Positions 1 through 64,000 of a stretch of DNA of 64,000 nt are shown here, piece by piece; within the stretch, counting starts at the first letter, position 1, and the number at the start of each line of letters is the position of its first letter. This stretch comes from Allacma fusca. Its lineage: Eukaryota > Arthropoda > Collembola > Symphypleona > Sminthuridae. Location: the NCBI GenBank assembly GCA_947179485.1, contig OX359248.1:28281378-28345377 (forward strand), read 5' to 3'. The notes beneath the pieces are model-generated. The model saw only the letters and a list, made by a program, of their open reading frames with translations. It did not search any database and had not been told where the DNA came from. Both the position numbers and the translations under genes were made by a program.

Positions 1-720
1 TTTACAACTCTTATTTAATACAATCATTAAAACTTCTGTTGATAGTTTCTAGGAGTGTAAGGTGTAGTGTAATTCCATACTTCCACAAGACCTGATATGA
101 CCGCATATATAGACATAATATATGAACAAACGATTGTGGTGGGGTTTACCTAGTGCTACCGATACGCATCGTTTTGGGTTCGCCCGAAGACTTGATTGAA
201 TTAATTACCTTTATTGTTTTTTTTTTGGATTGCTTAGATCTCTTTTATTTCTGCCATCCTGTCTACTCACAGTCTGACTAGTTTCAACATTTTGGGATCA
301 AATCAAGTTTAAAATTTAGCATCCAAGTCATCCTTCTGCATTTTATTAAAAACAACAAAACAAAATCGAATTTCAGCAGTGGAGGTGACATTTATCCAAC
401 TAACAATAAGTAATTACTGGTGTCCAACAGAAATTGCTCTCATTTACAATATCCGATGTACCCAAACATCTAATATCAGTACAGGTTATGGTCATAGCAG
501 GTAACAATTAATTACTCTATTGACCTCAAGTAGGCATTCTAAGTTACGCGTTGTTCAATAACTTTAGATTGGCCTTAAACATCTGTAAATAGTGCAAAGA
601 TTTCGTTGACCTTACTTAAGACCAGCGTTTCAAAGTATAAATGTAAATAAAACCGTGCACTTCAATAGCTTCTAATGGTCATTATGATGTTATTTGAGAT
701 TTATTATAAAGTGTATGTAA
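1..720. other. A+T-rich intergenic sequence
   Basis: I see no gene, RNA gene or terminal inverted repeat here. The sequence is A+T-rich and unstructured up to the minisatellite that starts near 725. Confidence 0.5.
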
Positions 721-1405
721 GGTCATGGGTCTACTAATAACCCACAAAGGTCAAATTAAGGCCATGGGAGTTCTTATGACCCATCAAAAAATGAGGAACT
801 CCTTGTAGCCCACAGGTCAAATAAAGGTCATGGAATTTCTTGTAACCCACTGAGGTCAAATTAAGGTCATGGAATTTCTTGTGACCCATTGAGGCCAAAT
901 TAAGGTCATGGAATTTCTTGTGACCCACTGAGGTCAATTTGAGGTCAAGGAACTTGTTGTAACTCACTGAGGTCAATTTGAGGTCATGTTACTATCTGTG
1001 ACTCAATACTGTAAGATGAATTTGAAATCATGTTGATATTTTTTGCGAATCAGGTCAATTTGAGGTCATGTATCTATTTGTGACTCACTAAGGTCAATTT
1101 GAGGTCACGTATTTATTGGTGACTCACTCAGGTCAATTTGAGGTCATGTTGCCATTTGTGACTCACTCACGTCGATTTGAGGTCATGTAATTATCTATTT
1201 GTGACTCACTCAGGTCAATTCGTCAATTTGAGGTCATGTATCTATTTGTCACTCACTCAGGTCAATTTGAGGTCATGTATCTATTTGTCACTCACTCAGG
1301 TCAATTTGAGGTCATGTATCTATTTGTCACTCACTCAGGTCAATTTGAGGTCATGTATCTATTTGTCACTCACTCACGTCGATTTGAGGTCATGTTACTT
1401 TTGGG
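721..1405. repeat. 39-bp minisatellite
   Basis: The right part (about 1222-1405) is a tandem array with an exact 39-bp period; the unit contains GTCAATTTGAGGTCATG and TTGTCACTCACTCAG, and starts fall at 1261, 1300 and 1339. The left part (about 725-1220) holds older, diverged units of 38-40 bp sharing the AGGTCA core, so the array decays outwards from a homogenised centre. Because 39 is 13 codons, several frames stay open and give repetitive peptides that should not be taken as genes. AGGTCA is also the nuclear-receptor half-site, but there is no sign that this is more than chance. Confidence 0.9.
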
Positions 1406-1800
1406 CACTTTTCCAAACTCAAGTTTGAAAAGGTTATTACCCGCTGTTGTGGTGGTTTGTTTGTTATAGTTTTGTTTTATCTTATCGCGGTTTTGTTTTG
1501 TTCTAGTTTTGTTTTTTCGAAAACTGATTTTGTTTGTTTTGTTTTGTTCAAAAAACAAGAACTGAACAAAAGAACAAACAAAATGCGAACAATATTACAG
1601 CACTAGATACACGTAGGTTATGGTTTGATGTAAATACTGACACTAATAGTTATTGGCTGAAGAGCTGAGATTCATACACACGAATGATCTAAAAACGCCA
1701 CATAACTTTTATGAATTTAAGGCATTACAGATATTTTATGAATGTATTGTGGTTACACACTCACTTAATTTTAACCGATTTTGATATTTTCATTTTTAGA
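1406..1800. other. Low-complexity intergenic stretch
   Basis: A TTTTGTTTTG-rich low-complexity tract lies at about 1480-1590. It is followed by A+T-rich sequence just downstream of the first carbonic anhydrase gene. If that gene has a further 3' exon it would lie in or beyond this stretch; I did not identify one. Confidence 0.4.
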
Positions 1801-1808
1801 ATTCTTAC

Positions 1809-3873
1809 CCGATTATTGAGAGCCTGTATTGGTCGGAAATTATTTTCCATTGGTTCCTCGTGAGAATCAATAGCTTTACGAAATTGAGTCAGCTGAAAAA
1901 CATCACCAACACAGTACTAGTACTAGTAAAACATACTTTCTCAAGGATTATATAATTTGTTCTTCGATCCATTTCAAGTCGCGACTGTAGCATTAAAGAT
2001 TACTCTTTCTTTGAGCTCTTCTTAAACGTAAAGCTTTTCTTAATTTTAAATGAATATTTGGATACTAAATGAATGCTTTCAGTACAAATAGGCACATTAT
2101 ACTTTAAATGAGGGAAATTAAAAACCGTGAGTCACGGCGGCGAGTGGGAGTAAGAACGAAAGGTTCTAGTGCAAACTATAACCAATTATGCACCTGTTTT
2201 TTCCTTGCACCTTGCATTCGTGCTACTGTCACTACAGGAGTGCAATAGGCCAATAGACCCAAGCGTCATCAGGGGTCAATTGAATGCGTATCATCATATC
2301 TGTCGCCCTCAATGCGTAGCTTAATTTTGTTAGCTACAGAAACGTGCGTATTACGGATCTATGATTAATGATTTAGATATGAAGGCGTGAAGAATTGTTT
2401 CTGCCGTCACCTGCTGCTGAGATATGTGGGATTCACTTATAAGGACGTTCCATAAAACCACTTCGTTGCAACTTGGGGTGGTCAAGGACCCATCATACTG
2501 ATAATTATAGATTTTGCCGGGTTGCTGGGGGAGCAATTTCCACAGATTGAGGTCGGTTCCTTGAACACTATTCCCAGAATTTACTACTTGAGACAGGACG
2601 TTCAATATCGGATTAAAAGCTTGGTTCTCGCTTTGGGAAACCTTATCATAAAAACTTGTTTGTACAACTATATGTAATTAAATGTAAAATATTTATTGCT
2701 TAACGCTGTGAACATGAGCATAAATCTTACTTGGTACAGAACTGCGACCACACTCAGAGCCCCAGATTGATTTGACGCGAGAGCATCATTCAGACTGTTG
2801 AATTCACTTGAGTAGTGAACAAAGTGACCCTCCATAGCATAGCTAATATGTTAGAAAAATAAATGTAGATATTCAGACCATGGAAAAACATGATAATTTG
2901 ACACAGCAATCCCTTATTTATAGGGTACATGACTAGTACGTTTTATTATTATGGGTGTGTTCAGATCCTTGTTGATTGTTAGAACCCCAATGGAAATGGA
3001 GCTGGCTGAAAACATAGCGTTTATTTTGTAAGATGTCACCCTGCAAAACGGAAGTTGATGTTAAATCAGCTGTACTTGACGCTTGAACTTGAAATTACAA
3101 AAAAATGCTCATTTCAGTTTACATCATTAAATTGAATCAAGTATCTAATTTAAATACGTGAATTGTTACTTTACACAAGCATATCTGCAAGCTGAAATCA
3201 TAAGATTTGAACAGTGAATTCGGAAAGAACTTTGTATAGATCGCTGGATATGAGACACAACGGGATCAAGAAAAATAACTCGACCAAATTCTTCAGAACA
3301 TGCCTTGTATGTACTTTTAAACTTTAAATGACTGCCTGCAATCATTATTCAGTGATTCTTCACTCCTACAAAACTATTACGGTAGATATATTTAAAGTTG
3401 AATTTACTATAGAATTTACTACATAATGTTATCCCAGGTTACAGCTATGCTCATCTGTAAGTAATTATGTAAATCTTTATACCAGTGTGGCCAGTATTTT
3501 TCAAAATAAATTTCTGATTTGTCGAGTAATCCTTATTAAAATAGAGGCTTGCTTGGGAAATTGTTTTTAACGTGGCTGGTAAATTAATTGGAGATTGTTT
3601 ATTTCCTCCATTACAAAGGCCTCCCCAAGTACGAGGCCCGCAATTGTCATCATTGTAACAGAAAACTAGTCACAGAAAAATAATCAATTAAAAATTAGGC
3701 AGTAAAATGCAACCATGGTGCTAAAATAAGGATAACATTTTAATTTCAATTATTGGTGGAGATACTTTATTAGTAATCGGAAAAATTCACATACGGCTGC
3801 TCCCATCAAAAAATGTTCCAGAGGAAACAATTTGAACTGTACAAGCGCCCAGCAAGAAAAGTAACTGCTTCAT
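1809..3873 (-). CDS. Secreted alpha-carbonic anhydrase, copy 1 of the array
   Basis: Spliced minus-strand gene for a zinc enzyme that hydrates CO2 to bicarbonate. Exon 1 (3873-3795) starts MKQLLFLLGACTVQIVSSG, a clear signal peptide, so the protein should be secreted or luminal. Exon 2 (about 3655-3480) has CGPRTWGGLC and KQSPINLP, the usual alpha-CA start, and ends in GHT. Exon 3 (about 3085-2955) has VFSQLHFHWGS with two zinc histidines. Exon 4 (about 2843-2732) has YAMEGHFVHYSSEF with the third. Exon 5 (about 2620-2411) has DGSLTTPSCNEVVLWNV with the active-site threonine. Exon 6 (about 1892-1809) has NNFRPIQALNNR. All exons are open and catalytic residues are present. The exon 6 end is a good donor (CGG then GTAAG), conserved in all copies, so a short last exon may lie downstream; read-through would end at 1761. 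Exon borders are my reading and may shift by a few bases. Confidence 0.9.
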
Positions 3874-4864
3874 CCTTTTTAAGTGATTATGTATTATTGT
3901 ATTTGAAATACTTATTGCACACTAAGCGTGGGTTTTAAAATGTATTATACAGTAATATAAATGTTAAAACATTTATGTTGTCAACTCACGGATTTCTTTG
4001 AGGTGAATTTTAAAAGATGCAGATAATAAGCCCCTACTTATTACTCTAGTGAAAACTGTATGAAATTATTTCTTAAGAAAGGAGTATTGTCAAAAACTTT
4101 TCTGCAAACCTGCAAAAACTTATTTAAAAACTTTTTATTAACGAATCTTTAACTATTTATAATATTTAATCATAACCCTTTTATATGTACTCCTTTGTCA
4201 GTTCATATTATCTTCCTGGTTTGGAAATTAGATGCTATTATGTTTTCAGGAAGAAGACGTTTATTTGTGTCTGACCACAAAATATGGTTCACCAGTCATC
4301 AAGAACATCTAGTTCCCCACTTATGTATTTAATAAACGTGTGTGGATGCAATTATTTATATTTGCAAATGACATGATGAGATTGATATAATTATACATAC
4401 TTTTATAATTATAGGTGTATCTAAAGATAAGTACATCCTATGAGGCACGTACATAGTATCTACATACATCTGGATTCGTACGAATCGGATATAAGAACTA
4501 CAATTATTAGAAATGGGGGTCACTTATTGTGTGAATTTTTTCATAGGGTTTGATTTCTTTACTAAACTAGACTAAATTAATAGCAGATTTACGGCAAAAC
4601 AAGTACACCAAAAAATACGTACTTAATGACATAATTTAGGGTAGTTTTTGTATGGTTTTAAGTTGATAGTTTTCCGGGTTCGGATCAGTTGGGATTCCAA
4701 TAAATCTTTTTGGAAGTCGAGCGTCTGGCAGCTATTTCAAGCTTTGAAATATTGAAATGCATTGTCTGTTGCAAATGAGTTGCTAACCTTATAAAATGTT
4801 ATAAAGAAGATTAATAATTATTAGATTTTCTATTTCATTCATTATGAATGTTGATACTGTAACT
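3874..4864. other. Intergenic, no gene seen
   Basis: Upstream region of carbonic anhydrase copy 1. It is A+T-rich with no open frame, repeat ends or RNA gene that I can support. The promoter of copy 1 should lie near 3880-4000, but I see no unmistakable core element. Confidence 0.4.
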
Positions 4865-5310
4865 TGTAACGAGAAGGTATCATTGCTATGTAAATAGCTA
4901 ATCTGCCTTAGTGAATCTAAGGCAGATCATTTGAATATGTAAAGGAGATACATTCTCCAGTCTTCCTCTTACATGTATTCTGAGGACAGCCTCAGTGCAA
5001 TCTGGAGCTGCGAGAAGGAAGGAACTCTACCATACCAAAGTAGCGTCCTGATCCTAATTAATAAACTCTACTTGTTATTAGTTGGAAACTCTGGTTGGCG
5101 TTCCCATATTATTGGCATTCACCTCGCTTTGGCTCACTCATCAGCAACTCACAGTATTGTTTTATATTTCTTAAATACATTCTTATTTACTACTTATTGG
5201 CTGGCATTATAGGAAGATATGTGGCTTTAGCTTGGCTTTATAATAATCATTGTTATACGACTTTACAGCAGTCCGCACAATATTCCACAGTAAAGCTCAC
5301 TTCTTCTACA
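4865..5310 (+). repeat. Left LTR
   Basis: Direct repeat of the sequence at 8275-8722, with TG...CA ends. It is followed immediately by the primer-binding-type site. Confidence 0.9.
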
Positions 5311-6175
5311 CTTGGCGACCGTGCTGCGTCCGTTCTGTATTTTTTGGATTTCGAGGCCCGAGTTCAGATTTTTTTGATTCGCTTATTTATCTTGCGGTTT
5401 CGGTAAGAGTTAGGCTCGGTGGATCCGTAGCCGTCTTTAATTAATACCAGCTTGAGTGAACTCGAGCTTTCTACATAAAACCAAATTAGTCAGTTCAGAC
5501 ATATTTTTTTTGAACATATAGAGTTTTTTTTCTCAGAAACCAATAATAAAATAAATTATAGATTTGTTTTTGACATGCAATAATTTAAAACGCCTATTAA
5601 TGTTACAATACGTGCGTTCAGTGTCAGCGATATGTTGTAAGGAATTATATTGTTTCAAGTTGTATGTACTATTAATTGTACCAGAGTCACATATTTACTT
5701 TTTAGTACCATTGCTTGCTCTTAGGGGCGAAGTGAAACGAAGTTAGTTTTTTATGATTGTCATGTTATAAATGTAATATACATTCGTTTTTGTCGAGAAT
5801 GCCAGGGTAAATCCATAAGATTATACTAAAGATTGTTGTAATTGTGGATATACGTAAAGGACGATTCTTTTAAAGTTATATATTTTTTACATAAAGCAAG
5901 TAGTTTCAAGAAGATAAGAGTTTATTGCTCCAGATTGTACTCGAAGTTTTTCAAAAGTCAATGATAGGCTTCATTTGGTTTTTAACTAATTAGAGAGAGG
6001 CTTGTAATCGTCATATTTGCATCAAGGTAGCGTTTTAGTTAAAATCAAATACATTTGTTAGGGAAAACTGATACCTAATAGTAAGTACCATTGCGCTGGT
6101 AACTTTATGATATTTTCCAAATAAGTATTCTGCTTTAATATGTTTTAAGCAAGTTTATGTTCAATACGAAGTTAT

Positions 6176-7105
6176 TTGTATTTGCAAATGAGTAAGGCAG
6201 ACCGGAACATAATTAATCAGGCAAAGCCAACGGTTGATTTAAATACTGATCGAGCTCGTAGACATTTAAATAGACAAACCAGATCGCTTGCGACTACTAA
6301 CACGCAGAATTTAAATAGTTTTCATAACTCCGAGATGGCTGATGCTTGGTATCAAAGTTTAGGTGAGCCAGAGAAGGCATTTGTCCAAAATTTTATGCAG
6401 AGGGCTAAGAAAGATAGTGGCAATTACCTTAGAATAGCCGAACAAGCTGCAGTAGCAGCAAAGCAATTAGTCACGGTATGCAATCATCAGGCAAATTTAG
6501 CCGGGAATTCAACAGTACCAAATAACCACAGTATCATTTTAGCAAATTCTAATATGCAGATTCCATCATACGATAGGAAGAGAATGACCTCCGAATATTT
6601 TTTTAGCCAAGTAGAGAAATATTTTAAATTGCAGCATCATACTGCTGATAAATATGTTTATTTGCTTGGAGGAATTCTCAAAGGAGATATGTTGAAATGG
6701 TACGACAATACTGTTACCACTTCTACGGACTGGATAGGAATCCAAGCTGATTTTGCATCTGAATTTGACACAATCTATGACAGGCGGGACAGAGTTAGAT
6801 TTTTGGCAACAAGAACCCAGAAACATAATGAGTCAATAGCTGATTTTGTTTATGAGATGATGTTTCTAGCCTTACAAGTTGATCCTGCAGAGTCCTTAAG
6901 TGATAGATTGCGTAGGGCATATCATGGTTTGCATTACCGGATTTACCAAATCATTAAATGGGATCCAGATCAGGCTAACCAAACAACAGGTTCTTTGATA
7001 GCAGCAGCTGAAGATGCTTTGCGTAGTTTGCATAAAACACGGAAGTTAGATAAGTTAGGCAAAATAGAGCTGCCACCCTTAGCTACTTCGTCTGAGAATG
7101 GATAG
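6176..7105 (+). CDS. Gag-like protein of the LTR element
   Basis: A 309-aa open frame occupies the middle of the LTR element. The segment around residues 125-250 (MTSEYFFSQVEKYFKLQHH, then KGDMLKWYDN, then DFVYEMMFLALQVDP) has the pattern of the retrotransposon gag/capsid family seen in Ty3/Gypsy elements. In autonomous relatives a zinc knuckle and pol would follow; here the frame ends without a knuckle and non-coding sequence with repeated motifs follows. A second in-frame ATG lies six codons in. This is a fossil or parasite component, not a host gene; its family is inferred from the motif pattern alone. Confidence 0.75.
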   Translation: MYLQMSKADRNIINQAKPTVDLNTDRARRHLNRQTRSLATTNTQNLNSFHNSEMADAWYQSLGEPEKAFVQNFMQRAKKDSGNYLRIAEQAAVAAKQLVTVCNHQANLAGNSTVPNNHSIILANSNMQIPSYDRKRMTSEYFFSQVEKYFKLQHHTADKYVYLLGGILKGDMLKWYDNTVTTSTDWIGIQADFASEFDTIYDRRDRVRFLATRTQKHNESIADFVYEMMFLALQVDPAESLSDRLRRAYHGLHYRIYQIIKWDPDQANQTTGSLIAAAEDALRSLHKTRKLDKLGKIELPPLATSSENG

Positions 7106-8274
7106 CTGAGTTTACAAATTGAATTTTAGATTATTTTTAAACGAGATATGCTATGCGTAGCATATGTAAACGTGAGGAGCGTTTATTACGCAGCTAGATT
7201 CTGCAGTTAAGGTGAGGAGCCTTTGATGTATGTATTATATTTTTAAATACAATTATTTCATGTGAGGAACATGATGAAAAACCTGTAGCTATGTACTACG
7301 TTTTGGTTAAAGAACGTGAGGAGCGTTCTCTGCGCACTAGCATTAAGCGAAATGCTATAATTTTTGTTGCAACATTAAAATTTAAATGCCGGCCGAGTTT
7401 GTGAAGTTTCTTTTGTGAAGCTACAAGAAGTTTCAAATACTGATTGTATGTGTAGGTGAAAGTGACAATTTTATTAAAAGTTAGTTGCTAATTTTGATTT
7501 GCTTGTTATTAGATTTCATACCTTAGAATTTCTACGGAAAAACTTTGTTTACGAAGATTTGTGCAAGGCAAATAAATTATTAGTTCAACCAATGTAATTT
7601 TGTCAATTTTAATGAATTATTTTTGTAAATACTAGTTTTGTGTAAATAGGTTTTGCATGTATTTTTAATTTTATTCTGGCCATGAATATTAGGTTAAGAT
7701 TTTAAAATAGGCTAAGTTTTAATCTGCAAAGCACGAGCGGGTCTCATGCTTGCAATCTATTTGTAAATATTCACGCCCTCGGGTGTTTCCCAAACTTCAA
7801 ATTAATTATTTAGTTTTGATCTTCACTTACGTTTTCGCTAATTGGGACCATTAGCTATATTTTTTGTTTTTGCAATGGTGCAACCATTGCACTTTCGTCA
7901 TTTTTTTGTCTGGCAATTGCTTCAGCGTGTCTTGAGCATTTTCCAATGTGATTCAAGACAATCTCAAGATTACCTGTAATGAATGGTCTCAGGAACCGAA
8001 CGAGAAACGATTGACTGCGACCTTAATGGACGAATCCACCATTTATCGTTTTTCATCATTGGTTTTCTAAAAATTGCTTTATTTCCAATGATGTAATGAT
8101 TTATTGAATTTTCTATTATTTTCCAAGTTTATTGTCAAATTAATTTGAGAACCTCAAAATAGTCAATTGATTGTATATTATTCCAACAAGCGCTGCAACC
8201 TAAATACGACACCTTTACTTTACTAGCCTGAAATTATAAAAATCCGAAGAATTTTTAATTTTCAGGGGGGAGAG
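7106..8274 (+). other. Non-coding 3' part of the gag-only element
   Basis: Between gag and the right LTR there is about 1.2 kb without coding capacity. A GTGAGGAGCG-like decamer occurs four times between about 7170 and 7330, near 7171, 7211, 7261 and 7315. Such spacing could suit an RNA packaging or regulatory signal, but that is a guess. The stretch ends in the purine tract beside the LTR. Confidence 0.6.
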
Positions 8275-8722
8275 TGTAACGAGAAGGTATCATTGCTATG
8301 TAAATAGCTAATCTGCCTTAGTGAATCTAAGGCAGATCATTTGAATATGTAAAGGAGATACATTCTCCAGTCTTCCTCTTACATGTATTCTGAGGACAGC
8401 CTCAGTGCAATCTGGAGCTGCGAGAAGGAAGGAACTCTCTACCATACCAAAGTAGCGTCCTGATCCTAATTAATAAACTCTACTTGTTATTAGTTGGAAA
8501 CTCTGGTTGGCGTTCCCATATTATTGGCATTCACCTCGCTTTGGCTCACTCATCAGCAACTCACATTATTGTTTTATATTTCTTAAATACATTCTTATTT
8601 ACTACTTATTGGCTGGCATTATAGGAAGATATGTGGCTTTAGCTTGGCTTTATAATAATCATTGTTATACGACTTTACAGCAGTCCGCACAATATTCCAC
8701 AGTAAAGCTCACTTCTTCTACA
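8275..8722 (+). repeat. Right LTR
   Basis: Near-identical partner of 4865-5310. It is preceded by the purine tract and followed by AACT, which matches the left flank. Confidence 0.9.
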
Positions 8723-9585
8723 AACTGTAGGTTGCAGATAAGTAAAATACTGCAGGCCCAAAACTCTTAAATAATTTGTAAACGTATGAAGTACTGAACT
8801 GTATTTCATTAACTTTTAAGGCATACAACAGATTACCAGTAACGCGCTAGTAGCCGCAATTATTGTTGAAAATTTTAAAAAGTAACTTCTGATGTTCCGA
8901 GTTAATTCCGTTTAAGTACTTTTAAATTCATTTTCTCACTCTCAAGTTGTGTTACCCCCAAATAATAATTACAGATATCAAAAAGTTTCTATAATCAGAA
9001 TCCACCCTGTAAAACCTTATGCACATATGTAACCTTTGCGCAAGCCAATGTCGTAGAAAACCCGCATTCTTCAAGTTTATTTGGTTCCTTCTCAACTTCT
9101 CATCAATCAGTATGAACACAAATTTTAAAATTCAACAGGAGAATAACGTTCTCATCCGCACACGTAATCCTTTTTTGCCTGCTAATACTTGAACATAGCG
9201 TTTATTTTAATGCCGTTCAAAATATAAGAAGCGTGAGGAAGGTTAATTCCTGGACTAGAGAGTTATTTTATTTACTCGATTTCGGTGTGCTCGTCTTATT
9301 CATGAGGATAGTAATTCATTTAATTTAAAATATTCTGTATAATGGGATGTCCATGGATTCGTGGGATTTATCAGAATGTCAGGGCGCTTTCTTCTCTACA
9401 TGTAATTATGTAGGCACATTCATTATTATGCAAAACTGCAATGGATGAATTTTGTTACAGTTCTCGATACGCAATGCTAGTTCGGAAGAAACGAATTCTC
9501 TGCAAAAAAAAAATACAAATACCATCATGCTGACTTGCAGATGTAAATAAAATAAAATTGTATGCTTCCTTCTTGAAATTATTAC
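8723..9585. other. Intergenic between LTR element and CA copy 2
   Basis: No gene is supported. A 17-bp piece at about 9195-9211 (AACATAGCGTTTATTTT) matches part of exon 3 of carbonic anhydrase copy 1 and could be a tiny relic or chance. Confidence 0.4.
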
Positions 9586-10947
9586 CCGATCGTTGATAGC
9601 CTGAGTTGGTCTGACATTATTTTCCAATGTTCTTTCTCGCTGATCCAAAATACTTCGAAATACTTTCAGCTAAAGAGTTGACAGCATACAATTGACTCAC
9701 ATTGTACTTTCAGAGTTAAAAGATCATTCAAAAGGTAATGCCATCTATTCAAATAATACCTGATACGGCGACACGAAAGATCGGGGGTCATTGAAAACGA
9801 CCCATGAAACAACTTCCGCACATTGTGGGGTGGTTAAAGAACCTTCGTAACGAGTGAGATAAGTTTTACCATTTGTGGGTCTCAGAATATCCATCAAGTT
9901 CAACCCGTAACCTTTAGTTTTGTCACCGGACCTCTTCAGCTGTCTGAGGGCTTTTATTATTGGTGTCAAAGCTTCGTTATCTTTATTGGTAAGCTTTTTA
10001 AAATTAAATTATGATTACATATCGCATACATATTTTCCACTGAGAAATATAATGTGCATTCCGCAGAAAATTGCATTTTTACCTGGAATATTACAGCAAC
10101 TACAGCAACAGAACGTGGTTGATTGGAACTAACAGCTTCCTCTAAAGTTTTATACTCGGAGGAGAAATGGACAAAATGAGCCTCCAACGCGTAGCTAAAT
10201 TATGACAATTATTACATTGCAAACTTAAAGATGGATGTATCTGTGTAATCATGTTTGCATATTTCTTGAACATTTGGAATAATCTGTATTAATAATTATT
10301 ATTATAGAGTTTTGATACTCCATGAATGTCTTACGTTATACCGTTGAAGGAATGTTCAGTTCCGTTCTTCCCTTGAGTATCAGAACCCCAATGAAAATGT
10401 ACCTGACTGAAAACATAACTTCTGCCCAAAATGCCATCCGGCTCACCATCTCCACTCAAAAAACATCTGGAAGTACGATTAGGCCCAATGGAGGCTTCAG
10501 CTTGAAATTTAAAATGTTTGCGTTTTTAAGTAACGGTCAGAGAAATCAAATATACATATATAATTGGCGTAAGGAAATACCAGTGTGACCGTTGTTTTCT
10601 AAAATAAAATTGTGATCTTGCCAACATACATCAGTGAAATACAATATTCCAGTTCCGACATTATTTTTGCCATTATCACGGATGTCAATTGGAGACTGTC
10701 CAGACCCCGTACTGCACTGACCACCCCAATATCGGGGAGCGCAATCTCCGTCATAACAGAAAGCTTAAGAATAAACAAACGGTTTGCTGTGAGCAATAAT
10801 TTATGCCTTTGTGACTCGTACTTAAAAAAAAGACTATTAATGTCGTTAGTTAAAAAACCTCTCACTAGATTTTTCGCCTTCTTCTTTCTGGCAAAATCCT
10901 GGAGTAAACGAAAGTGAACAGACGATTGCGAAGAGTAGAAAACGCAT
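9586..10947 (-). CDS. Secreted alpha-carbonic anhydrase, copy 2
   Basis: Compact minus-strand gene. The start at 10947 gives MRFLLFAIVCSLSFTPGFCQ, a signal peptide, followed by a charged linker. Exon 2 (about 10770-10580) has CAPRYWGGQC and QSPINIRDN and ends ILENNGHT. Exon 3 (about 10505-10372) has VFSQVHFHWGSDTQ with two zinc ligands and the segment ahead of it is longer than in the other copies. Exon 4 (about 10195-10082) has LEAHFVHFSSEY with the third ligand. Exon 5 (about 9990-9762) has EGSLTTPQCAEVVSWVV. Exon 6 has NNVRPTQAINDR and ends in the conserved donor (CGG then GTAAT). If that donor is not used, the frame stays open to 9406 and adds a tail containing TILFYLHLQVSMMVFVFFFC, which could be a membrane anchor. 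This copy is the most divergent of the intact four. Confidence 0.88.
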
Positions 10948-13584
10948 GCTGGAGCTGGTAATAAAACAAAAATAAAAATAAATTTAGTGATAATAACTAT
11001 TCAGATTTATCTTACACTGGAAAATTTACAGTAGTAGTAACTCAGGGAGCATGTGATAATGTTAGGGATAGTGTTCACAAATTGTTACCTCATTATGACC
11101 AACTTATTAAAGGTAAGCTCCGTCTGTAGTATCTGCATTAAACGTAGGATTCATTTTGAGATTTCTTTTCTTTTATATGAGCACATCAGTAATTTTAGTA
11201 TAACCTTCACCAAGACCAGAATGACATGTCACAGACAATATGTATATGCGTACAGCGTTCTTTAAAACAATGCTATTTACTTTCAACTACGCCAATTCGT
11301 CTCGGGTATCAATCATTAACATCCTGGTACTGGTACCTGTTTGCCAGATCATATGTCGTAGCGTGCCGTTGGCAGTTGGATTCATAAGGTAATGAATAAA
11401 TTTTATATTCCATAAATGTCTGGAAACAAAGACAATAGTATTCCAGGATATACACTCCAAAATAGGATAACATTACCAGCATCTTTAATACATACTTATT
11501 AGGTTCCCGTAAACAATTCCCCCCTGTAGCCCACATAAGAGTCGAACTCATAAAAAATTGGACTCGCCTTAGTTTGTAGCAAATTTAGTTCCAGATTTAT
11601 TAAAAAATTTTTCATTGGGCAAAATTAACTTTTGGGGTTCCAAAAATGTAATGCAAACAATATAATTCTTGAGGAGAACTTTTTAGAAATAATTTATTAC
11701 ATTTCATGTTTGGCTCCGGCGATCGCAATTTTTGACCTGAGCTGACGACATGAGAATCGAATGAATTCCCATTGAATTGTTTAAAAGCTTTAAAATATTT
11801 TTTTTTGCAACGGCCAGATCTGCCATAAAAAATGGCACATTCAGAAATTCCTCCTCCGAGTTTCTCTCATTTTCCGAGGCTGATTTTATTCCAGCTTTCC
11901 TCCTTATCTTTAACCCTCATACCCACGATTCTCAACTTAGAGCCCTTTCAGATAACAGGCTGGATAATATTTCCTGGAAATGAGCGTCAAAGCATGTTCT
12001 TAAAAATTTCATGTGGGAATAAAATGGTTAATTTTGAAATTGAAAAAAAGAATCCTCCAAAAATTTCGAGTTTGCGAAACGTTTATGACTCCTGTGACTT
12101 GTGACTGTCAATTATTTACCTATGTCAATTAAATAAATTATAGAAGATCTGCAAATTTTGCTACAAAGTTTAATCAAATGTTTTATGGGTTACACTCCTT
12201 CATGTAGGCTAGTGGAGGGGCCAGTTATTTGTTGGAACCCCACATATTATTTCACGTGAAATGCTTTCCAGAAATTAAGTTGACGCAAAATAATTTATTC
12301 AAGTGCAATTAATTCAGTGTTAAACAAAAATACTTTCATCCAGCTATTTTTCTGAATCCTTTTTTCGGATTTTTAAATACAATTTTCAATGCGTGCATTT
12401 GCAGCGCATACATACAAAATTAGTTTTAATTGCTTGAGGAACTACTTTAACAAGCCGCAATGACGTGTGCCATTGCATTAAAAAATAATAAATTTATGGA
12501 ATTTTATTTATGGTGATAAATTATAGCCTAAAGACTAGAATCTGCATCACTTTATCATTCCAGGAGAATTTCCAGATGTATTAGTGGAGTTGAATGTCTT
12601 CCCTTAATTTGAAATGAAAAGGAATTATTTTCATCATATTTAACTATAGATAATACAACAGGTAGCTGTATTGCTAAAATATGATGTTTCGATATTTGAA
12701 AACTACAGTTACTTTTTTTCTATTTGGTTATGGTAAAATAATAAGGGACAAAGTATTCCATTGGAAAGTCAAAACCAAATTTGTGTTAATTTATTGCCTC
12801 ACGTTCAGCAAAATATCCTCACACTAGATTGACTAGATGAATGATTATACAATTTTAAATTAAAAATCCTGGATGCCATAGTTTGCTGTACTACAGTATT
12901 TTCAAGCTGAAGTGTAATATGTAGATAGTGATATAAGCATTACCAATTATATTTACCTCAATTACTACGTGCACGTTTGCAGTTACATTTCCTTGGCATC
13001 TTGATTTCGAGTTAAAAGGTCCAGAAAGGATTTTTTGGTAGGCTTTTAAATTTTTCATGAAAACATATCCACATATATGTTACTACATTATCAGGATGGC
13101 TTATTTCTGATAATTAAACAACAATCTAGCAATAACAGGTAATTAACAATGCTAATTAGATTAGTAAATAGAACTTTATTTATACTTGTGGATTCCTTGC
13201 TAAAGCAGTATTTGATTTTAAAACTTCTTAGAGAAATCAACAAGTACACTTTGATAATAATTGAATGTTGAACTTGTGACGAAATAAATTAATTTTTTTG
13301 GATGTAAAGAAAAATGTAATACGTGCATTACAATTTGTGAGGGAATGATTTTGTGTACCCTCATTTCGACTCTATTGTGGTGTCAGTACGTTGAATAACA
13401 TTTCATTGTTTCAAAAAGCTTCTCGCAAGTAATCATTCACAGACGTGGATGCGCATAAATTTTGGAAAGAAAAAAAAAACAAATGCTCTAATGGAAAACA
13501 GTTGTTTTATTTTAGGTGCTTCTTTTTGCTGAACTGTTTTGATATAGATCTAATTTCCCACATTATATTGGATACAATTTCAAA
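10948..13584. other. Long intergenic stretch, nothing recognised
   Basis: About 2.6 kb of A+T-rich DNA between carbonic anhydrase copies 2 and 3. Short open frames (for example 11053-11265 and 11832-12104) show no domain, repeat or splice structure that I can support. Confidence 0.4.
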
Positions 13585-13842
13585 CTAGTCCTGATTCAAT
13601 TAGACTTTGATTAGCCTTATCTTAATAGTGTTAAAATAAACCATAACACATAGATAAATAAAAAATCATAATGATCAAGTTGATTTCACGTTTTTCTGCA
13701 ATCTCTCCATTTTGATTCATTGTTATGTGCTCACAATCAAATGCAAACATTTTCTATTAATTTAAATATTTTATTGAATTTTACCCAGTGATTAATTGTG
13801 TAATGATTTTTAATTGAATTGTGTATGAATTTTGAGTGTTAC
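13585..13842. repeat. Array 3' flank, also found at 25170-25496
   Basis: This stretch aligns with about 25170-25496: both run from a TTAGAC(T/C)TTG region through TCTATTAATTTAAATAT into the last carbonic anhydrase exon. The shared flank shows that copies 3 and 5 arose by duplication of a unit that included 3' sequence. Confidence 0.7.
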
Positions 13843-14130
13843 CCTATCGTATAGTTCCTGAATTGGTTTAACATTATTCGGCAATGGCGTGTTGTGTGCA
13901 TCCAATACATCTCGATATTGCTGTAGCTGAAATAAATACATTATAATCAATGAGACTTTTTGAAGGGAATCTTCTGAAGCCTATTTGCTTTAGATAATAC
14001 ATGTGCAGATGATCCTAGCGAATGCGAAGGATTTTATGATCAACTCCGGCATAACCCGGTGTTGTCAATGATCCATTGTATTGCAAATTAGGAAACCGTC
14101 GATGTCGCTTAGGAAGTAGTTTGATCTATT
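13843..14130 (-). pseudogene. Carbonic anhydrase copy 3, remnant
   Basis: Only two 3' pieces are recognisable. The exon 6 piece (13926-13843) encodes PLPNNVKPIQELYDR and keeps the conserved donor. An exon 5 piece (about 14126-14010) encodes PNLQYNGSLTTPGY and then loses the expected sequence and meets a stop. No signal peptide or HFHWGS exon appears upstream before copy 4's region. This is a truncated, decayed member of the array. Confidence 0.8.
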
Positions 14131-15139
14131 TCTTATTTAAATTTTGGGATATTAAAAATTTTGACTGCGAGATTTTGAAAAAAAGTATGTCAATTTTGAA
14201 CTATTATTTCAAAACACCTCCGTGATTTTCTGACGTACTTACCGTAGAAGACAGTGCAATACTCGTTCGAACCGCCTTAGTAACCCCGACTCAGATCTTT
14301 CCATTCCTTTACGGATTTTCAAAATTTTGACCAGGGATTTTTGAAGAAACCTTAAATTTTGACCAGTGTTTTGACATGAATTTTTTTTCGCCTAGAAGAA
14401 ATCATCTGAGACCTGCCCCCAAGACTAATCGTCGGTGTAAAGTTTCTGTTAAGACTAGTGATTTAAAAAAATGATTCTCACCCGAGTTGCTTTGTTTCGT
14501 TCATTATTGTTCTAGTAATACCATCCAGATACAGTAGGATATATTATTTTTGTTACATTTTTTTGTTTTATCTTTTGAGTCTTTGGCAGCATGGCGTTGA
14601 ATGTTTGCAACTTGGTTGTGATTTCAAAAGTTGTTTAAGTATTTTTGAAATCCTTAAAAAACTTTTTTATATGTACTACTGGCCGTAAGTAATACTAGGC
14701 TTCTTTATGCTTTTGCCAAAGTGTTAAACCGTCTGTAACTGGAAATCAGCTGCTTTTACAGATTGTGAGTTGATTCAACAATACAAAATAGCCCTTACCA
14801 CTACCATTACTGCTGTAACTCCAAATACGCCCAAAATGCCGGGCCAAAAAAAATCGGTCCCAAAAATTGTATGGTTAGTGTCCATTAATTTCGAAGTAAG
14901 TACAGAATGTTTGGTTTTTTTTGGAATTAAGCCTCACATTGGGGATATAGATTCAAGTCATTTGATGGACTTCAGTACAATTAAAAACATTGAATCAACA
15001 TTGTACCTGTATCAATTTACGATATCCTATCCATATACAGAAATTATAGCTGGAGTTCATTTAGATTTTAACAATTATAATTAATATTTAACAAATTGTT
15101 GTATTCTTTGAAGAATTTAACATTTTTACGCGTCAATAA
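14131..15139. other. Intergenic with one small open frame
   Basis: A 104-codon open frame on the plus strand (14770-15084) begins MIQQYKIALTTTITAVTPN. It has no motif I know and no clear splice partner, so I do not call it a gene. The rest is A+T-rich. Confidence 0.35.
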
Positions 15140-15620
15140 TAATTAATAATCTTTACACCTTGGTCATGTAGATTAAGAAACCCGTGGATTTTCATATACG
15201 CCATGGAATGACGGCAGATATATATAAATGTTTACAAATACACATACACTTGCAATGTATGGATGATATGGGCTCAGCCCGAAAATAATTCTTAATAAAT
15301 AAATTATTATTATCATTATAAATAAATGTGCAGCGGAACCCTGTTGCATGATCCCAGAAATAAATCGGGGAAATGTGTTTCATGTTTAGAGCTTATTGTA
15401 ACTTATTTATATTGTGCTTTATCGTTTAATTTCAAATACACAACGACTGAACTGGCTTTGTTTGACGTTGACCTACAAGAAATTTATTGGTATAGTACAC
15501 ATGATAGAGAGAGAGAAAGTGTTTGCATCCTCCAAAATCCATATAAAAGGGAAAGTAAAATATTTTACCAGGATATTTAGCCAAATCTTATTCAGTTTTC
15601 CATAAAAATCCACATGAAAC
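15140..15620. repeat. Dispersed repeat, copy A
   Basis: About 480 bp shared with a second copy near 19785-21830, for example TGGATTTTCATNTACG followed by CATGGAATGACGGCAGATA, and later CTTATTGTAAC. In the second copy the repeat is split by a hAT-type element, so copy A shows an uninterrupted version. No coding capacity was recognised. Confidence 0.75.
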
Positions 15621-17119
15621 ATCAAATCTTTTCAAGATTTTGACAGAGTAACCAATTTTAAGCGTTCCAAATTTCAGTCCTTTAAATTGTAGTAGCATTG
15701 AAATAAACAGTATACTCATACGAGTTGATTTCACGCACGTTAGTCTGTTTTATTTCAATGTTGTGTAATCAGAATCATATTGATTCTCCGATAGGGACTC
15801 TTGAACACAAAACAGTGGAAGAAGGTAAAAATTTGGAACATTATAAAATTTCGAGTCCATGCGTCCGTCGGTCCGTCACACGTTATTTTCTGTTTCAATT
15901 GGAGATATCTTATAGATCATGGATAAAGATAACTTAATAGTTAGGGATAGGGGAAACTTGTGTTCTGGGGATAGAGGGAACTTTATGTGCTATTGACAGG
16001 GGGATTTATTCATAAGGGATCGTTTGGGTTAAGGACAGGGAGACATTTATGCTATGATTCTGTAGGTCGAACTTTATGAACCAGAAATCGGAAGAGCCTT
16101 ATAAGTTAAAAATACGAGAAGCTTTACAGGTTAAGAAAGATGGAGCTTTATAGGTTCCGGATGACTGCAGGTTATGGACATCGTTTCTCTATTTTATTAC
16201 ATTCCAGTCTAGCCCAACTGTTCTGCGATTGGTTAACGGAATCCTGTTAAAATCCTGCCCATATCCATAACCTCAAAAGATTCTATTATTCATGATAAAT
16301 AAAAGTTACCACATTCATTTTTGAAGCAAACTATGAGATTACATACATACGTGGGTATTGTAATGGTCGCTGTCACTTGTATTGCTTCCCATGAGCCTTG
16401 TCACTAATAATTTTAGTTGAACGCTAATTTAATTTTAACCATTGCTAACTAAACTAAACGCGATTTCTGCAGTAAGGACCACTCTGCGTTAGGTTTCTGA
16501 ACAAGCTTGGTGCGACTAGCTTTGTCTCCAATTCTTTCTCCGACATTTCATTCTATTGAATAAATTCTATTCTAAGTACTGTTGTATAATCCCGGATCAC
16601 ACTTTTACCTTTCTTTCCTTATTTTACTTTACAACTATCGAGTTAGTATGTATCTAATTACTTATATCCTGATAGACTAGTCCCCTTACAATCCTGCCGC
16701 TTCTTGTTTATATGACCTAGCGGGAGAGGGAAACATTTCACAAGGGGTCTGTACCTGTTTTTGTGTAGACAAAATATTCATTCAAACGAAGCGATTTCAC
16801 AAAATGTTGAGATAATTGCATTTTTGGAAATTTATTTCTTTGGAAGTTCACGATTTTACAAGAATTTCCTTGAAAATTTGACAAAATTTAAATTGAATTC
16901 ATCCCCATTAAGGTGGCCCTTTCCTTAGCCCCTCCATCCCTGGTTTTTTCTGCGGGGGAATAATATCCCTCCGTTCCCCCTTCCTGGGTGGCTGTTTTGA
17001 GAGAGGGTGATTTGTGTATCATATACACGGATTTCCTATTATTTAAAGTATTAAATTTTACACAATGACGAATTACATGTTATTTATAAAACCGATATTT
17101 TTTATGACTTTCTCGTTAC
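15621..17119. other. Intergenic, no gene seen
   Basis: A+T-rich sequence downstream of carbonic anhydrase copy 4. Loosely repeated phrases with AGGGATAGGGG and GAGCTTTATAGG occur at 15940-16150 without a regular period. A possible last exon of copy 4 could lie here, but none was identified. Confidence 0.35.
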
Positions 17120-18864
17120 CCGATTGTTCAGACTCTGAGCTGGTCTGACATTATCCTGCAATATTTTGTTATGTCCATCTAATTCCAGTTGAAATTGTTG
17201 CAGCTAAAATAAATAAATTGTAATCATTCAATATTCCTTGTTTAGGCTAATGTGCTTATATATATATGTATAAACATATACGCGCCAATCTGCAGAACTG
17301 GCGATTGACGTTCCATGTACCTAAAATCATTGCGCTAATATTTCACGTTTTGGAAGGAATCTACTGTAAAACCCTTCCGCTTTAAATACTATACCTGAAT
17401 CCGAAGTACATACGCGAAGAAAATTGTGAGCGAGTGCATAAAACTACAAAGACAAAGCGTTACTTGAGTTACTTAGCCAAAGATAAGGAATAATAATTGT
17501 AGTTAAGAGCGGGTAAGCAAAAGTAGAGTTAAGTAAAGAAAAAAACTGAAGACAAAACTGCTAATTCTGATAAACGGTCCAAATATTTTTATATAAGGAC
17601 ACTCCACGAACGTTTAAAAGGAAGGACCTATGTTAGGCATCAAACTAAATTTTAATTACCTGTGTTTGAGAAATTCGACCCCTGTTTCCAATAACGTTCC
17701 ACAAAACAACTTCGGCACAACCTGGGGTTGTTAAGGATCCGTTGTATTGAAAATTATAAAATCTCTCTTGGTCAGGAAGCAGTTCAACAAGGTTAAGTTT
17801 AGTTCCTGTAGTACTGTCACCAGCTTTCTTAAGCTTACTCATAGCTTTCAGTACGGGAGTGAAAGCTGGGTTGTCTTCGTTAGAAAGCTTTATGATAACA
17901 AAATGTATTAATACAAATATCTGTATGTAGTACATTTGTTTGTTTGTACGCAAATTCGTGTAACCGCACATAATTGCTTATGTATTTTATTTAAAAGTTT
18001 TATAGTCCAATATAATACTGCAAATATATTATTGTAATATCTTACGGCATAAACAACTCCAACAACGACAACAGCATTTGGTTCGTTCGAATCGACAGCC
18101 TCCGTGAAACTATTGAACTCGCTTGAATAGTGAACGAAATGCCCCTCCATTGCATATCTACAGAGAATTAAAAGAACTATGTACCAAAGTACCAATTTGA
18201 GCATATTAAAATAGTTACATATAATTAGAATTTTCATCATACGATTTATTGTTAAATGTGTGCTCAGTTCCATGATCTTTGTTCGATCCCCAGTGAAAAT
18301 GAAGTTGGCTGAATACATAGCGTTTGTTTGCCAAGTTGTCTTTACCTCCTTGCAAATAGCTTGTGGATGTAAGATCAGCCCTGACGGATGCTTGAACTTA
18401 AAAATTAAAAAAACATTGCTGAAATTTTTCAAATATAATGCTTCCTAATGTTTTCTTATTGTAACACAATATCAGTGTAAACGTACTTGTGTGACCATTA
18501 TTTTGCAAAATGAAGTCCTGGTTTTGGCAGTAATCTCTGCTGTAGTACAGTTGAGCTTTCCTAGCCTTTGAGAGAATTTTGTGGTTTGAATTAATATTAA
18601 TGGGTGACTGGCTTCTACCTTTGTTACAAGTATCTTCCCAGGACTTTGGACCGCAGTCTTCTTCATCATAGCAGAAAGCTACAATAATAAGTAAATAAAT
18701 ATACGTATAGTAAATCTCAGCTATACTTCAGGCGTTATTAATTAATCTGCATTTTTTTCACTTATAAGAATAATAAAAACAGAACTGAGACACTTACAGC
18801 CATTTCCCTTTCCTGGTTTAATGAGGAGCGACGCAGCGCACAAGAATAACAATGCAAGCTTCAT
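17120..18864 (-). CDS. Secreted alpha-carbonic anhydrase, copy 4
   Basis: Minus-strand gene with all recognisable exons open. Exon 1 from 18864 encodes MKLALLFLCAASLLIKPGKG, a signal peptide nearly the same as in copy 5. Exon 2 (about 18685-18485) has CGPKSWEDTC, QSPININS and ILQNNGHT. Exon 3 (about 18400-18260) has LTSTSYLQGG and VFSQLHFHWGSN with two zinc histidines. Exon 4 (about 18164-18046) has YAMEGHFVHYSSEF with the third. Exon 5 (about 17889-17661) has YNGSLTTPGCAEVVLWNV with the active-site threonine. Exon 6 (17205-17120) has LQDNVRPAQSLNNR and the conserved donor; read-through would stop at 17102. Close similarity to copy 5 marks this pair as the youngest duplicates of the array. 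Confidence 0.92.
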
Positions 18865-19784
18865 GTTCCTAGATTTTACAGAATATGGTTAGTAATACCT
18901 GGCGGTGTACACTAGTACATATTTTTTTGTGCTTCACTACAATCCATATTTGACACTGGATTCACGAATATCACTTATTGTGAGACTATAAATAATTGAT
19001 CTCATTTTCCCCAAAATCAGTAGTTTTACCTATCAACTTGTAAATACAGCTGCATGTAAGAGACAAATTATGGTAAAGGAATAATTAGTCTGTACAAGTA
19101 GAAGCATGAAACATATTTAAAATTATGTTATTACCTGCAAAATCCCAAATCCCTAAATACTTTACCCTTTTTTAATTAAATTGTAAATTAGAACTCCAAA
19201 TGACTATTATATGAAAGCACAGGAGCAGTATATGGGGAACAAAATATTTCAAATGGATTTAGAATATCAACATTTTTAAACTTACTTTTTTATTCACGCG
19301 AGTTGTGCTTGACTAAGTTATTGAGAGAATCTTCTCCTGGTCTTTACTGTTTAGACGGCAGGGAATCCAGTAAATTCTGTAGCGAAACAAGAGCCCTTAT
19401 ATACGGGGACCATGGAGTATGGCGTATGTATAGTCAATCATGCTAGAGCTTTTCTCAATTCAATGGAAATAATATTTGATTAAAAGCAGGAATATGATTC
19501 AAAAATTATGCTTCCCTGTATTTTGATACTTTATAATACCCAGGTAGTATTAATTGAGCTTCCATAAGTATTTTCATTTTTGCAAAGTGTGGTGAATAAC
19601 CTGGTGTAATTTGGTGGCAATATAATTCTGGTAGAAACTGGTAAAGAAGAACTGCTATTATTACATCTTGGATTATTTTCTGCATTGTAATATTTAAAAC
19701 AAAATGATCCGCTTGGGTGTTCTATGAAGAACTTTGTCTTTTTATTGAGTCAATGATTTAGTAATCTAGCAATTTCGCACACTT
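18865..19784. other. Upstream region of CA copy 4
   Basis: No gene recognised. The promoter of copy 4 should be just above 18870, but no core element stands out. Confidence 0.35.
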
Positions 19785-21830
19785 TGGTCATATAGATAAA
19801 ACATTTCGTGGATTTTCATGTACGTCATGGAATGACGGCAGATACAAATGTGTAGCCTAACCAGTGCTCGGACTGGGTACGGGTAATACTCGGGTAAATG
19901 GGTACGGGTACAGGTATGGGTACTACCCGGGTACAGAAGTTGCGTACTCGCAAGTACGCGGGTACTACCCGGGTACTCTTGATTTTAGGCAATAAAGTGG
20001 GTACAGGTACGGGTACGGGTATGGGTACTCACTCAGTGGCAATCGGGTAGTACCCAATGGGTACGGGTATCACTATGTAAAATACCTGTACCCGTGGGTG
20101 CTGTACCCGAGTATTTTTGGGTACTTCAAGGATTCCTGATGGGATGGATTATATACTATGGCTAACAATAAGACCTACCAACCGTGGAGTTGCTTATTTC
20201 TTAGTATACAGATACTTGCGTTAGTGACAGAGCCAAGTGGCTTCGTCTCATTTATGATTACGTGGTAGTTGCAATCTAACGCTTCTAATAATTCATCCAA
20301 GGAATCTAATAAAGAAATGGAGCGTAGAGTCAGTGAAATCATGTGTTTATCGACTTAAATAGTGCAGCTCATCAACGAAGAATTTCAAGGGGGAGGTTCT
20401 TGGGATTCAATTTAATTAGCTTCATTGGGAGGGTAACATTACAATTATTTGAAGACGTGTTACGAGATAAGATCGAAATAAATATGCATTTATTAGCAGA
20501 CCCATTTCTTAACGTTACAAGTACCCAGGGTTGCCCAAATGAAAACGCCAAGGCATTTTATGCAGGCAATTTGAGCATTGTCAATTCAGGGTATTTATTG
20601 AGGTGAATATTTATAACATTTTAGAATGAAAAATATCATTCCTTGCACGCAATATTTATATTTCAGTCCCTTTGATTAATCTTGATAATTTTGTTGTTAA
20701 AAGAACTTGACAGACATCTGAACTTGACGTTCAAAACTTCCATGGGGTTGCATTTTAGTCCTATTTTGCCTGCATTTTTTCGAAAATCTCCGTCTCGGGC
20801 TTCATAAATGTCAGAGAGTTTACGAATGTTTGTTTTATAAATCTAATATAAAATGAATATTCAATATTGCCTCCCACATTTATTTCCTGAAACCGCAATA
20901 TTTGACTTAGAAAAATTATGATCAACTCAATTTTTCCGTATAATATTTTCTATACATAGTGTTCGATTAGCCGTAAACGATTAGCAGGGGAAAAAAATTG
21001 TTTCTTGTTCTCCAAGTTGAAAAGCAAGTTATGAAGAGTTTAGTATTAAAGATTCCGTCCCAATTCTAATTATCGAGAACACATTTCATTTCATGCAGCA
21101 AGTTATTATTTTGGGGTAGTAGGATTTGAATTTCGTCAGTGTTTATTAAAAAAATCACAAAATGCTTTAAATAATTTTTTCAAAAAATTCGAATAGGATG
21201 TCTTTAACACCTGGGGAAAATTCCCAAAATCCCGGACACTTTTAATGGAGGTCAAAAAATTGTCAAATTAAATTTTTTGAGCTGGGCAGGCTAATGTCGC
21301 CGGGGATTTTAAATCGGGCAAACTTCCAGTACCCGAGTAATACCCGGGTACACACAATAGATACTCGGGTACGGGTACAGGTTTTGGGTACATTATGGGT
21401 ACAGGTAAATTGTGGGTACAGGTACTACATTGTACTTTCAGGTACGAGTACGGGTACTGAAATAATTTACCCGGGTACTCGGGTATGGGCACGGGTATAG
21501 GTACAGTATTTTGTAGTACCCGATATTCGGGTACGGGTATGGGTACGGGTACACGGTTTCTGTACCCAGTCCGAGCACTGAGCCTAACCTTGTTGCATGT
21601 TTCTGAAAATAATTAGGGGAAATGCGTTTCATTTTTGGAGCTTATTGTAACCCATTGTTAGTAGTTTTATTGTTTAATTTCAGCTACTAAACCCGCTTTG
21701 TTTGGTGATGGCCGACAAAAACTTTATTGGTCGTGTACAGATGACAGAGAGTCAAGAAAACGTTTACACGCTCCACAATCCATACAACAAGGGATTGTAA
21801 AATACATTTAATCCCCCCATTGCGTAATCA
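19785..21830. repeat. Dispersed repeat, copy B, split by a hAT-type element
   Basis: The left piece (19785-19861) and right piece (21581-21830) together match copy A at 15140-15620. The join is the insertion of the 1.7-kb element at 19862-21580 with an AGCCTAAC target duplication. Confidence 0.8.
19862..21580. mobile_element. Non-autonomous hAT-type element, GGGTAC family
   Basis: Ends are CAGTGCTCGGACTGGGTAC and its inverted partner, an identical 19-bp terminal inverted repeat. The flanks carry AGCCTAAC on both sides (19854-19861 and 21581-21588), an 8-bp target duplication as made by hAT transposases. About 250 bp at each end is packed with GGGTACGGGTA-type units, in mirrored orientation (19870-20120 and 21320-21560). 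The middle (20130-21300) has no transposase; the 87-codon frame at 20343-20606 shows no known domain. The repeat copy at 15140 serves as a pre-insertion reference. Confidence 0.9.
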
Positions 21831-22869
21831 CATGTTTTTCCAAAATATGTTCATCCCACTGCACTGTTACAAAAACTCTCGATACAGGCTTCAAGGAATT
21901 GGAGCAACCCCAGGATCATTTTGGAAAAGCTAAAATTTTGAAAGTTTAAAATTGATTATGACATTTGACATTTCATTGACAACCGAATTTCTTGCTGGAA
22001 GAAAATGTCATCAGAAAATAATACGGTCAGTTATGCCTTTGTTAAAATACTCGCTTTGAGCGAACAGTAAATTACTAATAATATCAAAAACAAAATTTGA
22101 GACAAAGTTTTTAGAACATTCGTATTTCACACAACGTAAATTTTCAAGCCTTTTGCTACCAATGTAATGTCTAATCCAGTGAGGTGGTGCCGCTGACTAA
22201 CATTTCAAAACGATGTCTTGGATTTGTTTCTTTTTGTTTTAGTACAGATATTCAATGCAAGGGACTTGCTACACTTGTTCGACAGCTCTATTTTGCTCTA
22301 ATGACATGTAAGTTTTTTCCGAAATTTTGAATTTTGAAAGAACAATTTTAAACTTTACAAATTTTAGTTTTACAAAAAATTCCGGAATTTTCCTAACTTC
22401 CTACTTCCGCTGTGTCGATGCTAGTTCAGGATGATACAAATGAAAAAGCTTAACAAATATTTTCTACAATGGAATAGTTTTTGCACGCGTAAGGCAGTGA
22501 CCGCTCGTAGGAGTATACATGCTGAGTGTGCAAAAGAGCATGTACTATACTTTAACATACAGGTAAATATGTGTATACTCACGTGCATAATCGGAAAAAC
22601 AAAGTTGATTATTGTTCAGATTTTACAAACCCCTAGTTTGTTCAAATTTTGAGTATGCTAACAATAAGCCGATTATTACGCCGCCGGTCCTTAGAGACGC
22701 GTCATTCTCAGAAAAGCGAATTTCTGTGTATAACCTCATTGTCAAGTCAAGAGTCATGTATCGAATTTAAGCCAACAGTCAAGTTTTAGGTCCAAATTAA
22801 GCGTCACGTTCAAATCATGTTGATTATACAAATGGCTCTTGCTCTTACAGCAGATCTGATTCGAGAATG
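21831..22869. other. Intergenic, no gene seen
   Basis: No domain-bearing frame, repeat end or RNA gene recognised. Confidence 0.35.
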
Positions 22870-23050
22870 TCTGGCAAAGGAGAGATTTCGAGTAATTTCT
22901 TGAGCACAGTTAGTGCAAAATGATGCACAACTATACAACAATGCCTTTTCATTACATATGGGAATTATTTCACTCTTTGAACCACCCATTTGTGACTTGT
23001 AGTTGACTTAGAACAGTTTTCAGCAAACTTTTTAAAGTGTCAGAAATAGA
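22870..23050. repeat. Dispersed repeat, partner at 61490-61640
   Basis: Shares long runs with 61490-61640, including CACAACTAT, ACATATGGGAATTATT and TTGTAGTTGACTTAGAACAG. Here the sequence runs on past TTTTCAGCA. At 61640 the match is replaced by GGGTAC-rich sequence. Confidence 0.75.
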
Positions 23051-25169
23051 ATTGGATTGTAGACAGTCTTTAATTAAAGACATGGATAATTATTACAGAC
23101 ATGGATAATTTACTACATAATGTATGCATTCATACGTAATTTGTACATTTATGTAAAACTCAAAAGAAAGTAGAAGAAGTAAAGAAGTAAAAAATTACTA
23201 ACAATAAGAGTATGTACCATAATTTTTATTCTGAACTGCAATTCATTAGTGAAAGTACTGTGTATGCGTTTCTGATACCAATGTTGGGTCGTAAATGAAT
23301 TGTCCAGGTGTCTTTGTAAAAATACGTGGTACAACAAAAGGAAAAAAATGAATCCGATTTTAATACCTTGGATTTTAAGCCAATTAACTTAACATGTAAT
23401 ACAAAAACAATGAAAAGTCGCAACTTTTACCAGAACTGGAACTTGAAATGTATGGGTAGTTAGTAGTTATGCTTGGAAAGTGTAAAACGGAGGATTATTA
23501 TCTTATCTTATGTATGTAACAATTATTAGAGTTTCCATTGTGTTTACCAAGTTAACAGAAAAACCTTTTTATTATTCAGCAATAAGCACACTGATAACAG
23601 TTTTTTATTTTAACAAGTTAGCACGTTTCCAGCACCAGAGATGAAAGTCAGAAGGTTTTCATCTGTCGAATTTCCCGTAATTACGTCAGTCACGTTGATA
23701 TTATTTTACAATTAGTCATAAATTTGACACAATCCGTATAGAATCATTAGCATTTACAATTAGCCTAGGAATCACAGCATTACCAAATAACGCATCAGTG
23801 TATCTAGTGAACTTCGTACATTTACTCTTGTTAGCAACAATTATTTATAGAAGCCACGTTATAAATTCCGGTAGGAATTGTAAATTCCTGATCCTGAAGC
23901 GCTTCCAGTTGCACGAGTGTACCGATTGTATCCATTCACTTATTTGACAGTGATATTATTTTTATAGAACGGGATTATACAGATTCAGCAGATCACTCTT
24001 AAATAATACATAGAGTTTTTAAGCAAGAATAATTCTGGCTGTAATAAATTCTTGCAGTAGCATTTTAAAGATTACAATATTACTTACTTCATATTCATCA
24101 TAACTTAATTTAATTTTGCTTCTTGCTCATGCAGTATAAGTACGGCAAAATTATTAGCAATATGTGATATTTTATAATTATTAGCACAATGTAAATGCCT
24201 TGTAACTCCTTCAAGTTATCAGGGTACCTTGAACTTTGATAAGATTCTAAATAAGTTTATTTCAAGTTTCTTTTTAAAACCTATGAAACGTTAATAAATT
24301 AGTGTTAGGTCACTACGGTACAACATTTCCTTTATCTGAGAAGTGGAGAAACCGGCATTAGCGATATTTCAATACTGACCGGTGAATATACTACATGTCT
24401 GCTAATATGTAGTTCGCAGGTGAATTTCTTCTGAGTCTCCCTTCTTTGTGTTTGGATTAATTTTAAATTCCAGGGTCTACCCCTGGAAAATCCTATTCTA
24501 CTCCTGGTTAACCTTTTCCCCCTGCAGAAATTAATATCTGGTCTTGTCCGGCTTACCTATATCGAGTTGATTTTGAAATACATAATTGAGTTAAATTATT
24601 TATTTACATGTATTCGCTGGACCCCGGGGTTAAAGCCCCAGTTTCGTTTGCTGTATTTTTTGGACAGGTCATTTATCCATGTTACTGGATCAAGCTAAAC
24701 ATCACCCCTATCACCAACTGAAAGTTCCCATTAAATTAAAGTACAGGGTTCACTTAAAGTTTTGTCCCGTTTATATTATTTAGGTTTAATTAATTATCTC
24801 TTTTGTGTTTCTTAAATTGGAATGACGCTTCTTAGTACTGGCACCATCACAAGCGTAATAGCCAGTCATTGTTTTAAGAAAACATCTGAGAATTGTATTC
24901 ATTGAAAGCGTATGCACAAAAATTCTCTAAAATATCAAATTAAATCAGTTGAGTACGAACAATTTTCAGTCCACCCATCAGTCATAATTTGTTGGTGGTT
25001 AACATCAAATATATTTTGTACTGCAAAACTGTATGCACAGAAATGCAGAAGAAGAAAATGCAAATACAAGATCTGGAATGGAATGGAGCTGTTTGATTTT
25101 GTGATTGTATTTGCTGAAATTTTGAAGACATAGTTCTCATTTCCCATATTCTGATTCATGCAATTTCTC
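23051..25169. other. Intergenic, nothing recognised
   Basis: About 2.1 kb of A+T-rich DNA. Small frames (for example 24912-25133) lack homology I can recognise and have overlapping antisense frames of equal length, typical of chance. Confidence 0.35.
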
Positions 25170-25496
25170 GTCCTCCAACAATTAGACCTTGAATAGTCTT
25201 ATATTATTAGTGTTAAAACAAACCAACATATCATAACACTCAAGCTGATTTCCCGATTTTCGGCAATCCCTCCGTTTTCTTCCATTTTTAATTGAGTAAT
25301 CCCGCGTGTAAGCTCAAATTCATACACTTGGATTTTCTATTAATTTAAATATATCATTATATTACTAACGAGTTACTAACGTGTGTAAGCACGTGTGTAA
25401 GCTCAAAATGATACGCATGGATTTTCTATTAATTTAAATATATCATTATATTAGTAACGACTTATGTATTTAGTAGTTATGGTTTTTTGGCATTAC
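25170..25496. repeat. Array 3' flank, partner of 13585-13842
   Basis: Aligned flank downstream of the last exon of carbonic anhydrase copy 5. Here a phrase with CGTGTAAGCTCAAA...ATTTTCTATTAATTTAAATATATC is itself doubled (about 25305-25360 and 25385-25450). Confidence 0.65.
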
Positions 25497-28400
25497 CCTA
25501 TTGTTTAGTTGCTGAATTGGTCTAAAAATCTCCTGCATAGGCTTGTTTTGTTCATCCAATACTTCTCGAAATTGTTGTAGCTGTAGCAAATAAATAAATA
25601 AATAAATATGACTTTCCTAGTATCTAACATTTTTAAGGGAATCTTCTGAAACATATTTGCTTTATATAATACATATGGAGACGTCCCTAGAGGATGAAAA
25701 GGATCCCATGTAGCACCGTTTGTGATAGTCACGTTCAGATATGGCAAAACAATTCACTACCAATAATATAACGTGAAATTTGATGAAAATTTACGTTATG
25801 CATGAAACGTGTATAAATAATTATTCGTATTACGTAACAAAATATTTTCGTAGGACCAGTAACATTTACGTGAATAAAAATTCCGAATTTTAACGTTATT
25901 GCATTAACTAGATTACTACCACTGGCACCAAGCATGCGCATCGATTTGGCGCGATTGAACCTCGAAACAAAGAAATTTAGCCATTTATCGTTGTCGACAT
26001 CTTGGCCGCATGTTTCAGTGAAACCGTGGAAAGGAAAATTGCACTGCCTGTGGATCATCAACTATCAAAGGTAAAATTATAATTTTTGAAATTTAGTATG
26101 AAAAAATATAGTACAAGGCATACCAGAAGAATTGAATTACGACACGCTCAAGATTATTCGCATTTAATCGAAACTGATAGGTGTGTGAGTAATTTAGAAA
26201 AAGCAGACATAAGTGCAAATGAGCTTGTTTGCAGTGAAATTAATATTGCTCCTGACCAACTATATTCATCATTACATTTGCAACAGTTAGTGGCCAATTG
26301 TGAAAATGAAGAAATTGCAAAAGAAGTAAACAACCCACAAGAAAAATTTGTTTGCGGACTAAAACAGTGGGCAATTGTTGAAAATATTTCTCATTCATCT
26401 CTTCGGAAGCTTCTACAAAATATCAACACGAATTTACACTTAAGTCTTCCCAATGATCCAAGAACATTTTTGGGCACTCCCAGGTCAACTATTAAACGAA
26501 AGGTAGTTCCAGGACATTATGTCCACATCGGTCTCAAAGCATGCCTTGAAAACGAATTAGATTGCAGTTCTTCCAGTGTCACCCATATTAGTGTGAACAT
26601 TAATATTGATGGTCTACCCTTGACAAAAAGTTCCAATAGCCAGGTGTGGCCAATACAGGGCCAGATTAGTGATGCAGTTAACCGAAAGCCCTTTGTCATA
26701 GGAATTTACCACGGATTTAGCAAGCCCAAGAACAGCAATGAATTTCTTTTCGATTTTATTCAAGAAGCTAAAGAAATTTTAACTCACGGAATTAAAATAA
26801 AAGGAAAACAATTTTCATTTTCAATAAAATCTTTTATTGCGGACGCTCCAGCTCGCTCTTTTATCACAAGAACTGTAGGACATAATGGTTATTTTGGATG
26901 CTTAAAATGTGATCAAAAAGGATTTTACTATAACAGACGGGTTGTTTTCGAAAATGAAGTACGAAATTTACGAAGTGATGCGTTCTATAAGCGTGGTGAT
27001 TATAGTGCAAATATACTTAATGAAATAAATGTTGGATTTTGTTCACAATTTCCATTTGATTATCTACATTTAGTATTATTAGGTGTGACAAAAAAATGCC
27101 TAACATTATGGTCACATAGCAAGACGAAAAAAGGTCGACTGAGTAGGAGACAGCTAATCGAAATATCGTCAAGGCTGACAAAAAAAAAAAAATATATTAC
27201 AAAAGAATTTAGTAGAAAACCCAGAGGATTATCAGAGCTGGGGAGATGGAAGTGTACAGAACTACGATTATTTTTATTGTACTTATCTCCTGTAGTTTTA
27301 AAAGGTGTTTTAGCTGACAATTATTTTGATCATTTTATGTGTTTTCAGTGCGCGATACTTATTTTAAGCTGCGATAATTTTTTAAAAGAATATTTAAGTT
27401 ACGCTAAAGAACTACTAGAATATTTTGTTGCCGAATTTCAAGATTTTTACGGATTTGAATATCTGTCATTTAATATCCACGGCTTACTCCATTTACCTGA
27501 TGATTGCGAACGGTTTGGAAATTTAGACAGGTTTTCCTCATTCCCATTTGAGAACAATTTGCAAATGATTAAAAAACTTGTTCGGGGTAAAAAGCACCCA
27601 TTGCAAGAAATTGTAAGAAGAATTGCAGAAATACGGAATATTTCAGTTCAATCAAGCAGCCAAGCAACTAAAGCGAGTGTTGATGATAAAAACAATGTAT
27701 ACGTAAATTCTACTGTAATAACTTTGAGAACGCCAGATAATTTTTGCCAACTTTTTTCCGGAAAAATTGTGAAAATAAATAAAATCTTGGAAGATGATGG
27801 CATAAAATTCATCTACGGTGTAGAGTTTTCCCACAAAGAAGATTTTTACACTAAGCCTTGTTTGTCCGGAGATTTAGACGTGTTTAAAATTAAATTTTCT
27901 AAACGGCGAACAATACCAAAGTTTAAAGTTCAAGATATCAAGTGTAAGGTTATGTTGGTTTTTTAAAAACCGAATACTTTTATTTCGTTTCCAGTTCTAC
28001 ATTCAGCTGCGCCATGAAGTATTACGTCGTTAATTTTCCGACCGAATCTGCTATTGAGGTTGTTCCTGAGTCTTGGATCAATAATTCCCAACGAAATTGC
28101 TTTTGGCCACCATCGTTTGGTGTCGGTGCCAATAATCCCTCACTTTCTAAATATCTGGTTCCTGAGAAGGATGCCTGGCAAAATGAGCCCATTGACGATT
28201 TTTACGGTCCATATGGTAAACAATTTTATAATTAAACTTATTAGTAATCTCAAAATGTAGAACGATATTTTTTTTATATTCTTACTACTTCATATTTTTT
28301 CCTAACATTTTAGACTCAGAGCTGGAAGCTCGAAAGAAGGCCAAGAGACTCTCGGAGCCAGATTGTGAAACAACGGACTACGAAGCTCCTAGAAAAAGAA

Positions 28401-31400
28401 AAGTGCCAACAAAATATCGGGTAGATTCTGAAAGCATCCTGTTGACACCACGAACGGAGATTCCCAGAAAGGGTGTGATAAAATCATTTCCATCAAAGCT
28501 TCCGGGGAAAAAATCACCGCAGCAGACTTCGGTTAACCAATCACCTGTGGGAATTGCGAAGCGTGGGCTTCCATTTACTATTACCGAAGGTAATGAGCCC
28601 AAAACTCTTCTAGTGGCAGGGAACAAAAGTTCGCCGTCAAGTAGTGCACTTCGTGCATTTACAGGAACAAGTGGAGAACACTTTGAAAAAAATCTGGATA
28701 CGTTTCTAACACTAATTCAGGTAATATTTATTCTAGTGTATACGTGTTTTCTTTTCTTGGGTTTAAAATTTAGGTGGCGTCAGCCACCTACTAAAGTACC
28801 CTTGTCCGTACGTCCGTGTGTCCATACGCACGAAGTCTCAAAAACTACTGAACCGACTGTAATGACATTTTTATGGACTTTATTTTTTCAACATTAAGAC
28901 TGAGATTGTATTTGGTTGAAATTGGCCGGATAGGTTTGAGAAAATAATACTTGAAATTTCGTAGTCAAATCTCAAAAACTGATAAATCGAAATCATTAAA
29001 ATTGTTTCTGTAAATTGTTTATGTGAATCTAATAATTATCACTTATGTTGTTTAAGTCGGCCCAACAATTTTCACGAAAAGAAAATCTGAAAAAACACCA
29101 AATTAATCCTGTTTTAACGGCGGTAGCTGACGCCAACAAATTATTACATAGCGACGACTTTTATTTAACTATTGAAATTTGCCTGTTTGTTCTTATAGAA
29201 TTTCAAAAAATTGTCGTTTCTTCTCTGGCAGTGATGAAAATACGGCTTCAGCAAATTGAAGATTCACAAACCTTGATTTTGGATCAACTCAAATCTCTTA
29301 CTTCTTTCAAAGCGAAAAGCCGCAACTTGAGTCTACCAATTTCCTCGTTTGATGAATTGTTGAAGCTTGAGAACACAATTTCTTCAGATGAAGTGAAGTA
29401 CAACGACTTGGTAATTTGAGCTATAATTTACATTATACTGGTGGATTAATATAAATTAATAAAGAATTCAAGCAGAATTAATATATTGATTATAAATGCC
29501 ATAATTGAATTTTAACAGGCTAACTCAGTTGATTGGGTCGGAGGAAAAGACGTTCGGAATAGTGTATTCAAAACCATGCAGATGCTGATGACGGACGAGG
29601 TTGCGTCAAAATTAAACTGGAAGGGGAAAAATGGAAAACATCCATTTAGCATCATGGAAATATGCACGATAGTGACAAGTAAGGCTTTAACCCTGTGTTT
29701 TATTACTTTGAATTAGTTGAGTATTAATTATTTAAAAAATTTTGTTGTAGATTTATTTAATTAGTTGCCAAGAATTTACCTGTACTACTCAATTTTATTA
29801 TATTTTATGCACATTTTGTATTGATTTTGTATTTATTGATTACAACTATTTACTTATTTTCAGATTCGGTTCATTTTTACTTTGGCAAGAAAGTTGGTAA
29901 TATGGTCCTAATTCAAACAGCAATTAAGGATTGGCTCAAAGCATCACCTAATCGTCTTAAAATGTGATTATATGAGAATAATTTCCTAGTAACATTTGTT
30001 GAATGTTTTATTATGTTTTAATTTCATTTATTTTAAAGGAAGTCAAACAAGCAACTTGCCACCGTCGGAAATAAGAAACTTGGTTGTGATGAAGTTTCCT
30101 CTGATTCATCGGACTAGTATCTTAATTAGTTACTACTATTAATATGTTGGTTAAGTACAGATTAATCTGTAATGCGGTTGTTATTGGGGCATGGATAATA
30201 ATTTTTATAATGTGTAAAGGTTTATAAAGTTTTGGAGGCGCTGTTTGTTATTCAGAATCAATTATTAAAATAATTATTAAGTATAACGTGTATTTGAGTT
30301 ACATGAGCGTTAGATTATAAATAAAAGGACCATAGTATCGTACGTCACAGGTCTCTTTCACGTCACTATATATTCATACGTCATAATTCAATCAGAAATC
30401 ACCGGCGGAAGTAACGTAATATTTCGGCTAATTTCATCACGTTATATTAGTGTTTCATTTTCACGTAATACAGTGCGGACATTCACACGCTAATTTATGT
30501 GTTTTTCACCATATCTATCCCTTTTGACAACGTTAATATAACGGAAGTTGGATGAATGCAGTAACGAAGTATTCACGCAAAATTTACGATTCGGTGCTAC
30601 ATGGGATAGTATTATTACCTGTGTCTCAGAAATCTGTTCCGTGTTTTTAATAGAGTTCCACAAAACAACTTCGGCACAGTCTGGTGTTGTTAATGATCCA
30701 TTGTATTGGAAATCATAAAACCGCTCAGTTTGCTTAGGGAGCAATTTGAGCAGATTAAGATTAGTTCCAGTAGTGTTGTGGCCAGAATTCTTCACATTAC
30801 TCAGTACCTTCAGTATCGGATCAAAAGCTGCGTTGGGGACGTTGGAAACCTTTTTGGTTACAAACGTTTCAATTTACGTTTGTTTTCAAACAAATTCAAG
30901 TAAACATGATTTATACACAAATTACATATTATGGGTTGCTATGCTTCATAAATTGTAATATATTACGTCATATACAACTCCAAACACAGCAAGAGCATTT
31001 GGTTGGTTTGACTTGATAGCTTCATTGGTACCACTGAATTCGCTTGAATAGTGAACGAAATGACCCTCCATTGCGTGTCTATACGGGAAATCAAAGCCTA
31101 CATTCAAAATTACCAACTGACTGTGAACATACGGAGTTGATTAAATGCAATCCACGTTTTCACCATACGGTGCATCGTTAAATTTGTGCTCTGATCCGCG
31201 ATTATTTTTGGAGCCCCAATGAAAATGAATTTGGCTAAATATATATCGTTTGTTTGCCAAGTTGCCTTGACCTCCTTGCAAAAAGCTTGTGGATGTAAGA
31301 TCAGCCCTGACGGATGCTTGTACTGAAAAACAAGATACATTGTTTGAATAATTATATTTTTCAAATATAATGCTCCTTAATGTTTTTATATTACAATATA

Positions 31401-31862
31401 ATATCAGTGTAAGCGTACTTGTGTGACCATTATTTTTCAAAATGAAGGCCTGATTTTTACCGTAATCTTTACTATAGTAAAGTTCAACCTTCTCAGCTTT
31501 TGAGAGATCATCGTTGCTTATATTAAAATTTATGGGGGACTGGTGTCTTCCTGTGTTGCAAACACCTCCCCACGAATTCGGACCGCAGTCTTGGGTTTCA
31601 TCATAACAGAAACTTGCTATAATAAGTAAACAAATATAAAATATACGTATATAGTAAATTACTGTACTTTTGGCGTTACTAATTAATCCACACAAAACAG
31701 CAGTGATAATAAATAATATATTTAAATATAATTAATTTTATACAAAAAATTTGCCTCAATTATAAGGATACTACAATTAGAACTGAGATACTTACCGCCG
31801 TTTGCCTTTCCTGGCATAATGACGAGGAACCCGGCGGAAAAGATTAACAATGCTAGCTTCAT
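25497..31862 (-). CDS. Secreted alpha-carbonic anhydrase, copy 5, with a transposon in an intron
   Basis: Exon 1 from 31862 encodes MKLALLIFSAGFLVIMPGK, a signal peptide. Exon 2 (about 31615-31420) has CGPNSWGGVC and QSPINFN. Exon 3 (about 31325-31185) has IFSQIHFHWGSKN. Exon 4 (31078-30967) has HAMEGHFVHYSSEF. Exon 5 (30849-30619) has YNGSLTTPDCAEVVLWNS and ends at a GTAATA donor. Exon 6 (25580-25497) has EIFRPIQQLNNR after a CTACAG acceptor. All three zinc histidines and the active-site threonine are present. The intron between exons 5 and 6 holds a 4.9-kb DNA transposon 12 bp from the donor, read in the opposite sense. Exons and splice sites are untouched, so the gene could still be made if the 5-kb intron is spliced. 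Exon 6 ends in the donor shared by the family. Confidence 0.88.
25705..25900. repeat. Left terminus: inverted repeat plus seven ACGT sites
   Basis: Terminal CCCATGTAGCACCG is followed by ACGT cores at 25731, 25771, 25793, 25807, 25832, 25868 and 25893, mostly within TTACGT, ACGTGA or AACGTTA. These are candidate transposase or companion-protein binding sites. Confidence 0.7.
26086..27966 (+). CDS. Transposase of the two-gene element
   Basis: An unbroken 626-aa frame without introns. It matches, from memory, a large family of invertebrate uncharacterised transposase-domain proteins. The visible landmarks are INIDGLPLTKSSNSQVWPIQ near residue 185, an FIADAPARSFI segment near 250, the GYFGCLKCDQKGFY cysteine pair near 270, FDYLHLVLLGVTKKCL near 325 and FENNLQMIKKLVRGKKHPL near 490. 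Aspartates in IDGLP, ADAPAR and FDYLHL fit an RNase-H-fold DDE/D catalytic core, though I cannot assign the triad firmly. The start could also be the ATG four codons in. The gene is co-oriented with the DUF4806 gene 47 bp downstream, and both lie within the same terminal repeats. The intact frame suggests recent activity. Confidence 0.88.
   Translation: MKFSMKKYSTRHTRRIELRHAQDYSHLIETDRCVSNLEKADISANELVCSEINIAPDQLYSSLHLQQLVANCENEEIAKEVNNPQEKFVCGLKQWAIVENISHSSLRKLLQNINTNLHLSLPNDPRTFLGTPRSTIKRKVVPGHYVHIGLKACLENELDCSSSSVTHISVNINIDGLPLTKSSNSQVWPIQGQISDAVNRKPFVIGIYHGFSKPKNSNEFLFDFIQEAKEILTHGIKIKGKQFSFSIKSFIADAPARSFITRTVGHNGYFGCLKCDQKGFYYNRRVVFENEVRNLRSDAFYKRGDYSANILNEINVGFCSQFPFDYLHLVLLGVTKKCLTLWSHSKTKKGRLSRRQLIEISSRLTKKKKYITKEFSRKPRGLSELGRWKCTELRLFLLYLSPVVLKGVLADNYFDHFMCFQCAILILSCDNFLKEYLSYAKELLEYFVAEFQDFYGFEYLSFNIHGLLHLPDDCERFGNLDRFSSFPFENNLQMIKKLVRGKKHPLQEIVRRIAEIRNISVQSSSQATKASVDDKNNVYVNSTVITLRTPDNFCQLFSGKIVKINKILEDDGIKFIYGVEFSHKEDFYTKPCLSGDLDVFKIKFSKRRTIPKFKVQDIKCKVMLVF
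28014..30117 (+). CDS. DUF4806 companion protein of the transposon
   Basis: Spliced gene with exons at 28014-28215, 28314-28720, 29057-29410, 29519-29678 and 29864-29963, and probably 30039-30117. The joins are in frame (GPY to DSELEARK; NDL to ANSVDW; IVT to NSVHFYFG). The start MKYYVVNFPTESAIEVVPES and the WPP that follows fit the N terminus usual for arthropod DUF4806 proteins. A basic, proline-rich middle follows (EAPRKRKVPTKYR), which could be a nuclear signal. The C-terminal half is the DUF4806 domain: LPISSFDELLKLENTIS, VDWVGGKDVRNSVFKTMQ, LNWKGKNGKHPFSI, TAIKDWLKASPNR. The last small exon adds an acidic SSDSSD tail; without it the protein stops at 29967. DUF4806 has no known reaction; a DNA-binding or transposition-helper role is inferred from its place in the element. 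The third exon's left border is the least certain. Confidence 0.82.
30340..30605. repeat. Right terminus: inverted repeat plus seven ACGT sites
   Basis: ACGT cores at 30342, 30360, 30378, 30414, 30439, 30463 and 30530, the first three at exactly 18-bp spacing, then the terminal CGGTGCTACATGGG. Mirrors the left terminus in number of sites. Confidence 0.7.
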
Positions 31863-33059
31863 TTTTCTATATTTACAAAACATCATAAGCCGTGGTGTAT
31901 ACACATAAGCATACAGGATGTACATCATATACATTTCATTTTTGACAATATATGCTCAGACATGGGTGAGAATACAGATAATTCGAGATTCCTTTTCAGT
32001 CGCTAAATGAGATTACAGTAAAAATGAGAGGGGTAGATTTATGGTGCTACAGAAGGGATCCCAATTAGGGTTGTATAATTGAGTCCAGGGTTGCACAATT
32101 CAAAACGTCACGGAATTTATGGCTGAGCATTTTCATTTAACCTCATTTTGGGCATATACATATATGACAGCTTGGACATTTTGGGCATATTCAATCCAGG
32201 GCAGGCATTTTGGGCGTATTCGCCCCGATGTTGTGGAGTATGTAGCTTAGCTACCTATTGGTTTTATGCATTACATGTTGCTCAACAACATTTGCCCCTC
32301 ACAAGGTTCTCCAAGATTTAACCAAGCTCCATAATCGCAAGAAATTAACAATGTTATCCTTACCGTTTAATCGAATTAAGCTAGATCAGCACTACATGTG
32401 GACGGAGAAGTGGTTGCTATATAGTTACTCCTCTTATTTCTGACTTGAAATCCAGCGTCAAGGATTTCTGGAATCAGAAACGTTGGAACAACGACTGCAA
32501 ATTAATAGTCTTGCACGAAGGGATGATTCAAGTACCAAAAGACTTGAGAAGCTCCTGCGGTCATATCCGCGAAGTTTGGACGAAGTTTGGAGTGCTGAAG
32601 GGGGCTGAACGATTTAAATTGATTTTTGTAGTTTCTTTGGTTTCATGATCAGAATGTCTGTAATTTGTTGATCGATCATTTTGAAAAAAATACGGTGTAG
32701 ATCTGCAAGAAAATTTTGCACACAAAACTACATTCGACAATAAATTGTCTAGCTTAGTTAGATCTGGAGAACCTAATGAAGCAAAGGTTATTGAGCATCC
32801 CATATATCACAAAGTAGTATGTTGCAAGTTAAAAACGACAACTTTCTGAAAAAATTATAATTTAATTAATTGTATTTTGTTGTAAGAAGAATCAAACCTT
32901 TTCTTGCAAATATGAAGCAAATGGTTTAAAAAACTGACATCTACACCATAATTTGAGTTTCAAAACTCGACTCTTATTTTTGACTGCTAAGATCATGAAT
33001 CATGATGTTTTACTTGGGCTGGTGAATACAACTTTCAATGTAGATACGTTTATTTTGCT
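31863..33059. other. Intergenic with GGGCAT motif cluster
   Basis: At about 32140-32230 the phrase CATTTTGGGC recurs four times with GGGCATATTC or GGGCGTATTC variants. Similar phrases fill a small element at 52032-52188. I could not find clear ends or target duplications here. The 67-codon frame at 32445-32648 has no recognisable domain. Confidence 0.4.
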
Positions 33060-34213
33060 TGCTACGCAAGCTTTGACTTTTAAAATCCTTTATCCTTTAT
33101 ACTAATTTGAAAGTGATTGTCTTGATGATGATGATAGTGCCAGTCGTCACTTACGTACATGACAATGACATGTTGAAGCATAGCGGTTCATTTTTTTTCT
33201 TTTATTCATGCAAAAAACGCTTTAATTTTTATTTTAAAGAATTTATTTGCACGAATGAAAAAAAATAATCTCTATTCTTTTTTAACATTTCTTTTTTGTT
33301 TACTTGGACAGGCTTAAATTATAGTAACCAAATGTTACTACAACTTCATCCGGTTCAAGTCAACAAAAAACAATGCCATTTTAGATTACAAACCAGAAAA
33401 AATTAAAAAAGAGAGAAAAGAAATTCCGCACTGCTAAATAAGTTACCAACAAGTTACTACCTTGCATCTTGGAATTTATATGGTTAATTCGAATCAACTA
33501 CTATTTGCTTATTGTGTACGCCTTTGAATATTTAGTACAGTTTGGCTAATATTGATTGGTCATCGTCTTTTAACTACCACGAAGTATTCTAACTTTGAAT
33601 ATGAGAGTAATTTAGAGTATAAGAGTAACTTTGGGGTACACCAACACATGTCAGGCATAAAATTAATTTAAATGATGTAGCTTTATGCATTGACCGCGTC
33701 CTGGATTACTAAAAAATTGACACTCATGGTCAAAAATTAGGGTCTTATAGATTTATTATGTTAGGGATAGCTAATATTTTGTGGTCAATTCTTATAATTT
33801 TAATAATGGGTTCCAGCAAAAAGCATATAAACAAAGACAATTTTAAATTTCAAACATTTGCACAGCTGAAATAATTTAATTACTATTTTATTAGTACCCT
33901 GTAGAGCACCTGTTTACTGAAATATTGTCAAAAACACATTTAGGCCACGGAAAACTTTGAGAACAATAATTCTAAAAATTATTCTTTGAGTACCGACTTC
34001 ACGTAATAAAAAGAGAGGCTTCAGTTTTTAAAAATCAGCTAATTGTATTTTGACCAGTCTGTGGCAATGTTGCTAACATAAATAGGATGGTTTTAGTTTT
34101 CCTAAGAGTTGTTTTTATATCTAGCTACTAAGCCAGTTCCATTCGATGTTTAATTGTGACTACAGATGAAGCCAATACAACAGTGAAGTTACTTCAAAAA
34201 CCTATATACGAAA

Positions 34214-34755
34214 CAGGGTTGGGGGTTTTTTTGTTTTTTTTCAAAAAAACCAAACAACCAGGTTTTTTTGGTTTAAACCGGGTTTTTTTGGTTTAAACCA
34301 GGTTTTTTTGGTTTAAACAAATTTTCAATCCAAAACATTCGTTAATATGCAAAAACATGTGAATTTGAACAACTTTACTTATTTCCCAAACTCAGTAAGT
34401 ATCACAAAGCATTAAATATTTAATAATTTAGATATAATTTTAACGATAACTGTGCAGCATAAACACAAGTTTGGCATTTTTCATTGTACAAACGATACCG
34501 AATTTCCAAATGTACAATTTCCAAATGTACAAGACTAAAAGCTAATAGTATTATTTACTTCACTAAAGTTTAACTACACAATATCACAGTAACTGCACAA
34601 GTTTTGCGCACGACGAAATATAAGCATTTTGGATTGAAAATATTAAACGTTTAGGTGTTTGGTTTAAACCATTGGTTTTTATAAAAAAACCGTTTGGTTT
34701 AAACCGTGGTTTAAACCATGGTTTAAATCATTTGGTTTAAACCAAACCAACCCTG
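34214..34755. mobile_element. Non-autonomous hAT-type element, GGTTTAAACC family
   Basis: Ends CAGGGTTGG and CCAACCCTG, flanked on both sides by ATACGAAA (34206-34213 and 34756-34763). The outer parts are built from repeats of TTTTTTTGGTTTAAACC, several copies on the left (34220-34320) and several on the right (34660-34745). No coding capacity. The paralogous segment near 36070-36085 has a single copy of the target and no insert, so this is a documented insertion. Confidence 0.92.
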
Positions 34756-35116
34756 ATACGAAATGTAGGTAAAACAGTTAATATTAAGCCATTGTTTATG
34801 TAGGTCAGTGACGGGGAACTTTGAATAACAGAAATAGTCAAATAAATAGAAAGGCCTTTCCGCATGGAATCTGAGGGCCTATTTTGCACCCTGGTAGGAC
34901 CAGAGTTGACCCCCCTTAAATTCACATAGGGTTTTAAAAATGTTAAATTTAACTTACCTTTGCAAGGAAAGTAATGAAAAAATTAATGTAAAGCTATTAA
35001 TAAGCGAAGAAGTTGGTTTCTGTCACAGATTTTACCCAATACAAACGGATTAGTTTTAAAGGATCCGTTGCATTTATTTAAACGAAGAACATCCTTATGT
35101 AAAAACGGCCTAATTA

Positions 35117-35227
35117 CATATATCGTTGGCTAAATTCTAAAAAGTACCATTTTCATTTGCGAACCCGTTTAAAAGCATGGGTTATGAAATGAAAATGGTA
35201 CTTTTTAGAATTTAGCCGACGATATAT
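35117..35227. mobile_element. Hairpin-type mini-element
   Basis: About 110 bp with long inverted arms: GGCTAAATTCTAAAAAGTAC and CATTTTCAT at the left pair with ATGAAAATG and GTACTTTTTAGAATTTAGCC at the right. Each arm is about 40 bp and the loop is about 30 bp. The duplicate segment lacks it near 36425, so it inserted after the duplication. The borders read TATATCG, so a TA target (Tc1/mariner type) is possible but not provable. Confidence 0.75.
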
Positions 35228-35299
35228 TGCTAAGTTTAATATTCTTTTATGGTTTACAAACCATTGCTATCCCAGTTTTTCCATCCACCTTGGTGGATG

Positions 35300-36520
35300 G
35301 CTTGCATGCTAGTACTAATTTGAAAGTGATTGTCATGATGGTGCCAGTCGTCACTTATGTATACATGACAGTTTGAAGCATAGCGGTTCGTTTTTTTCAT
35401 TCTTAAAAAAAAAATTTTTATTTTAAAGAAAATATTATCATCATCTTTTAAATACCACGATTAAATTCTAACTTTGGATATAAAAGTAAGTAGAGTATAA
35501 GAATAACTTTGGGGTCCACCAGCACATATGTCAGACATAAAATTATTTAAAATGATGTAGCCATCATGCATTGACAGCGTTCTGTGTTACCACAAGAATT
35601 TACACTTTCGTGGTCAAAAATTAGGGTCTTTGATAGCTGATACTTTGTGGCCAATTCTTATAATTTTAATAATTTGTTCCAGCAAAATGATTATAAACAA
35701 GGACAATTTCAAATTGCAAACATTTGCTCAGCTTAAATAATTTAATTACCATTTTATAAGTACCCTGTACAGCACCTATTTACTAAACAGCATTGAAATA
35801 TTTTCAAAAAACATTTATGCCAGGGAAAAGTTTGAGAACAATTCTAAAAATTATTATTTGAGGACTTGACGTAATAAAAGGAGAGGCTTCAGTTTTTAAA
35901 AATCAGCTCATCCTATTTGGACCAAAGTCTGGCAATGTTGCTAACATAAATAGGAAGCTTTTAGTTTTCCCAAGAGTACGTTTTATATCTAGCTACTATG
36001 TCAGTACCATTCGATGTTTAATTGTGACTACAGATGAAGTCAATACAACAGTGAAGTTACTTCAAAAACGTATGTACGATATGTAAGTAAAACAGTGAAT
36101 ATTTAGCCATTGCTTTTATAGGTCAGTGACGGGGGAATTTGAATAACATAAATAGTCAAATAAATAGAAAGGCCTTCCCGCATGGAATCTGAGGGTCTTT
36201 GTTATTTTTTTGTTTCCTGGCCGGACCCCCTTAAATTCACATTGGTTTTTAAAATTTAACTTACCTTTGCAAGGAAAGTAATGAAAAAAATGATGTACGA
36301 AGCCATTAATAAGCGACGAAGTTGGTTTCTGTCACAGATTTTACCCAATCGAAGCGGATTAGAGGTTTAAAGGATCCGTTGCATTTATTTAAACGAAGAA
36401 CAGCCTTATATGTAAAAATCGCCGAAATTATATGTTAAGTTTAATATTTTTTATGATTAACAAACCTATGCTATCGCAGTTATCCCACTCACCTTGGTGG
36501 ATGACTTCCATGCTAATATT
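35300..36520. repeat. Segmental duplication, copy 2
   Basis: Direct partner of 33060-35280. It has the empty sites for both insertions seen in copy 1. It ends with CACCTTGGTGGATG near 36490, matching the end of copy 1 near 35287. Confidence 0.85.
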
Positions 36521-36864
36521 TTATAACCGCCGCATCTTAAGTAATGAAATAATTATTCTAAAATCCGAAATATTTCTTTCAGGGAAACTTATGAAATGTG
36601 AAACAATATTCAAAGAGGACGCAATCTTGACACAAACTCAATTCTTGCTCCCAAGAATTTGAATCTTGCTCTGGCAATTCCAATCTTTGCTCTATAGCTA
36701 TAAAATGAACTATATACTACACTGTATAGCTATATAAATTTACTTTATACTGGCATATGTATATATCGTGAGTATGCCACAATGACAGACTGGCAGGCCA
36801 GAAGCGACTTCGACACTTCGACAGAGTATATTTATTCAGGAAATGCCAAGGGTCCTGTCTCCTC
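36521..36864. other. Intergenic, TATAGCTATA-rich
   Basis: Short A+T-rich stretch with TATAGCTATA palindromes at about 36693-36740. No gene seen. Confidence 0.35.
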
Positions 36865-37665
36865 ACTCTAAATTTTGGGAGTCCAACATAAGCAGACAGC
36901 TACCAAGAAAAAAAGTCCAGGAATCAACCATAGTAAGTTACACTTGACATTTATTTGAGCTTGCACCGTTTTTTGCTTGGGTTCATAGCTCAGTTTAGTT
37001 TCGGGAGTATTGTGAGTTATGCTTGTGTATTTAATTGACATTGATAATGAAATTAAGACAAGTCTGTAACTTCTTTTGCTATAGAGGTACGGATCCCCGG
37101 TATGAAAATTACTGTCGATCCAAGTCAAATACGAGCGCAAGAAGCGACAAGTCGGGACCCATTCTGGGGCACTAGTTTTAAGACGAGTTTAATCATAGAA
37201 ATTCTGGGCGTAGACCTACCCCAAGTGGTGGTTCAGCGATGCGGAATCCTAGACTGGAAGGACTTCCCAAAGATGGGATAAATTCAGAGCAGGTTCAAGT
37301 AGTAACGGAATGTTCAGTGTGTATTAATATTCCGCGACCACCGATTTACAACAGTTATACCGGTGTTATTATCAGCGCCAGATGCAAGGATTTATCATTG
37401 AAGAACCGTACACGTGAGAACTAAAGTATTGTGATTAACGTTATACAAAATGCAACACTATGTTCGTCAATTCAATATAAGCCGATTATATGATACATAT
37501 CAAGTATCTTTTTAAATAAAATACATTTGAGCAAAATTATTATTAATAATAAAATAATTAGGCCTTTTATATTTGAATATTTTATTTTAATAGTGAATAG
37601 TGGCTTTTTGGTCTTGACTGTATTGCTGAGTTTTGTCTACAAAAAATAATAGATATTCCCTACTA
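36865..37665 (+). repeat. Inverted duplication, left arm, outer part
   Basis: Inverted copy of about 52192-52905. Both arms encode MRNPRLEGLPKDGINSEQVQ in the same relative frame and share a good donor (ACAC then GTGAGA, near 37410). Homology stops sharply at 37665, where the sequence leaves ATTCCCTACT. This may be the 5' exon region of the helicase gene, but its protein does not match spindle-E sequence I know, so that link is only positional. Confidence 0.8.
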
Positions 37666-37750
37666 TTCCTATATACTTGCTGGAGATTGAAACGTTGTAT
37701 AAACTCCTAAATGAATACACTGCCAGTAAAGCCAAGTGAGTAGTTGAAGT
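37666..37750. other. Unmatched segment of the left arm
   Basis: About 85 bp without a clear partner in the right arm, ending in the GTTGAAGT target of the next element. Confidence 0.4.
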
Positions 37751-38956
37751 CAGTCATGGGCAATTGGTTTACCTTGCCTTTAACATTGCCATGAAAATTA
37801 AATACAATATCGCCTGCCTTTTCGCCTTCCCTGCATCATATTTTGCAATTTCCCCTTATCCAAAAGGTAGGTTAATATTTGTGCCTTCCTTGCCTTTTTG
37901 TACCATTTCAAAATGCCTTGTCTAACCTTAAATGCTCTTTTTGTTCGAAAATAGGATTAGCTGCATGTAACATGTGGCTGGATCTGCAATACGATATAAT
38001 TATGCATTGAACGTGTTTGAAATAGACGGAAGTGTTCCTGTAACAATGCAGTCACAATTTATTTTAAAAAAATAAGTATTGAACGAATTGGAGCTGTTTC
38101 GGATCCGAGTTTGAGTAGCAGTCCGAATTAGAGAAGTTTCTCCATTTTCTCTTTCGTGAAAGAAATTGTGTACGAGATTTTGTAGATGAATGAGCATCTT
38201 AACTCTTGAACATCGAGCGGTCTATTTCATTTCTAGAATATTTTGCAATTTAATGTTCGGATTTATTTTGAGTGTAAATTTTAAATACTTGGTAAAAAAG
38301 AATCATTTTGATTTTCTAATTATTATTAACGGGAGAGCTTAGCAAATGATTTATAGTTTGTCCACCCTTGCCGGGCACTATACTCCAATGGTCCCGAATC
38401 TTCGCATTGGAGACATTTTGGCTTTCTTCCAGATTCATATTTTGACATTTCAACAAACTGGAAGTATTTCACTAGATCTTCTCTCACTTTGAGCTCTTTA
38501 ATCTTTAACAGGCATTTCAGAAATTGTTACAGCAATGATTTCACAAACTCTGACAGAAAATTTCCAAATTCACACGCCTTCCACTGAGTAAGAGAACTGT
38601 TGAATTTAATGAGAATATGCAATAACGTCTCGCGAGGTATTATAACGTGGTCATCTCAATGTTATGTACATATGGATGTAAAACGTGTTCATTGCTATTT
38701 TTGTTTGTATTTCTCACCGTCAGATGCCCTCGAAATGCAATTTTTGATCCTTACCTTAATCCTTAGCATAAATTGAGCCTTCCTAAAACCTTGCCTTTAA
38801 TACCAAAATTTTCAAGCCTTTCTACTAAATTTCAATGTTCGTCTATAAATTTTTCAGCCTTCCTTTCTCCTTGCCTTCATTGTAGCGGGTTTTAAATGCC
38901 TTCTTTCCTTTTTGCCTTATACCAAGGCCTTTCCTAAGGCAAGGTGCCCATGACTG
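37751..38956. mobile_element. Non-autonomous hAT-type element, GCCTT family
   Basis: Ends CAGTCATGGGCA and TGCCCATGACTG, a perfect 12-bp inverted repeat, flanked by GTTGAAGT on both sides (37743-37750 and 38957-38964). Both terminal regions are rich in CCTTGCCTTT, GCCTTCCTTG and similar units (37770-37930 and 38750-38945). No transposase. It lies within the left arm of the inverted duplication and is absent from the right arm. Confidence 0.9.
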
Positions 38957-38964
38957 GTTGAAGT

Positions 38965-39980
38965 TATAGTTCGTGTTAGTCTTGACTTGACTTATTAATT
39001 GATTGAATTAGGCCGAAAGGTTTCCATAGAATAAATCTACTCAATACTCATAACTTTTCCAGGGATATGAACGCGGCTGATCCCATGAAGTGGTCGCTAC
39101 TTCCGTTGCATTCAACAATAACAAATGAGGATCAGCAGAAAGTTTTTCAACCGGTTCCGAAGGCTCATCGTAAAATCATTTTGGCCACGAATATTGCTGA
39201 GAGTTCTATTACAGTCACAGATATCACATATGGTCAGTTTTTGTTCAATTTTGGTCATCAAATTTTGTAGTAATTACAGTAAAAGCTGATTTGGGAATTC
39301 TTATTTGAATGTAATTTTGTTTTGTATTCAGTCATTGATTTCTGTTTGACAAAATCTTTGAGCTGAGACCCGACTACAAATTACACATGTCTTCGTTTGG
39401 AGTGGGCTTCGAAAAATCAATGTATTCAACGGAAGCCGGGGCGTTGCGGGCGTGTGTCGGCTGGCCATATTTTCAGAATGGTTCCAGAAATGTTTTATGT
39501 AATAAAAATCTAATCATCTCATCCGCTTATCGTTATTTGACATTCAAATGAATGGACTTTTAAAAGTGGAGCTTCAATTAATTGATATAATTATTTGTTT
39601 GGTTGTTTTCAGAATAATCTCGTTCAGGAAGCGTTCCCCGAAATGATGAAATCCAGTTTTGAAAGTGTAGTTCAACATGCTAAGATTTTCAATATGACAC
39701 TCCTTGCACTGGCAATCGATCCACCAAAGCTCTCTGGTATACGTAGGGCGGTGGCGATGTGGCGAATTTAAAGGAAGTTGGTGCTATTACCATTGATTGT
39801 CAAGGAGAAAATGGAAGAAGGTTTAATGAATTCGACGGTGATTTGAGCTACCTTGGGCAGGTCATGGCAAGACTGCCGATTGATTTGCGATTCGGGCGTT
39901 TGATTTTGATGGGACATGTGTTTGGACTTCTTGAAGAAACCATCATCATAAGTAAGGTTCAAGTAGTTCGCTGTATATGT
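38965..39980 (+). pseudogene. Inverted partial copy of the spindle-E/TDRD9-like helicase gene
   Basis: Genomic copy, introns included, of 41110-42115. Exon pieces encode LLPLHSTITNEDQQKVFQ and ILATNIAESSITVTDITY (helicase motifs IV-V), then CLTKSLS and LRLEWASKNQC after an in-frame TGA. Next come QRKPGRCGRVS (motif VI with one extra proline), a decayed exon, and LSYLGQVMARLPIDLRFGRL. Introns keep donor and acceptor sites, so this is a DNA-level duplication and not a retrocopy. It carries the same TGA as the main copy plus its own extra changes, so it is a pseudogene fragment. It is transcriptionally convergent with the main copy across a 1.1-kb spacer. Confidence 0.9.
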
Positions 39981-41109
39981 AGAGTTCACGAATATACTTA
40001 TAATGTTATACTTATTCCCATTTACCGTATAATCTTAAAACTAATAAGGTGTCTCAGCTGCTTCATTTTTATTGCGTGGTAGAGCCCATGACAGAGTGAG
40101 CCAATCTTATGTCCACGGATGTCAAAAGACAGCAAGAGTTTTGACCCATTAGGCTCCACGTATGGAATAGTGGCATTCCCAGCATTCACATTTCCGTATT
40201 CGAACTGTGAAGTAATGTGGTGGGCGTACCTACACAGATTTATTTATTGCCATCAGTGACCTTCTAGCTGAAACTATTTTCATATCAATACTTTGAACAG
40301 AAACAAAATAGTATTTATTCAAACTAACAAGTGGCCAGGCTGATCCCCCGGAAAACCTCGAAATACGACTGTTGTTGCTGGATTGCAGTTCCTTTGAAAT
40401 CTCTACGAAATAATTCGGGTAGAATGTACCGGCAATAACGATCTGTTTACCAGTTTATATTACGTCAGCATATTTGACACGCACTTTTCAAGAAGTTTCC
40501 TTATTGTTAGTGCTAACTTGAGATGAGTACGTCAACTGACTGTATTGATTACCTTCAGCAAAATCCCGCGTTCTTCCGTCAGTTCTAAACTGGGATTCTC
40601 ATTCACTGCAATATTCATCGTTTCAAGCCGCCGTTGAATTTCTTTAACTAGATTGACAATTTCTCTGTAAAAAAAACGTTCTATAAATAACGAATTAAAT
40701 TGCATCACTAATGTCTAGTCACAAATTAAGGTAATTAATACCTCATCACAGGTCGCTGCACCAAATACTGATTCGCCCATACTTTTTCATCATCCTTTTT
40801 CCGGAAATCGCAAATCGCAACTCTCAAATTTTCGCACCCAAGTCTTAAAACGCAGAGTTAAAAACCAATTAAATTATTACTTTCAAGCAAGTCGAAATAT
40901 TAGGAATAACCACCAATAATATAACCACCTTGTAAACGTTGATAAGGGCCAAACAATCTGAGAAGGTATTCTGAGACCAATACAACTTAGACAAGTACGG
41001 CACGGCCTGAACTCGACGATGGTATGGATAGCTGAAAGGGCTCTTGGTACTCAGACCAGCAGCTGTAGTCCACATAATTATTAGAAAATATCCCTGCCAT
41101 GACAATGGA
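39981..41109 (-). other. Spacer of the inverted repeat, helicase 3' exons
   Basis: Unique sequence between the two arms. On the minus strand it carries the C-terminal helicase-associated region: TAAGLSTKSPFSYPYHRRVQ, KLYWSQNTFSDCLALINVYK, a TWVRKFESCDLRFPEK exon with a following frame change, EIVNLVKEIQRRLETMNI, and GTFYPNYFVEISKELQSS. The plus-strand copy stops where this spacer begins. Confidence 0.75.
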
Positions 41110-42115
41110 GTGTACATATACAGCGAACTACTTGAACCTTACCTATGATGATGGTTTCTTCAAGAAGTCCAAACACATGTCCCATCATAATCAAACGCCC
41201 GAATCGCAAATCAATCGACAGTCTTGCCATGACCTGCCCAAGGTAGCTCAAATCACAGTCGAATTCATTAAACCTTCTTCCATTTTCTCCTTGACAATCA
41301 ATGGTAATAGCACCAACTTCCTATAAATTCGCCGCCGCCCTACGTATACCAGAGAGAGCTTTGGTGGATCGATTGCCAGTGCAATGAGTGCTTTCGGGCT
41401 TCCCATATTCAAAATCTTAGCATGCAGAACTACACTTTTTAATCTAGATTTCATCATTTCGGGGAACGCTTCCTGAACGAGATTATTCTGAAAACAACCA
41501 ATCAAATAATTATATCAATTAATTGAAGCTCCACTTTTAAAAGTCTATTCATTTGAATGTCAAATAACGATAAGCGGATGAGATGATTAGATTTTTATTA
41601 CATAAAACATTTCTGGAACCATTCTGAAAATATGGCCAGCCGACACACGCCCGCAACGCCCCTTCCGTTGAATACATTGATTTTTCGAAGCCCACTCCAA
41701 ACGAAGACATGTGTAATTTGTAGTCGGGTCTCAGCTCAAAGATTTTGTCAAACAGAAATCAATGACTGAATACAAAACAAAATTACATTCAAATAAGAAT
41801 TCCCAAATCAGCTTTTACTGTAATTACTACAAAATTTGATGACCAAAATTGAACAAAAACTGACCATATGTGATATCTGTGACTGTAATAGAACTCTCAG
41901 CAATATTCGTGGCCAAAATGATTTTACGATGAGCCTTCGGAACCGGTTGAAAAACTTTCTGCTGATCCTCATTTGTTATTGTTGAATGCAACGGAAGTAG
42001 CGACCACTTCATGGGATCAGCCGCGTTCATATCCCTGGAAAAGTTATGAGTATTGAGTAGATTTATTCTATGGAAACCTTTCGGCCTAATTCAATCAATT
42101 AATAAGTCAAGCCAA
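41110..42115 (-). repeat. Inverted duplication, right arm, inner part
   Basis: Inverted partner of 38965-39980 at high identity, with a few differences per hundred bases. Homology ends at GTTCGTGTTAGTCTTG on the outside and at CGCTGTATATGTA on the inside. Confidence 0.9.
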
Positions 42116-42628
42116 GACTAACACGAACCAGACGGAAGTTTTCTTCGCCACAATATCCACTTTTTGCGCGATGATATTATTTTAAAATCAACTTTTTAGT
42201 TTTTAATAATTTGTTTAAACATTGCTCATAATATTATTATTTTTAACAAAAGAATGAAAAACATTTTTACAATAATAAAACGTTCTATGCGACAATAGCG
42301 TATAACCGAGAAAACGCGATGAATATGTTAAGTATACGAGATGGCTAAAATCTTTTTCACACTGTAAAATACACTTGAAAGGGGTTACTGCCGGGACTTA
42401 CTTAAAAAAGCTACCCTAAACAGAAAGCAGGTTGTTAGCGATAGGCCAAAATTACAGGAGAAAATTCTGATATTTTATTTATTTTTTCTGAGTCAAACTC
42501 TATAAATAGTACAAGACAGCAGTTTCTCTCGCGCTCCCAAGCTCTTCTTTTTTCTCATTGTACATAACATTACATAATTTTCACAAGCGGGCGGACCGAA
42601 GAGGAGCGCTCAACTTCATACATTTAGC
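42116..42628. other. Start of the transposon-laden helicase intron
   Basis: No gene seen. A+T-rich and mostly unstructured; it ends in the CATTTAGC target of the next element. Confidence 0.4.
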
Positions 42629-43385
42629 CAGGGTTGGAAAAAAACCGGTTTTTATCAATAAAGGCCAATCCAGTGGCAAGATATGGTAACAACCGGTTTT
42701 TATTTTATGTGGATTTTATTGGCTAAAATGTAATAATCTCCAGTACTATCCAGTTAAATAATCTAATGTCCAGGCCAGTGGTTGATATTGGATTTTACCG
42801 GCATCTTTTGGCTTGTGGTAATAATTGGTAACAATTAAGTCCGATCACGCGACGTGCTCCAAAAAATTAAAACTCCACTTCTTTTACGTCCGCACCTACT
42901 TACTCCCTATATAAACACGATTTTCGTTAGTTTAGCTAGCAACTCAATTTAAATATTATGGCTGACCGGTAGTTCTCTGAAGGATTTTCCACACTTCAGT
43001 GAGTGTCATTGCTGGAATGGTTTTTGATTCTTTTATTATTATTTTTTTCATAATCATTTCATTACCGAATAACTGCTTGCCTTGCAAACATTAAAATCGA
43101 AGATGACATTTTTCCAAATATTTAATAAATACTGACGGCTGAATAAATTGTTAAAAAGATGTCTTTTAGCCATTGTGGCTTTTATTCATTGATGTCCATG
43201 CATGCGTAATATTAGCCAAGCCGGTGGTACTTTTTGGTTAAAACCGGTTTTTATTGGACAGTGGATTTATTTGGACACTATTAATTATGGCCATTTTATA
43301 CCAATCTATACAACCGGACCAGGCCGGTTAGTACCGGATTTAACCCAATATTGACCAGGTTAATTCTTGCCACTTGCCAACCCTG
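42629..43385. mobile_element. Non-autonomous hAT-type element, ACCGG family, copy 1
   Basis: Ends CAGGGTTGG and CCAACCCTG, flanked by CATTTAGC (42621-42628) and CATTTACC (43386-43393), an 8-bp duplication with one change. The units AACCGGTTTTTATT, GGACAGTGGATTTATTTG and ACCGGATTTAACC recur near both ends. No coding capacity. The same family is at 60390-60788. Confidence 0.88.
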
Positions 43386-44019
43386 CATTTACCCAATGAA
43401 TCAGTAGAATGAATGAAGTACGTCTACATCCTTTAGCCACATAATGAATGTAAAGCAGAGTACTGAGGAAATGTCCCAACCAACACACTGGTACTGTATA
43501 GTACATAGGTATACGAGTAGAACACTACTCATTATGTATATTTCTAACACACACTACTCACACTACCCTCATAAGTTTTGATGCTGTCAAGAAATGAAAT
43601 ATTCCCGTAGACTTCCAGGACTTGCGCCATCCATTTTGTTTATGATGCGGGTATATGTTTTACTGTTCCCCAGAATCATATTGCCTAAAGTAATCTACTT
43701 GGTGAATTTTAAACTACCATTCTCATGAGCGAAGTCAATGGCTATTTTAACTAATGTAAATGGGGGGGTTGATTTAAAATCACCTTCGTTCATCCATCAG
43801 AAGTTGGACCGTTTACAATTACCCGTTCCTTCATCGTTCCGTAAAATAAAGTCTTTTGAATATTTACCCTTCCTTTGCCCTTCCTTCATTCATATCCTGC
43901 TATGATCCTTCCTTCAGCAATCAAAAATCTTTTAACACAAGTCACAAAATCAGAGCTTTAAATTTCAAACTGCTTACCGCTGAAAAACTAATAATTAGTT
44001 TGAAATTAATTGCGATTAT
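43386..44019. other. Helicase-intron DNA, first copy of a 25-bp motif
   Basis: Contains the first of five copies of TGAAATATTCCCGTAGAC (43595-43619). No gene recognised. Confidence 0.5.
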
Positions 44020-46660
44020 GGAGTTCAGAGCTAATCCCGCCGCGATAATCCCGCTGGTATTATTCCCGCGAACAGAATCCCGCTGCCAGTTTGACCGATG
44101 TATATAATCCCGCTCAGGATAATCCCGACACTAAGGAGATAACCCCGCCATATAATGAAACGCAGAATTTAATGATTATAAAATGCTGTTGCTGTAACAA
44201 CAGTGAAGATACAACAATTGAGCACTCAAGATCCGAAGTAATAAACAAATAATAAGCAAAGACAAGAAAAAGAGTTCCTGTCGTTGTAATTTAAATGTCA
44301 TTTTAACGTTAATTTCAGAAAAAAATTGCTTTGAGTTATAATTCTGAATAATGAACAGAGTGTAGCTACATACACATGTCACAATAATTCACAATCTAGG
44401 TACAAATCAAAACGGCCAGTCAACAGCACACAGCTTGTTGTCAAGTACATGGATAATATTAAATATTAGCAAACAATATATTGTTTACTGAATTTAATAC
44501 AATAAAACCTGGGTCGGGAATATCGTCAGGGGGGTTATGGTTGGCGGGATTACATACTTTTGAGATCGGGATTAAATCCTCGGGGTTGCTTCGGCGGAGT
44601 TAACACTGGCGGGATTAGCTCTGGACACGGCGATTATTGCAGAACAGTACGTACTTATGTCCAGTGAAGGGAATAAAATGGTTAGATGCTCCGGGTACCA
44701 TGCTGCCATTGTGAAATAAATGTTTCTAGAATAACCAGCAGGCCGGCCAGAAAAATGTTCTTTAGTTTGATAGCGGTGTACGTATACATGAACTTTAGCT
44801 ACGGAAGGATTTTGACTAAAATATACGTAAGCAGCTGATGGAATTGCAAGTTACTATTACTAACCTTGTCCAACGTTGCATCTTAAAGGTCCATACTATT
44901 ATGGTGACTCAAAGAGAGGAAGCATTTTATTAGCGAAAAAACACCAGATTTGAATGGCATTCGTAATTAATGATACACCATAATCTGCATTACACGCTTC
45001 AAATGAGCTAATGATGGATTAAAAATTCCAGTTATAATCTTAATTCTGAATTGAATCACTGTCATCCAATTCTATCAATGCCTTTAGCATTATAGATTTA
45101 TTGCATATTTTATATATATATTGCATTTACATGTAACAAAATTCTGTGGTGGTCCACTTTGAAGACTGAATTAAAGTTAAATTTCCCTTATATATGGGAA
45201 GTATATGCACACCATTTTGTAATTTCAAGGACGTACACAATTTCGGAAGAAAAAAATGAAATATTCCCGTAGACTTTCAGGCCTAGTCCACCAACACTAA
45301 TTCTACAATTATTACAGTTTCGTTTATCACGTTATTTTCGTCCTAGGATTTACAACCCAATTAGTACGCCTTAACGCCACTTACAACATTTGTTAGTTAA
45401 TGCTAAATAAACCATTAATACAGATGGTTTTGTTTAACGCGTGGCAATTACAAGTGGTTCATACTTTTATCTTGATGGATTTTACCATGGATACAATAGT
45501 AATTATGCGTAGTATGCATGTAAATAAACGATTCAACTTCATCAATAAATCAGTTGAACACCTACAGAATCGGTCTAGAGGTAGAACTGAAATTAATTTG
45601 GCGAACAACCTTGTTGTAACGTTCTGGATTGCTGGAAGATGCTTCAGCAATTGTGTAATTACCCGGAGGTGTTTGAAGGTATTGATTTAGACAAAATTAA
45701 TTCACAATACATATACATCTCACTCCAGTCAACCAATGAAATATTCCCGTAGACTTTTAGGCATATAGACATGTTCAGAATGCTCTGCGCATGACACGGA
45801 GGGAGTGTGTATAATTTTCCGCGGATTCCGATACTGGTGCCTAGCTCATTTTCAATTATCATTGAAACATATAGGACTGCCAAATTAAAACTAAAATATA
45901 AGTGCTTTTTCAAACTCAAAAATTGCTAAATTTTTTAAAATAGATTACAATTTTCGACTAGAAGAAAAGACCACAAAAAGTAATTGTATAACCGTTACCA
46001 ACATGGTCGAAGGGAGCAATAACATTACGGGGCATGTTGAACCTTCAAGAGGATCCACGAAAAATAAATTAAAAGTACCATTTTAAATTGTAGAGGTAAA
46101 TTAACATTAAAATACATCTTGTACTGAATCTAATGTGAACCCACAGTAATATGACCTGCAATTCATTGATGTGTACGCTTGTGTTAACAATTAAAAATCT
46201 CTGAGTCCATTCATTCGTCCTTTTCATTAACTGGAAAGGGACAGAATTTCCAAGGGGAATTTTTTCGGTATTATTGTAACGAGAAATAATACATGTGGGC
46301 ATTTTCAACTGATAAGCGGTTATTTACCTCATCAAAATCAGTTTTTTTAATTTTATAAACTTACACTTAGTGGTTTTTCATTTGTAAACAATAATGAGCT
46401 AAGCACCAATGTGCTTTTGTTGTTTTATAAAGTAGATTCATCTTGCGTTTAAACGGTAGTTACAACAGTTTAAACTTTAAACTTTATTGAAATATTCCCT
46501 TAGACTTTCAGGCATAGACTGCCAACTAAGTCCTCCAATGATTTTTTTAGCGGTCTGCAGCTTTTGGTTTTGTTTATTGCGTAGTTTTGAATTAGGTTCA
46601 ACTTACATTGAAAGCAAGAATTTAAACTGTATTGAAATATTCCCGTAGGCTTTAGGCACA
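43595..46660 (+). repeat. Five dispersed direct copies of a 25-bp motif
   Basis: Consensus TGAAATATTCCCGTAGACTT followed by TCAGG, at 43595, 45257, 45737, 46488 and 46633, all in one orientation and all upstream of the decayed transposase at 47357-50290. I see no copy elsewhere in the window. They could be subterminal transposase-binding sites or short ends of a dispersed element. Confidence 0.75.
44020..44629. mobile_element. Non-autonomous hAT-type element, AATCCCGC family
   Basis: A 610-bp element with inverted ends sharing CAGAGCTAATCCCGCC (left 44020-44041, right 44608-44629, with six outer bases partly matching). It is flanked by GCGATTAT on both sides (44012-44019 and 44630-44637), an 8-bp target duplication. 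TAATCCCGC-type units recur in direct sense at the left (44031-44150) and inverted at the right (44520-44620). The A+T-rich core has no coding frame I can support. Confidence 0.9.
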
Positions 46661-47356
46661 GACTGCCAACTAAGTCCTCCAATGAATTTTTACCGGTCTT
46701 CAATCCCTTACGGTTTTTATTGTTCATTTGTTGTTTATTCTTGTTATGAAATAATAGTACAAATGATTAATTTATTTAATTTATTACTTTACAAATTATG
46801 ATTATTATTACATTATTAATTTACAAATGATGCTTATTTGTAAATTTATTAACAGAGTTTGGTTTTGAGTGGTGGCGACCATTTCCAACAGGGATGTGAG
46901 CAATTTGAAGAGTGCAAATTTGTAGGAAGCAAAATGTTGAGGAGTACAGGCAAATGTATCAAATGAGCAAAAAGTGGCAAGATTTTCGGATGAAACGAAA
47001 GCAGAAAACATTTCTTCATTGAATTCTTCCTATAACGAATCTTAGAATTATTGTAATAATAACTGTATTGACAAAACGTGTTTATTAAATGTGCCAAAAA
47101 TTAAAACCTGCATTACACGAAAAAACTTTACCTACCCCAATAAATGCATTTAAATAATATTTCGCAGTTTTATTACAATAGCAACTGCATTGATTTCTGC
47201 AAAACTAACACATCGGTAGTTAATAGTATACTTATTTTATAAATTCGAATCCCTTCAATATGTATAAAGCTTTTAACCACTGTCTAATCAGTTGGAACAT
47301 GTTGATATAATCGCTTACAAAATTTTCAATGAAGTTTATAAAGAGTTTATCATAAT
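44630..47356. other. Helicase-intron DNA with four further copies of the 25-bp motif
   Basis: Contains motif copies at 45257, 45737, 46488 and 46633, all on the plus strand. The last two belong to a tandem pair with a period near 145 bp that also shares GACTGCCAACTAAGTCCTCC. The 96-codon frame at 45400-45690 has no domain I know. Confidence 0.5.
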
Positions 47357-50290
47357 GTGATTTTGTATATGATGGTATACTCTATAGAAATGGATACAAC
47401 GAACGCGCCAGCTGAAAATTATCCCCGATTCGGTGGGTTTGATGGTAATATGTCCTTGGACAGAGATGGTCCAGAAAGCTGTTCTGTTCTATCTAGATTG
47501 GATAAAATCCAATTGCAGAATGATGTTATTCTGTCGTGTCTGAAAAATCTTGAAATGCGTATGGAAAACATGAAAAAATTGACAGAAACAAGCAGGACAA
47601 ACAGCCAGAGCCGTTTCCGAGCTACAAACCAGCAAGATGAGTTCTCCGTTGCTAGGACTGTCTGTGCTGGCGCTATTGTTCATAGGTTGTCTTTTAAATC
47701 CGTAGATACTTATTTGAAACTACTGAAAGTTTAACAAGATAAAAGTGAACTGTGAAAACTTAAAATGTAAAGGAAAGATGACAACAATCAAGTCGCTGAA
47801 AATTACAACGACGATGAGTTCACAAGTGCTAATTCACCTGACCAAATGGTTAGACAAAAGCAGAGTGGTTAATGCCCTACCGGGATACCCTATCTGATAC
47901 GGAGTTTACATGTAATCTTTGTTTTGATACGCAGGGGAAAAGGGCGTATTCAAACTGAAGAAAGTTGATTCAACTGTAATAGATGATCAAACTCTTTAGC
48001 AATTTTAAGCAGTCAGTTCGTAGGCATTCAATTACTGCAAATCATTTATCAAAACTATCCAAAGCAATAAGTGAAAACGCTTGTGTTGATCCAAGGAATA
48101 AACAAGCTGGTTTGATACTTGGAACCTTAACATGGAACCTTGTGACTAAGTTTAAAATACTTCATGCTTACGAACAACAGGTTGCTACTTTCGCTGACTT
48201 GGGAATTCCAGTTCCCGACATTAATCACGGTAAAGGATTTGCAGAATCATTAGTCCCAGTACTGTACGACATACTTTTCGAAAGAACTTACGTTAACGTT
48301 CTGAACGATAAGTGCGATCTATCAAAACTTGCGTCACCCTTTACTGTTTGAGCGGATAAAATTACTTCCAATGGAACGTCTTATCACATCATTGGAATCT
48401 CCACTTGCATTGGTGGTGAAAATAGAAGCATCTTTCTGGGCATCCCTCCATTGGGCGTAGATTTAACTTCTAAAGGTCTAGCGAAGAGCATCGTCGAACA
48501 GCGCCTAAAGTTTTATTCCATGCAAGACCTGCAAAAGTTGTACATGAGATGTTTCGTAGATGGTCAATACGTACTACTTAAGGTACAAAAAGAAATTCTG
48601 AAACTTCTGGGTTTCAATATTCAAGAAAGAGATCTTTTTCATCACTACTGGTGGGACTCGGCTCATGTTATAGAGATGGCAAATTCGGATTTAATGTGAA
48701 AACATTTCCGTTGGTTGGAGAAATTGACGGGGTAATGCTGGAAATACATAACATTTTAATTAAGACAAATTGTGAAATAATTGACTTTATAATTACGGAC
48801 AAACTTAGCTTCATATACTTTTAAATTGTTAAGGATGTAAACTCGAAGTACAAGTATGGACAGGGACGCGCTGAATTACACGATGAAGCAAACAAGTCAT
48901 TCATGAAAGCATTAAGCATTGGAAGCAGCAGTGGCACACGATTTGCTACTCATGAATTTAAAATGCTCAAAAATTTGCATGGCAATTTTCGCTTCATTTT
49001 CGCTCTCATGTCAAAGAAAAATGACAAGGAACTTACTCGAATAAATAACGTTAGGTTTGCTGTCCTGCTTCCTGAAATCACGGACTATTATAAAGCCGTT
49101 GGTTGTGGTTCTTCGGAAGTACAGAATTCAACTTCATACCCTTGGGAGTGTGACAGTGCTGTTGAAAATATGATTAACAATTTAAACATTATGGCAACCT
49201 GCTTAGAAGCCTCTAGCTATAACTACGATCAACCACTGATAACTTATTTCAACGACTGTGTCAAGGAACTTCTGCTTTACTACACATATCACGACTCCGC
49301 TTTGTTTCGACGCCAGGTATTTCTACATAATCTACGGTCCAAATCAGCCGCGGAAATTCACATTGATATGGAATTGGCTACCACTTGCCAGGCAAAGAAA
49401 CTGGCTCTATTATATCGTTACTACTGCAATCGAATGCAAGCCAGAATGGCCAATATGGAAGTACAAACGTGACCTAAAATCCGGAAAGCAGTGCTTCTCG
49501 CTGAAATGAATATTACATTCCGATCGTTCATTACAAAACCGCTCATTTGAAGAAAACTGATCATGAGGTTTGTTCAAATACAATGAGTTACGGTCTCGAT
49601 TATGCAAGCTTGTTTCAACTCTATTATTTATTTAATCCTTTCTAGATGGGGATTTATACAACCAAGTGAATTATCCGCTTTAGTCACAGCATGAGGAATT
49701 TACGGATAACTTGAAGGATTATTATGAGACTACAGTAAACGACCCTGGTTTAGTTTACACTGAAAAAGATCTGTGGCGTAACGTTCTTACCTCAGACAAA
49801 TTCAAATTAAATTCTACCGGTGCAGTCACAAGTCTTTCACTTACTGCTAACAGCTTTAGTTAGAAATAAAAGTGAATGTGTAGCAGAAAGTGTTGGAAGT
49901 ATTATTAAAATTCATTTGCAAGGACGAGGATCACTGTTACATGATAGTCTGGACCACGAACTTTTTCTGTCTTGGAATGGGCCGTCATTGGTTGATGTTT
50001 TAAAGCAATTGAGAAGCGATTTCATGGTGGGGAACCATATTTGTATCACTCTTTCCGATGCTGAAACAATACGAAACGTCGAAGGTAACAGACCGCCGGC
50101 GTGAGATTCGTGGACGCATACCACCACCGTAAGGTACAACCAGGATTTGTGTTTGGAAGGAAAACCGTTAAACCCGGATGCATTTGCAGCTGTATGCAAA
50201 CAGAAGGGAAAGGTCGTTCGGCTGTTTGCGGGCAACGCATTGTAAGTTTGCGGCAACACTTTCCCAAAAATTTCTTTTCCGTAAATGTGG
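47357..50290 (+). pseudogene. Decayed transposase-like gene
   Basis: Several co-oriented frames form one broken spliced gene. The N-terminal part (47357-47734) holds a short coiled-coil-like stretch. The next (47983-48700) is open apart from one stop at 48352 and contains ADKITSNGTSYHIIGIS, FLGIPPLGVDLTSKGLA, DGQYVLLKVQKEIL and HHYWWDSAHVIEMANSD. A third (48829-49472) begins after an acceptor and has GQGRAELHDEANKSFMKAL, SGTRFATHEFKMLKN and FRFIFALMSKK. The last (about 49640-50104) has one stop, one frameshift, and KSECVAESVGSIIKIH and FLSWNGPSL. The DK, DGQY and WDSAHV positions suggest an RNase-H-fold transposase like those found in uncharacterised invertebrate elements; I cannot name the superfamily. 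About three lesions show it is no longer active. It lies inside the helicase intron. Confidence 0.6.
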
Positions 50291-50611
50291 TTTTAGATGA
50301 TCGCAGATTAAAATAATTCTGCATCTTATATTCAAGAAAATTCGTAATACATATATGAGATCTCTAAGTTTGGTTTCATTCCACAAAATAATAAATGGCT
50401 ACATTAGCATGTGCTGGCATATTTTTACCAATAGAAGAATCTAGCAGCCTAGATTAACTGAACCATGTCATCACTGAGAATTTAAGATTAAAGTAAAACC
50501 GAAATAAATAATTGTGAACTGGACGTGCAATGTTGAAACCTTAAGAACTTAGTTAACTGCATTGCGATAGCGAGAGTAAGAAATAATGTGCTGCTAATAA
50601 TAGCTGCTATC
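50291..50611. other. Right edge of the helicase intron
   Basis: No gene or repeat end recognised between the transposase relic and the helicase exon ending near 50612. Confidence 0.4.
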
Positions 50612-52031
50612 CAAGGAAAACCAGTACAGCACCACGTTCATTTACTTCAAAAGAGTCGACTCCATTCTTGTCAGGTTTTGAGGTATTGTATCTCCTCTCG
50701 TGCTTCTCAAAGGTATCAAAAGAAGCAATGACGTTAACGGCCATTTCATAAATATCTGGAGCAATTTTTGGTTGTTCGTAGAAATCAACTCTGCAAATCT
50801 TGGGCTAAAACAAAACAAAAGCATGATAACATCATTCACTCATTAAAATTATTGCATTCAAATTGTCATTGTTAAAACTTTACCATTTCAATGCCATGTA
50901 TATTATTTATATAATGCTCAGTCACAGGGTATGTGGTCAGATGAGGTATTTGGACTATAACCGTTCCCAACGCGTTCCCGTTCAACCTCCAGTTAGGAAA
51001 GTAGTCCATGAATTTCTTCACACTCAGAGTAGCCGACATAAGAATCACTTTTGTGTATGTATCTTGCCTTTCAACCATGATTCGTTTGATTACGAGCATC
51101 AGAAGATCAGTATCCAAATCGCGCTCGTGAACTTCGTCTGAAATAAAAATTGCCACAAATATATACACTGACAAATAAATAGCTACATTTATACTCATAA
51201 TAGTAACATACTTTCGCATTACGCTAAACACAGGAATTCCGCAAAGCAATAATTACCTATGATTATGAGACTCCATTGTTCCAGTGACTTTTTGTTAATC
51301 ATCATTTGAAGAAGAACTCCCGTCGTCATGTATACTAAACGAGAATCTTCACTGAATTTCCGATCCATTCCAACCTACCAATACACCAGAAATTTCATTT
51401 ATCAACCATCGAAAAGTTAGTAATTGGCATTCTACTGTACATAGTCAAACTCAATTACCTTGTACCCAACCAAAGACCCTAGCTCCCACCCTCGCTCCCA
51501 ACAAACTCGGTTAGCTACAGACAATGCAGCAATTCGCCTCGGTTGAGTGACTACAATTCTGCAGAATTTATTTTTCTCTACTGCATCATCCATGAGGAAC
51601 TGTGGCACCTGAGTAGTCTTGCCACAGCCTGTGAATCCTTCTATGATTGTCACCTGGTGGGCGTTTACACTGGAAAGAATCTGCAAGTACGAAGAATCAC
51701 AACTGAGTATTAAAATATCGGCATGCATACGGCTTTTTGCCCGAGTGGAGTCGGATGTGATTTTGCAGATCCGAAGATGTTTTAAACCCTGCTTTACATC
51801 CAACGTAAGTGCAAACACATGCGTGTCTCCTACACATTTCCCAAACACCACATTACATTTTTCATAACAAATTAACCCATGTAATTCCCCCGCAAATACT
51901 TTAAACACAAACCTGTATGATGCATCAGATGAACTGCTAACTGCGACGAGTCCCGTGCTTGATAGGGGCACAACTTGCATCTAATAAAAAACATCAACCG
52001 TCCAAAAACCGTATAAACATCACTAGGGAAT

Positions 52032-52188
52032 GTCGATTGAAAATACCCTCGTTTATATGCCCGGCAAGCTGAATATGGCCAAAATGTCCGCCAACGTGCC
52101 ATATTTTTGAGCATATTGGCCCATTGGCAAAAAGCCCTAAATTTGGGCATTTTCGACAGGGCATATTCGGCATTTTGGACATTTTCAG
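52032..52188. mobile_element. Small insertion with GGGCATTTT motifs
   Basis: A 157-bp segment flanked on both sides by TAGGGAAT (52024-52031 and 52189-52196). It contains repeated GGGCATTTT, GGCATATT and CCAAAATGTCC units; the right end reads inward CTGAAAATGTCC and the left TTGAAAATACCC, a weak inverted match. The left arm of the inverted duplication lacks it, and homology between the arms stops here. Confidence 0.6.
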
Positions 52189-52191
52189 TAG

Positions 52192-52905
52192 GGAATATTT
52201 ATTATTTTTTGTAGACAAAACTCAGCAATACAGTCAAGACAAAAAAACCACTATTCACTATTAAAATAAAATATTCAAATTTCAATATAAAAGACCTAAT
52301 TATTTTATTATTAATAATAATTTTGCTCAAATGTATTTTATTTAAAAATATACTTGATATATATCATATAATCGCCTTATATTGAATTGACGAACATAGT
52401 GTTGCATTTTGTATAACGTTAATCACAATACTCTAGTTCTCACGTGTACGGTTCTTCAATGATAAATCCTTGCATCTGGCACTGATAATAACACCAGTAT
52501 AACTGTTGTAAATCGGTGGTCGCGGAATATTAATACACTGGACATTCCGTTACTACTTGAACCTGCTCCGAATTTATCCCATCTTTGGGAAGTCCTTCCA
52601 GTCTAGGATTCCGCATCGCTGAACAACCACTTGGGGTAGGTCTACGCCCAGAATTTACATGATTAAACTCGTCTAAAAACTTGTGCCCCAGAATGGGTCC
52701 CGACTTGTCGCTTCTTGCGCTCGTATTTGACTTGGATCGAGAGTAATTTTCATACCGGGGATCCGTACCTCTATAGCAAAAGAAGTTACAGACTTGTCTT
52801 AATTTCATTATCAGTGTCAATTAAATACACAAGCATACCCACAATACTCTCGAAACTAAACTTGAGTTATGAACGCAGTCAAAAAAATGGTTCAAGCCAA
52901 AGATG
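52192..52905 (-). repeat. Inverted duplication, right arm, outer part
   Basis: Partner of 36865-37665. On the minus strand it encodes SRSKSNTSARSDKSGPILGH and MRNPRLEGLPKDGINSEQVQ and shares the ACAC/GTGAGA donor at about 52443. The reading frame after VTEC differs between the arms: here it soon stops, while the left copy stays open for longer. Confidence 0.8.
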
Positions 52906-53413
52906 GGCCTTTAAATTCACCTAGCCTATTACCTTCTGTTAGAACTGTAGAGTGTAGCCACCTATACTCACGTCGACGTGATTCTTCTCTCGTCTTAGTA
53001 TTACCTTATAGGTCAGTAAGTTATTAATTCTTTTGATATTGTTGAGTCATCAAGTTCACCATGTGACAGTGCTTATTTGTATTGATTGGTAATCGGTATG
53101 TGTAATGTTCTCGTAGCGTAACCTAAATTTATTGGTTAAGAAAATTGTACCTAGGATTATTATGGGACAAGAAAATCTGAGTGATTATTCGCCCTTCTCG
53201 CCTTCTGTGTATCGGTTTGTAATTATTTTACTCCAATAATAATTTCAAGACGACTTGAGAATTTTGTATTTGGTGAATCCACGGTTGATTTGGTTTTCCT
53301 GTTTTCTTATAATATAGAACCCGTTCCCAGTCGGAACACCTTCCTATAATTAAGCTTTTAAGTGATAATCTAAAATTACGTAACATTGCGAGCTTCCAGT
53401 AGGCTGCAAGCAG
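52906..53413. other. Intergenic, no gene seen
   Basis: No supported feature. The 68-codon minus frame at 53228-53434 overlaps the terminal repeat that follows. Confidence 0.35.
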
Positions 53414-54051
53414 TTGGTATATGCCGAGAAGCACAGCGAGCTGAGCAAGCTGAAAAAGCGCTCCTCTGCGACAGAGTTTCAGGGAACTTCCATCAATGAT
53501 GTCATCCTCTATATGGGTTAGTCACTTTTGACTTGGATGACGAAGTATGACAGAGTCAGTGGGTCTCTACAGAACTAGGTGATGTCACCCAAATTCAAGC
53601 GCTCACCACTCACAATGCATACTGAAAATTTGCATCATCTTTCGGCATATTGTTTTAAACACAAAAATCGCAAGTTTTTTTGTATTAGTGGTATTTATAA
53701 AGCAATTGTGTCATGTATACGCTAAAATCAGTCTCTTATACAGAGTTCACTGATTGACAACACTCAATAGTGTCTCTCAAGAAAAGTGGAAATAAATAGG
53801 ACGTACAAAGTGAAGCCGATAAAATACTTTATATCAAAATATAGCTAATCAAGTGCTGAATGAAGCAAAATTGCTCAAAATATTTCACATTTCGCTGAAA
53901 AGCCAAAATCTCTGTTAAAATTCAAACTAATAGTTAAAAACTGTAATCGTGAGTACTCAAAGGTTGTTTTTTACGTTAATTTACATAAGTGCAGTGGCAA
54001 GTAAGCAGTGGAAACTAGACGCATCTGACAATCAGCAGGGTTCCTATCAGC

Positions 54052-54895
54052 TTGCTCCACTGCAACGGCCCGGACCAGCTACATTACATACAACGCTACA
54101 AAGAGCATAGTATAGCACATGCTGGCCGGGCGGCCTGTACAGATAAGTTCATAAACACATTCACTTTAACACTCACAAAATTGTACCTGATAAAGAACCA
54201 AAACGACCCTAACGCAGAAATGTCTTTCATAGAGAGGTCATCCAGTAAGCAAAATAACACAAATGTACCTATGGCATGGACATTCTCAACTGAGGATTCA
54301 ACACAACTACAAAGTAGCACTCTCAAGAGAAGCCGGGAATATGCATATGACGGAGTTGAGAATAAGCAGCCCAAATCCACCGATGTACTAGAGGCCATTC
54401 TATCAATGAAGGAAGAAATGAAGCAAGAATTAAATGAGATGAAGACGGACATTATGTCATCTGTAGAAGCAGTTCAAACGAAAGTTGAAAAGCTAGAGAT
54501 CAGCCTCCGTGACTCCCTCCAACAAATAGAAGCCAGAGTAGATGACTTGCAAGACCAAAATGCGGACCTGGAAGCAAAAAATGAGGAACTGACCAAGAAC
54601 ATCAAGCTAACTAAAAGAGGAACTGATTGAGACACAGAAAGAACAACTTAAAGAATTGGAAACCAAGTTCCATAAGTACCAAACACGCAATAATGTAGTT
54701 ATCTCAGGGATGCAGGAAACAGACGAAGTAACGAACAAAACAATAGCGGAAAAAGTAATGCACTTTGCAAGGAGCACACTCGGGATTGAAAACCTACGAG
54801 TGGATTATGCCAAGAGAATTGGAAGAGTACCTACTAACCCCAATCGAAGTCGCCCCATCAAAGTGGTGCTATCATGTGCAGAAGAACTAGAAAAC
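54052..54895 (+). pseudogene. LINE ORF1 (coiled coil plus RRM-like)
   Basis: The first part (54052-54630) carries a heptad-rich coiled coil from about residue 105 to 190 (KEEMKQELNEMKTDI, VEKLEISLRDSLQQIEARVD). After one frameshift near 54620 the frame continues (54656-54895) with TRNNVVISGMQETDEVTN, VMHFARSTLGIENLRVDYAK and RIGRVPTNP, which resembles the RNA-recognition fold of L1-type ORF1 proteins. Such proteins bind LINE RNA as trimers. The likely start is either 54052 or the ATG of MSFIERSSSK further in. Confidence 0.8.
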
Positions 54896-55099
54896 TAAAA
54901 AGCAAGAAACCTCTAAAAGAAAGGAGAATTCCGATATTTATTGGTCCAGAGCTAACCTAGGATGAAATCCAAGCAAGACGAATAAGAAGAATGGGTCATA
55001 AGAACAGAAATGGCAATGAAGCAATAACCACAAACCGTGCTTCTGGGGAAATTATGGATGCTAACTGAGGAAGCGGCCGGCCGGAACAACCCAAACGTG

Positions 55100-58000
55100 T
55101 ACATATTTTAAATAAACTAATTTATTGGAATTTGCGTGGACTTATTTCAAACTATTCTGAAAAATTTAAAGTAATAATTGAACACCGACCTGAAATTTTC
55201 TGCGGTTAAAGCGCGACTCCAAAATCTATACACAAGGTTTGCAAAGCCTGTATCAATTAGAAATTGTTGACTGTGAAAACAAAAATACAAAGAGGAAGTG
55301 GAGGATTCTTGATCGGAGTTAAATGCGGTATAGACTTCCAAGTACAGCTAAAGTCAAAGTATTATATTGCACTAACAATAGGAGATGGTCAGGATAACAT
55401 TTGTATTACTTTTACTTATATACCACCACATAAGGATCACAATTACGAAATGAATAAAATGTGAAATGCTGTAAAAAAAATTTAAGATTCCATACACTGT
55501 AATAATGGGAGATATGAATGCCCGCATAGGTATGAAGAATGAATCAGTAAATGAATTAAGCAGAATCCCTCCAAGAAATTCAAAGGATTCAAAGTGTAAT
55601 GCCAGAGGTAAACTACTTTTAGAAGAATGTGCTACTAAAGACTACATAATATTGAATGGACGATCCCAGAGTGACAGTGAAGGAGAGCTCACATTTGTCT
55701 CAAGCCAAGGGACTAGCTGTATAGACCTAGGTATAAGTAGCTCTCTAATGTATGACAAAATATTGGACTTTAAAATTCTTGACTCCGCACTGTCTGACCA
55801 TTTCCCAATTGAATTGTTACTAACAAATAACTCTCACACTAAATCCCGTAAAATATGTAACAAAATTCACTGGAAAAAGGGAAGGGCAAATAATTTTAAA
55901 ATAGCTGTAGCAAAGCTACGAGGAACCCTTTTTGGATTTTGATAAATGTAATTTTGATGATCTAGAAAATTTAATTATAAACGCTGCAAAGGAATGTAAC
56001 ATGACGTGTAAAGGTTATCATATAGAAAATGATGTACAAGATGCAAAATGGTATGGTAAAGAATGTAGAAATAATAGACAAATCGTAAACAGAATTATAC
56101 GCAGAATACGCAAATTGTCAAACAAGTGGTCACCAGAGGAAAAATATGAAGTCCTGCAAGAGCTGCAAGAGGCAAAGTCGAATTTATAAAAGTACGTGTA
56201 AGCAACAAAAAGAGACATATTATGTAGCTATGAGGGAAGATATAAACAATTCCAAACATAGTGATACTTTTTGGAAGGCATTAAATAGATTTAGAAACAG
56301 TAAGTTCACAAAAATTACGAACAGCATACCAGATAACAGATGGTATGATCACTTTAAAGGAGTTTTAGAAGAATTTCAAGATGAAAACAGAGATGTCAAT
56401 GGGGTTGAAGATACCAACCCAATCAACGACACTGCCAAAAACCTTCAATTTATGTTGGATAACGAAATAACTGCAGATGAAGTCAAGCATGCCATAAAAT
56501 GTCTCCCAAAAAGTAAAGCAGTCGGAACAGACGGTATTCCTAATGAAGCCTACATGAATTTAGACCCAACTACATTATGCTACCTAGTAAAGGCTTTAAA
56601 CAAAGCTTTACAAGAAGAAATTCCCGAGAAATGGGGCGAAATCATTACAGCACCAATATACAAGAAAAATTATAAAGAAACCCCCAAAACTACAGGCCCG
56701 ATTACCAAGCTGATTACTTCAATAATATCAGCACGCATAGGACATTTCTGTGCAATTGGAGAAATACTTTCCGACAATCAGTGCGCGTACAGAAGGGGCA
56801 GGGGCTGCTTTGACCAAGTATTTAATTTGTATGCCCTAATATGCAAGCAATTAAGCGTGCCAAAGGGTAATTTTTTCGCAATATTTGTGGACTTATCGCA
56901 AGCCTTCGACTCCATTACACACTGCAAGCTTTGGAAACTTTGGTTAAGAAGGCTGGGCCTGAGTGAAAACTGTACAACTAGGATACAAGATCTGTATAAG
57001 TTAGCCAAAACTAAAGTAAGAACCAACAACGGGTTCACAAGCTTTATAAATATCAAGAAAGGTGTACTTCAAGGAGAGAGTTGCTTCTCAATTTGTTTAA
57101 TTTATATTTAGACGAGATTGTAGAAATTCTAAAATGTAACAATATGCAAGGTATAAGCACAACTATAGTCAAAATAATGATTTTAATATATGCGGATGAC
57201 TTAGTATTAGTTTCACCAACACAACAAGGGCTGCAACAACAAATTGACATACTGAAAGATTTTTCGAAAGAAACAACCTACAAGTTAATCTAAACAAGAC
57301 TAAAGTGGTAATGTTCAGGAAAAACGGGAAAATAGGCGCAAAGGTTGACTTTAAGTGGGGTACTGGTGCAATAGAAATAGTACCGAATTATACATATCTA
57401 GGAGTACCATTCCAACAATCTGGCATTTTTAGTGTAGCTAAAGATCATTTTGTTAAAAAAGCAAAAGCAGCTCAAATAGAGCTGATAAAGCTTATTTATA
57501 AGAGTCAAACCAACAATGTAAAAATAATAACCCAACTTTTTACTATTTTTATAAACTCCACACTACTGTACTGCGCACCAGTTTGGGCCCTACGCTATGT
57601 GGATGAAATGGAAAAACTCCAAACAATGTTTTTGCGAAGAATATGCAATTGCAGCAATCTAGTCCCTGGATACATTTTGAGATTGGAAACAGCAACAACA
57701 AGTGTCAAGAAGTGGATTTTTAAAGCAACGCTGTCGTCGCTGTCCCTCATTAGGAAAGCATTAAACCAGAAACCTGGGACGATACTGAGGAGCTGCTATG
57801 AGGAAATCGCAGGAATCGCACAGGGAAAGTACAGTTTGACTGAAAAAGTGAAACAACTCTTCCACGAAAATCAGATGCACGAAGAATACAGTCAACTTAA
57901 CAAGGACTATATAAATTCAAATTTTCGAAGCATAATAGGAAAATACAATCAAAATTTAACGAACAAGGATGTGAGAAATCTGCAAGAGGGCAAACACATG

Positions 58001-58426
58001 GAACACTTTAGGATAATTAAGAAAGACGTAAATATTACCAAATTTTATACCGAAAATCTGAAATGGAATATTGTGAAGCTGATACAAAATCTCAGAACCG
58101 GAATCCCATTTATGTGTATTAAAGGAAGGAGTTTGAAATTAAGAGGCCTCTGGATCCGCTGGAGAGGCACTGACAACTCTCCCTACTGTGAACTCTGCAA
58201 TCTGCATGAACCAGAAGACTTGTACCATGTAATGTTCATCTGCCCACACTATAAATCACCTAGGAAGCGATATTTAGGAGAACTGGACAATGTGCCGGAG
58301 AGTGATTATATTATAAAAATGTTTCAAGACTCAACAAATAGAGAAATGTATCTCAAATATTATTACTTTTGGTGTGAAGCTGAGAAAATCCGATCCTTCT
58401 ACTACGAATGTATAGCAGGATGTTAG
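55100..58426 (+). pseudogene. LINE ORF2 (endonuclease and reverse transcriptase)
   Basis: Domains in order: an EEP endonuclease beginning IYWNLRGLISN near 55115, GGFLIGVK near 55300, GDMNARIG at 55507 and SDHFPIELL at 55795. The reverse transcriptase has PKSKAVGTDGIPNEAY, IFVDLSQAFDSITHCKLW (motif A), KKGVLQGES (motif B) and LIYADDLVLVS (motif C with the catalytic aspartates, at 57185). The long C-terminal part (57305-58426) ends with a CCHC knuckle CELCNLHEPEDLYHVMFIC. The frame is cut by several stops and frameshifts (near 55205, 55460, 55930, 56190, 57110 and 57290), so this copy cannot make its enzyme. It is nevertheless nearly full in length. Confidence 0.88.
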
Positions 58427-58900
58427 TATAACAAGTCATGTAATTAACTATCTTTTTTTACTTTGAATTTCATAAAAAAAAGCATTTTCTTTTCTTTCCT
58501 CTTTTTTAAATATAAGTTCAAATTATGTTATAAAGTAACAGAGAAGAACTACTTGAATATTTGAGTAACTGTAAACGGGTTGTAACGGCTGTGGCCAAAG
58601 TATCGACCAATAAAACCATTATTATTATTATACGCTAAAATCATGGATTTCCCGGTCTTGCAGTATAGCCAATAGGTGATGTCACCTATTGGGGTGGGTC
58701 CATCAGTTTTGTCAGTGATGACACTTGATGACACCTATGACATTGGGTCCATAAATCCCCTTTTTTAGCATGACATCATTGATGGACGTTCCCTCAGCCC
58801 GCTGTACTTCTCTTCTCGGCTTGCTGTATATACCACCGACTTCTTGGCTATATAGTGGAATAATATAGTACATACAGCGGCTTGCTATATAGTGAAATGA

Positions 58901-58978
58901 GCCGTGAAGGTTTGAATTATAAAGTCAATGCCGCGAAGGTTTGAAATGTAAAGCCAATGCCGCGAAAGTTTAAATCAA
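58901..58978. repeat. 29-bp tandem repeat, nearly three units
   Basis: The unit GCCGCGAAGGTTTGAAATG followed by TAAAGCCAAT starts at 58901, 58930 and 58959. It is small and has no evident function. Confidence 0.75.
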
Positions 58979-59034
58979 CGGACAGGAAGGGGACAATAAT
59001 ATTAAAGGATTAGGAAGTTCAAAACTACTGCTTC

Positions 59035-60085
59035 CCTGTATAAGTACACCCTTAAAGTCCCTACAGAAAACCGAAAACCCCGCATGTGTGTATGTCCAAA
59101 TATCCTGACTTAATAATACTATATTTATTTATTGCTACGTTGGTTTATTGGTTTGTTGATCGGTTGTTCCACGCTGAAAACTTGTTTGTATTTCCTGCCA
59201 CCCAACGTTGAAGAGAGGAGGTGGGGTGTTTTGGTTTGGGGCTGTATGGGGGCTTCTGGGGCAGGTAACTTGGAATTTATTGACGAAATAATGAGTTCTG
59301 ATTGTTGCCAAGGAATATTGGATCGGAATATCAAGCCTGGTGCGCGAAAACTTATCCTGGGTAGCCATTTTGTGTTTCAGGAGGATAATGATCCTAAACA
59401 CACATCTAAGTCAACATCACTTTTCTCCCGGGAAAACACATTTTTGGTGATGAAATGGCCAGCACAAAGCCCAGACATGACCCCAATTGAACAATTTTGA
59501 GATTTTATTGCGACGGAGTTGAAAAATTTCAACATTTCTGGGAAACCCACGTTTAAAAATCTGGTCACCGAAATACGGGGAAAGATCCCCCCGAAGTTAC
59601 CCGGAAGCTAGTGGAGAGCATGCCTCGGAGGATAGCAACTGTCCTAGCAGTCAGAGGTGGGCTTACGCGGTACTAAAGTCCAGGAATTAAGTGGTAATTG
59701 AGGTAAAAAATTAGTTAAACGCAGCTGTCCAACTTCAAATGACACCAACTTTTTAACCCGATTTTGTTTCAATTTTTTTTACAGCGTATGAGGTGTACTG
59801 TGTACAATAATACGTACAAGTATCTAATCCCCATATGTTCGACATTAAAACCTGAATTTTTGACAAGATTCGCTTAACTGTGTAAAAAGTTATTAGCAGT
59901 TATTCAAAAAAACATTGGGCGTCCAACTTCAATTGACTGGCACTGTAAGTACACGCTTAAAGTCCCTACAGAAAACCGAAAACCCCGCATGTGTGTATAT
60001 CGAAATAGCCTGTACGTAATAGTACTGTATATTTATTTATTGCTACGTTGGTCTGTTGGTCTTTTCCACGCTGAAAATTTGTTAT
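59035..60085. repeat. Direct duplicates flanking a Tc1 relic
   Basis: 59035-59180 and 59943-60085 share about 140 bp, including TAAAGTCCCTACAGAAAACC, CCCCGCATGTGTGTAT and TTATTTATTGCTACGTTGG. The Tc1-like sequence lies between them. The duplication is far longer than a TA target site, so it reflects a duplicated host segment or a composite repeat. Confidence 0.8.
59181..59960 (+). pseudogene. Tc1-like transposase relic
   Basis: The C-terminal half of a Tc1/mariner DDE transposase. Landmarks are RRWGVLVWGCMGASGAGNLE, HFVFQEDNDPKHTSKSTS (second catalytic aspartate) and MKWPAQSPDMTPIEQF (third catalytic acid), then a TGA where a tryptophan is usual. After a frameshift comes ESMPRRIATVLAVRGGLTRY, the usual C terminus. 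The N-terminal helix-turn-helix half and left inverted repeat are missing. The right end near 59960 reads AATTGACTGGCACTGTA, a plausible terminal repeat with a TA target. Not functional. Confidence 0.88.
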
Positions 60086-60389
60086 ATCATTGTCCAGATG
60101 TCTTAACAATCTTTCTATAACATGCTTTACTTCTCCGCATTTTTACAACCATTGCTAATTTGTTGTAGTATAAAAGGTAGGGATTTCCCAATGCAACCTT
60201 ATACATTCCTCTTCAAAATTTTATGCATACGTCTTATTGTTCACTGCATCAGTTGCATGACTACACCCCTACTCGGCATGTCGGCATCAGTAGCATACCT
60301 GCTCCCTTCACATTATACTGTATGTATTTATGAAGCCCCTAGCCTAAATTTCCTAGGTGCCTATATTTATTCCCCAAACTTCCTATAAT
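60086..60389. other. Intergenic, no gene seen
   Basis: A frame at 60122-60388 lacks any recognisable domain. The stretch ends at the CCTATAAT target of the next element. Confidence 0.35.
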
Positions 60390-60788
60390 CAGGGTTGGCA
60401 AAAAACCGGCTTTTATCAATAAAGGCCAAGCCAGTGGCATGAAATGGTAACAATCGGTTTTTATTGGACAGTGGACTTATTTGAATGATATTAATTATGA
60501 CCATTTTATACCAACCTATACAATAGGTCCGGGCATGTTAGAACCGGATTTTAACCAATAATAACCAGGCCATTTCTGACCATTTGGAAACCCTGTGTTC
60601 ATGCATGCGTAATATTAGCCAAGTCGGTGGTACGTTTTGGTTAAAACCGGTTTTTATTGGACAGTGGATTTATTTGTATAATATTAATTACGACAATTTT
60701 ATACCAACCCATGCAATTGGACCAAGCCGGTAAGAACCGGATTTTAACCAATAACGGCCAGGCCATTTCTTGCCACTTGCCAACCCTG
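60390..60788. mobile_element. Non-autonomous hAT-type element, ACCGG family, copy 2
   Basis: Ends CAGGGTTGGCAA and TTGCCAACCCTG, flanked by CCTATAAT on both sides (60382-60389 and 60789-60796), a perfect 8-bp target duplication. It shares AAACCGGTTTTTATTGGACAG and TAATATTAGCCAAG with the copy at 42629-43385. An internal GGAAACCCTG near 60588 suggests an internal rearrangement. Confidence 0.92.
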
Positions 60789-61489
60789 CCTATAATATTT
60801 TATTTGCATCTAAATCCTACTGAACCTTGCCTATATCCTAGTGAAGATTCTTGTTTTTTTGCTTCCTCCCTAGAATTTTTGCCTATAAAAGACCCTAGAT
60901 ATAGGCAAGAGGTCCATCTTTGGTTCAAGCTCAAATAAATGTCAAGTCACTTACAATGGTTGATTCCTAGACTTCCTAGTAAATTAACACTTTTTGTGTA
61001 CGCCTAGTACAGTGTGACTAATATGATCAGTCATTAACTTTTAACCACCAAGGCATGACAAGATGTGATGCCTCTTCGTACTTGCGGCTTGTACTGTGAA
61101 ATAGCGTTAATTTTGTGAATTTTGCGAAAACGATTTTATTTTCTGCTAATCAGAGGAAATACAAACCAGTAGTATTTCAAAAAAGTTTGTTTGGTATCCA
61201 TTAATCCTTGTTACAATAATATTAATTCTGATCCATTAGACCCTTAATGGTGTCAGGGGTCAGGATAAAAACAAAATGAAAGACAAAGAAAAGGTACGGC
61301 CAACAATTACTCCTGTAATATCATATTGAAGTATAGAACAGTGTTCATCGAATAATTGGGAACTAGATTCTTACGTTATTTCAAAGATGTTGACAGTCTT
61401 TGATTCTAGGTGAGAGTAAATGCCCATATAATGTATGCATACATATTATATGTGTAATTAATTTTTACTGTTATGAATTAGTCGCGTTA
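60789..61489. other. Intergenic with a third copy of an arm-edge sequence
   Basis: 60905-60990 matches, inverted, the outer edge of the left arm (about 36895-36980) through TCAACCAT, GACATTTATTTGAGCTTG and related words. 60995-61050 resembles 33515-33580. No gene seen. Confidence 0.55.
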
Positions 61490-61640
61490 TTGTATGAGTC
61501 GTGTAATTTCTTGAGCGCAGTTAGTGCAAATTGATGCACAACTATGCAACAATGCCTTCGCCTTACATATGGGAATTATTCCACTCTTTGAATCACCCAT
61601 TTTTTACGACTTGTAGTTGACTTAGAACAGTTTTCAGCAG
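61490..61640. repeat. Dispersed repeat, partner of 22870-23050
   Basis: Direct match to 22870-23050 up to TTTTCAGCA, where GGGTAC-rich sequence takes over. Confidence 0.75.
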
Positions 61641-61870
61641 TGCATCGCATGGGTACGGGTAGTACCTGAGTATTTGGGTACAGGTCCAGGTCCGAAATGG
61701 GTACTATGTTTAAGTACCCATCCTGAATGGGAACTTTATGGGTACTACCTATATGTACCCAAATTTTGGGTACAAAGACAGGTGTTGGGTACAGGTACAA
61801 ACTTGGGAATTTGTGGATTGTACCTGACAGGAAGAGGTACAAGCTTCCAATATACCTGGACCTGACAAAT
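61641..61870. repeat. GGGTAC-rich fragment
   Basis: About 230 bp with GGGTACGGGTA, GGGTACAGG and inverted TACCCA words, related in motif to the element at 19862-21580. The left border CAGTGCATCGCATGGGTAC resembles a hAT-type end. I did not find a matching right end or target duplication. Confidence 0.5.
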
Positions 61871-62195
61871 TAATACATGAAAATGTGGCTACTTTTACGA
61901 ACAGAAATCCATCTATTACGACGCATCTAGTGTAGTACATGGCTCTCTCTCCGACCTACAGGTTTAATTTGATATTCAGCGTGGTTTCAGGAGTGCATCG
62001 TAATTTTTGAAAAAGCATACTGTTATGCAATAGAGATGGTTGACCAACTTAGCACAACGCGCCAGCAATAAGTACGTGTAACTACAAATTCCACTTGTGA
62101 TTCAGTAAAAATTACGTTAAATGATATCGTGGTTATGGAGGATGACCTAGAAGTGGAAGAACCGCTATGATGTAATACCTCAGATGGTATAGACG
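61871..62195. other. Intergenic, no gene seen
   Basis: No supported feature; it ends in the TATAGACG target of the next element. Confidence 0.35.
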
Positions 62196-63041
62196 CAGAG
62201 CTGTTGGGGACAAAATTCTTGTCCCGTCCCCGTCCCGTCCCGATATTTTTTCAAAACCTTTGTCCCCAGTCCCGTCCCGACAATCGGGACACGGTGACAA
62301 ACACCATGTCCCCATCCCGTCCCCAAAAAAATATAAAAACGTTTTCCCCGGTCCCGTCCCGAAAGTCGGGACATGGGGGAAAAAATCTTGTCCCCGTCCC
62401 CAAAATTTTTAAAAAACGTTGTCCCCGGTCCCGTCTCCAAAATTTAAAAAAAATATTGTCCCCGGTCCCGAAAATCGTGGCATGTGAACAAAATTCCTGT
62501 ACCGTCCCGATAATTACTGAAAACAGTTGTCGACATTCTCAAACCGAAAATCGGAACATGAGGAAAATTTCGTACAAAAAGTATTTGTACCAAAAACATA
62601 AAAAACACATTTATAGAATCGTGGCTCCAAGATTCTTCCTTAACTTTTTGAGCAACAAGCCTCATTTTCTACAACCTAAAATCGAATGTCTTACATTCGG
62701 TGAAATAGTGTTCACAGAATAGTTTACTCATGAGCATTAAAGCTGAAACGTTATCCTTGTTCTGCTATGCTTGCTCGTCCCGTCCCGTTATACACACAAC
62801 CAAAAAGCATGTCCCGTCCCGAATATAATGGGGACAATTGTTTTTGTCCCCGTCCCGTCCCGAATATAGTGGGGACAATTTGTTTTGTCCCCGTCCCGTC
62901 CCTGATATAATGGGGACATTTTTTTTTGTCCCCGCCACGTCCCGAATAGGACATGGTGACAAGTATTTTGTCCCCGGGGACGTCCCGTCCCGGTCCGTCG
63001 AGTGTCCCGACGTCCCGTCCCCGTCCCCGGCAGAAGCTCTG
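62196..63041. mobile_element. Non-autonomous hAT-type element, GTCCCC family
   Basis: Ends CAGAGCTGTTGGGGAC and, inverted, CAGAGCTTCTGCCGGGGAC. It is flanked by TATAGACG (62188-62195) and TATAGAAG (63042-63049), an 8-bp duplication with one change. The left 300 bp and right 250 bp are packed with GTCCCGTCCCC, TCGGGACATGG and TATAATGGGGACA units. The middle (62500-62750) is A+T-rich with no transposase. The long frames on both strands are by-products of the repeats. Confidence 0.9.
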
Positions 63042-64000
63042 TATAGAAGTTACTAGCACTGCACAGCCCGCTATTGCTGGCTTTGAAAGGCTTCATAGCT
63101 TGTTGGTTCAGTCGAATAGCACATGATTCAGAAATACACCCCAGTTGTAAATACATTCATAGTACATACTACAAATAAGCCGGGTAGTTAGCCTTTAAGG
63201 TAATTTGTAATCACAATCCCAAACCAATAGATGTTATGCGATAGCGGATCAAGCCACCACAGGACGGCAGGTGGGGGATAACCCCATTTCCCAAGTGCAA
63301 CACCGACGAAGTCTAGTGGTTTGATCCGCCAGTATTAAAATTCCATTGCCGAAATAGTTTTTTCTAATAGAATATTTTTTAAATGGCCTTTGCTCCTGAA
63401 ATACAACTCCGTACGATTATAATCTAACATTACAGAACTTTTTGAAATATACAATTTGCAATTTGTACTCGCAAAACTATAAAGCGTCTCTAGGAGAGAG
63501 AGTGAAGATTTAAAAATGTCCCCTCATCGTCAAATCCTAGTATTAAGAAAGCCAGTAGCCTTATTAAAGCCTTTTTAATTGCAACAATTTACAAAACTTC
63601 TTTAAAACACAATTACTTTTGTATGTACCTTTACCGACCTTGATATTTTCTTTAGACTTATCCCTCGAAAAGCAACATACAGTTGTCTATGTGAAAATTA
63701 ACGCCAACTTTACCAAAACTTTGTCCCCGACATTTATTAAGTTACTGTCTTTGCAAAGCGTACTCTAAAATGTCTCTTCTCTTTAATATAAATGGGTAGC
63801 CACCGTTTATGGTATTATAAATGTAGCCCGTGACAGTATCACTGCCCTTGCTACTACTTGCTAAGCCATATAACCTTTATGGTAATTTGTATCCGCGAAC
63901 CTATAAAGCGCGTTTAGGAGAGGGAGGGAAGTTTTAAAATAGTCGCTTCATCACGCGCGTTTTATATTTTAGAGATAGTTCCATTAAGATGTATAGTATT
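63042..64000. repeat. Intergenic with an internal duplication
   Basis: Two regions about 400-680 bp apart share words such as CTTTA(A/T)GGTAATTTGTA (63196 and 63876) and CTATAAAGCG with TAGGAGAG (63476 and 63900). This suggests an older tandem duplication that continues beyond the window. No gene recognised. Confidence 0.5.

Follow-up and report, generated by a model that had tools for sequence, protein, structure and literature searches.

Within a 64,000-nucleotide stretch of the Allacma fusca genome (contig OX359248.1; hereafter the window), we found seven elements, falling into six families, that carry a family-specific motif near their ends at frequencies above those of shuffled sequence, and in four of the five families in which the motif can be oriented (one of them, D, on few copies) it lies mainly on the same strand at both ends. 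The reading that we consider probable is that families A, B, C, D, and F are nonautonomous hAT elements, a membership suggested by their ends and target duplications (TSDs), and that E is an inverted-repeat element left outside the hAT assignment; that the motifs are putative subterminal sites for the BED-type domain of a hAT transposase; and that the arrays grow by direct tandem duplication. By analogy with known systems, binding by a hAT transposase appears to be the best-supported role of the motifs.

TABLE 1 Elements and a related element end in the window (positions are counted from the first letter of the window)
Feature	Positions	Length (bp)	Strand	TSD	Ends	Motif and arrangement
A	19862-21580	1719	.	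AGCCTAAC (exact)	TIR CAGTGCTCGGACTGGGTAC	GGGTAC arrays within ~260 bp of either tip, + strand predominating at each
B	34214-34755	542	.	ATACGAAA (exact)	CAGGGTTGG	Palindrome GGTTTAAACC by both ends
C	37751-38956	1206	.	GTTGAAGT (exact)	CAGTCATGGGCA	GCCTT array, mainly + strand at both ends; weak, missed by blind scan
D1	42629-43385	757	.	CATTTAGC/CATTTACC	CAGGGTTGG	ACCGGTTTTTAT, few copies, + strand throughout
D2	60390-60788	399	.	CCTATAAT (exact)		Two direct units
E	44020-44629	610	.	GCGATTAT (exact)	GGAGTTCAGAGC / CGTGTCCAGAGC	AATCCCGC, mirrored
F	62196-63041	846	.	TATAGACG/TATAGAAG	CAGAGCT	GTCCC/GTCCCG arrays, + strand predominating at either end; units of ~82, 37, and 41 bp in tandem
A-prime	61638-61862		+			Lone left end related to A, with GGGTAC array

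The initial annotation of this DNA had assigned 8-bp TSDs to these elements, and all seven have one, exact in A, B, C, D2, and E and matching at 7 of 8 positions in D1 and F, the two elements of family D being D1 and D2 (Table 1). It had also described ends that mostly begin with CAG, and this is the case at both ends of all six copies of families A, B, C, D, and F. The single exception is E, whose tips (GGAGTTCAG / CGTGTCCAG) adjoin an exact 8-bp TSD and are not CAG-like; E had been grouped with the CAG-type hAT elements, an assignment that its tips do not support. The elements had been called noncoding, and in agreement with this, the 150 longest (at least 72 amino acids) of the window's 214 stop-to-stop frames of at least 62 amino acids gave no match to a hAT or BED family.

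We compared the motif counts in each element with those in 300 dinucleotide shuffles. GGGTAC is present 30 times in A, compared to a shuffled mean of 1.14 (maximum, 5), and the corresponding values are 6 versus 0.02 (1) for GGTTTAAACC in B, 17 versus 2.43 (7) for GCCTT in C, 6 versus 0.01 (1) for AATCCCGC in E, and 19 versus 2.16 (7) for GTCCCC in F. In family D, ACCGGTTTTTATT occurs twice in D1 and once in D2 and is never seen in the shuffles; with an excess made up of 2 plus 1 exact copies, D is hardly an array. The distance from the tip to the start of the first motif copy is 11 to 56 bp, which places that copy within or next to the terminal inverted repeat (TIR), and spacing between copies is irregular in A and C. 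In a blind scan for clustered 6-mers, with the highest value among 10 shuffles as the threshold, A, B, and F stood out at both ends and E at its left end, but C, D1, and D2 did not; C and D are weak arrays.

Confinement of the motifs to element ends, also expected from the initial annotation, is largely seen in the complete elements, with one copy each in A, C, and F lying more than 300 bp from both tips and none in B, D1, D2, and E, where such a region is small or absent. It does not extend to the GGGTAC array of A-prime, which lies outside any complete element; the annotation had named stray arrays of this sort as evidence that would refute it, and this one counts in part as such. Outside the elements there are 19 copies of GGGTAC, 8 of them at 61651-61787, and A-prime is 61% identical over the first 231 bases of A. 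We found no convincing right end or TSD for A-prime, which is most simply read as a truncated copy. Away from the element ends, the blind scan also picked out this lone array (61.5 to 62.0 kb), clustered TCAAAA copies at 14151-14400, and tandemly repeated sequence near 1 kb; no TIR/TSD pair surrounds the AGGTCA tandem repeat (813-1403) in either the relaxed or the stricter scan described below. We also recorded 36 to 76 CGG/CCG per kb in the ends of A, D1, D2, E, and F compared to 10.4 outside elements, but the ends of B and C (8 and 4 per kb, respectively) are not CGG-rich, and CGG richness was dropped as a general explanation for this reason.

A hAT locus found elsewhere has the same layout. 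Among 85 pattern-matching stretches in genome_contigs, two (L003 and L004) encode relatives of hAT proteins, and a family search of the genomes that hold them added a third (L007). The genomes of L003 and L004 are bacterial metagenome bins, and the hAT stretches within them appear to be contaminants of eukaryotic origin. L003 starts inside the gene, and we could identify no convincing ends for L007, which leaves L004 as the one locus of the three with both ends. L004 encodes a hAT dimerisation domain (PF05699, 6.1e-20) and has inverted ends that both read (A/C)AGTAGTGRTGGACCTTGA. Its motif, CAAATATTTG, is found three times close to either end and is absent from the rest of the contig, and the core of this motif, AAATATTT, occurs 6 times in the two 260-bp ends, compared to 0.04 times on average and never more than twice in 2000 shuffles, again with no copy elsewhere on the contig. 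A C-x2-C...H-x4-H finger was seen by eye in the first frame, with no Pfam match to a BED domain, and no 8-bp TSD was found beside the inverted ends, whose exact tips are uncertain (best match, 5 of 8). The L004 motif is palindromic and therefore silent on polarity. L004, a locus unrelated to the window families that shares their near-end motif plan, supports the reading of the motifs as putative transposase-binding sites. The original description of family-specific near-end motifs in noncoding hAT-type elements is upheld.

Further searches added little. Pattern searches of viral_contigs returned 31 and 49 matching stretches, none encoding a hAT relative, and when the search was widened to 52 and 387 genomes, 1 and 3 of them had a match; the only new loci among these, L009 and L010, are weak and stop-ridden. 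The TIR pattern of D had no match in viral_contigs, and the end pattern of B had none in genome_contigs. The TIR pattern of A had two matches in viral_contigs (L001 and L002), and we judged both to be chance matches in phage-like DNA; L001 contains no GGGTAC over its whole length, and L002 was judged from the first 5000 of its 12288 bases.

In the portions of text available for four papers (PMC8097297, PMC3143072, PMC10368747, and PMC3260210), family-specific subterminal motifs of hAT elements are already described, so the motif-array class that the initial annotation took to be undefined is not new. Ac/Ds of maize shares with the window elements an 8-bp TSD, short TIRs, and noncoding derivatives, and its family motif, which differs from those of the window families, lies within the outer ~200 bp and is bound by the transposase, the Ac transposase binding AAACGG subterminal hexamers (PMC3260210, as far as its available text describes them). 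Herves of Anopheles gambiae likewise repeats one motif at both ends, has ~100-bp tandem repeats in its left end, and has a transposase that binds a CG/AATTCAT motif (PMC3143072, available part); unlike the window elements, it has a different motif and encodes its own transposase. In Hermes of the housefly, the BED domain binds AAG(T/C), and the subterminal repeats are concentrated at the tips, as they are here, but the motif is only 4 bp long, and the copies are fewer and less crowded than in the window families (PMC10368747, available part). The accessible text on hAT-19-like proteins states that their motifs vary between proteins, that most contain CGG, that each of the four hAT proteins has a motif matching its own subterminal regions, and that hAT DNA-binding domains have been domesticated repeatedly as DNA-binding proteins with distinct motifs (PMC8097297). 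The CGG flavour of these proteins and of the CGGBPs is shared with the ends of A, D, E, and F, which speaks for the transposase-site reading; the link to the window families is one of motif flavour only, and B and C do not fit it.

The motifs had been described as mirrored at the two ends, and strand counts in the left and right halves of the elements show that this is so for E throughout (TCCCG, 6+/0- and 0+/4-, respectively) and for the tip-nearest copy in A, C, and F, where it is expected of an inverted repeat, but not for the arrays of A, C, and F or for the few copies of D. For GGGTA in A the counts are 19+/6- and 15+/5-, for GCCTT in C 6+/0- and 9+/2-, for GTCCC in F 18+/3- and 19+/4- (8+/1- and 6+/4- for GTCCCC alone), and for ACCGGTTTTTAT in D1 2+/0- and 1+/0-, with shorter D motifs found on both strands. 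The palindromic motif of B cannot be assigned an orientation, so that of the five families with an orientable motif only E is mirrored. We also aligned the two ends of each element locally, excluding 25 bp of TIR, and obtained direct versus inverted scores of 41 versus 33 for A, 27 versus 18 for C, 43 versus 23 for D1, 157 versus 27 for D2, 48 versus 36 for F, 38 versus 36 for B, and 21 versus 27 for E. Shuffle maxima ranged from 22 to 33, and the scores of C and E are at noise level because their maxima are 27 and 26, respectively. The chance of four families agreeing in polarity is ~0.06 if each is a coin toss, and copies inside a family are not independent, so same-strand polarity across hAT elements is only suggestive.

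Direct duplication is visible in several elements. The two units of D2 (60418-60595 and 60611-60788) are 80% identical over 178 bp in direct orientation at an offset of 193 bp, and the first unit terminates in AACCCTG, which resembles a right terminus; D2 is thus a direct tandem duplication and shows subterminal DNA growing in this manner. A weaker form of the same duplication is seen in D1, in which the left and right parts are alike in direct orientation (67% over 146 bp), while F carries the direct tandem units listed in Table 1 and B carries direct units of 20 and 12 bp. Direct duplication by itself yields extra copies on a common strand, without selection for polarity, and this is the core of the strongest alternative, in which a TIR-adjacent motif was duplicated by slippage or unequal exchange in old copies and moved to the other end by recombination, the extra copies being read by no protein. 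Such neutral growth would account for the duplications in D2, D1, and F, for the shared polarity, and for the weakness of C and D, and it would agree with the finding that inner sites of Hermes are largely dispensable in cells (PMC10368747, available part). Against it, A, B, E, and F have the same motif by both tips and little of it between, the plan recurs at the unrelated L004 locus, and the Herves and Ac transposases bind motifs of this kind (PMC3143072 and PMC3260210, available parts). On balance, we think neutral growth unlikely as the explanation of the arrays.

Under the transposase-site reading that we prefer, the N-terminal (BED-type) domain of a hAT transposase would bind the repeated motif of each family, and that transposase would mobilise the family in trans. 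Subterminal DNA would duplicate directly in tandem and so enlarge the arrays, and the copies would stay on one strand, so that behind the inverted repeat the arrays would be same-strand and not mirrored; extra motif copies might bring some benefit. Weighing against this reading are the weak arrays of C and D, the B and C ends poor in CGG, the GGGTAC array beyond any complete element, and the shorter D motifs on both strands, along with the published Hermes and Ds results given next. The initial annotation had gone further in suggesting that transposition increases as arrays grow, an idea with which the data on Hermes and Ds appear to be partly at odds. According to the available text, Hermes retains ~70% of its activity when the inner left-end sites are mutated, its right-end repeats make no BED contact, and its authors regard auxiliary transposase binding inside the ends as unlikely (PMC10368747), while movement persists in some Ds1 elements that lack the AAACGG hexamer, and excision was seen in none of the seven tested Ds-like elements that carry it (PMC3260210). 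A part of that annotation that stands is the role of the motifs as putative transposase-binding sites, which seems to be the best explanation and for which L004, with the same plan, argues by analogy. Where a presumed binding motif recurs tens of times in an element, as in some of these, the preference of a transposase could be read from sequence alone.

The aspect worth following is the same-strand polarity rather than the motif-array class itself. In Hermes, STR2 to STR7 of the left end are antisense and STR1 to STR5 of the right end are sense (PMC10368747, available text and legend), and if each end is read from its tip, the STRs would be on the same strand across the element. In a broader proposal, the subterminal arrays of hAT elements would have a fixed polarity across the element, pointing into the element at one end and out of it at the opposite end, and this polarity would label left versus right, steer the transposase ring to pair unlike ends, and be kept through direct tandem duplication of the arrays. 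A fixed polarity is seen in A, C, F, and, on few copies, D, which are all four of the CAG-type families whose motif can be oriented, and Hermes may fit it too; we hold the proposal as a whole to be a speculative one that is quite unlikely to be right. In the literature searched, which left most subscription papers outside our reach, we found no earlier statement of same-strand polarity as a general hAT trait. If found genome-wide, it would bear on how hAT transposases distinguish the left from the right end, an open question in Hermes, in which symmetrised left/left ends are inactive (PMC10368747, available part).

Other superfamilies, P or Merlin among them, also make 8-bp duplications. An origin of the elements in one of these is therefore a second alternative, as the hAT assignment is drawn from ends and TSDs only and the tips of E depart from CAG. 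We scanned the window for pairs with a CA start, a TIR matching at 9 of 11 positions, and a TSD matching at 7 of 8, and used eight displaced-TSD runs as controls. This relaxed scan returned 7 pairs, 6 of which are elements A, B, C, D1, D2, and F, and the controls returned 1, 4, 1, 2, 2, 6, 3, and 3 pairs (22 in total). CAG was present at both ends in 6 of the 7 real pairs but in none of the 22 control pairs, which speaks against a non-hAT origin of the elements, an alternative that we hold to be very improbable. A stricter scan (TIR, 12 of 14) gave 14 pairs, with only A, C, and D2 among the claimed elements and five other pairs within one large inverted repeat. A third alternative, action of the arrays through DNA structure such as G-quadruplexes, deserves almost no credence as a general explanation and is rejected, since quadruplex patterns are confined to A (2 starts, + strand), F (3 starts, - strand), and a single other place in the window, with none in B, C, D1, D2, and E, leaving the shared plan unexplained. 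The remaining content of the window marks it as eukaryotic DNA, probably of an animal: it includes exons for carbonic anhydrase, frames from retroelements, and helicase sequence that has Spindle-E as its best solved relative (2.4e-25).

A large inverted repeat, whose arms are separated by about 1.1 kb, contains stretches of DEAH-helicase-like coding sequence. Among solved structures, Spindle-E is the best relative of a helicase frame on the minus strand at 51435-51980, so part of a piRNA-pathway gene may have been duplicated. The left arm begins about 5 bp past the end of the right target site duplication of element C, the putative non-autonomous hAT element with GCCTT copies.

Other features of the window
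Feature	Position	Strand	Detail
Large inverted repeat	38969-39988 and 41106-42128		blocks of the two arms pair with 96-100% complementarity
GAAATATTCCC with a similar stretch after it	43596, 45258, 45738, 46489, 46634	+	
AGGTCA-rich tandem repeat	813-1403		39-bp unit, about 15 copies
Long frames	26083-27963, 28232-28894, 29036-29416	+	

All five occurrences of GAAATATTCCC and its similar downstream stretch lie within 3 kb, and the minus strand of the whole window contains none. Scans of the window for paired terminal inverted repeats and target site duplications tied no inverted-repeat element to the AGGTCA-rich tandem repeat. Among the long frames, one of 627 amino acids had no Pfam match at an E value of 0.01 and, judged by eye, looks like part of another coding transposon.

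The comparison locus L004 (positions 1-4875) is a hAT transposase locus that looks eukaryotic, although its contig was binned with bacterial (Kiritimatiellae) metagenome sequence; its presence there probably reflects contamination or a chimaera.
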